From the NCBI GenBank assembly GCA_944474755.1, contig OX104120.1, positions 24,644,242-24,708,241 of the forward strand: a stretch of 64,000 nt of DNA. The letters are read 5' to 3'. This stretch comes from Limnoperna fortunei (Eukaryota; Mollusca; Bivalvia; Mytilida; Modiolidae). Below are positions 1 through 64,000 of the stretch, piece after piece (within the stretch, counting starts at the first letter, position 1; each line of letters begins with the position of its first letter). The notes under the pieces are model-generated. The model worked only from the letters and a program-made list of their open reading frames with translations. It was not told the DNA's origin and ran no database searches. The translations under genes and the position numbers were made by a program.

Positions 1-691
1 CACTTTATGAGTTTTTTATAAGTGTTTCCTCCGCTGGTTTTTTGTTGTACAGGTGCTTATTTTATTTGTTCATGTTCATGGAATACTGAGGTTTCATTTT
101 TATGTGTTGGATACCAATATTCGTGGTTTTGTGGACACTATCTATTATAAATTTAAGAATTCAACAAAGTGTTTTGTCAATGGGTGTTTAATTGACCTGT
201 AGGGTATGAACATGGCATTTAAAAAGTCAACCAGAACCAAATGTTTCCTTTCAGTGAATGAGTTTTGTTTTTAAAATATTATACTAAACAGTTAAGCAGC
301 ATTTGGATGTTTTTGGATGATAAGAAAGCAACAAGATACACAAAAAATATATTATCCTAACAGTATCATGCACAAATGTGTACCTTGATAATTAAACTGT
401 TGGTTGTGTATTTTCCTTTAAAAAAAGATAACCACAACTTATAAAGAAAACACAAAATTTTCTTTTTTCCAACTATAAGATTCACATGATAACTTTCCAA
501 AATGATCAGCAAGATAATGCCTGCAAATCGTATATTTCTGACAACTCCTTATAGATTAAATTGCCCTTAAATGACAATTTTTAGGAAATGTTCAGTTTTG
601 TTGCCCAGTTACCAAAGGACTATAACAGACAGAGTGAAACTATAAATTGCAAAAAAAAGATCTGCAATACTGATCTTTTTTGCAATTTACA
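1..691. other. Intron, no recognisable feature
   Basis: AT-rich sequence downstream (minus-strand sense) of E35. No exon with the required phase-1 entry is recognised, so the next exon presumably lies outside the window. Confidence 0.5.
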
Positions 692-1775
692 GTTAAAACT
701 TAAATATAATGAACCTCTTGTAGGTAGCGTTGTATCCACAAACATCCCTTCTAAGACACAAATGGAATGCTATAAGTTAAAACTTAAATATAACAAACCT
801 CTGGAAGGTGGCGTTGTATCCACAAACATCCCTTCTAAGACACAAATGGAATGCTATAAGTTAAAACTTAAATATAATGAACCTCTGGAAGGTGGCGTTG
901 TATCCACAAACATTCCTTCTAAGACACAAATGGAATGCTATAAGTTAAAACTTAAATATAACAAACCTCTGGAAGGTGGCGTTGTATCCACAAACATCCC
1001 TTCTAAGACAAAAATGGAATGCTATAAGTTAAAACTGAAATATAACGAACCTCTGGAAGGTGGCGTTGTATCCACAAACATTCCTTCTGAGAAACTAATG
1101 GAATGCCACAAGTTAAAACTTATTTATAACAAACCTCTAGATGGTGGTGTTGTATCCACAAACATCCCTTCTAAGACACAAATGGAATGCTATAAGTTAA
1201 AACTTAAATATAACAAACCTCTGGAAGGTGGCGTTGTATCCACAAACATCCCTTCTAAGACACAAATGGAATGCTATAAGTTAAAACTTAAATATAACAA
1301 ACCTCTGGAAGGTGGCGTTGTATCAACAAACATTCCTTCTTAGAAAGTAATGGAATGCCACAAGTTAAAACTTATTTATAACAAACCTCTAGATGGTGGT
1401 GTTGTATCCACAAAAATCCCTTCTAAGACACAAATGGAATGCTACAAGTTAAAACTTTAATAAAACCAACCTCTGGAAGGTGGCGTTGTATCCACAAACA
1501 TTCCTTCTAAGACACATATGGAATGCTACAAATTAAAACTTAAATATAACTAACCTCTGCAAGGTGGCGTTGTATCCACAAACATTCCTTCTGAGAAACT
1601 AATGGAATGCCACAAGTTAAAACTTATTTATAACAAACCTCTAGATGGTGGTGTTGTATCCACAAACATTCCTTCTGAGACACTAAGGGAATGCCACAAG
1701 TTAAAACTTAAATATAACAAACCTCTAGAAGGTGGTGTTGTATCCACAAACATTCCTTCTGAGACACTAACGGAA
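692..1775. repeat. 84-bp minisatellite overlapping the 3' end and donor of E35
   Basis: About 13 tandem copies of an 84-bp unit. On the minus strand each unit reads: last part of E35 (coding SVSEGMFVDTTPPSRG), then the donor GTTTGT and a short intron-like stretch. The rightmost copy is the real exon end; the others lie in the downstream intron. Two subfamilies alternate, marked by 'aagacacaaatgg' and 'gagaaactaatgg'. Because 84 is 28 codons, long open frames appear on both strands; the plus-strand ones are repeat artefacts. A few copies have lost the donor or gained a stop. Confidence 0.92.
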
Positions 1776-1876
1776 CAAAGTTGTGCTCCATTACAAGCAA
1801 TCAGCGTGACATAATACATAACACCATCATGTAGTCGTAGATGAGTAAAGATGTAATTCCTTACTATTCCATTCAC
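1723..1876 (-). CDS. Exon E35: module end with DTTPP linker
   Basis: Entered in phase 0 after an AAG acceptor (TTTCAAG), leaves in phase 1 at TCTAGAG|GTTTGT. It codes NYIFTHLRLHDGVMYYVTLI, then ACNGAQLC and SVSEGMFVDTTPPSRG, the standard end of a module (YYVT strand, Cys pair, DTTPP linker). The frame stays open past the donor for one more 84-bp unit, so a second identical donor with exon edge at 1639 would add 28 in-frame residues. This is the last coding exon in the window. Confidence 0.82.
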
Positions 1877-4800
1877 CTTGAAAGGATTGGCAAATAAATA
1901 TCAATACACTTTTTAATAGCTTAAATTCCTTATTGATAAATCTTACACTATAGCTAAAAAATGCATTTGGCATCATTTATTGTACTAAAAGAGCAGGACT
2001 TATTTTTTTATATAGTCGACTTACCAGGGTCCAATTAGTGAACCTAGTTTTCAATTTTTAATAAATTTTGCTTGTGTCATCTAAGGAGATACCATCTATC
2101 ATTCTGAAAATCTTAGAATATATATCACTTTAATGGTCAAATTCAAATCAATTTCTTTAAATTCAATGATTCTTTAAATACTAAGCTTTACCGAAAATAC
2201 ATTCGGTAAAGGCAACATAATGAAAATGAAACTTTAATCAAGGTAGGAAATTTTGACAAAAAAAGCACTTAAATGTTTACCGATCGGTTGACATTATAAT
2301 AAAAATTCCAAAATTTTATAGAACAGAATTATTCTAGATGTTGTTATTCTTTTCTCTATTCAATCTAAAGTGTGAAATTTCTATGCTAAGAATTATATAG
2401 TTAGCCCCTGAAAACCCTATTGTTTATTTGAAATAATGATTACTTGTAAAAAAAACTTACTATATGGCAAGTCTGATGAAAAGTCATTAACATATTTGAT
2501 TTCTGCACGACCTTTAGACTGCAGGGTACATACGGCTGCATTGTCAAAGCATATACAGCAGATAATGTGTGTATAAAGTGTGAAATGTATAGAAAAGCCT
2601 TCTATATTCTCTCCCTTTAAGCCTCATACACATATTGACTATTAGTTGACAATGTACCAGTACCGTATATGAATTTAGCTGCTACAGAAAAATGCACAGA
2701 TAATGGTCCACTTTTTTTTTATTGAGGAATTTTTTTATATTATCTCCATAAAGTAGGATATACCTCTTTATATAATACAAGTAAGACATAACAGTGTCAG
2801 TTACTAAAATGTAGCATGACCGGATAGGATATAAATTTAGTACTAAATGAACAATATATTTTTTGAACTGTATATTTCCATTTAACAAAGTGTAACAAAA
2901 TTATTCAGTGATAAATTAGCTGACCTAAAGATAAATCAAATTATCCAACTACTGTACTCCACCAAATTTAAAAGTCCATTTTTTCAAAAAGGTATGTAGG
3001 TTTTTCATAAAGCTTTTCTGGATACAATTTTTGAAAGGCCAAAATTAGACAGTATAACACAGGCACACTGTATATGAGATGATACCAGGACTAAACAAAA
3101 TTAAATCACCTGAACCGATGACAGGTCAAATTCTCCACCTATATGAGACTTGATTGACAAGTACTGCCTCTCTATGTGAGAATCCGAGTCATCAGCAGTC
3201 CATTCAACCTTCATGGTAGTCCTGTAAATCTGTGTTAGACCCTTAACACCAAAATCTGCAGGAAATGTTGGACCAGCAACAGTAGGCATGGTGTTATCTA
3301 CTTTAAAACCATTGGAAGTAGCTTCGGACCATAGACCTGGAAAATTAAAACAAAAAAATCTCACTAGAATGATGAAGTACAAGCACCATCCATACATAGT
3401 TTGTTTACATATCCACAGCACTTTAGTTTTTGGTGAACTATGCTCAATTTGCCTATTCTATAAAATATGAAAAACCCACATATTTTATGCAATATTCTCA
3501 CAAGAATTTATTAGAGTGGAAATAGATAGACTTCTAATCAACCCCAGAGGTGTTTACCCCTTTACTGTACTCCCAGTAATCCTAATTATTTTTTTCAGTA
3601 ATTTTGCACATTTATCCGTAATCTGAAACTTTGCAATAAAATGTCAGAACTTCGAACAATATTAAAAGAGTTTCTGGACAGTCTTTTGCTATAAAACATC
3701 TTTCTGATGCACATTTTAATGATCAAACATTAATAAAAACTTGTTTATTCAATATTGTAATACCTTTACAATGTTACAAAATCACAACCAAAAGCATTTG
3801 AAAGTCAATTGTAATACCGGCGGAAAGGCGTAATTTTGGGGTCCATTTCCGTGATGCGTATTTTTAGAGCAAAATTCGGAATAATTCAGGAAAATCCGTA
3901 ATGGTAAACACCTCTGCAACCCGAAGCTGGAGATTCCAACCTGTGCTTGTAATTCCACACTGTTTTGCTCGGAATTCCGCACTTTTGCACAGAAAAGGCT
4001 TGGAATTTTGGACTTTGATATTTTTAAGCACGGAATTAGCTCTGAATTTTGGACTTTGTCATTTTTTTTGCTTGGAAAATGCACGGAAAGTTGTTCTTAG
4101 AACCAGGATAGAAATTTCAAGTTAAATAATAAAGAAGTTGATGCCAACAAATTTATCATTTAGAAGTTTAGATAGTAGATTAGGACATAAGGCAAAACAA
4201 TAAATGTGGTGATGATGCAGAAGATGGATACTCACCTTTATGTTGATAAAGCTAATACACTAAATGTGTTGGCCACAGAATCATAACACCGCTTGTCAAT
4301 AAAAGATAATAATATCATAATAATATCAATACAGAGAAAGAGTGTCAAAACTCTAATTTACTATCCCTCATGTATATTTGAAATCTCTCTTGTGGTTTTC
4401 TTTTATCACAATTAGTGCATGAGCATAATTGATGGCCATGACATAGATGCTTTAAATGATGCATGTTCTTTAACAAATTTTCACAATGCAGAACTTCTAC
4501 ACTAATATTCCGAATTATGTAACAAAATGTGCACATGTTAATGCAAAATCAAAACTCTGTGGTGCCAATATCCCAAATGTGAATGGTCTAGTCTAGAGTG
4601 TACACTGTAGGAGGAATTTATTACACAAAATAGGCATGAACTCTTCAGCCCTATAACACAGCACACTGAAACCCCCATATGATTTAATGTGCACAACTAG
4701 TCAAAAATTAAAATGTCAAATGTACTAAAACTTCTTACAATTTGTTAGCATTTTATCTCAAATATCTCACCAGCTCTATTATAAGCCCTGACAGTTATAT

Positions 4801-7800
4801 ACACTGTCTTTCCAACGGGAAGCAGCGGAGACAAATCAGGAACAGCAGCTACTTGTGTAATGTACAGCTCAGTTGTTGCCATAACATCATCTCCACCTTT
4901 TGTAGTCCCGGCTCTCCATACATATTTATCCAATCCTGACTGGGGATCTTGGAATCCATACCATTTAGCAGCGATATAAGATCTAAAATTAATCTCTAAA
5001 TTAATCAGTCTAATCAATACTGCACACACTTTATAAAGCATTTCATAAAAACTGAAAGGCCTTACTAGTAACCTAATGTACTTCTAAAAAACCATTTAGA
5101 CTATATATTGGGTTTTCAGGCAAAAAAAATACAGACCTAAAATTTAAAATAAACAAAAAAAATACTTGAATGGACATTTTCCAATATATGTTTTTCATTA
5201 ATATTTGGTGGTCTGTTGTTATGTACTATTCATTACCTACCTTTACACCAAATGTTGCAATCCTACATGCATGGTTACAGAGAAACTAACCTACTCCAAA
5301 AACTTGTGTACAGTAGAGGTAGTTTAAAATGAATTTCAAGAGACTGTAGGATGCATTTTGTTATAAGCCTATTTCGTTACATGATAAATTCCATGTTTGA
5401 TTACCTCCCCTTATATATGTATTGTTTATTATGTTATAAACTGTTTGTTGTAACTAAGGTTAATTGTATTTGTTCAGTGCTTCAAACTTGTCAAACAATA
5501 TGTTGCTGAATGTTTTGATATGTTGTGTAATTTAATTTTAAAAAATCCAAGAATCATAGACACAGATGCCCCGGCTAAATGAAGTCCCAAACAGGAAGTA
5601 GTTGTCTGACAGATCTAAAAGTTGCTTAGGACGTACAACTTGTGATACTGAACCAACCTGCCAAATATCAAATTGTTCTCATGTACGGTTTCTGAGAAAA
5701 GCTTGACGGAAATTCGTACATACGGGAGGACATATTTACGTACAAATGAAGTCCCAAACAGGAAGTAGTTGTCCAACAGGTCTGAAAGTTGCTTGGGACA
5801 TACAACTTGTGATACTGAATCACCCTGCCAAATTTCAAATTGTTATCATGTACGGTTTCTGGGAAAACCTTGAAGGAAATTTATTTCGGACGTACGTACG
5901 GACAGACGGACATGAGTAAAACTTAATGGCCCCCAACATGTCGTCGCGGGGGCATAAAAATAAAGTTTTATTTGTAGTTGTAATTGTACTTATCCAAATA
6001 AAAAATGCATTTACTGGTTTTTATTATACTTGACCTGTTTGCTATTCTAATCATTAAAGTCCGTGCAGGACTGTTTTACGGTAGTCAAGGACGATAAAAA
6101 CCCCCATAAGTAAGTATTCTAATTATCTGTCCGTGCGTGACCATTTTACAGTAGTCAAGGAGTTTAAAAAAAAAAAAAGAAAGTAATCTAATCAATTTTT
6201 CAGCCAAGCAATACATAAGAAAATGCTGTTCAGTTGATTGGATATGAACTAATCAATGAGAGCTTGAAAGATCTGGTATTTTGAATCCAGATCTATATCT
6301 TTCCTCTTTTTATGAGCCATACCGAGTACTGAATAATGACGGTTATATTTCACACAGGTGGTTTATTACCTGTCAAGTACTAACTTTAGTTGTTGTCATT
6401 AAAATCAATACTTGACCGGATGTGCTCCTAACAAGTGTTAGATGTTTTCATAACAATTAATTTGTAGTTTTGTTATAACCATGTTATTTTCAACATTATA
6501 TCTGTTATGGGAACATTCAGAGTTATTCGTTATAGTCCTGATATTGTTATAAAAAATTTGTTATATACCTGAAACTGTAAGTATTATTTTTGTAATTGGG
6601 ACTGGGGATTCAATTTTACCTCCGTTATAAACCTGAATTCGTTACAAGCCTGTACCTTATAAACAAACTCTACTGTAATTACTGGACCATATAAAATTAA
6701 GGTGACTCATGTCCACCAGACTGTCATGTACTTGCTATTCATCAATCGGATCACCTCGGTTATTTCCGCCTATGGTCGGAAATTAATCTCGGAGGTAAGT
6801 GTATGGATATGGACCAAAAATCGGTCCAAATGTGATACGGTTAGCCTGTTTACACAACAACATTATTTTAATGCGATGAAATAGATTATCCTTTAATCAT
6901 TCAACTATACAGATCTTTATCGAAGCGGAACTAAAAATCTAATACAAGATTGTATTTTTTAAACTTAAATTCGCTAACACTGCCAAAAAATTCCTTCTCC
7001 GGCAACGTTTAAATGGATAAGTATTTGTTTACAATCTGACGTCATCAGTAACAATCCAATGACAAGCCAATCAAATGAATGAACTGAAACGTCACAAACG
7101 AACTTGTGACATAACAAATTCTTTGAAATCACTTAAAATAGTTCAAAATGGAGATCACTTACCTCCGAGGTCACTTTCACGACCCTTGACGGAAATGGCC
7201 AAGAGATGTTCCCACTGGCTATTCATCAGCAATATTTATACCAAATTTTTTGTCATTCTATCATGCATGGTTACTGCAGAACTGACCTTAATAGCTTTAA
7301 TATAATTACATGGCAATTAAACTTAAGTCAAGATCAGACTATCATGTATGTTACACCAGCAACCTATATACCAAGTATTATCATCCAACCACGCAAAGTT
7401 ATGGCAGAACTGAAAACTTAACATAGACACTGGACCATGAAATTGAGGTCAATGTCAGATATGACATTCTGTACCATTCCTTGTTCTTAACACTGTTTTT
7501 GTATTGAATGTCTAGATATACTCTGTCATCCTGTATGATTCCTAGTTCTTACCTCAGTGGATTATATACTGACTCTTCAGATATCCCATGCCATCCTTTA
7601 CAGTTATGTGTTCTTACCTCAGTGACTGGTACTGGATGTACAGATCTCTGGTGCCATCCAGTACGATTCCTACTTCTTACCTCAGTGACTGGTACTGGAT
7701 GTCCAGATCTCTGGTGCCATCCAGTACGATTCCTACTTCTTACCTCAGTGACTGGTACTGGATGTCCAGATCTCTGGTGCCATCCAGTACGATTACATGT

Positions 7801-10800
7801 TCTTACCTCAGTGACTGGTACTGGATGTACAGATCTCTGGTGCCATCCAGTACGATTCCTACTTCTTACCTCAGTGACTGGTACTGGATGTACAGATCTC
7901 TGGTGCCATCCAGTACGATTACATGTTCTTACCTCAGTGACTGGTACTAGATGTACAGATCTCTGGTGCCATCCAGTACGATTACATGTTCTTACCTCAG
8001 TGACTGGTACTGGATGTCCAGATCTCTGGTGCCATCCAGTATGATTACATGTTCTTACCTCAGTGACTGGTACTGGATGTACAGATCTCTGGTGCCATCC
8101 AGTAGGATTACATATGTTACCTCAGTGACTGGTACTGGATGTCCAGATCTCTGGTGCCATCCAGTACGATTACATGTTCTTACCTCAGTGACTGGTACTG
8201 GATGTCCAGATCTCTGGTGCCATCCAGTACGATTCCTACTTCTTACCTCAGTGACTGGTACTGGATGTCCAGATCTCTGGTGCCATCCAGTACGATTCCT
8301 ACTTCTTACCTCAGTGACTGGTACTGGATGTCCAGATCTCTGGTGCCATCCAGTACGATTCCTACTTCTTACCTCAGTGACTGGTACTGGATGTCCAGAT
8401 CTCTGGTGCCATCCAGTACGATTCCTACTTCTTACCTCAGTGACTGGTACTGGATGTCCAGATCTCTGGTGCCATCCAGTAGGATTACATGTTCTTACCT
8501 CAGTGACTGGTACTGGATGTCCAGATCTCTGGTGCCATCCAGTACGATTCCTACTTCTTACCTCAGTGACTGGTACTGGATGTCCAGATCTCTGGTGCCA
8601 TCCAGTAGGATTACATGTTCTTACCTCAGTGACTGGTACTGGATGTCCAGATCTCTGGTGCCATCCAGTAGGATTACATGTTCTTACCTCAGTGACTATA
8701 ATGGATGTCCAGATATCCCATACCAATGTGTACAATTATGTGTTATTACCTCAGTGACTGGTACTCACTGTCCAGATATCCCATGCCATCCAGTACGATT
8801 CCTACTTCTTACCTCAGTGACAGATACTGACTGTCCAGATATCCCATGCCATCCAGTACGATTCCTACTTCTTACCTCAGTGACAGATACTGACTGTCCA
8901 GATATCCCATGCCATCCAGTACGATTCCTACTTCTTACCTCAGTGACAGATACTGACTGTCCAGATATCCCATGCCATCCAGTATGATTCCTAGTTCTTA
9001 CCTCAGTGACAGACACTGACTGTCCAGATATCCCATGCCATCCAGTACGATTCCTACTTCTTACCTCAGTGACAGATACTGACTGTCCAGATATCCCATG
9101 CCATCCAGTATGATTCCTAGTTCTTACCTCAGTGACAGACACTGACTGTCCAGATATCCCATGCCATCCAGTACGATTCCTACTTCTTACCTCAGTGACA
9201 GATACTGACTGTCCAGATATCCCATGCCATCCAGTATGATTCTTACTTCTTACCTCAGTGACTGGTACTGGATGTCCAGATATCCCATGCCATCCAGTAT
9301 GATTCCTAGTTCTTACCTCAGTGACAGATACTGACTGTCCAGATATCCCATGCCATCCAGTATGATTCCTAGTTCTTACCTCAGTGACAGATACTGACTG
9401 TCCAGATATCCAGTGCCATCCAGTATGATTCCTACTTCTTACCTCAGTGACAGATACTGACTGTCCAGATATCCCATGCCATCCAGTATGATTCCTAGTT
9501 CTTACCTCAGTGACAGATACTGACTGTCCAGATATCCCATGCCATCCAGTATGATTCCTACTTCTTACCTCAGTGACAGATACTGACTGTCCAGATATCC
9601 TATGCCATCCAGTATGATTCCTAGTTCTTACCTCAGTGACAGATACTGACTGTCCAGATATCCCATGCCATCCAGTATGATTCCTACTTCTTACCTCAGT
9701 GACAGATACTGACTGTCCAGATATCCCATGCCATCCAGTATGATTCCTAGTTCTTACCTCAGTGACTGGTACTGGATGTCCAGATATCCAGTGCCATCCT
9801 GTACAATTCCTGCCTTTGGAGGACTGTTGTCTATAATAACACCATCAGATGACACAGATGTACACAAATCAGCTGTATTACACACAGTCACTGTGACATA
9901 GTAGATGATTCCAGTACCAAGGTGAAGGTTGTTTAGTTCAAAATCTGTATTTTAAAAGTAACACTATGACATACATGTAAAACCATATTCAAATATATCA
10001 TGAGCTTTCAGCATGCATTTAATACGTTGTAAAATTATTTTGCAAAATATAAAATTTGTATTATGAAAATTTATTTTGTCTAAATTTCAATTGTTTATTT
10101 GTTTGTTTGTTTAATGGTGCTTAAAGCCACTTTCAGCAATTTTACAGCTATATATGGGCATACAGCTTTTATTGGGGGAGGAAGCCAGAGTGGTAACAGG
10201 CTTTTTTTAATAAAGCAAGAATGCAAATAGCTTGTAAGTAAATGTTTGGTAACGCAATATTATTTTTCTTGCAATAATGACTTCAAACAATGTGTTTTAT
10301 TATAATACACTTTGTGACAGTACCAACTATCAGAAAAAAAATCAATATCAGCTTTATACAGATTTTAACCACTCTGCCACTGAGGCGCTTGGATTTTTTT
10401 TAAAGACATAATTAAACTATTTTTAGAATTGCACTAGCATAGTATCAGCATTTGGATCAAATTGACCAATGTTGAACCAATCATAAACAATCTAATGCAT
10501 TACCATGATATAGCTGAAAAATGGCTGAAAGTGGCATTAAAACACCATTCAAACAAACAAACAAAAAAAATCAAACTTCAGACAGGTGGATTTCAGTGAG
10601 GTAATAAGAACACATAAAAATTTAACATAAAGTTGCCAGGTAGTTTTTACTAAATTACAGCATCATTAGTGTTGTTCAATTAAAACATTTGAAATTAGAG
10701 AGGCAATTTATTGTTTTCCAAATTTCAGCATTTGGGAAAGAATTATAAACTAATCAATCCATAGCAGCATTTTGAAATATCATACAACAATATATAACGT

Positions 10801-13800
10801 ACCTTGTACAATCATCAATGTATGTTTGCTTTTGTTCGAATGGTGTTTAACGCCACTTTAAGCAATTTTTCAGCTATATCATGGCGTCCAGTTTTTATTG
10901 GGTGAGGAAGCCAAAGTACCAGGAGAAAACCCCAACATTCGGTAGAAAAACTGGCAATCCTTGTCAATTGAGATTGGAGTCTAGTACACCATGCCCTCAG
11001 TTAGACTCAAATCCGCAATCTCAATGTTGACAGACCACGTGATCAATAGTTGACAAACTACCTTAACAACTCGACAACCGAGGCCCCCAATCATCAATGT
11101 AAATATTGTACAACAATATATAACGTACCATGTACAATCCCTAAAGCTTGCAGACTCTGAATGTCATCAATGTAAATATCGTACAACAATATATAACGTA
11201 CCATGTACAATCCCTAAAGCCTGCAGACTCAGAAAGTCATCAATGTAAATATTGTACAACAATATATAACGTACCATGTACAATCCCTAAAGCTTTCAGA
11301 CTCTGAATGTCTGTTTGTTTGTTTGTTTGATGGTGTTTAACGCCACTTTCAGCAATTTTTCAGCTATATCATGGCGTCCAGTTTTTATTGGGGGAGGAAG
11401 CCGGAGTACCCGGAGAAAACCCCCCACCTGCGGTAGGAAAACTGGCAATCCTTGTCAATTAAGATTGGAGTCGAGTACACCCTGCCTGCAGTGAGAATCG
11501 AACCCGCAATCTCAGTGTTGACAGACCACGTGATCAATAGTAGACGAACTACCTTGACCACTCGGCCACCGAGGCCCCTGACTCTGAATGTCATCAATGT
11601 AAATATCGTACAATAATATATAACATACCTTGTACAATTCTAAAGCCTGCAGACTCAGAACATCAATGTAAATATCGTACAACAATATATAACATACCTT
11701 GTACAATCCCTAAAGCTTGAACTCAGAACATCAATGTAAATATCGTACAACAATATATAACATACCTTGTACAATCCCTAAAGCTTGCAGACTCAGAACA
11801 TCATCACAGTTTTTACAAGTTCCAGCACTGACAAAATACTCCTGGATTGCTGAGTGCGAGTCATTAAAACCCTCCCAATAAGCATAAAGAACTCTGGTCT
11901 CCGTTTGATAATCAACATCTATCAAATCTGGACTTCTTTTTCCATCATACACATTACCAGCAGTAGGGGGCGTTGTATCTACAGGAAATGCCCAGGATGT
12001 GGCAACAGATGACAGTCCAGCATTGTTAAAGGCCTGTACAAAATTTTTTAAAATTAATCGATTGAAAATATCAAGATAATATGTAGGTTCTCATTGAAAT
12101 TAGATGCAATATTTTTAAAAATCAAAAAACAAATTATATAAAATCCTCACACTGACGTAATTGTTTTGGTTACAGGTAGATAAGAATCTGCAAATTAACT
12201 TGTAGCCTTATTACTGGTACTTTAAGGAAGTAAAAGTTGTTTGATAGAAAGTGATTTAAAAATCATAACATTTATTCCCAATTCACAGTTGATCTGAACA
12301 TTCTCTTACCATTTTAGAGGCTTTGATTCCTACTATTTTACCAGTCATCTTTTTTTCCACAAATATGTAAAGTTACCATGGGAACACTTATGTATTTACT
12401 TACAATTTGAAGTTGTTTCTAAAACAATATGGAAATTCATATTGTGAAGTATTATCAGTGTACTGACATTTTTCAGCAAAAAAAATTAATTTCTGAAACT
12501 TCTATAAAAATAAATCATTTGAAAAAAATGGCTACCAGAATTATTTATCAGATCATCCATACCTCTACTGAAATATAATAGGCATGACCATCCAACAATT
12601 CCAAATGGTTATTTTCATCGGACTGGCCACATTCTTCACCAACCACAGTCATTCTTTCCATTATGTTATAGTACCCAGGCTGAGAACCAATATACCACTC
12701 ATAATGGTTGACACCACTCTCTAGATCTCCAAACACAGACGTCCAGCTGAAACAAAAATACTGCTCTAAACCATCATACATATAACACATGCAATCACAC
12801 TATTTCTGTCACACAGAAAAAATAGAAACAAACTTCCTATGCTTTATACATATACACTCTTTACACATTAAAAAAATTACATAACAGATGTTATTAAATG
12901 TATTTAAAGTTGTTTTTTTGTTTCTTCATTTAAATCAGTAGCAAAATAAGTACATTAATGCTAACTAGATATCAGTGAGATGGTACCCATCTCTGTGGGC
13001 ACCGCCGACCTTGAGGCCAAGGTCAAAGGTCATCAACCATGGTATGCGACACATCACCTTGATATTATCTACCCAAATCCAAAAATATCAAAAGCCTACC
13101 TTAAAAGATAAAAAAGTTACAACTGGGACATGAATTTGTTATTCAGAAAGCAATAATGTGACCTTAAGGTCAAAGCTCAAGGTCAAACGTCAACAACCAC
13201 GGTATGGGACACATCGCCTTGATATTATCTACCTACATTCCAAATATCAAAAGCCTATCTCAAAAGATAAAAAAGTTACAGCCCGGACATGAATTTGTCA
13301 TACAGAAAGCAATAATATGACCTTAAGGTCAAAGTTCAAGGCCAAAGGTCATCAACCATGGTATGCAACACATCGACTTGAAATTATCTACCTACATTCC
13401 AAATATCAAAAGCCTATCTCAAAAGATAAAAAAGTTACAGCCCGGACGACCTTAAGGTCAAAGTTCAAGGTCAAAGGTTATCAACCACAGTATGTGACAC
13501 AAGGCCTTGATATTATCTACCTACATTCCAAAATCAAAAGCCTACCTCAAAAGATAAAAAAGTTACAGCCCGGACACAATTAGTTCGTACGGACGGACGG
13601 ACATACTGATCACTATAGGGCGTTCGCCACAAAGTGGCTGGGCCCTAATTACTCACACAATGTTCTGATAATTGATTGTTCCCATGTCTGGAAAATTAGG
13701 AAAAAAATCCTGGAAAAATTCCATAATAACAAGTGCACAAGTTCAATACATGTGCAATCTTTCTGTGAAGTGTCAGAGATCAGGGTTGAAAACTGTAGGA

Positions 13801-16800
13801 GGAGTCGATTACACAAAAAGGTACCAACTTCTGCAAATGTTCTGAAAAATGACTAAGTTACCATTTCTAGAAAATTAGGAAAAAAATCCTGGAACAATTC
13901 CATAATAGCAGGTGCACAACTTCAATACATGTGCAATCTTTCTGTGAAGTTTCAGAGATCTGGATTGAAAACTGTAGGAGGAGCTGATTACACAAAATAG
14001 ATACCCTATTTTAACAGCAACTGAACCCTACCCCCCCCCCCCCCCCCCCCTGCCCCAACTTCACCATAATATAACCCAGGTTTGCACTTCATGCAACCGG
14101 CCCAAAAAAGTAAAAGAAACATAACAATATCACCTGCAATTTTTATAAACAAGACATTAATTTAATGTGGCCCAGGCACATTTTGTAGGGTGGTCACATG
14201 AAAAAAAATCCTTCAAAGACAGAATGTCCGGATTTCGTTTAACAGGAAGTAGGTGAGCAACAGACCTGAAATCGAATCCCACATTATGGATAGGCCATGC
14301 TGATGCTGCATACCAAATTTCAAGAGAATGTGATTAGTAGTTGCTGAGAAAACTGTTACAAACATTTTATCCCGGCCCTCCCAACATTCACCATAGTCGC
14401 AATGAATTACAGCAAATAAAATTCACCACCATTATTTTCTGATTCATACTTTCTGTGCAGTAGGCAACACAATACCAAAATACTGTATTCCATAAAAACT
14501 GCTGCAAAATGCATCTGATTAAGCCAGTACATGGAACTTGTCGAAAATAATTTAATTTGATGTGTTTGGAGTTATAGCTGTCAAATTAATAGGTTTATCA
14601 TAAATTTGATGACCAGCAATTAATATCTAAAGAATGTAATGGGAAAAGAAAATGAGAGTGAAAATAAACTATTATTGTTTACATGTGATAACAGGGATTT
14701 TTGTGACACTGGGAAAATTCTGATATTTCAGCCCTATCATTTAAAATCAATTAATGCGATTATACATAGACCTGTAATATGCATTTCCAGGTATACAAAC
14801 CAAACATATATTTCTGTTGTTGATGTGATGTGTCTTCCTGGAAGATATATGGGGTTATCAGACTTAGTTGGAGGGGTATAATCCACTACAACGGGGTTAG
14901 ACGTCTTGGTAGTTGTTCGTCCAGCAAAATCAGTTCCTGTAAAATCCGAATAAAAGCCATTCTTACATGCATTATGCTGTAAACTATATTAAGCTCTCAA
15001 AGCTGCTTTGTACTCTGAATTGTTTGGCTACTACTAAGTTTAGCTTTCTATCAAAGGTCGGAGGTTTTAGCTGAAAAATTGCTGAAAGTGGCATTAAAAC
15101 AACATCCAAATCCAAATATTAGCTTTGAGAACATTGTCAGTGTTGCATTTTTTGTCTCCATATATATTTTATTACCTATTCATTATTTTACAAATTACTG
15201 ACAAAAATTGTTAATTAATTCAAGCTGATCAAACTTTGTTATTAATACTTGAAGCACTACCTTTAACAGTAGCATAGTAGACATATCCATTCTGTAGACG
15301 CAGACCATGAAATACTTTATGGTTAACCACACCCACGCTCCCATAAGGTACCACATCATTGGCTCCATCAGATGTTCCTTAATAGGTAAAGCTGGAGTTA
15401 TTTATAAACTGTCATATTAATATATTATACAATTACTGCCCTTTATAAGGGTAATAACCCTTTCCAGATTTAACAAGTGTGGACTGTGAGCACGCTCACA
15501 AATCGATACCCCCGCTTCGCTTTCAAGTCCAATTATCTCCCCTTAATGATATCCGAGGTCAATGAAAACCCTTCATGCACATCTACATATAATGTACTTC
15601 CTTTATGCTAAGTTTCATTAAATTTCATCAAGCGGTTTAGGAGGAGTTGCACTTATGATGTCTCCCAGTGAATACTATATTTAAAAAGTCTCCCAGTGAA
15701 TACTATATTTAAAAAGTCTAAGTCCAATTATCTCCCCTGAATAATATCCAACAGCGACGAAAATTCTTCATGCACATCTACATATGATGTACTTCCTCCA
15801 TGTAAAGTTTCATAAAAATCTATGAAGAAGTTTAGGAGGAGAAGCGCTTACAAGGGATGTGGACAGACGCACAGACAGACGCATGGACAGACAGACGGAC
15901 AGACAGACAGGGTGATTCCTATATACACCCTCAAACAAGTTTGTGGGGGTATAATAACTTTGGATATTATGTGAAGTCAATTAAAGACCATAACTGTATT
16001 ATTATACATAACACAAACAAAAACATGTGAATACTTTGATGGGCTTGTGTAGTGACATGGTCACCTTTCAACTTTGGCATGCATTTGCACATCAAAAAAT
16101 TGCTATGGAAATAACTAGTTATTTTTTTGACATGCAAAAGTGCACAAAATTTGAAAGAGTGTTTTTGTCTATATGCAAATACCCAAATAGTTATTTAACC
16201 TTAATGCAGTTTTGAGCCAGAAAAATAGTTCATACTACTAACATCTATAATATACTAGTATTAGTTTATATTGTACAGTATAATAATATACAATTATGGC
16301 CTTTAATTGACTTCAGGTAATATCCATAATTATGAAATCAAGAAAGTAAAAATAACTCTTTCGAGATTTAATCATTTGGATATTACCTGAAGTCAATTAA
16401 AGGCCATAACTGTATTATTATACTGAACTAAACACAAACAAGATCAAGTCATAACTGATTAATCCTTTTAAATTTGGCTAGCCTTTATTGCACATCAAAA
16501 TAGTTATTTCCCCTTTCAAATTTGGCAGGCTCTGGCACATCAAACACACAACTAGTTATTTCGTCTACGTGCACATTCCCAGACAGTTATTTTAACCAAG
16601 TGTCGTTTAGAGCGAGAACAAAACAGTTATTGCTCCTAATATCTTATTTATTTTAGTACTTGTTTCCAAAGTAAAGTATAATAATATTAGTTATTTCCTT
16701 TATAATAGAGAGTTCTTGCCAAAAATGTGTGAATATTGTTCTGAACAGAATATTCTATTGCACAATCTTGCAACAAATATTCTGCAATGAATAATATGTA

Positions 16801-19800
16801 ACAATATTTGTGCCAAAAGTCTTTTAATGTACAGCAAAACTTTAACCAAATCAATGTAACATGTCATTGTCATCACAATTCGTAAGTAATACTGCACAGT
16901 GTGGAATACATGAGAATACTGCACAGTGTGGAATACATGAGAATACTGCACAGTGTGGAATACATGAGAATACTCACAGTGTGGAATACATGAGAATACT
17001 GCACAGTGTGGAATACATGAGAATACTGCACATGGGGTATCAACTACAGAAAATATTATAATGCTATATAATAACCAAATATATACAATCTATAATGTAA
17101 GTATAGTCTATGATACTAGTATCACCAGTAATTTAATATCAGTAAATCTCTGCATAATGGTTCGTGCTTAATATCAAACAACCTTATTGTATAGTACCAG
17201 AAATCTATTTCCATGCCAAAATATGGCATTAAAACTTCAAAGGTTGGGTTTTTTTTGTTTAGCTTTACACGTTAAAGGTTTATTATTTTTTTTAATTATT
17301 TGATTGTGGGAGGATGCCATAGTTCTTTGTGAGAACCTGCAACTATTTGAAAGATTGACTGGCAAAGCCAGCTGTCAATGAAGGCTGGATCCAAGCAAAT
17401 CCAATCAAAAGACAAGATCGCACTTTCAACCCCATTGGTGAAACACAAGTAATCAGTCAATATGAATAACTACCTATACCGTACTGCCACAAAGGTCCAC
17501 AGAAGCAAATGATATGAGGCCCATGTACATGATACATGTTGTCTTACAGTTTTGAATCATGTTATATTACTTATTTCTAGTTATAATAGTCTACTGAGCA
17601 TGTATATGTAAAGTGAAACAAATTTGTTAAATAAGAGACTGTCTGAAAATTTATTTTTTAATTCTTAAAAATTTGTCCCATTGTTAAAAATACTTCAGAA
17701 TTGTATTTTTTCTCAAAAATTCAAGTATTTTAAATTAATATAAAAGAGTCTGTGATTTCTTTGTTTATGTGGTAGGTCCAGTTTTCCTCTAGTACTCTGG
17801 GTTCCTACACAAATAACTGAACACCATAATATATCTGAAAGTTGCTGAAAGTGGCATACAACACCATTCAATTGTTCATTTAGTAATTTCATAGAACAAT
17901 ATCAGTGTCAAAAATAGCCTAAATTTTGTGTATGTCATTAAATCTGAGTACAACCAAATTTCAACAGCAAAGAATATTAACACCATGTGCAGTTATTGTC
18001 ATTTCTAATCAGTAAAGAAATAATTAATGCCATTTTGTTGAAGATCTTTTGCACAGGGAGAAGTGCACTTAAAATCACAGAATTGTGTTGTCTGTACAGT
18101 ACACATGTAGTATATTGCCCAATGTCAGAGGGATTTAGCACTGTAAGAAAATTTACCTATGCCAACAACATACTCCATAATACCAGTTGGGTTAGGTCCC
18201 GTATCAAATTCTTCTACATCAATAAAAGACTCCCAATTTACATATATCTCTGTCATGGAATTCTGAAAATATATAAGATAGTTAGAAATTTCACTTAAAA
18301 ATAACTGAAAATGTGCTTCGGTCAATGCTTTCATACATCAATGAAACTTCAAAAGTATGCATTCAATTCTTAAATGAAGTCATCTTCATAAAAAAAGCTT
18401 TAATGTACAAAGGTTTACCTGAGGTGGGATTGATGAATAGTCCAATACAGTAATAGACCTAAAATCTATATATCCTGAACTTTCATGGTGGGATATAACA
18501 ATTTTAAAAAGTATGACAGTAAGCATTATATGCAGTTATAATTTTTTAGTTCTTTTTTTTTTTTAATTTTGGAGTATACAAGGTTTTAAAAAAAATATTA
18601 GAAATTCAATAACCAGTCTTGAAGATTATGTTAAATAAAAGATCATGAGCCTAATAAGACTTAATAGTTGATATTTATATTTAATGTGTACAGTTTATTC
18701 CGTTTTAGACAAAAAAAGTATCATTTCAATATTAAATTTATGCCAGAATTTTCAAAGAAAAATTTTTAACCTGGGAAATTTATTTTTGCCATAAATGCAA
18801 TTGTAGTCATCTGAAGCTGTTGTCTGTTCATTTTAATTGTTTTGAGAATCCTAAAATTATACAAAAATCTGTTAAAGGATATTACAATAAAAAAAATTTT
18901 GTATATGTGAAATGCATATTGGTTATCATTTAATACATGTATGACAAGATTTACAGCTTTTTAAATACAAGTAATGAAGTGGAATTAGGTTACCTAAAAA
19001 TCCTAGTTGTCAGAAAAAAGTTTTCACAATAAATGAGTGCAAATTAGCTAAAAAGTTTAATATTTCAAAAAACAATTGTTAGTATAGCTTTCTGTCTGCA
19101 AGATGACACGTTCTGACTCCATGTGTACACGAGACTTTTTTTAACAGAAANNNNNNNNNNNNNNNNNNNNNNNNNNNNNNNNNNNNNNNNNNNNNNNNNN
19201 NNNNNNNNNNNNNNNNNNNNNNNNNNNNNNNNNNNNNNNNNNNNNNNNNNNNNNNNNNNNNNNNNNNNNNNNNNNNNNNNNNNNNNNNNNNNNNNNNNNN
19301 NNNNNNNNNNNNNNNNNNNNNNNNNNNNNNNNNNNNNNNNNNNNNNNNNNCTGATTTTATACACAACTACACATGGTGTTCTTACTGCTACCAAATTTCA
19401 AAATTCTGATCAGTAGTTCATGAGAAGCACTCACAAGTTGCTTCATACATATATATTTATAAATGTCTAAAGTTCAAAAAGGTAATAACTCCTGCAAAAA
19501 TATCCTGTCATAATCTCCTGTTGATTTACAACTACATATGGTTTCCTTCATTCCTACAAAGTTCCATAAAATTCAGCAGCCATATGCTCAAAAAATCGTA
19601 GACGTAATTTGAAACGTAGCGTAAGTTTACGTCTGTTTGAATATTCTCAAAGATTCGTAGTTGTAAGTTATGTGTAAAATTGATCGTAAACTTACGTCTG
19701 CTCCTGAGCGCTCGTAAGTCCTAGCCTCCCTCATAATTTAGCAGAGAAATCGTTTTTCAAGCCATTCACTACTTAGCATCATTGATTTTGTTCACATGAC

Positions 19801-22800
19801 ATAGAAGGACGAAAAACATTCAAAATTCAAATATTTTGAAAAATGTGTTACTTATGGGGAATAACTCTTACAAAAATTTATATATAATTTTAAAAGAAAG
19901 AAACAACAACCAAATTTATGAATAAACGTTCCAGAAATTAAACGTTTCCTATATGATTTGCGATTTTACATCATGCTGTTTTTATATATGTTAAAAATGG
20001 GATTAGGTTATTTATTGCTTTATTATAACACGAAACTACTCATTAATTTCTACACTGAAGAAACGTAACCTTAAAAAAGGTCTTGTTGCACGTTACGGTA
20101 AATTGACAGATTATTTTTTAAAACACATATTCAAAATTATGCAACACACCAATTAATATCGTGACTTTATTTTATTTATTTATTTATTATTTTTTTTAAT
20201 ATCACTTTAGCCAAATATAAATCCGTATTTACTTCCACCAGTCAACTGCTTTGTGAGGTTATGCAATTAAAAAACTGTAATAATTTAAGTACTTTGAGGT
20301 AATTATTTCTCTTTCAACGTTTATTTCCAAAGTGAAAGAAGTAACTGAGCATGCGTGATAAGGCTACGTGCAAAACGTAAGATTTACGATTGCTATTTTA
20401 CGTGCAAAAATGCGATTACTTTCGAGAATACAAACAATCGTAGACGTAAACGTAAAGTTACGACTATCTTATCTTTACACGTAAGTGAAAATTTACGATT
20501 TTTTGAGAATATGGCTGCTGATCAGTAGTTACAGAAGAGTTGCAAAATAAAAATACATCTCTATATGGCATAATAAAAGTGCTGCCCTTTCCACCCAAAT
20601 ATATCAACAGCTAAAAGACAGAGGAAATTGTGCTGAATTACTACCGATAACTCTTTCCAATAAATAATTAAATCATAATTGACTTTTAAAATAAATTTAC
20701 TAAAATGATGAAAACAAGTAAATAGTCCTTTTTACTCTAGAAAACAGTAGAAAATTTACTATTATAATCCCTTTAATCTGTAAATAACCATTGACAATGT
20801 TCCAAAGCTGAATTCATTGGAAAAAACTCCACTCAAAATCTTCAAAACATTTAATAATTTTTTGTACAACAATGGTGAAAAGTTCAGCCTTTTTGTATAC
20901 CTTAAATCATGATAAAGACTGGAAAAGGCAAAACTGATAAAACGAGGAACCCATCAAAATTAGATATCTAGAGAGCCTGTCGTTTACCTGTTAACAGAAG
21001 TCCATCAAATAAAAATTGGTAGATAATTTATGCTGACAGCCTGTAAATTTCAGTTGACAAGGGAATTTCAATTAGCTCTATCGCAAGCATTACTCCTACA
21101 AAATTACATTTTATATGGCTTTGTATTTCAGTGAATAATTAAATTAGAGCCAATAAGACTTAAGATATCTCATGGCCATTTTGACACCAATAGCATAAAT
21201 TGGAGAACTTTGTAAGGACATGCTATATGTTAATACTGTAAAGTTGTTGTCCATCTGGCTTCATAGTTTCTGAGAAACAAAACTGAAAATGTTAGACAAC
21301 CAAAAACTATGATTACTATGGTAACCTTGTTTGATGTCTGATCAGCAAAATCCAAAAGGGCTTGAAACCAGAGGAAAGGATACAGAAAATTTCAGCCAAT
21401 CAGAGACAAGAACTCTCATGACGAAATTGTTAATTGTTTTGACTACAACGAAATAAGAAATACACACTGTTTATACCAAGTTACAAAACATTTGGTTTTA
21501 TAATACTTTCTGAATAGAAGACTTTACATTTCAAACAATCAGAAACATGGATTGCAGAGGATGGAATTATTTTGCTTCCATGCAAGAATGAAATTAGAAA
21601 TCTTTGTAAAGGGGTCCTCTCATAAAGAATTTGTACCAAGTTACAAAACATTTGGACATATTTTAAACTTCAGCCGGTCAGACACAAGCTTAAATTGACA
21701 GCAAAATTTTTACATTTATAGTGGTGTATGAGTCTTGGTTACAATTGTCTGAAGAGAGCTTATGAACTATAATATGAAAACAAAAATTTTGCTGTCATAT
21801 AAAGATTCAAGGTCATTTATATAAGAACATGACTTGTCATGGTCAAGCACTTTACTACAAGTTACCTGTTGTGCCACATCTTATGTTATCAACATGAGAA
21901 CAGGGGTCATCTAATGTCAATGTGCTTGTCTGTTTATAATATGATGTGACATCAATACTCTGAGCCTTCAGTATGGCATATTTATAATCTCTATGACGGA
22001 GTGTTGGCCACACTGCAGACAGGATGTTATGGTAGGGAGTATAGTCAACATCTGCAGTAGTCCACAGTGCATTCTTCTCAAGAAAAATGGGTTTTCCGAT
22101 TCCATCTGAAAAAATGTTTACAATATAATGAATGATATTTATAAAATTAAAATATAATCTTTACAAATTTGCAGCACCTGCAATATTTCAAATCACCATA
22201 TCATAATTACCTCCCCTCCCTGCTTAAAAAAACTGGAGGCTCTTAAGAGCCTGTATCGCTGACTTACAAAAAAACTTTTTTAAGAGACATGACTTTTCTT
22301 GCGAATTTTGTTATTAAATGATAATGAGTTTATGTGACGATGCTGTTTCTATGAATGTTGCCATGTTGAATTTCCAATCAGCATTAATATGTAGGACAGT
22401 TTCCGAGAAGAAGCTGTTTAATTTTTTTTCATAGGTTAGCATGTTAAGTGATGTCCCATGGTGGCAGCAATCTTGAATTTTGGATTCAAACCATACAATA
22501 TCACTTATCCTTCTGACAAGCAGTTTGTGAGGAAACAAATTTCGAAATTTCTGCCAATCAGAATGTATTTTAAGCTCTGGCAGCCATGTTGAATTTCCTA
22601 TCAGCTCGAACAAATCAAAATAATAAGATTACTATCAAAGATTCACTTCTGCATTATTTGGTTTAATTGTGTGGAACAGTTTCGGAGAAGAAGCTGTTTG
22701 TATGGTTTTTCCCATAAGGTCCTATGTTAAGCTGTGTTCCACGGTGGTGGCCATCTTGTTTTTTGATCGTCACAAAAAACTCAAACTTTGTAGAGGACCA

Positions 22801-25800
22801 TCTAAGGTATATTTATGCAATATTTCAAATCAATCTGCCATGCAGTTTGAAACATAAATTTTTTTTGAAATTTCAGCTAATCAGATCCCATTAGTGGCCC
22901 TGGAAACGAAGTTCAATTTGCAACTGGCTTGCAAAAAACTCAAAATAATAAGATAAATATGCAACCTTCATTTCTTCATAATTTGGCTTCATTTTGTGGA
23001 ACAGTTTCCGAGAAGAAGTTGTCTGTATGTTTTTCCCTTAAGGTCCTATGTTAAACGAAGTCCTGCGATGGTGGCCATCTTGGATTTTGGATCAGCACAA
23101 AAAACTCAAACTTGGTAGAGGACCATCTAATGTACATTCCTGCAATATTTCAAATCAATCTGCCATGCGGTTTATTGGAAGAAGAATTTTGAAATTCAGC
23201 CAATCAGAACACATAAGTGTCCCTGGAAGCCATGTTGAATTTGAAATTGGCTCGAAAAACTCAAAATAATAAGAAAACTATTCAATCTTCATTTCTTCAT
23301 AATTTGGATTCATTTTGTGGAACAATGTTCGAGAAGAAATTGTTTGTATGTTTTTCTCATAGGGCTGTATGTTAAACTATGCCCTGTGATGGCGGCCATT
23401 ATGGATTTTGGATCAGCACAAAAACTCAAACTTTGTAGAGAACAATCAAAGGTAGATTTCTGCAATATTTCAAATTAATCTGACAAGCAGTTTATGAGAA
23501 GTTTTTTTGAAATTCAGCCAATTAGAATGCAATAATGGTCCTGGCAGCCATGTTTCGTATTTGATCAGCACCAAAAACTCAAACTTTGTTAAGAACCACC
23601 CATTAAACATTCATGCTAAGTTTGGTTCCAATTGGCCAAGTGGTTTTGGAGAAGAAGATTGAAATGTGAAAAGTTTACGGCTGCAGACGAGGACAGACGC
23701 CAAGTGATGAGAATAGCTCACGCTGACCCTCTGGGTCAGATGAGCAAAAAAAACTATTATTTAAGACAGCTATCCATAAATTAAAAACATTAGTTGTCAG
23801 CCAATTATTTGGTTTTTTCTTTTGTTTTTCTGAATGGCATAAATTACAAGACAAATTTCTCCAAATATCACTTTTCTTTGTTTTATCTATTCCATGAAGG
23901 TAGTTTAAGTGTACAAGTTTTTAACCCAATATATCAAGCTTAGGATAACAAAATAATCATTTGCACTTAATTAAAAGCATAACTAGAATACACCAAATGT
24001 TGAATATCCAAACTTGAACTTTACATTTGATATATATCTGAAACTAGAGTTAAGATTTCAAGTTGATATAATATATAGATCTTCAGTAAATGCTCACAAA
24101 TGAATAAAAACATCATTCTGCACACAATTAAGGGGCATTACTCAGTACTTGACACATGTGGAATATCTCAAATTTGAACATGACTTGAAATGTTTTCATT
24201 TTAAACTAGTTCAACATGGACCTGCACTAAGTCGTGCTAAGTATACCCCACTCGACCATTTTTCAGCTCGGAAACAGGAAGTAGATAACTGACTGACCTG
24301 GAAAGGGGAGGCACAGTACAACTTTTCATGATAAAGCTGTGCACCAAATTCAAAATCAATCCCTTTAGTAGAAGTAGAGAAATCTGTTAAAAAAGTATGC
24401 ACCAGATGGACAGACAGACAGACAAGCTGTTTGCAATATAACCCCCTCTCTTACGAGTGGTGGTATAATATTTTAGGGAAGTGGATATCTAAAACTGTAT
24501 GAAAATGAAAATCCAACATTCTGCCTGTCATACATCAAACCAATATCGTCAGTTACAACTCGCTGCAAATTAACTAATGACCTATTTTGATCAAAAATAG
24601 TTTTAGAACAAAATAAACTACATGCTTCCAAGAGCCTTTAATCACTCACCTGGAACAAATGACTTCCAGCTATCTTTTACTAATATGTTCTATTTTTAGT
24701 AACAGTGGCCATCTTTGTCCATTGATCAACACCCTGGACTAAGCAAGTTAGAAAAAGATTGCTAAGTGGTTACAGAGAAGATTTTTTTTAAATGTTAATG
24801 ATGGCCAGACGACAGACAGGCACAGCATGGATGACAGACAACTGCCCTGGTGAGCTAAACAAACAGGTTTTAGGTTTTTAAATTTTTTTTTAATTTCAAT
24901 CCTTACAGAAATTTAGAAGGAAACACAAAAACAGAAATTTTAAACAACAACTGATAGCAATTCCTAACTCTTCTTTGCATCATAACTCAACAGGATAAGT
25001 CTTGCCTAATGAACTCACCTGTATTACCAGGTAAACCTTTAGCATCAATGACAATGTTTGGAATAATCAGCTTTGGATTAAAGGCATCACATTGTTTTAT
25101 CTCCAGGGAAACCAATGAATACATCTTGACTTGGTTAAATCCACGCACAGAAAATCTCTTACATTTGGAGAAATCCATCTTTCCTGTCAGGATTACTTCA
25201 AAGGACATCTGTTAAAAAAAAATCCAGTAAAGGCCATTATGGTTATACCATAATGTTTTTCATGAGAATAATTAATTCTGACACCATCATTTAGATGACA
25301 ATAATCTGTTAGTAAGGACACAAGACTGAGAATGCTCAAACTTGTATTAAACAAAACTAGTAAAAGTCCTTTAACTTTGTTCAATCCCCTTTTAAGCTCA
25401 GGGTCTGGTGAGTAGCCATTAAAACAATGTAAATCACTATAAGACATGTAAGTCAAGTCATTATTAGCTTCTTGGCACCTCTTAATAAACAAATAAAAAA
25501 AATTAAAGCACAGTCTGTCATATCCAACTCAATTATGTATATTTAAAGATGATCCAGCAGTGAAATGTTTTTGTTCATGATAAAAAAAAGAAACCTGGAC
25601 AAAGTAATTAATGCCCCCTCCCACCATACTTATTTCACAGAGCTGTATTATAACTGATATTAAAATATCACTACCTTGGAAATTGTAATGCAGAGCTCTT
25701 TGGAAGACAACCCACCTTGGGTAAACAACTAAATGTTCACCTTGTGTGAAAGCCACAATTGAATATTATTTAAATGAAAGTTCAAGGACTGTAATTTTTG

Positions 25801-28800
25801 TAAAAATCAGCTGAGCGGAACAAAAATTAACTTGATCTGCAACTTATTACTGTTGACTCACTTATCAAAAATCAGCAAAATATCTACAAGCATTTACAAA
25901 AAAGTCCAGAAAAAATATAGCACGAACACAGGTAAAACAATATCCCCCAACTGGTAGTTGCAGGGGCATAAAAAAAATGCTGCTCTGCCTCATCCGAAAG
26001 TTGGTCCAAGAATTTTCTTTACATCTGTACTTACAGTACTGCCAGCTGTTACATTTAGACTGGTCCAGTTTGTGTATGGACTACCTATCACACTCATACA
26101 TGTACTTACAGTACTACCAGCTGTTACATTTAGACTGGTCCAGTTTGTGTACAGACTACTTATCTCCGAGTTGTTAGTGAGACATACTCATACATGTACT
26201 TACAGTACTACCAGCTGTTACATTTAGACTGGTCCAGTTTGTGTACAGACTACTTATCTCAGAGTTGTTAGTGAGACACTCTCATGTATGTACTTACAGT
26301 ACTACCAGCTGTTACATTTAGACTGGTCCAGTTTGTGTACAGACTACTTATCTCAGAGTTGTTAGTGAGACATACTCATACATGTACTTACAGTACTACC
26401 AGCTGTTACATTTAGACTGGTCCAGTTTGTGTACAGACTACTTATTTCAGCGTTGTTAGTGAGAAATACTCATACATGTACTTACAGTACTGCCAGCTGT
26501 TACATTTAGACTGGTCCAGTTTGTGTACAGACTACTTATCTCAGAGTTGTTAGTGAGACATACTCATACATGTACTTACAGTACTACCAGCTGTTACATT
26601 TAGACTGGTCCAGTTTGTGTACAGGTGTGTAAACACTAATCCAATTCTTTAAGATTTTCTACTAAATTTGTTATTTTTTTAATTAGAGCAGCTCTTTTAC
26701 CTTAAGCACAACTTGACCGACATCATATATATCCTGAATCGTACGTGACAGGCCTATGTTCTCTCAAAATTTCATGACCTCTTTAAAACCTTCCAAGAGA
26801 AAACCAGCTTCCGGGGTAAACCCCACTCTAAAAATAGCTCTTTCTTTTCAGAAAATCTTGGTTTATAGGTCATGTAGGGCATGTGACATAAAACATACTA
26901 AACACCATTAGAACAGAGCAAGTTAGGACTCTAAATTTCTCTAATATATTCACCTTTTAGAAAAACTTTCATTCATTAAAATCCAGTTAGTAGTTTTTAA
27001 TATACACTAAGATAAACAGGACTATTTTGTTGTTAAGTACTATTTTCTTATATGTTCCAAATTTGATTGGTCCCCTTTAGTGTCTTGACACCTAAAGAGC
27101 ATGTATTTTTCCATTAAATTGTACAAAATTTTGCCTATTTGTAGCCTAAGTATATCTGACCAACACCCTAAAATTTCTTTGCATTCTATATAACAGTTTT
27201 GGAGAATCGCAGGAAAAGATTCAATGACTGCGCACATACTTAATCAGCACAAACTGTGTTTGCAGATCAAGTAATGCATTATTTGCAATATATTCAATAT
27301 CCTAAGTTCAGATGTAAATTTCAATGTATATCACACATTAACACTATAGTATAACACACTGAATACTAATAAAAACATACATTATATTTATACCTCACAA
27401 ATAAAAAAATTTGAAGTTTCAGGTTGGGGACCAGCCCCCCCCCCCCCTTTTTTTTTTAGATGGCATATTAGATCTCTTATAAACTTTAAATATCTGTAAC
27501 ATTCCTACTAACCCATTTCATATTTCTTGTTGCTCAACAAGATAGAATTGCACCTCAACAAACAATAAAATTCCAAAAAGAACCATTTTAGTATGACCCT
27601 GTCCTATAGTATCAATTGACAAATTCCGCATCTAAAAAATACAAAATAGGCACCATATTCAATATTTGTTGCAACATGGATGTCTTTGCGACCTAATATT
27701 TAGATTGCCTGACTTGCCTGCTACTGAGAAACTCTGAAACAATATATTTTTTAACTCCAAACACACTGTTCTAGGCAGAGAATACAGATTTTATTGCCCA
27801 AAAAATCTAAAATGTTACATAATATAATATTTAGGCTGAAATTTGACACTAGTACGGTTTAGAACCAAATATGTATTTAAAATGAGTAAATGGGTTATAA
27901 TCTTTCATTCTCAAACATTTTCAGGCAAAGGGAGGGAATATGAAAAAATGGTGTTTATGTATTAAAGGTGTGTAAACACTAATGCAATTCTTTAAGATTT
28001 TCTACTAAATTTGTTATTTTTTTAATTAGAGCAGCTCTTTTACCTTAAGCACAACTTGACCGACATCATATATATCCTGAATCATACGTGACAGGCCTAT
28101 GTTCTCTCAAAATTTCATGACCTCTTTAAAACCTTCCAAGAGAAAACCAGCTTCCGGGGTAAACCCCACTCTAAAAATAGCTCTTTCTTTTCAGAAAATC
28201 TTGGTTTATAGGTCATGTAGTGCATGTGACATAAAACATACTAAACACCATTAGAACAGAGCAAGTTAGGACTCTAAATTTCTCTAATATATTCACCTTT
28301 CAGAAAAACTTTCATTCATTAAAATCCAGTTAGTAGTTTTTAATATACACTAAGATAAACAGGACTATTTTGTTGTTAAGTACTATTTTCTTATATGTTC
28401 CAAATTTGATTGGTCCCCTTTAGTGTCTTGACACCTACAGACTACCTATCTCTGAGTTGTTAGTGAGACATACTCATACATGTACTTACAGGACTGCCAG
28501 CTGTTACATTTAGACTGGTCCAGTTTGTGTACAGACTACCTATCTCTGAGTTGTCAGTGAGACATACTCATACATGTACTTACAGTACTACCAGCTGTTA
28601 CATTTAGACTGGTCCAGTTTGTGTATAGACTACTTATCTCAGAGTTGTTAGTGAGACATACTCATACATGTACTTACAGTACTACCAGCTGTTACATTTA
28701 GACTGGTCCAGTTTGTGTAAAGACTACCTATCTCTGAGTTGTTAGTGATGGCATACTGGTACATGTACTTACAGTACTGCCAGCTGTTACATTTAGACTG

Positions 28801-31800
28801 GTCAAGTTTGTGTACAGACTACCTATCACACTCATACATGTACTTACAGTACTACCAGCTGTTACATTTAGACTGGTCCAGTTTGTGTACAGACTACCTA
28901 TCACACTCATACATGTACTTACAGTACTGCCAGCTGTTTCATTTAGACTGGTCCAGTTTGTGTACAGACTACCTATCTCTGAGTTGTCAGTGATGGCATA
29001 CTCGTACATGTCCACAGCAGCATACTTCTCAATATCGTCTGGAATGTCAGGGTCATAAAACTTATCCATGGTAACACTGAGCTGAAACACACAAAAAAGG
29101 TATGACCAAACATGTCTTATTAGTACTGGGAGTAAAGGACTGTAAATCTATCTAACTGGGTCATGTCACTGATGTCAATGGTTGTTAAGGGATAGAGAAT
29201 TTAAATTTCATTCTATGGATTTAATATAACTTATAACAAAACAGATTGATAACCATTCAACTATTGTAAAGTAAAAATTTTCTGAAATAAGTATTAGATT
29301 TATTAAAATAGTTAGAGTGGTCAGAGTATTCTTTGGCCAGTTTCTTGTAAACTTTGGTTGCATAATTCACAAAATACATTCACTGAAGTTGAAATACTGC
29401 ATTAAACTGCCCATACTCATAACTGATACTGCAGGTAAGTAACACACCGCTCACAGAAGTCTCAACCTACAAGATGTGAATTCACAGTCCTGCATTGCAT
29501 ACATAAACTAAATTAGATAAAATTTACAATTTACTACAACATATGAGCAGACAACACAGGGAGTCTGGATGAGTTTTCCAATAACTAGCTGACAAATAAT
29601 CTAGAAAAATTTAAGAAAATAATGTTTTTTAATAACTTTCCTTCTGTGGTGTCATTTTGTTTGTTTGTTTGAATATTGTTAAATGCCACTTTCAGCAATT
29701 TTTCAGCTATATCATGGCATCCAGTTTTTACTGGGGGAGGAAGCCAGAATACCAGGAGAAAACCCGACCTTCGGTAGGAAAACCGGCAATTGTCAATTAA
29801 GATTGGAGTTGAGTACACCCTGCCTGCAGCGAGACTCAAACCCTCAACCTAAGTGTTGAGAGACCACGTGATCAAAAGCAGACGAACTACCTTAACCACT
29901 CGGCCACAGAGGTCATTTTGAGTGTTACTTCCACTTACATATGTACAACAGACACCTTCATTAACAAACCTTTTCAGGACTGCCATCAAAATGCTCCACA
30001 CTTATGTTTCCTGTGATTGGTGGACTGGAAATAATCATAACACCATTTGTTGACACAGGCCTAAAACATGTCTTTTGAGCACAAAGTTTGAGAGTGATGC
30101 GGTACATATAACCTGGGAATAATGTCAGTTCAGTTGTACTGACTTCAAAACTAGTTGAGTTTATGTACTCATAATCTCTAAACACCGTCCAAGCTGTTTC
30201 TGAAATTTACAAGAATCATTTACATGCAAGTATATAAATAATCACATATATAAATAATCAGATAAAAATTTGTATGTGTTCAAATCTGGTAAACAAATAA
30301 ACCCTTAAAAACCAGCTTCTTTGAAAATTCAACAATACTTGGTAAGGGTTTCTGACCATTGGTTTAGAGATTAAAACATTCTTTGAATTCCTGAACACTA
30401 AAGGCTTGAACATAAATAGAATATATATATTTATTTGCATATGCATCCACTCAAAACAGGACACACCCAGGATGTACAATTTAGCTGTGAGTTTAACCTG
30501 GTCCCCTGGTGCAATATTTTTCATTTTCATATACTTTCAAATATAACCCCAGGTCACCACCAATTTACTACCCAGTTTGACTGGTTGTTTAAAACGCAAC
30601 GCTTTAGCTAACTTTTCGTGCGTTTTGTTCAGTAGGAAATTACTGTCAGAATACAATTTAAATAAAATAGCTACCTGCTTCTTGTTTTCCAGCTTTCGAA
30701 TTAAATTGACCTTTTCCATAGAGTTATTTCCACAAACAAGACATAAATCGATAAAAGAATTCTTTTGATAAACAGGATTTTTATTTGAATTTGATTACTG
30801 GACGCCAGACGTTACGTCATAATGCTGTTTGTATCGGAATTACGTCAGTTACAGTTAATACTGACATACATTTTGAGGCACTCCGAATGTTGCAAACCGG
30901 TCAAAATTTTGACTGGATTAATTGCTGGTGACCTGACTGTATATTCAAACCGGAAGTCTGCTTACGGTATTGAGAATATTTAGTCAGGATCCCAGACTAG
31001 CTGTGAGTTATCAGCATGCAAAAACTAAAAACATGGTTAAGGCATTAAAGGTGATTAAGGTAGCTGTGGAATGATATTTAGAAGAATATTTACCAGTCCA
31101 AAGGTAACCCATCTTTAACTACACCATGCACTACAGGTCAGATTCTGTGATTGATTTGTTCATTTGAGAAGCCTCTTTATATTGGCTTAGGGCTGTTCAG
31201 TTAAGATTGTTTGTTTGTTTGTTTGAATGGTTTTTTTAATGCCTCTTTCAGCAATTTTTCAGCTATATCATGGCATCCAGTTTTTATTGGGGAGAGGAAG
31301 CCATAGTATCAGAAGAAAACCCCAGACCTTTGGTAGTGTTCAGTTAAGAAGAAGCATGAACAAACAAACTTCTTTTGTAGAGAAAACTTCAATCAAAATA
31401 GACAGGTATTCAGTTTTGTAAGGTATGGTGACTAAAACTGACATTCAGTTTACAGATAATACAATTATTCAGGGTTTGATTTAGCCAAGGAATTTACAAT
31501 AGATTTATACAAATTCTTGGTTCTTTCTCAAATATATGATGCCTTTAAATTAGTTCATTTATGAGATGTAAGTCATGTACAAGGTTCTTAAATGGTAGGG
31601 TATGTCACTGAAATACCAGGCCCCAGTGCCATAAAACCTGTAAACAAAGTAAAAATGGTTTACTTATAGCAATAGAATGTTCTCAATTACCACCAGAAGA
31701 AATAGAGTTTTGATGGAATGAAATTGATAAAAAAAATTTCCAAGATATAGGAGAATTTTGGTTTTGCACCAGGGCCAGGCCCCCATTTCACAAAAGGTTG

Positions 31801-34800
31801 AATGACTTACAGGTTGTAAATCTTGAACAAATCATATGAAGTTGTACAACTGCAGGGCTTTCAAAAGTAGGCGGAAGGCGGCGGAATTCCGCCGCCTACT
31901 CTCACCAAAAGCGCCGGCTACTTTAATGTCCAGAAAAGTAATAAAAGTTACAAAAAAATATGTGTCGTAATTCTCCTTATCTTAATTTATCGATGCCGGT
32001 AAATATCATTAGCATTACGGAAGTAAAACATGATGTTTATTTACGCTAAATTTAGATGAGAGATTTACCGGTCGCTGATTGGTCGTCTATAATTAGGGTT
32101 GATTACTCGGAAGGTTTCATCAGATATGGACGTTTATCAAACGAAAAGACCTTGAGGTGTTCCGAAAAATTAATAAAACACGAGATGTTTGCATGAAACG
32201 ATCAAATACAACCCTGTTTGGTTATGGTTTTAAGAAAACCCGAAGAGATCACACGGGTATGTTTAAAAGCAACAGAAACATTGAATACGAAGTTTATTTT
32301 TATGTTACCAGTTACCAAATCTGTAAAAACCGCCTTTATCAGGCGAACCACTTCCACAACGGATGGGTCGGTCCTAATCCTTATAAGCTGACTTGCGTCG
32401 ACTAATATGTGCACTTAAGAAAATCTCCAAGTAACAAACGGAAATATGATGTAATAAATTAAATAGAATAACAGTTGACACTTGTTACTTGTTGTCTTTT
32501 TTATAAAGCCCGGCCCACGTGGCCCAAAATATAATTTCAGCAAGACAGAAAATGTACTACAAAGTAAAAATATGAAACTCTCTGTATTGTGTAAAATGTG
32601 AGAAAAAGATGTCCATCTGAAGGACTTGTCTTTCATGTCAACTTGGTTGAAAAGGGGGATGCACCCCCAAAATATATCTATTTGGTACACTGTATCTGCC
32701 CAAATTGAAAAAAAAAATAATAATTTGCATTGAATTTGCTGCTTGCTCTATTGCAAAAACGTGAAAACTGCTGACAGTCAACTTTTATTTTATAAATGCT
32801 AATACATGTCAATAACATCACAATCATGTCAATAGAACAGAACATGAAAAAAAAATGTTTTGATAAACATGATAAAGAAAAGAAACCAAACAATTTTGAA
32901 TTAATACACTTTAATACAACTTAATTCTCAAAATGTTGTCTACTTGTCTCAAAACATCAAGCACTGAAAGAAAAAGCAACAATGAACATGTCAAAATTTG
33001 AAATCATAATAAATTGAATATACAACCTAAACTTGGCATCTCATTTGTTGATATGAGACATACAAATTTCTAAGAAGTTAGGCAAAAAGTTAAAAATTTT
33101 AAGTAAAAAAGGGTCATTTGAAAAACTAAAGTTTAGTTCCAGGAGACTGCCAGAATGCAGGATTTTGCGTTATTTACCCCAGCGCTTCTGGGGGCCTTCA
33201 GCGGCCCCAGACCCCCGGCCGAAATAGGCCCCGAGCAAGCTCGGCCGTCGTGTGTGGTTGTCTACTTTTTCTTTTGGAGACACCTACTCTAAAATTGGTT
33301 GAAAGCCCTGCAACTGATTGTGAAATGCATGGGTCAGGGTTTGAAAATCACATTTTTAAACAGAACTTACACAAGATGTTGCTCACATAGTGTTTTCATA
33401 CCAGAATCTAAAGTAAATAAATATTTATATATATACTGGTCACGGAGTAGTTCTCGCCGGCAAGTAATTCTCGCCACCCGATCTTTTGACAGTTTTTGTT
33501 AAAAATTGGCATTTTAAAAGTCACCAGCGTAATTGGTTTTGAATGGAAGATGTTGAAATCTATTAAATGATGTCTTTTCCATTGATTTACATGGAAAAAT
33601 AACGGTACAGTCACAAAAATGGCTAGACAACTATACTAATACATACTAGAGACTTGGGACCTTTGTTCGACCTTGAAATAAGCATCAGGTGTATACCATT
33701 GTTCAGCAACTGGTACAGTCCAGTAGGCATTCATTGTGTTGGTCGAGGACTGTACATCTATATCGTCTTCACAGGGTACTCTATGGTCCTATAAATAAGA
33801 TAGGCAGGTCAATAACTAATGGTTCAAGCAGTTTTATACTGAATAAAGCAAAATGAAGTGATAAATAATCAGAATTATCAACAAAAAATATATTTTCATT
33901 TGATAATCATCTCTGAAACACTTTTATAAAAGATTTATAAAAGACACATGCTAAATATTATAAGAGTTCTTTTTGGAATATATGACACAACAAAACACAA
34001 CAGATATGAGACATTATCATGTACATATCAAATAATTCCTAATAGTGAGGGCCATGAGGTGTATATATATATATGGACCGGCAGCTGATATGATATAGAC
34101 CAATGCGACCATATAATACCATAGGGCCCTCATAACATGAATCATTTGATATACTTTAAACCAACCAATTTATATCTAAAAAAAAACATATAACCATAAA
34201 TGCTTAAGGTTTATAGAAGGAAAATTTAGAGTTTTGTGGTATTTTATATAAGAAATGTTTGTAAAGCTTTAAAACCAACAAAATAAAATAAGATTTATCA
34301 ACATGAAACTAATCAATCCCAAAAAGTAGTATACAGGCCCAGAGCTAAGGGCAATATGCAACAATATTGCCTGGAAGAAAATACAAACAGGGAAAGGAAA
34401 CATGTAAAAAAAAAATAACAATATGACATTTCTTTATATGTAATATACAGTTCCGATTTTTCTTGGGGTGTAAAATGGGATATGTTAAAGTGGGCACCTA
34501 GGTTGATATGTAATTATAAAAATAAATGATATGTGTTGTCAGTATCTTAAGGGGATCAGGCAGATATGGAGGTCTCAGACTGACACAATAATTGCCATAT
34601 AATACTCTGTTAATATTTAACAAATGTGTTCAGTCACAAACTATTTATTTTTCAAATTGCAAAGATTTGTAATTGACTGAGCAGCTGTGATGAACAAGTG
34701 CATGTTGTTTGATGGCTAAAACAAGGCTACAACAAGCCTAAGTTTGGGTTATAAGTCAGGATATAACATTTCTACATGTCTGTGTTGTTGTGGTATTACA

Positions 34801-37800
34801 ACAGTTTATGGATCCTTTAACTGGTTCGACCCCATCATGTTTCATATGACTGTTACCAGGTATTTTTCCTTGCTGTTATTTGATTTGTTTTGATTTTTTT
34901 TTTTTTCTTTTTTTTTATTGATTACTTAAATTGTAGTTTTGTGTTTGGTTTCTCACTTTTTTTTAATATATCAGCAGGTATTAATAGAATCTTGTACCAA
35001 CAAATTTCAATTTAGGTCCACATCATTAATGGCTTGTATATTTTCAATAAAATACTTTTGGTATATAATAGCTTATTAATAAGATGACTGAGAGAAATTT
35101 TTATTAGTTTTATGTATTCCAAATCATGTTTGTGTTGCAAAGGGAAGTAACTCTATACAATGAAAACTGACCAATATGTTTGTTTGTCTGAATGAATGAA
35201 TGGTTTTTAATGCCACATTCAGCAATTTTTTAACCTATATCGTTTTGTCCAGTGTTTATTTGGGGCGGAATCTGGAGTACTAGGAGCAATACCCAAATGG
35301 TTGCAACTGGCCTATATATCAGATAAATTATGCAAATCCAGGAGATAAACCCAACAAACTTAAAAGTAAAATATGCACTAAGATACAACAACAAATCACC
35401 AAAAACTCATGAAAACAACTGAAAGAGCAAAATATGGGCTTACTATCAGCTTAGAACATTCACATAAACCCTTCATGTGGCAAGCAGAACAAGTTAATGG
35501 AACAACTAGCACTCGCCACAATTATACCTCTCCCAATACAGACACATAGAAATAAGTTAAAACTGGTTCATTGATCAATCAAGTATATTTCTGTCAGGAA
35601 TTTAGACAAATGAATTTTAGCAGATTAGCAATTCTCACCCTGGTCCAGTCATCAACCTATGACTAGATTGTGGAAACTCCAGCTTGGATAATTTACAGGT
35701 ATATTACATTTCTAAACTTACCTGTTCATGATGAGTGAAAATCTGACCTGCAAAAACAATTTGTGTTAAAACTAAGCAGTCAGTACAGTTTAAAGAGTCA
35801 TCAAATTGAGACACGGGAGACAACTTTTTGTATATGAGCAACAGGTAAGTCTAGAGACCTGTGTTTGGTGTCAGTCATGACACATATGGGCCATTATTAT
35901 AATTTATACAGAGGGTGTATTTAAAGCGGTACAGTTTACATGTCACTTTTCATTTATATCTTTTTAGAAACTCAATTTCTGTCCAACTTAAAAGTTATAT
36001 TTATACATATTATATTAGTTATATTATATTTCAAATAAAATGAACAATGTAATAATTTCTGTGAAAATGACTCACTTGATAAGTTACATGGAATACCATC
36101 ATAAATTTCTATTCCAGAAAGTGTTTCATATTCTGTTACTATGGCAACACCATCTGATGATACAGAAGTATTTCCAGCAGATGATATTGCTGTTACTGTG
36201 AAGAAGTATTTCTGTAAATATGTCAAACTATAAACATAACTGAGTAAAAATAAAATAACTATATTTTTAAATATTGCTCCTCTGGCAGCAGTTGCTAGTA
36301 TTTTCAAAGTAACTCTGAAGGTTTTAAATACAATTTTTAAAATGATAAACAAACATTACTTCCAGTTGAAAAAAATCATTCAGATTAATGTCATTTAGAC
36401 CTTGTTTTAAGTGTCAAAATTGTGGGAAAAAAACTAGGCAGTTGGCTAGAACTGCTCAAAAAACCATTAGAAAAATGACTAATATTCTGATAAATTCTCC
36501 CAATGTATTATAATAGAGCTACATATGCTGGATACCCATGTCAGATATGAGAGGGTCTAAATGAAAAGAGACAAACATAAAATGGAGGAGTGTTAATCAG
36601 ATCACAAGTGGAAAACTAGCCAGCTAAATTTAAACAGTAAAACTCAGAAATAGCACACTGTGGGCCATAGTTAGTTTAACCTTGACAGGACATGAACTGT
36701 GTACTTTATTATTATTTAAATTTGAAAACAAATTCATATGTCCTCATATTGTATATACCTGAAATGAATCTAGGGCAAGGCCTGCTACTTCATATGATGT
36801 ACTGGTTCCAACATCTATACTGGACACTACATCATTACCTGCAGTGGTAGTACCAATACTTATGGTATAAGTCAAGGTCAGATATGGATGACTAAACCCA
36901 AACCATCTTGCTGCAAGCACTGAAGCATCAGTGTGGAAATCTACATCCTCTATGTCCTACAACAGAAATATATAAATTTAACACCAGTATGATGTAATTT
37001 GATTCTATTGGTAAAGGAAGCCATATCAAGTATCTTTGGCAGGAAAAGGGCAATTAAGGTTTAAGGCAGTACACCCTGATTAAGTCAGACTCGACTCACG
37101 ACCAGTGTTGATACAAAGAACTAATGGTAACCAATGAACATTTGATTCTTTAGTGGAACATACTACATGACTCCATCAGTCCAAAAGTAGTTTTTTGCTT
37201 TGTTTGTTTCTTTTCTTTTTTTGTTTTGTTTTGAAATTAAATTGTCTTAAAGATATATTGTTTATTAAATATAAAGAAACTTATTCGTCTTTTGATCTTT
37301 TATGATATCTTAAACAGTTACACGTCTGGAGTGGATATTAAAGGTGTCAGAGTTTCATATATGAGGGCTGCCATATTGACAGTATTTACCACAAGATGTG
37401 CACCTTGTGATGTAGGAAGATACAGCACACATGGTCTTTACAGAACAAAATAATAAATAATCCAGTTAAAAAGATGTTTTTCTGCCTTTGCTCTTTAAAG
37501 AAAGCAAGGAACCTGTGAGCTACTGATCACTTAGTTACCTCACTATTCACATCATTGAATTGACTAAGCCGGAAAACAAGAAGTCGATATGTTACAGACC
37601 TGAAATTGGTCCTCACAATATAGGACCGCATGGTTAGGTCACATGTAAATTTCAAGTGGTTGTGATAAGAAGTTGCTGAGAAAACTGTTATGGAAGTTAT
37701 GTTGTGGATGGAAGGATGGAATGACAGAGGTAAACCAGTAAACCCCTTCAAAGCCAGGATAGATTATGAGTCAATCCTAGTGCTACGGCACTTATATGAA

Positions 37801-40800
37801 GACATTGCTTCTGAACAATCTTATCATCATTCAGAAGTTTGTGTCCAACTAAAGAAGCAGACTGCTTGAAGCAATCTCTTAAAAAAATACTGGGGTCTTG
37901 GTGGCAGTAAGTCTACTAATGATAATGTCCCCATTAGGTAAAGTTATTAGTTTCACTGTTATCAACTACCCCTAATTGGCAAGAACTGACACTTTTCATA
38001 CCAAAGTGTGAGGGTTTTCACAGAACTGGGAGTTTTCCTACCAAAGTTTGGGGTTTTTCAAAGAACTGGCTTTTTGTGGACTAAAGTTTGGGGGTTTTCA
38101 CAGTACTGGCAGTTTTCGGACTGAAGTTTGGGAATTTTTCACAGTACTGGCAGTTTTCTGACTGAAGTTTGGGAATTTTTCACAGTACTGCCAGTTTTCG
38201 GACTGAAGTTTGGGAATTTTTCACAGTACTGGCAGTTTTCGGACTGAAGTTTGGGAATTTTTCACAGTACTGGCAGTTTTCGGACTGAAGTTTGGGAATT
38301 TTTCACAGTTCTGGCAGTTTTCGGACTGAAGTTTGGGAATTTTTCACAGCACTGGCAGTTTTCGGACTGAAGTTTGGGAATTTTTCACAGTACTGGCAGT
38401 TTTTGGACTGAAGTTTGGGGGTTTTCACATAGCACTTTATATCTCTTCGAATAAAAACAAGATGCCACAAAATAACTAAAAAATTGCTGAAAGTGGCATT
38501 GAACCATATCAAACAAATAAACAAACAAATAATCAATACATAACATATATATCATATAGACAAGAGGTAAATAGATTGATTACATACCTGTAGTGGTAAT
38601 GGTTTTGTTGCATCATATTCCTGAAAAAAATGTAGGATTCAAATTTAAAAACAAAATAATCTATAAATATGAGCTAAAAGTACTGTATTTTTCAAACTAT
38701 ACAGGTACATGAAGTATATGTATGTTGTTAGACTAAGCAATGAGATTTCCATGTAGAGTTGTTTTTGATTGATTGACTGGTCCTTATGGAATTTAATGTC
38801 CAGTTGACAAATTTTCAACTATATTCAGGACATGAGCAATTAAATGTAATAACATTTATATAAATTCATAGTTTGATTTAAAATATGTGTCAAATATCAT
38901 TTATTACACAGGCAGTTGGTAACCTGATATATACACAGTAAATTTTATATTAGGACAAGCGTGTGGTGCAAGTCCACAAATAATATGTACATACTGTGAA
39001 TATCTTGTATAAGGTCAGCAAATGTATATTCTACTGACTGTCGTAAAACATTGGAATTCAAGTAAAATCCATTTTATTCAGTGTGTTTTAATGTCGTCAG
39101 GGATCCTAACTCTTACCTACTGACTGCGTATGAAATCTAATTGTGTATAGAAAAAAATGGGGTCACCAGGTGATACCAATCAACCCATTGCAGAACGCAG
39201 ATACTTTCAGGAGGTAGGATATTAATATGTGGATATATAAATATATGGAGACATCATACAACAATCTAATATGTCATATTAGGTAACAATTTTTTGTAAT
39301 TTTACCCTTTCATCTAAAACCAAAGCAAAAAATGATTGTGGATGTTTCAGATGACAATATTTCAAATTTACTCTAAGAAAAAGACTCAAAATCAACAAAA
39401 CACACACTTTATAAATTATGTTACACATTTCATGTAAAAATTGCCCACAGAAAGCAATAAGAATGCTAAAACATTCTGTATAATAAAATAAATAACATAT
39501 AGATGGCAGGGTAATAAATCAGACTGGTACCCGTCAAAAAAGCATTGTCAGCCATCGACTAGTTGACAAAATATTTCTCAGCTCCTACAAATCTGTTAAT
39601 AATGTATACAAACTGAACTTGGATAAAAACAAAGTATTTTAATTAGCAACAGTAAGAAATAACTAAATAACTGTGATATATATAAATAATAAAAAACCTT
39701 ACATTAGGGTCAAGGTCAAACACTACTCCTTTTGCAGGCAGCTGTACATTATGTATATATGGTTCAGTGGATTTGATCGTTACCAGCCCAGCTGTATTGG
39801 TTACTTTGATAGAAACATAGTACTTGTGGTTACCATGCAGGGACCAATCTAATGTTCCAATATTAACTGCTGTACAAGTAGGCGTGGCAATGTCTGTACA
39901 TGTACCACCTGTAGACAGGGGTCTATACTGCTGTATCTGTGTACCTAAGATTGTCTCACCTAGAAACATATACATGTAAAACAGACTATAATTAGATCTA
40001 AATACAATGATTCAGAAACTATATACAGCTTATTATTCAATCTGGATTATTGAATTTTCCGGAATAAGAGAACAAGACTTTAAGATGTGGATGCACTTTA
40101 ATTTCAAGAATCTATTCAAGGAAATTTGTACATCAGCATAAAAAATCATTTTAAACTATAATAACTCTTGTGTTTATGTCATAGCGATAAATATATAAAA
40201 ATACTTTTGTTTTTCAAGACGGAACCAGAATTAAATATGTGTATACCGATTGCAAACTCATATGACAAATCAAATAGCTCCTCGCTGTCTGAGAATGATC
40301 CACTGGCCCATTCTGTTATCAGGTACTGACCAGACAGGTGCAGAGTTATGGTGCCCATAAATCTTGGTGGAGTGGTGTCCATAAAACAAGGACCAACAGT
40401 CTAAAAATAGACACAATTTTTGGTGACATATTTCTTTTGATTTAGATACTTACAAGAGTTAAATGTGACAATTAATTTTGGAAGTCAGAGTACTTGGGTG
40501 GGAAGCATCAAATTAAAGAAAAAAGATTGAATAACCATTGATAACTTGAATATTACAAGATTTTCACTCTTCCAGGGTCTGATTGTTTGTTTGAATGGCT
40601 TTAACACCACTAACTCCAATTTTTTTCAGCTATATCATGGGGTCAATTTTTTGTGGGGGGAGGAAGACTGAGTACCCGCAGAAAACCGCTCACCTGCAGT
40701 AGGAAACTGGCAATCCTTGTCAAATAAGATTGAAGTCAAAAATTAATATTATGTAGCTTACTTTATACAAACAGTTTTGGTGTACACTAAAGATGTTCTT

Positions 40801-43800
40801 TATACTTTCACTTACCACTGTTCCCTCCACATTTGAATTACTTATTCCTTTTACTTACCACTGTTCCCTCCACATTTGACCCACTTATTCTTTTTACTTA
40901 CCACTGTTCCCTCCACATTTGACCCACTTATTCCTTTTACTTACCACTGTTCCCTCCACATTTGAATTACTTATTCCTTTTACTTACCACTGTTCCCTCC
41001 ACATTTGACCCACTGATTCCTTTTACTTACCACTGTTCCCTCCACATTTGACCCACTTATTCCTTTTACTTACCACTGTTCCCTCCACATTTGACCCACT
41101 TATTCCTTTTACTTACCACTGTTCCCTCCACATTTTACCCACTTATACCTTTCACTTACCACTGTTCCCTCCACATTTGACCCACTTATTCTTTTTACTT
41201 ACCACTGTTCCCTCCACATTTGACCCACTTATTCCTTTTACTTACCACTGTTCCCTCCACATTTGACCCACTTATTCCTTTTACTTACCACTGTTCCCTC
41301 CACATTTGACCCACTTATTCCTTTTACTTACCACTGTTCGCTCCACATTTGACACACAATCCTTTTACTTACCACTGTTCCCTCTACATTTGACCCACTT
41401 ATTCCTTTTACTTACCACTGTTCCCGCCACATTTGAACCACTTATTCCTTTTACTTATCACTGTTCCCTCCACAATTGACCCACTTATTCCTTTTACTTA
41501 CCACTGTTCCCTCCACATTTTACCCACTTATACCTTTCACTTACCACTGTTCCCTCCACATTTGACCCACTTATTCCTTTTATAATCACATAAAATTTCA
41601 TTCCATTAGGAATATTTGCATGTTGTATTCTAATATGTGGATTCTGCCTTGTTGATGTAAAAGCCATCAGGTCCGGGGCGGCACTTCCTGCGGTAGATGC
41701 AAAACCTACTTCATAGTCATAAATCTTGGCAGGCAAAGTGTCAACCAGCCAGGATATAGAAATCTGAAAATTACATCAGTACAAAATAAACATAACACTG
41801 AAACCTGTATAACCCAGCCCCTAAACCAATCTGAATTTTGTGTCCAAAGAATATTAATTTTCAGTCGCAATATTATAAATTTGTGTAAACTGATAATGTG
41901 TTAACCAAATACCTGTCTAACATGGACAAATATTTCAGCACTAAAGGTGCTCTGTTTGAACAGATTCACTGTATGAAAGAAAAAAGTAAGTTTCATTCTC
42001 TAATAGCAGCAAAATCAGTATTGAGATCATTGTCTAACTATCCTCTAGATTAATAGTAGAGCTTCAATGCCTAGATATTCCATCAACAATATCAGACAAA
42101 TACTAGACACACCCGGTGCTCATTTAAGTCAATAGTAAATACATAAGAGGAAAAGATGTACAAATTTGTTTAAAACAAGTTATTTTAAAAAATCGAAGAA
42201 TGTGTCCGTGGGACACAGATGCCCCCGCTAAATGAAGTCTCAAACAGGAAGTAGTTGTCTGACAGTTCTGAAAGTCGCTTAGGATGTACAACTTGTGTAC
42301 CGTTTCTGAGAAAAGCTTGACAGAAATTTATATGTACGTACGTACGTATGGACAGACGGACATGAGTAAAACTTAATGCCCCCCGACATGTTGTCACAGG
42401 GGTATAAAAATATTGTTTTTAAATAATAATTTCAATATAAGCCCAATTCCTTTAAATGTGGATAATGAATTTTGATAACGTTAGAAACACAAACATTATG
42501 TTAAAATTAACCACTTTTTTATTGAACTTTATAAAGCCCTGAGCTCAAGCTAAAACTGTTGCATCTTCTGACTGATGACTTCAAAACCAAACCTCCTGAT
42601 GACTCTGGTAAATCTAAGCAACACTGACAATGCCAGCTTCTGTAATATTCTGACCAAGGACCAAACTACAGTTTGTATTGTGATATGTTAGATGTATATA
42701 CAATTGTTACATGTATATAAAATTGTAGGATTTCAAATAAAATATGTTTAAACTTAAGCATAGCTTCAAAGCCAACTTGAAGTTGGATTTAAGATAAAAA
42801 GTATATTCACTGGAGAAAAATCAACAATGTTTACAATAAAAGTAATTACTTGCCATATTTGAAGTTGACAATGCCAGACCAGAACTGACAGGAGCACCCG
42901 TTGAGTTAATACAGAATATAGCACCATCTACTCCTACAATGGATCCATCACTTTGTCTTTGTATAGGATAAAGATCGAGATCACTTTTAACTGTGGCTTT
43001 GACACTGTAAAGAAACATCATGGTATAAAAATCGAAAAACCTAATTTGTAAATACAGTATATAGTTTGGTAAAGTTTAGGAGGAAAATACAAATGTAAAT
43101 TGTTCAATGCCTTTATATTTTTATACAAAAATTGAAAAAATCAATGAAAAGTATATTTAAATTCATTTGTAGATAAAACATTGCAGAAAGAGTGTAGTTG
43201 AATCAAACTTTAACAGGGATGGCAAGTTTTTCTGGGTACTCCAGCTTCACCTCCCCCCCCCCCCATCTTAAAAAATTGGATGAAATGATACAGCTAAAAA
43301 ACTGCTGAAAGTGGCATTAAACCACCTTCAACAATCGACTCAAACAATAATTAATCTGCACAATTACAATAAATATAATTAAAATTTCATTAGTGTATCG
43401 TTTCTTACATTTAGCTGAAACATTCAGTAATATCAAGAATAAAAAAATTCTTACATGCTGCAAACACCTTTAAAATTTAAAAAAAAGACTGGACATTTCT
43501 CTAAGTACACTTTTATCTACAATTTTTTATATCTAAATACTGTAAATACTATTTCACTATTTTGAGTATTCTATGTCCAATACAACTCCAAGTGTACAAA
43601 AAATATGGCTCTTGAAACGTAAAGAATAAAACTGACATGTTCCTTTTATAATTAAACAGCATGTGGTGATGAATATTCTTTGATAACTCAAAAGTATAGA
43701 CATACAAGCAATCTATGGTTGGATTAGTTATCTGTCTACGAGTTCTATCAGATGACAGGATCCAATAGCTGGAATTACTAACATCCACCATTAAACCTGT

Positions 43801-46800
43801 TTGTACAACGGCATTGTCTATTTTCACTTCCTTTATGGATGGACTGGTTGTATCTATGGTAACACCATCAGAACACACAGGATCAGAGGGATCTAATGCT
43901 CGGTTGTAGGCCACAACAGTGAAATAATATTTCCCTACGCCTGGAGCTATGTATGTTCCTAAGGTCTCGTAGGTTTCTACAAGCTACACAGCGACAAAAA
44001 ATGAGATAAATTATTGATGTGCATTAACAGTAGGTTTAAAGAGACTTTTAATTAAAATGTTTGAAACAGCTGAGCGAATTTTGTTACTCAAAAACATTGC
44101 ATATACTACAAATCTATCAAATCCCAACATTAATCTGCAAAAACGAAGAGTAAACAACCAGGTCTATGTATATCCTGCAATATAAACCTAAATTATTCTG
44201 GAGAAAAAAAAACAAATTATTCAATCAGATATATCTTCTCAATTTTTTTTTTGTATTTAATCTAATTAAAATTTATTTACTTTCATCTGTTGTGTATGAC
44301 ACAAATTTTGTTCACAAAAGATCATATTTCTATCAGCCTGAGTGATAATAGACATGAGTAAAACAGGTTGAATTAATTATATCACTGGATGTAAACACAC
44401 TGGGTCGAGTGTATATACTATGTCATGATGTAACAACACTGGGTCGAGTGTATATACTATGTCATGATGTAACAACACTGGGTCGAGTGTATATACTATG
44501 TCATGATGTAACAACACTTGGTCGAGTGTATATACTATGTCATGATGTAACAACACTGGGTCGAGTGTATATACTATGTCATGATGTAACAACACTTGGT
44601 CGAGTGTATATACTATGTCACGATGTAACAACACTGGGTCGAGTGTAATACTATGTCATGATGTAACAACACTGGGTCGAGTGTATATACTATGTCATGA
44701 TGTAACAACACTGGGTCGAGTGTATATACTATGTCATGATGTAACAATACTGGCTCGAGTGTATATACTATGTCATGAGGTAACAACACTGGCTCGAGTG
44801 TATATACTATGTCATGATGTAACAACATTGGGTCGAGTGTAATACTATGTCATGATGTAACAACACTGGGTCGAGTGTATATACTATGTCATGATGTAAC
44901 AACACTTGGTCGAGTGTATATACTATGTCATGATGTAACAACACTGGGTCGAGTGTATATACTATGTCATGATGTAACAACACTGGGTCGAGTGTATATA
45001 CTATGTCATGATGTAACAACACTGGCTCGAGTGTATATACTATGTCACGATGTAACAACACTGGGTCGAGTGTATATACTATGTCACGATGTAACAACAC
45101 TGGGTCGAGTGTATATACTATGTCATGATGTAACAACACTGGCTCGAGTGTATATACTATGTCATGATGTAACAACACTGGGTCGAGTGTAATACTATGT
45201 CATGATGTAACAACACTGGGTCGAGTGTATATACTATGTCATGATGTAACAACACTTGGTCGAGTGTATATACTATGTCATGATGTAACAACACTGGGTC
45301 GAGTGTATATACTATGTCATGATGTAACAACACTGGGTCGAGTGTATATACTATGTCATGATGTAACAACACTGGGTTGAGTGTATATACTATGTCACGA
45401 TGTAACAACACTGGGTCGAGTGTATATACTATGTCACGATGTAACAACACTGGCTCGAGTGTATATATTATGTCATGATGTAACAACACTGGGTCGAGTG
45501 TATATACTATGTCATGATGTAACAACACTGGGTCGAGTGTATATACTATGTCATGATGTAACAACACTGGGTCGAGTGTATACACTATGTCACAATGTAA
45601 CAACACTGGCTCGAGTGTATATACTATGCCATGATGTAACAACACTTGGTCAAGTGTATATACTATGTCATGATGTAACAACACTGGGTCGAGTGTATAT
45701 ACTATGTCATGATGTAACAACACTGGGTCGAGTGTATATACTATGTCATGATGTAACAACACTTGGTCGAGCGTAATACTATGTCATGATGTAACAACAC
45801 TGGGTCGAGTGTATATACTATGTCATGATGTAACAACACTGGGTCGAGTGTAATACTATGTCATGATGTAACAACACTGGGTCGAGTGTATATACGTTGT
45901 CATGATGTAACAACACTGGGTCGAGTGTATATACTATGTCACGATGTAACAACACTGGCTCGAGTGTAGTTTCTATGTCATGATGCAACAACACTAGGTT
46001 GATTGTATTACTATGTCATGATGTAACAACACTTGGTCAAGTGTATATACTATGTCATGATGTAACAACACTGGGTCGAGTGTATATATGTTGTCATGAT
46101 GTAACAACACTGGGTCGAGTGTATATACTATGTCATGATGTAACAACACTGGGTCGAGTGTATATACTATGTCATGATGCAACAACACTTGGTCAAGTGT
46201 ATATACTATGTCACGATGTAACAACACTGGGTCGAGTGTATATACTATGTCATGATGTAACAACACTTGGTTGAGCGTAATACTATGTCATGATGTTACA
46301 ACACTGGATCGAGTGTATTTACTATGTCATGATGTAACAACACTGGGTCGAGTGTATATACTATGTCATGATGTAACAACACTGGGTCGAGTGTATATAC
46401 TATGTCATGATGTAACAACACTGGGTCGAGTGTATATACTATGTCATGATGTAACAACACTTGGTCGAGCGTAATACTATGTCATGATGTAACAACACTG
46501 AATCGAGTGTATTTACTATGTCATGATGTAACAACACTGGGTTGAGTGTATATACTATGTCATGATGTAACAACACTGGGTCGAGTGTAGTTTCTATGTC
46601 ATGATGCAACAACACTAGGTTGATTGTATTACTATGTCATGATGCAACAACACTTGGTCAAGTGTATATCACTTGGTCAAGTGTATATACTATGTCACAA
46701 TGTAACAACACTGGCTTGAGTGTAGTTTCTATGTCATGATGCAACAACACTAGGTTGATTGTATTACTATGTCATGATGCAACAACACTTGGTCAAGTGT

Positions 46801-49800
46801 ATATACAATGTCATGATGAAACAACACTTGGTCGAGCGTAATACTATGTCATGATGTAACAACACTGGATTGAGTGTATATACTATGTCATGATGTAACA
46901 ACACTGGCTCGAGTGTATATACTATGTCCCTATGTAACAACACTGGCTCGAGTGTATATACTATGTCATGATGTAACAACACTGGCTCGAGTGTATATAC
47001 AATGTCATGATGCAACAACACTTGGTCGAGCGTAATACTATGTCATGATATAACAACACTGGATCGAGTGTATATACTATGTCATGATGTAACAACACTG
47101 GCTCGAGTGTATATACAATGTCATGATGTAACAACACTTGGTCGAGCGTAATACTATGTCATGATGTAACAACACTGGATCGAGTGTATATACTATGTCA
47201 TCCTTATTATATGCTGACAATTACAGTAATAAAACATTTTCTGGAAGAAATTATCAAATAACATACATCAGGATTAGTACGTTCTAAATTGAAATCAGCT
47301 TTAGTTGCACATTTGGTTCCAGGAATATACTGGTAGAATAGTACGCCACTCTCTCTATCAAAGAACTCGTCCCAATGAACTGTCAGTGTAGTACCCTGTT
47401 GATAATCTATTTCTGGGTTACCATCAAGACCATCATACACTAGACCAGCTTGTGGAGGCGTTACGTCAATGGTAAACTGAAATAAGAGGATTGTAAGAAA
47501 TGTATGTTTTATTTATGATAATTAAATTCTTAACAATAAAACATATCTTTGTATTGAAAAAAGCCAGAAAAAAGAGCATTTTCAGTTGATTTATGGGTTA
47601 AATATTTTGCTATATAATGTAGCTAAAACCAATCCATTTCCACAACATGTCATAAACAATACTAAATAACCATGGACCTGCTAACAAGGGTACCATCAGA
47701 TGATATAATTCTATTAACGTAATATCACTAAGTGATATGATACACCATGTATTTGGCTAATAAACAGTCCAATTGCAGAATTTACTGATTAATTAGTTAA
47801 TCAAGTAGGTTATTTTTAGTACTTAGCAGCTGTGCAAAGTTTTAAAAAAAAAACTGTTGACATGTTTACAAGTTATCATCTGGAAACCACCAATTGTTAC
47901 CAAAAAAAACCTTTGACGCAAGTTGAAAACTACAAATTACATTGCGCTGAAAATTGAACATGATCTTCATTTTATAGTATTTAATAGCTGTGCAAAGTTA
48001 AAATAATATCTGTTGACACATTTTCAGGTTATCATCTGGAAACCATAGAGGTACAGAGAGATGGACACATATCCATACGGAGGACATAAAAATTTAATGG
48101 ATCCCAGAACTTGAGAAAAAATCATTGCTGGGTATGGTAGTGTTTGTTTTTAACTACTCTTTATTCATGTTATTGGGGTTCTACGAAGGTTACTCACTAA
48201 CTCTAGCTGATCATAAGGGTTTGGGTCGATATTCAACTTATCTAGTTTCATACTTCATGGTCTATACAAAATGAAAATATTAACTTAGGGATAACAGCTA
48301 TGCAAGTGTGTTGTCTTTTACATTTATATGTTAAAGTTGATTTTTTAAATTATAACAGCAATATGAAATTTTTAAATTTTGTTTCAAATAATAAATAAAA
48401 CTAACAAAAACATTAGTATTACAAATCATAATATACCTTTTTCCTCAATACTGTTACTAACTGGGCATTGTTTGTCACAGAAATCTCTATATAGTAGTCA
48501 TAATCGTGGACTCCTATGTCCATTCCTGGAAACAGACCTTCACTGACTTTGACAGTTGGTATGACCTGAAAATGTCTGTGGTAGCACGCTTCAAAGTTGG
48601 TACAGTAACATTTAGCTCCCCTTGGATAGGTATTATATGTTGTGTTGCAAGCCAATTCATCCTAGATGAACATATACATGTTGTACAAAGTGGAGACAAT
48701 TTTTTACATAATTTTTTAAGGACTAATAAAGACAAACCGGTGCATACAGTACAACAGTTGTATGCCAAATGTGAATACTGACCACAGATTTTTAAAATAC
48801 ATTAATATTTCTGCTATTTCTAATGTAACCCAACAAATACAAGAAAATTTGTCTTAGCAACACCAATATCCCGTCTAACACATATTGGTAAACACCACCA
48901 TTTTTCTATTTCTCTCAAACGTGAAATATTTGACATAGCCCTACAGCATTTTGCCTGTCTCATCATTTAATAACAGTGTACAAAATGTCTCCCTTAGGCA
49001 AATATTGGTAATCTCCTCTTTTTTCTAAGTTCACTTAATCCAGTGCACGTATCTTACAATGTTGTTGTTCCAAGTTTCATGAAGATGTAAAGTCATTTTC
49101 ATAAATAAAACTTAAATGCAAAGGTCAACCTGAGGTGGGACAAATGAACAAAAGGACGAATGAATAAACAGAAAACTGACCAAAAAGCTATATGTCTCCC
49201 AATTTAATTGGCAGGACATAAAAAAGCTTCAACACAAAGGATAACCTGAGATAGGACAGACAAATGAAGGTAATAACAAAAAAACGGACACTGATGAAAC
49301 TGTCAAAAAGACAATCCACAAATCATAGTCGGAGAAACCAGCAAACTCTAGAACCAACAACCAAAAATACAGCAACTACAGTAATGGTCCTGACTTGGTA
49401 CAGGCATTTCAAAAGAAATGGTCTGTTAAACCAGGTTTTATGGCATGCCAAACCTCCCGCTTCCATTACTGTAGAATGTGAGTTAGTTAAAATAGATGGG
49501 TATCATATACCACTAGTCACTAATAGGTGTAAAAAACTGTGAGTTGGTTAAAATAGATGGGTATCATATACCACTAGTCACTAATAGGTGTATCTAACAA
49601 TCATCAAAGCACATTCAATGTACACTGATTTCAAAATGGGAAAAACTTTATGCAACTAATGAATGGATGGAAAATCTACATGTCCCTGAATTTTCATTGG
49701 TGGGACATAAACCATGTTTTATAATTAGACAAAACATACAAGTGTTTCAACATATATAATGTTAACAATTAATATAAATCAACTCAGTACAAACTAGAGA

Positions 49801-52800
49801 GTCCAAGTATCTATAGAAATTTGTTTGTTTAAGAAGTTTAAAGCTACTTTCAGCAATTTTTCAGCTATATCATGGCGTCCAGTTTGTATTTGGTGCAGAA
49901 GCCGGAGTACTAAGAGAAAACTAGGGACCTTCTGATGGAAAACAGGCAATCCTTATCAATTAAGATTGGAGTCTAGTATACCCTGCCCGCAGATGAGACT
50001 CAAACCCACAACCTCAGTGTTAAAAGACCACAATAGTAGACGAACTACCTTAACCACTTGGCCACGGAGACCCCATCTACAGAAATACAGAATTGTGTAT
50101 GGAACAAAGCAAATGTATATAAGGTATATTTTAAAAATACATACATAAGCAAACATGAAACTGTATAAGCTATACAATTTTTTAAGAATTTTTTTTACAA
50201 AACCCTCACCGTGGCCCTCTGTGGAGACAGGTTTTCATGCCCATGTAGGATGTCTGTCCCTGTAAAGTTGTCAAATATCCTCCAGTAAAGAGAATCTATA
50301 CCACTATGGAAGTCATAGGCAATCCATTCTATTCTGAAATTTGTAACATTCTCTAATTATTCAATCATTCTGAATTAAACCATACTATCATCTCTGTCTT
50401 TGTTTTATGACGTTTGGTAGAGTAAGCAGCTTGGAGTTCACATTTTCTGTTTTTGTGATGGTAGTGGCGTCCCTTTTGCTGTGGATTTTCACGTTTTGTG
50501 ATTCGTGACAAAACACCAAATCATTTTGTCTGACATCCATCGAGAAGAAGTCAGATAAATTTTGACCTGATCATCTTCATGTGAAATGTGTTCCATATAA
50601 CACATCCACAATTTAAAAATAAACAAGTGAAATGCAAAAAATAATTTTTATCTCTTTAAAGAAATCTTAATAAATGATGTTAGTGTGCAATATTGTTTCT
50701 TCTGACATTATTCAGAATGAAGGATTGAATAGATTATATTGTGGTGTCTACTTCCAGTTGTAACTGTCAGCACTGCTCAAACAAATAGATTATATTGTGG
50801 TGTCTACTTCCAGTTGTAACTGTCAGCACTGCTCAAACAAATAGATTATATTGTGGTGTCTACTTCCAGTTGTAACTGTCAGCACTGCTCAAACAAATAG
50901 ATTATATAGATGTATACTTGATAAGAAACATTTTTATATTATTATTAAAATTATACATATATATTTAGTGTAATATAAGTGTAGAATTTACCATGCATTC
51001 ATACAATTAATACAGAAATAAACAACATGGATACTTCGGTGACACAACTTTAGCAAGAGCAATTTTTTTAATATTAGGTAACAATTCTTCTGAAGTTTTC
51101 ATTCTATAGAAAAAAAGAAATATAATTTTTAATATTCTTTCCATTTAATGTTACTAAATAAGTATACAGGTTACATATTTAATAGCGATCTTAAGTACTG
51201 ACATTTTTTTTTAACATATGACACAACCTGATTGTAGATATTAAGTTTAAGAAATGAATATCGCCATTAGTTGCATGCCAAAATGAGTATGCTGATATTA
51301 TCTGATGTAGCATAAAACCGCCAACACTAATTTTTTCCCGAGTGAATCCGCTTCACAATTCAACTCTGTATTATAGATTTTTTTAAAGGAAAAATGTACA
51401 TGTAAAGCACTGAATAAATTTTGACAGAAAATCAAAGTTCTGTTCATTGTAATCTTTAGTTAAAAATGAATAAATTTAAATGTGTATTAAAACTTTAACC
51501 TGACGTATAATATACAGTAAGGTTTTTGGAAGTGACCACATTTTGTTTTATTTAAAGCATGTGCTGTGTAATACCTGTTCGATACGCTTGATAGCCATGA
51601 GAAATTTAACAGGTTTATGACTGGAAATACAATTTATTCATAGGATGCAACAGTTTTTTTTTACATAAATTTGTTATTTCTTCAAATGTCTGTGGCTAAA
51701 CACATTCTGACAATTTACCAGAATACATTGAAATATTTCTTTAGTGAACTTCATGAATTTTTTCAGTAAGGTAATTTTTTGTACACACACATGTACTGGA
51801 TATACACCATAAGAAATAACTGATAAGAAAGATGAATTTAAAATCTTTTTATGATGTCCGTTATGAACTTTTGTCCCTTCCAAGTCCATTCCTCATGATT
51901 GTAATCCTTTCACTTTTTTCCACAGTAGATGAAAAATGTTCCGTTTACTTGTGATTTAATCTAATGTATTTCGTGATGAAACATTGTGCAAGTTCTTAAT
52001 TTTCATGATAGCATGAAGAAAAATTAAAAAACCATGCTGATAGAGGGATAAGAATGTTAAGACAGTAGAATATAAATAGATTTGAAATATCCAGGATGTT
52101 AGTTAATGTCTTTTACTTTACTTCTCATATACAAGATCATTTTAACAAAAATATATTGATAGAGAACAACAAAAAACTTTCTGATGAAAAATTATATACT
52201 ACATGTAACTTAAAATCATTATACATACGTCATTTGAGTTAACTCCACAACACCGTGTACAGAAACGTTCAATCTGTCACCTCTAGTTAACCATAAATCT
52301 TCTATCATTGGGGGTGTGGCATCCCTGTATACTGTGATAGTATCATTGTTAGAACTCCCAATAATGTCAGTAGCCATGACCATAAGGATCAGTTTATCAC
52401 CATCATTCCAGACTACGTTGAGAACCTTGGACTGTGCATGAAGGTCAACCATAGCAGTTAAATTCTGAAAGTCACTGAGTTCAGGAGAGTAAACCTCATA
52501 ACCAACATGAAATCTTATGATACCTGAAATGTAATGATCAAAGCTTTAAAACTAACAGCAAGCCCATTATTAATAGCAGGATTTTTCTTTTTAGGGATTT
52601 AATGATGAAACTGCATTAGGCAACATATCTGATTTATATGAAAACTTACTGCAGTCAAATCTGTATATAAAGGGCAGCATGAGACTGACACAGTGAGCTG
52701 ACTGAACAGGTGCCCTTTATATACAGTCTTGTATAAGAAAATTCTATTTCCATCCTATTTTCTCAAGTAAAAGATCTCTGTATTATCCATAAGGATGAGT

Positions 52801-55800
52801 TTCATAATAAGTTATTCCACACTAACACCTAACAGATGAAATTATTATTTTGTTAGTTTTGTTTGGTGCTAGCCATGGCCTTATTGTAATATCGAGTCTT
52901 TGTGATTATTTTAAACATCAGAAAGCTTTTATTATTAAAACTGATGCTTGTTCTTTCACTAGTTGTTTTTGTTTATAAATAATGGTGGGGTCAGGGAAAT
53001 AGAGGTCAAGGAAACCTGGAGTGAATTTCTAAGGAACTGGAGGTCAGTGGTAGAGGAAAGCGGAAGTTATAATAGAAGAGAGAATTGGTAAACGTCTTTT
53101 ATTTGTATATGTCATGTGATTTGCAAACAATTTCTTTTCTTAAAATAAAACTTTTAAAAGGAAGCCTATGACTGAGATAAGTAAATCTGTATAGCTTTAC
53201 CTTGTGCATTATCAATGGCTGCAGTAGTTCTGTTTCCATGGTATTCTTCAATAACGGTGGATGCTGTAAATGGTTCTATTGCTGCAAACCATAAATTTTT
53301 AACATGTCGAGAATTAATGAAACGATTTGTCCATGTAATTGTTATTGTGCTGGTGTCTAGCACAACCCATCGGTAAGAGCTATTTTTAGATGCCTCGGCA
53401 CATGCCATTGGATACTCTGCTTGTAAATCTACGACTGACTGATCATCAAAGAACAGAAGTGTTCTGGCAGTTGCATGGTTTCCATCATTTTCAGCATTTT
53501 TTGTATTGTCATAAGCTGACAAATGAATAGAATACACACCAGGTTCTGTCAGTCTGAAGGACCCCTGTGAATACACAATACACAAATAGTCCTGTATGGT
53601 AATATATATTTGGGGTAAACTCCACAATAAATTTATCAGTATCAAATGTACACAGTGTATCTAGATTCTAGAGCATGGATATTAAACCTTTCTTGACAAA
53701 AGAAAAAACAATTTTATCATTTGACAAAAAAAGCAAGCAAATCTCACAAAACCTTGCTTATACTCTATACACTACTCTCCTAGATAATCCTACTACATCA
53801 ATTCAAACAGAAGGCTATCAAGAGCCTGTCATTGCTTGCATATACTTAGCTTATAAGTAATGGTAACCATCTGTGCTGAAAGGTGTACTAATAGATAAAT
53901 GTTTGGTAGTGGACCTTTCCATCAATTGCAAACAGTGGTTTCCAAAGGAAGATTTGTTTTTTTGGTTTTTAAGATAATTTGATTTTCTGACACAAAATGC
54001 AAATGTAACATTTTTTCAGTAAAGATAATTAAAAATATGAAATCACAAATGAAAAGTGACAAATTATAGACTTTTTTTTATAGCAGATGTCTATTAAAGG
54101 TCCATTATAACACCCAACATATGTCTGTTGCTATGCAGGAGGCATTACACATATAATTGTTATTGTGCTTTACACAAGTGTACATCATACAATCAAACAT
54201 TTAAACACAACAAATTGTATACTATACTATCACCACGGACACAGAAAGGTGTGACTTACAGTTGCATTGTTAATTTTCTCCTCCAATATGGTTGCTACCG
54301 TAAGACCATCTGTAAGAACAATGTTATTTATTGTCTTAACATTAAACACCTGGAATGTAAACTTGTCACTGATCCCTGACAAATCATCTCGCCATCCTCC
54401 AAATGCAAATTCTACAATCGGCTGAAATAAATTGAAAAGAAATCCAATCATTATTGTAAATATTGACTACTTGGAGACCCAATCATATTACTGGAAACAA
54501 ACAAGTGTTTGGCAATAGAATACATACAACATATAAGTCATATATCCTCAAGGCAATTCATGTAAGAAAGGAATATTTTTATTGATTATTTGCAGGTATA
54601 ATTGAGCTTATCAAAAGAGTGACTGGCAGACAGGAATATCCTAACAAAGATTGTCAGGGCTGCTTTATTAATATGAATTTGAAAATATAAATTAATCTTC
54701 TTTTTTTTTTTTATTAAAGTGTTACCACAGTAATGTAGTGATGTTGTCATTCAGACTGATAATCCTTATAGCTGTTACAAAGAAAAACAGTAACTAGTGT
54801 GGACTGTGAGCATGCTCACAAAAGGATACCCCCGCTTCGCTTTCAAGTCCAATTATCTCCCCTTAATGATATCCGAGGTCAATAAAAATCCTTCATACAC
54901 ATCTACATATAATGTACTTCCTTCATGCTAAGTTTCATTAAATTTTATCAAGCGGTTTAGGAGGAGTTGCCCTTGCAGGGAATGTGGACAGACGGACAGA
55001 CAGACAGGGTGATTCCTATACACCCCCCAAACAAGTTTGCAGGGTGTATAATAACCATGAGACTGGGAGACCTAGTTGTTGAGAATTCCTAGATAATCAG
55101 GGACTAATTGTATTCCAATTATTACATGAAAACTCATCAGTGGTGCTACAACCACAACAGGTAATTTTTGGCTGTTTTGTCTATACATTTTATACAGTGT
55201 AACATTGAAGGGGACTTACAATATTAAACTTTAGACTGAACATGTTAAAAATTTCAGATTTTTGTTTAATTCATGTATCCTAAATTGAAGAAGTTAAATG
55301 TAAACAATATCTCTGCTAAAAAAACAAAATTTTTGCCCAAATTCTAATGGTTGGAAGCACTGTTTATGCATCATTGAGAGGGATACCAATCTTTACTTAC
55401 ATCAGAAGTAATGTCGGAACCTATGACTTCCACAGGGTAAGGACAGGAAAGTGTTCCAGTAGTCTCCAACTTACTACAGTGGTATGGGAAATCCAGGTCC
55501 CAGTGGAATGTGAAGGACCGTGTAACTGTTCGACCATTATAATAATATGTGTCTGTTGTAGTTGACACTGGATAATTGTCTCGATTCTCAACATTTACAT
55601 ATCCACCATTCTTAGCACTAACAGTATATACAATTCTGGAATACAAGAATGTTTTATTGTAAAGATTAATAGCTGTAAAACACAAAGGTATTACCCAATA
55701 TTTCAATAAGAATGACTAGCTTCTACTGAAATAAGAATTAAATTCATCTCATTACATTAACTAAATCATAAATAGAAGAAATTGCATTATTATATACTGA

Positions 55801-58800
55801 CTCGGTATACACATGTGCCACTTACAACTTTGTATCTACATTTCCATTTGTCATTTTTAAATGAAGCACTTCAAAGTTGATAGCTTCTAAACAGCTTAAA
55901 GAAATGAATCACCTGTTTTTAAAGTTTGTGAATTTTACTACATAATATCATCAAAAAGTGGTTTTTTTTCAAATTCATCACTACTGATGATCATGGCTGC
56001 AGTTACATGAATTTATCACTCAAATGTATCAGTCTGCTTCAAGTATTATGTTACTTTAATCAATATTTACAGGTATGTTACTTTAATCAATATTTACAGG
56101 TATGTTACTTTAATCAATAATTATTTACAGGTATGTTACTTTAATCAATATTTACAGGTATGTTACTTTAATCAATATTTACAGGTATGTTACTTTAATC
56201 AATATTTACAGGTATATTACTTTAATCAATATTTACAGGTATGTTACTTTAATCAATATTTACAGGTATATTACTTTAATCAATATTTACAGGTATGTTA
56301 CTTTAATCAATATTTACAGGTATGTTACTTTAATCAATATTTACAGGTATATTACTTTAATCAATATTTACAGGTATGTTACTTTAATCAATATTTACAG
56401 GTATGTTACTTTAATCAATATTTACAGGTATGTTACTTTAATCAATATTTACAGGTATATTACTTTAATCAATATTTACAGGTATGTTACTTTAATCAAT
56501 ATTTACAGGTATGTTACTTTAATCAATATTTACAGGTATATTACTTTAATCAATATTTACAGGTATGTTACTTTAATCAATATTTACAGGTATATTATTC
56601 TTAGTCCTGAAGATAGCAGTGTTAACTAGCATGACCTTAGGGCAGGAATACTTCTCAATCTTATTAGTTCAAGATTGATGCTAAGCACACCATGTCTAAA
56701 GTCAGACTTAAACTCTTCCAGTGTTGACATGCTTGGATCAGTGAGTAACAACCTAGACCACAAAGCCAACATGGCTCACAAATGTTTCTGAGAAGGTAAT
56801 TCTAATCACTATACAGAATTGTCTAGCATACAGATGACACAATAAACAATACTTTACTTATCATTATGTTCTAAAGGTAACCAGTCTACCAGGGACACAG
56901 TCTCAGAGCATTCTACATGTTTTGGTGGTGCATCCCTGCCAGCTTCAGAACAGCTTGTTGTTTTAGTATCACTCAAGGTACCACCTGATTAACACATACA
57001 AACAATGCAATCTTTAAATAGAAGCACATTTAATTGATTGACTGGTGGGCATAAAGCAACAGTATGTAAAAAACAGAAGACAGATATCTATTACATGACG
57101 AACTACAGGTTAAAGTTTTTCATAGACAGTGATTACCACCAGAGGTCATTAGCATCTTGCATAGGTCAACTCATAAAATATTAAAAAACTGCAAAAAAAC
57201 CCTCAATGCAAGTTTTACTATTTGATTTCTTGATTTTAACACACTGCCAAACTATACTCTTTGTTCAATTAATTTCCATTAATTGATAGTTCATCTGACA
57301 TGCATACTCAAGAACTTGATGCAAGTTTAATTTCATTCCATGCATTACTGTTTATTTTCGATGATATTACCTTACATGATCTTTAAGTTACCTTTGTATT
57401 TACAAGTACACAAGTCTTAAAAGTACATTATTGAATAATACAGAATTTTGCCTTTTCCTAATTGGTCCAGATGGCACTTTCTTGATCGTACCTCAAATTG
57501 AGTACACTTCTAGTGCAGTGAGTTAACCTTGTGTTATTTAATAAACCAGTTATTGACTATTACTTAGGTGTACCCAGGACTATACATCCCTACGTAAACC
57601 TCAGGAATAGTTAATAATTGTATATCATTTAAGGAGAACAAAATTTACTTCTGAAAATAAAGTATTGACATGTGTGTTCATGCTGATATGGCCTATAGAT
57701 TCAATTATAAAAATAATAAACTGATGGTTAAATTTCATGCTGTTAACCCGCTGACTTGCCATGCAATAGATACAGGGTATACTTTCCAAAGTTGTTATCC
57801 TATTGTAAGAATATACATGTATTATTAATTAAAGATTTTTACAAGAAAATATTTCAAAACATGTGATATTGTTTTCTTTAGGTCACAATATGTTTCGTTT
57901 AGACAGTGTGCAGCATAATTATTATTGCTGCAAATGTATTTACTTTAGAGGTTTAAAACTTATTTCCATTAAGATATTATATAATTGCACATGTGACAGT
58001 GACGGTGAGTGGCAGTGTCATACTATTTTATGCAGCTTTTAATGGTCCATATAAATAGCTTAAATTAGTTCGTCATGAAAATAAGTTTGTTTAAAGTATT
58101 ATGAACATCTTTCCCTGAAAATTTATTTTTTGTCATGAGCCCTGTTCATGATTATTTTTTATCACCCAAAATAACGTGTGTTTGTCCTGAAACACAAGGC
58201 CCAAGTCATCATTTCACAAACAGTTTTACTACCCTTATATGCTTTAGGAACAACAAGAGAATCAATATACCTTTAAACAGTTGTAAGAAAAACATCATCT
58301 CTTCCAAGCCCACGGAAAAATTTGTCACATAGTGGTTGGGGTCCCTGGTGAGAGTTGGGATACTATAAGTTGCAGTCATAGCTACATCCACTTCAGTAAA
58401 GGATCCTACGTTAGTCCACACTGTAGGCGGATCATCTGAATCGTCGTTAGGATCATTCTTTGCCGTTTTTGTTTTATCAGCATTTAAAAATACTGCACTA
58501 TTAAAGGTTATGTTTGGTGTATTTAAAACTGAAATAAGAAATGGATAAATATAATGACTTTGAAAGTCTCATTAACCATTGTGTTAGTTGCTTTGTGGCA
58601 AATTTGATCTTTTTAAAACAAAGCTTTGGAAATGGTTTCATATTAAATGTGCATGGTTAGTTTATATTAACATCTAACTAGATATCAGTTAGATGGTACC
58701 CATCTCTGTGGGCACTGCCAACCTTGAAGTCAAGGTCAAAAGTCATCAGCCATGGTATGCGACACATCGTCTTGATATTATCTACCTACAATCCAAATTA

Positions 58801-61800
58801 CAATAGCCTATCTTTAAAGATAAAAAAATTAACAGCCCAGACATGAACTTGTCATTCAGAAAGCAAAAATGTGACCTTAAGGTCAAAGTTCAAGGTCAAA
58901 GGTCAACAACCAGGGTATGCGACACATCCCCTTGATATTATCTACCCATATTCCAAATATAAAAAGCCTACCTTAAAAGATAACAAAGTTACAGCCCAGA
59001 CATGAATTTGTCATTGAGAAAGTAATAATGTGACCTTAAGGTCAAAGTTCAAGGTCAAAGATCAACAACCCTGGTATGCAACACATCGCCTTGATTTATC
59101 TACCCACATTCCAAATATCAAAAGCCTACCTCAAAAGATAAAAAATTTACAGCCCGGACATGAATTTGTCATTCAGAATGCAATAGTGTGGCCTTAAGGT
59201 CAAAGTTCAAGGTCAAAGGTGATCAACCACAGTATACGACATATCACCTTGATATTATCTAACGACATTCCAAATATCAAAAGCCTACCTCAAAAGATAA
59301 AAAAGTTACAGCCCGGACACAATTGGTTTGGACGGATAGACGGACAGACTGATCACTATAGGGCGTCCGCCACAAAGTGGCGAGGCCCTAATTATGTCTG
59401 CTTTGCTGGGCAACCAATTTTAATCTCTGTATTAAACCCATAGCCTTCATTTGTTTTGCAGTGTTGTGTACGAGTTCTTGTTAGAATTATTACTTCTTTG
59501 GGATTGAGGTGATAATGTCATCCACTTCTCTGTTTACAAAAATTAATACTGTGCCTTAAAAGCTGAGTCCTCTCAGCACTGATATTTATCTTTTTTATAT
59601 CTCTCTCAACTTATGACAGAGAGAGATTTGTCAAGCATATTGACAAAGTTTAATAAATATAAGATCTACATGTATTTGCAGGGCTCGACAATTATGTTTG
59701 TCAAATTTCCTGGGACAAGTAGACATGCCTGTCAGACAAGAAAAACTCAGTTTTGTCCATAGGACAATGAAAAAATAATAAGCCTCTACAGAAATACCAT
59801 AAAGAATTTTAGTATCTTTTCTTGAAAATTAGAGTTTTGCCAATCGTTTTCATTAATTTATTATCTATGATCTTTTTTAAGTCCCCAAAAACAAGTCAAC
59901 TTTATGCAAATTTCTTAGTACCGGTTTGAAACTACAGATGCATAGAGTAGGCACCGAAGTATAAATCTTACTCATGATAAGAAAAGGATGAAAGAGCTTG
60001 CAGATAATAGTTGTAAAACTAATCTGACATAGTATAATAAACATGTATGCTAGTACACTTTATTTTTGACAATGAAAATGACTTGCACTGTGTATCGCTT
60101 GAGCAGATGGTAATTTGGTTGAAATATTTGTATATTATTATTGAGGAATTGTTTGTTAAGAGAAATAAATGCAAGATATTTTAAAGTACACTTGTCACTT
60201 TGCTCTGAATTAATTGTTTATATTGCTGAATGATGGAAGAGCAAACAAATTCATGTGGGTGGCCATATGGGTCAAAGTTTCCATACAAGTGATGTTTTCA
60301 TTCGAACACCTAAATTTTAATAAATGTAATTATTTGTTAAAAAAAAAAAGTTATTGTCGAGTCTTGATTTCAAATGCTCTTGATAATACTTACTGTTTTG
60401 ACACTGGTTTCCACCAAAATTATCTGCACAGACACACTCTGTTGCTAAATCCCTGGTACCAGTACCACAAACACCAGGATAACAACGACTACTGTCTGGT
60501 GCCCATGAACATGTCTCTGAAAATAGTTCAGTAAAATCTTGAATATACTTCACTCTTTGGTATATCTAAATGCCAGTACTCCTTGGTACTGAAATTAATA
60601 TAACATTAACTTGTTTTATCATGTGGTCCACCTGGGTGAATATTAAACAAAAAAGGTCAATAAGTTAAATAATAAGCTACAGTACAGTACAGCACTAAAA
60701 TGAATGGCAAACTTAGATACAAATATCTGGTTTTAATTCCACTTGTTAAAAATAGAAACATGGAATTCTTTTGGTAAGAAAATATACTGGAAGTAAAGCT
60801 ACTTTATTTTTGATGTACAATTATATACAATTCTACACCACCAGACAACTAGTATGACTGAAAGGATCATTTTACCAGTCCTAGACAAATTTTATCGAAC
60901 TTTTGCTAATGTCCAATGAACCTTCAGAATGACTAAAATGCTACCTGGAATTCACAATGGCAAGATTAAAATCATCATTAGAAAATTTAACGGTCGCCAT
61001 CATAACATAATTGATCATTACAGAATATCTTGTTCTGATTTTTGAAACCTCTTTCCATTCTTCTGTCTGGATTATGACTGTCACCGAATATGACCTATTA
61101 CCACATTTTAAACAAGTACCAAGCATGGAGCATGAATTGCTTACACTTCCTTCTGACTCATCCACAATATATAGTGGGATTCAAGATACTCAATTTTTGG
61201 TTTTAGATGTGTGTTTGTTTGTTGTTTTCTCTTATGTTTAATGATGTTTTTTTTTATTTTCTGTCCTTTACTTATCTTTACTGAATATTCATGGTATCAT
61301 CAATATTTTTTCTTAAAGTAATCAAATCCCCTGATATAAAAACATTGGATTGGGCAGATATAATGCATCAGTGTGTGTTATAATTTGCGAAAATCATGTA
61401 TATCATTACTCAAACACGAGTAGATTAGTCCATAACAGTGTATTATTACTGTTGCGGATCAAATTCAGAGATACTAGTCATTTCACTCCACAAACCAAAA
61501 CTTTCCTAGTATGTAGGGCTCACGCTGGGTCAAAATTATAGGGAGAAGTCACTTCTCTTTTGTGGGGCTGACAGGGAGAAGTGAGGATTGAACAGGGAGA
61601 AGTGGGAGGACAACAGGGAGAAGTTGCAATATATGTTGCGAAAGCGTCCTATTTTGTTTGTTTTTTTAAGATGTGTTTATTTCAATTTAATTAAAATTAA
61701 ATCTTTCACTTGCTCCCCCTTTTTGTTAAAGGTCGCTGCGTTGTAACGCAGCGACCATAGCAAAAAGGGGGGAGCAAGTGAAAGATATAATTTTAATTAG

Positions 61801-63404: not shown

Positions 63405-64000
63405 CTGAAATGTAAACAAGTGAAGGTGTATTTTTCAATATTTCTAGATGTTTACTCATGCTTTGTCTATGTTTTATTTATGTGTGTCTTTTCAAATTGA
63501 TTTTTCCTTTTTTACACATCTTGGGACTGTTTGCTGTCCTTTATTCAATTAAAAAGACAGGAGAACTCAAGTGAATAAAATCTTTCTTTTATTTCACTAA
63601 TGTGATACCAATTGAAAGCCGTCAGATGTCATGAAGACCTTAGGGAAAGATGTCAAGTGACCACAGTGAAATGCAGAAACAATATGAAGTGTGTTATGAA
63701 CTAACACAATGTGAGATGTTCATGTTTTGGCTGTATCTACATTCATATTACAACAATAGAGGTTCTTTATAGCCTATACTGGTAATTCATCTGAGAGACA
63801 AGCAACTCCAAGCTATCTTCTCAAGATAGGAATGTGAGATAATACATTGCTATATATAGATTGTCCTGCTCATCATTTTTGCTTATTACAGCTTCACTTT
63901 ATTATAGTTTTCTAGATGACAAAGAAAGGGGCATTTAATGATACCTTGCCAAGTTGCATTGTTTTCAATATTCATGAACAAATTTTACTGAATTACAAAT
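63405..64000. other. Intron upstream of E1, no recognisable feature
   Basis: No exon, promoter or repeat supported. Confidence 0.5.

What the first reader, a model, noticed from the sequence alone, without database searches (positions are those of the whole stretch)
692..41590. Five independent minisatellites in one gene, each built from an exon's 3' end plus its splice donor
Seen: the arrays at 692-1775, 7510-9830, 11089-11800, 25995-28995 and 40805-41590 have unrelated units (84, 63, ~70, 75/95, 43 bp). Yet each unit contains the last codons of the adjacent exon (E35, E32, E31, E23, E14) followed by its 5' splice site. Every array lies downstream of the functional donor on the transcribed strand, and most copies keep GT plus consensus bases. 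Other intronic arrays in the same gene (38, 44-47, 50.7 and 56 kb) copy no exon. Known: tandem duplication across an exon-intron edge is a proposed source of new splice sites and introns. Inference: five events in one gene suggest a repeated process, such as breaks or template switching at exon 3' ends, tolerated because the first donor in the transcript wins. I know of no named system of this kind.
Basis: partly seen in the sequence, partly recalled or inferred. Interest (0 to 1): 0.9.

Follow-up and report, generated by a model that had tools for sequence, protein, structure and literature searches.

The report
Mussel minisatellites copying exon ends
In a mussel gene, several repeat arrays are built from the tail of an exon plus its splice site, and the same thing turns up in related and unrelated genes of that genome; similar "mirage" repeats are already known in lancelets, so this looks like a new and dense case rather than a new kind of system.

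Summary
The minus strand carries 33 recognisable exons of a large mussel protein; its Mytilus trossulus relative (68% identity) fixes the five exon ends in question. Each array (units 84, 63, ~70, 75/94, 43 bp) holds an exon's last 37-55 nt, its 5' splice site and 6-32 nt of intron. Own-genome DNA outside the window gave 7 more donor-spanning arrays (1 in this gene, 6 in two paralogs). Pooled: 12 donor-spanning and 2 acceptor-spanning among 78 arrays and 126 exons, against 3.6 expected for each by random placement. Arrays on exon tails of unrelated genes (IFT172, STK11 at two exons, DMAP1, otoferlin-like, DUF547) show it is not family-specific. In 9 of 12 arrays an in-frame stop precedes donor 2, so a full-length protein needs the first donor there. 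Such repeats have a name: amphioxus "mirages". Best reading: small tandem duplications across the exon edge, later expanded, tolerated because the first donor is used. Unexplained: donors exceed expectation, acceptors do not, and 207 of 208 extra copies keep the donor GT. Array-level enrichment genome-wide was not settled.

The parts
691..1775 (-). Array A1: 84-bp unit x12.9; first copy = last 53 nt of exon 1723-1876 + GTTTGT donor, 31 nt of intron
   Evidence: exon end confirmed by P0001
7501..9811 (-). Array A2: 63-bp unit x36.7; first copy = last 54 nt of exon 9758-9944 + GTAAGA donor, 9 nt of intron
   Evidence: P0001 continuous ..YQSLR|SYIS..
11091..11803 (-). Array A3: ~70-bp unit; first copy = last 38 nt of exon 11766-12033 + GTATGT donor, 32 nt of intron; interrupted by an inserted element
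28436..28977 (-). Array A4, donor-anchored block: 75/94-bp unit; first copy = last 55 nt of exon 28923-29081 + GTAAGT donor, 20 nt of intron
26026..26624 (-). Array A4, distal block with the same unit, separated from the anchored block by about 1.8 kb
40805..41582 (-). Array A5: 43-bp unit x18.1; first copy = last 37 nt of exon 41545-41763 + GTAAGT, 6 nt of intron
1723..63404 (-). Host gene: 33 exons found, FN3-like extracellular protein by its relatives' names; the 3' part continues below the window
   Evidence: 3' part
44388..47201 (-). 39-bp array starting 66 bp downstream of the donor of exon 47267-47476; overlaps no exon
38015..38419 (-). 41-bp intronic array, overlaps no exon (comparison)
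50728..50907 (-). 56-bp intronic array, overlaps no exon (comparison)
56047..56597 (-). 27-bp intronic array, overlaps no exon (comparison)

Best explanation
These are mirage-type minisatellites. A short tandem duplication (units seen: 24-138 bp) crosses an exon-intron edge, so the exon tail, the 5' splice site and a little intron are repeated (shown: the structure, and a two-copy stage sharing 4 bp at its ends). The copies then expand and partly homogenise by slippage or unequal exchange (inferred from copy numbers up to about 93). The duplication is tolerated because splicing uses the first donor in the transcript, so later copies fall inside the intron (inferred; in 9 of 12 arrays a stop would truncate the protein if a later donor were used). 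A duplication across the acceptor can be tolerated in the mirror way, but is seen less often. Exon-anchored arrays may also stay recognisable longer because their first copy is held by coding selection (inferred). Why donors exceed random expectation 3- to 6-fold while acceptors do not is open.
For: Arrays and exon ends. Recurrence in the same gene and two paralogs. Placement tests: all periods 12 of 78 arrays against 3.57 (3 of 20000 trials reach 12); loci outside the window alone 7 of 57 against 2.34 (P=0.0076), or 6 of 44 against 1.21 for periods 20-120 (P=0.0008). Acceptors 2 against 3.62. Two-copy stage in paralog 18.31 at 22674-22775 sharing TTTA (sequence). Stops before donor 2 in 9 of 12 arrays, 6 of 12 unit lengths not divisible by 3. 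Unrelated genes. In lancelets RT-PCR suggested that mirages do not disturb splicing (PMC3087553, passages).
Against: Donor GT kept in 207 of 208 extra copies, against about 27 losses for a random dinucleotide of the same units (P=0.005) or 16 for other GTs (P=0.008): more constraint than idle copies should show. For periods 121-500 there is no donor excess (1 of 19 against 1.71). At the level of arrays the genome-wide pattern test showed no excess in the small listed part (6 donor-pattern and 6 control-pattern arrays in C1:0-6.70 Mb). No RNA data and no orthologous DNA from another mussel.
Confidence: 0.75

Rival explanations
1. Chance: this genome is so full of minisatellites that some land on donors; the reader noticed a lucky cluster.
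For: Arrays are dense: a random intronic point lies in a local duplication about 20% of the time. Acceptor-spanning arrays occur at about the chance rate. The window's all-period P is 0.005, before allowing for post hoc choice. Listed array counts for donor and control pattern are equal, 6 and 6.
Against: Replication in loci chosen without regard to arrays: P=0.0076 for all periods, 0.0008 for periods 20-120. Donor and acceptor counts differ, 12 to 2.
Confidence: 0.1
2. The donor copies are functional: back-up, decoy or alternative donors (or U1 snRNP binding arrays), kept by selection.
For: GT kept in 207 of 208 extra copies. A1 and A4 units are multiples of 3 and open in frame past donor 2. 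A first-pass gene finder, without homology, called 36-nt in-frame cassette exons in A1, and an M. edulis model repeats 15 aa at the same exon end (P0008). Titles and passages link minisatellites with splicing: the human 6-16 minisatellite (title seen as a citation only) and C. elegans CeRep25B (PMC4039745, passages).
Against: In 9 of 12 arrays use of a later donor would truncate the protein. Selection on each of some 90 similar copies is implausible. The retention test treats columns as independent although array copies are related.
Confidence: 0.12
3. Hot spot: something about transcription or splicing at 5' splice sites (pausing, R-loops, breaks) makes tandem duplications arise there.
For: Donor but not acceptor excess. 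Units hold more exon than intron in 10 of 12 arrays. Five more arrays start 7-66 bp downstream of a donor without spanning it.
Against: Selection against acceptor duplications, or longer persistence of exon-anchored arrays, could give the same counts. No breakpoint or mutation-rate data.
Confidence: 0.2
4. Exon ends are mis-assigned and the arrays are coding repeats.
For: A1 and A4 are open in frame for more than one copy; some mussel protein models seem to read through such arrays.
Against: P0001 crosses all five junctions without inserts; 6 of 12 units are not multiples of 3 and 9 of 12 arrays carry a stop before donor 2.
Confidence: 0.03

Closest known systems
Amphioxus 'mirages' (Adh3, globins BflGb6 and BflGb9, troponin C, similar repeats in PGBD5; PMC3087553 and PMC3902484, passages seen)
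   Same: Minisatellite-like tandem duplications spanning an exon-intron edge, at 5' or 3' boundaries; units 10-160 bp; many copies keep splice signals; concerted evolution.
   Different: Here in a mollusc; six donor-spanning arrays and one acceptor-spanning array in one gene; copy numbers up to about 93; donor bias measured. Length and somatic instability and undisturbed splicing, reported there, were not testable here.
Human 6-16 (IFI6/G1P3) minisatellite with multiple splice donor sites (Turri et al. 1995; title seen as a citation; paper not held)
   Same: By its title, a minisatellite that supplies several donors.
   Different: Nothing beyond the title was seen; details are recalled, not read.
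Internal tandem repeats at exon-intron boundaries of human segmental-duplication genes (PMC2812944, passages seen)
   Same: Minisatellite expansion at exon-intron boundaries, affecting splicing or intron formation.
   Different: Found as copy-number differences between recent paralogs; no donor-over-acceptor comparison in the passages seen.
[quoted passage not shown] potato RdRp case, PMC4974935, passages seen)
   Same: Tandem duplication across an exon-intron edge.
   Different: There a duplication of an intron's 3' side and the next exon's start makes a new intron; here no new intron is shown.

Membership tests
Mirage minisatellites | Tandem repeat unit that spans an exon-intron boundary | tested here: met
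   12 donor-spanning and 2 acceptor-spanning arrays
Mirage minisatellites | Either boundary, 5' or 3', can be duplicated | tested here: met
   Acceptor-spanning arrays in the own gene's 3' part and in paralog 17.97
Mirage minisatellites | Unit length about 10-160 bp | tested here: met
   24-138 bp for donors, 61 and 154 bp for acceptors
Mirage minisatellites | Many copies retain splice dinucleotides | tested here: met
   GT in 207 of 208 extra copies over 11 array blocks
Mirage minisatellites | Normal mRNA splicing is not disturbed | not testable with these tools
   No RNA data; in-frame stops are only indirect support
Mirage minisatellites | Length polymorphism, somatic instability | not testable with these tools
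   One assembly only
Intron gain by tandem duplication | A new intron arises in the duplicated stretch | tested here: inconclusive
   The gene model needs no extra intron at the arrays, but intron positions of another species were not available
Coding tandem repeats | Array read as protein in frame | tested here: not met
   Stops before donor 2 in 9 of 12 arrays; 6 of 12 units not multiples of 3; A1 and A4 are open for one or two further copies

The most novel reading that the evidence does not exclude
In this mussel the 5' splice site is itself a birth site of minisatellites: a process tied to transcription or splicing makes tandem duplications at exon 3' ends across the genome, and the growth or survival of copies depends on an intact GT, so donors, but not acceptors, seed arrays in very many genes.
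Probability: 0.2. Interest if true: 0.85.

Novelty: new member of a known kind. Interest (0 to 1): 0.55.

Why it matters
In the passages seen, mirages are described gene by gene in lancelets. A mussel genome in which one gene holds six donor-spanning arrays, and unrelated genes hold more, would make it possible to measure how exon edges are duplicated, whether donors are hot spots, and how splicing copes with dozens of near-identical competing donors. It also warns that gene predictors may read such arrays as protein, as seems to have happened in several Mytilus models.

Tried and rejected
Coding-repeat reading: rejected. Shared exon positions between paralogs as evidence for hot spots: two seen (B1/C1, A2/B2), which a hand estimate put near chance, so not claimed. 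Comparing donors with random intronic points (donors 11 of 126 spanned, acceptors 2 of 126, random intronic points about 20%) is misleading because random points often fall deep inside long arrays; array placement is the fairer test. The control pattern ATGAAGGT contains AAG|GT and is a poor control; it gave 1636 matches and its backward form 565, against 6257 for the donor pattern and 2562 for the backward donor pattern. Match counts are dominated by long arrays; by arrays, the listed part C1:0-6.70 Mb held 6 and 6. An acceptor pattern did not complete. Neighbouring DNA above the window held mobile-element-like frames and one family exon, and no gene I could use. Rows dropped before counts: arrays with period under 20; exon hits inside arrays or duplicating an earlier copy; arrays B1 and C1, with too few extra copies; whole-exon and in-exon placements were excluded from the null. 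Exon ends outside the window were set by a script from alignment ends and a splice-site score and were checked by eye only where an array touched them. Window arrays number 20 and 21 because the merging differs. An unrelated-gene sample chosen without regard to arrays was planned and not obtained.

Full report
The gene. The minus strand of the window carries a large gene. A homology search with the predicted protein listed 28 relatives at E<=0.001, best the M. trossulus uncharacterised protein LOC134684607 (P0001, 68% identity over the best local alignment). I placed 33 exons: exons 6-33 by P0001, exons 1-5 by other relatives and less surely. They read open in three blocks, exons 1-5, 6-24 and 25-33; at least one exon between 24 and 25 was not found, perhaps because of the 200-N gap. 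The window lies at G000:C10:24644242-24708241 of a 1.34-Gb genome, where the family's long exon was hit at 16 places (16 of 542 candidates scored, so a lower bound). Pfam matches to FN3- and Ig-like domains are below cut-off.

The five arrays. TRF finds all five. Laid out by unit each begins inside an exon. Exon/intron parts of the first copy are 53/31, 54/9, 38/32, 55/20 and 37/6 nt. All five exon ends agree with the unbroken P0001 sequence. The units look unrelated to each other.

Is it chance? In the window 20 arrays with period >=20 were counted; 5 span a donor, none an acceptor. Random placement allowing at most 1.3 units of exon at an edge gives 1.2 on average and >=5 in 100 of 20000 trials. 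I then took the rest of this gene and two paralogs, chosen by their long exon and not by arrays. They hold 7 more donor-spanning arrays (own gene 85 bp x3.4; paralog 17.97: 138 x2.6, 114 x9.2, 24 x16.3; paralog 18.31: 49 x2.1, 37 x93.1, 50 x12.1) and 2 acceptor-spanning ones (own gene 61 x17.7; paralog 17.97 154 x2.8). The 24-bp unit holds only about 5 nt of exon. Outside the window alone: 7 of 57 arrays against 2.34 expected (P=0.0076), acceptors 2 against 2.36; for periods 20-120, 6 of 44 against 1.21 (P=0.0008), acceptors 1 against 1.23. Pooled: 12 donor-spanning of 78 arrays over 126 exons against 3.57 (3 of 20000), acceptors 2 against 3.62; for periods 20-120, 11 of 59 against 1.87 (0 of 10000), acceptors 1 against 1.86; for periods 121-500, 1 of 19 against 1.71, no excess. 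So donors are in excess for short units; acceptors are not.

Beyond the family. A genome-wide search for three AGGTAAGT at 38-68 bp spacing gave 6257 matches; the same pattern read backwards gave 2562. A second pattern of the same composition gave 1636, and backwards 565. Matches are inflated by long arrays: by distinct arrays the listed part C1:0-6.70 Mb had 6 donor and 6 control arrays, so array-level enrichment is not shown; that control contains a donor-like AAG|GT. What the list does show is where donor arrays sit. I fetched the 5' flank of each of the 11 distinct arrays listed (C1:0-10.24 Mb). Six follow an exon tail recognised by homology: IFT172 (E=1.6e-11); STK11 (L039, E=5.8e-14); a kinase exon about 6 kb upstream (L040, PF00069 1.9e-15; best PDB hits GCN2 4.4e-17 and STK11 6.1e-17), by place and order most likely the same STK11 gene; a DUF547 protein (PF04784 6e-10); DMAP1 (PF05499 7.7e-8; 4.3e-5); an otoferlin-like protein (1.7e-4). 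For DMAP1 the copies resemble the exon tail only roughly and follow a weaker first donor. Three more (L036, L037, L041) have a frame of 29-45 aa open to the donor but no recognised family (L036 was not compared with PDB), and two (L033, L034) show no coding frame. These 11 were selected for donor repeats, so they show presence in unrelated genes, not a rate.

Other mussels. In predicted family proteins, near-tandem copies occur in 5 of 19 Mytilus sequences (P0002, P0003, P0006, P0008, P0031) and in 1 of 14 other molluscs (P0043, a long C-terminal repeat of another look). P0006 and P0008 map onto exon 3' ends of the window's own model; the other three map near exon ends in the gene's 3' part, less exactly. 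They look like read-through of similar arrays, but no DNA was available. Two non-molluscan relatives, P0017 and P0028, also have repeats, of another kind.

How it works. The two-copy array in paralog 18.31 shares TTTA at the duplication ends (read), as small microhomology-mediated duplications do. In 9 of 12 arrays the exon's frame meets a stop before the second donor, and 6 of 12 units are not multiples of three, so a full-length protein needs the first donor there; A1, A4 and A5 are the exceptions, of which A1 and A4 could extend the protein in frame. Units hold more exon than intron in 10 of 12. Five more arrays start 7-66 bp downstream of a donor without spanning it. These facts fit either a birth bias at exon 3' ends or a filter plus longer survival of exon-anchored arrays.

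An unexplained point. Beyond the first copy the donor GT is kept in 207 of 208 copies over 11 array blocks, while other dinucleotides of the same units would lose about 27 (P=0.005) and other GTs about 16 (P=0.008). Copies are related by descent, so this is a hint, not proof, that GT matters in the copies.

Literature. [quoted passage not shown] PMC3902484, one passage). They occur at both boundaries, vary in length, and RT-PCR suggests normal splicing. Human genes in segmental duplications show tandem repeats at exon-intron boundaries (PMC2812944, passages); a potato gene gained an intron by a duplication across an intron-exon edge (PMC4974935, passages); a C. elegans minisatellite is linked with alternative splicing (PMC4039745, passages); a human interferon gene has a minisatellite with several donors (title as citation only); human introns from tandem arrays (Zhuo et al. 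2007, title as citation only). I saw no report of mirages in molluscs in the listings of searches; only 32 (15 of 587 papers listed) and 77 (no paper) named mussels or bivalves, and the library lacks most subscription papers.

Verdict. Real, recurrent and present in unrelated genes; best filed as mirages in a mussel, dense and donor-biased. The cause of the bias and the GT retention are the interesting open parts.

Noticed in passing
window 26620-28458: The ~1.8 kb between the two blocks of array A4 is flanked by direct repeats (97% identical over 496 bp as extended by script, though the match may run into array sequence); looks like a short LTR-type insert into the array.
   Followed up: partly
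window 11078 and 11311-11589: Copies of an element starting GGGGCCTCGG..CCGAGTGG interrupt and flank array A3; it reads like a tRNA-derived SINE (from memory), but ARAGORN finds no tRNA in the window.
   Followed up: partly
window 42854: Exon 42854-43004 appears to end at a GC donor (TATG|GCAAGT), the join that keeps phase and matches P0001.
   Followed up: partly
window 691-1775: Copies in A1 carry an acceptor-like TTAG or TCAG before the exon part; a first-pass gene finder called four 36-nt in-frame cassette exons there, and M. edulis model P0008 repeats 15 aa at the same exon end.
   Followed up: partly
L009-L013, reverse-complemented join, 3779-12782: A 9-kb intronic array, 43 bp x207, in the 3' part of the same gene.
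   Followed up: no
L009-L013, reverse-complemented join, 19029-20240: Acceptor-spanning array (61 bp x17.7): the acceptor next to the exon is presumably the one used.
   Followed up: partly
window 13018-13575 and 58730-59319: A ~159-bp tandem repeat with a very similar unit occurs twice in the window, so probably a dispersed repeat.
   Followed up: no
G000:C1:6837900-6844900: What looks like one STK11/LKB1 gene has donor-spanning arrays at two different exons.
   Followed up: partly
L029-L032: DNA above the window holds frames resembling reverse transcriptase and other mobile-element proteins (by eye), and a 118-bp tandem repeat at two places.
   Followed up: no
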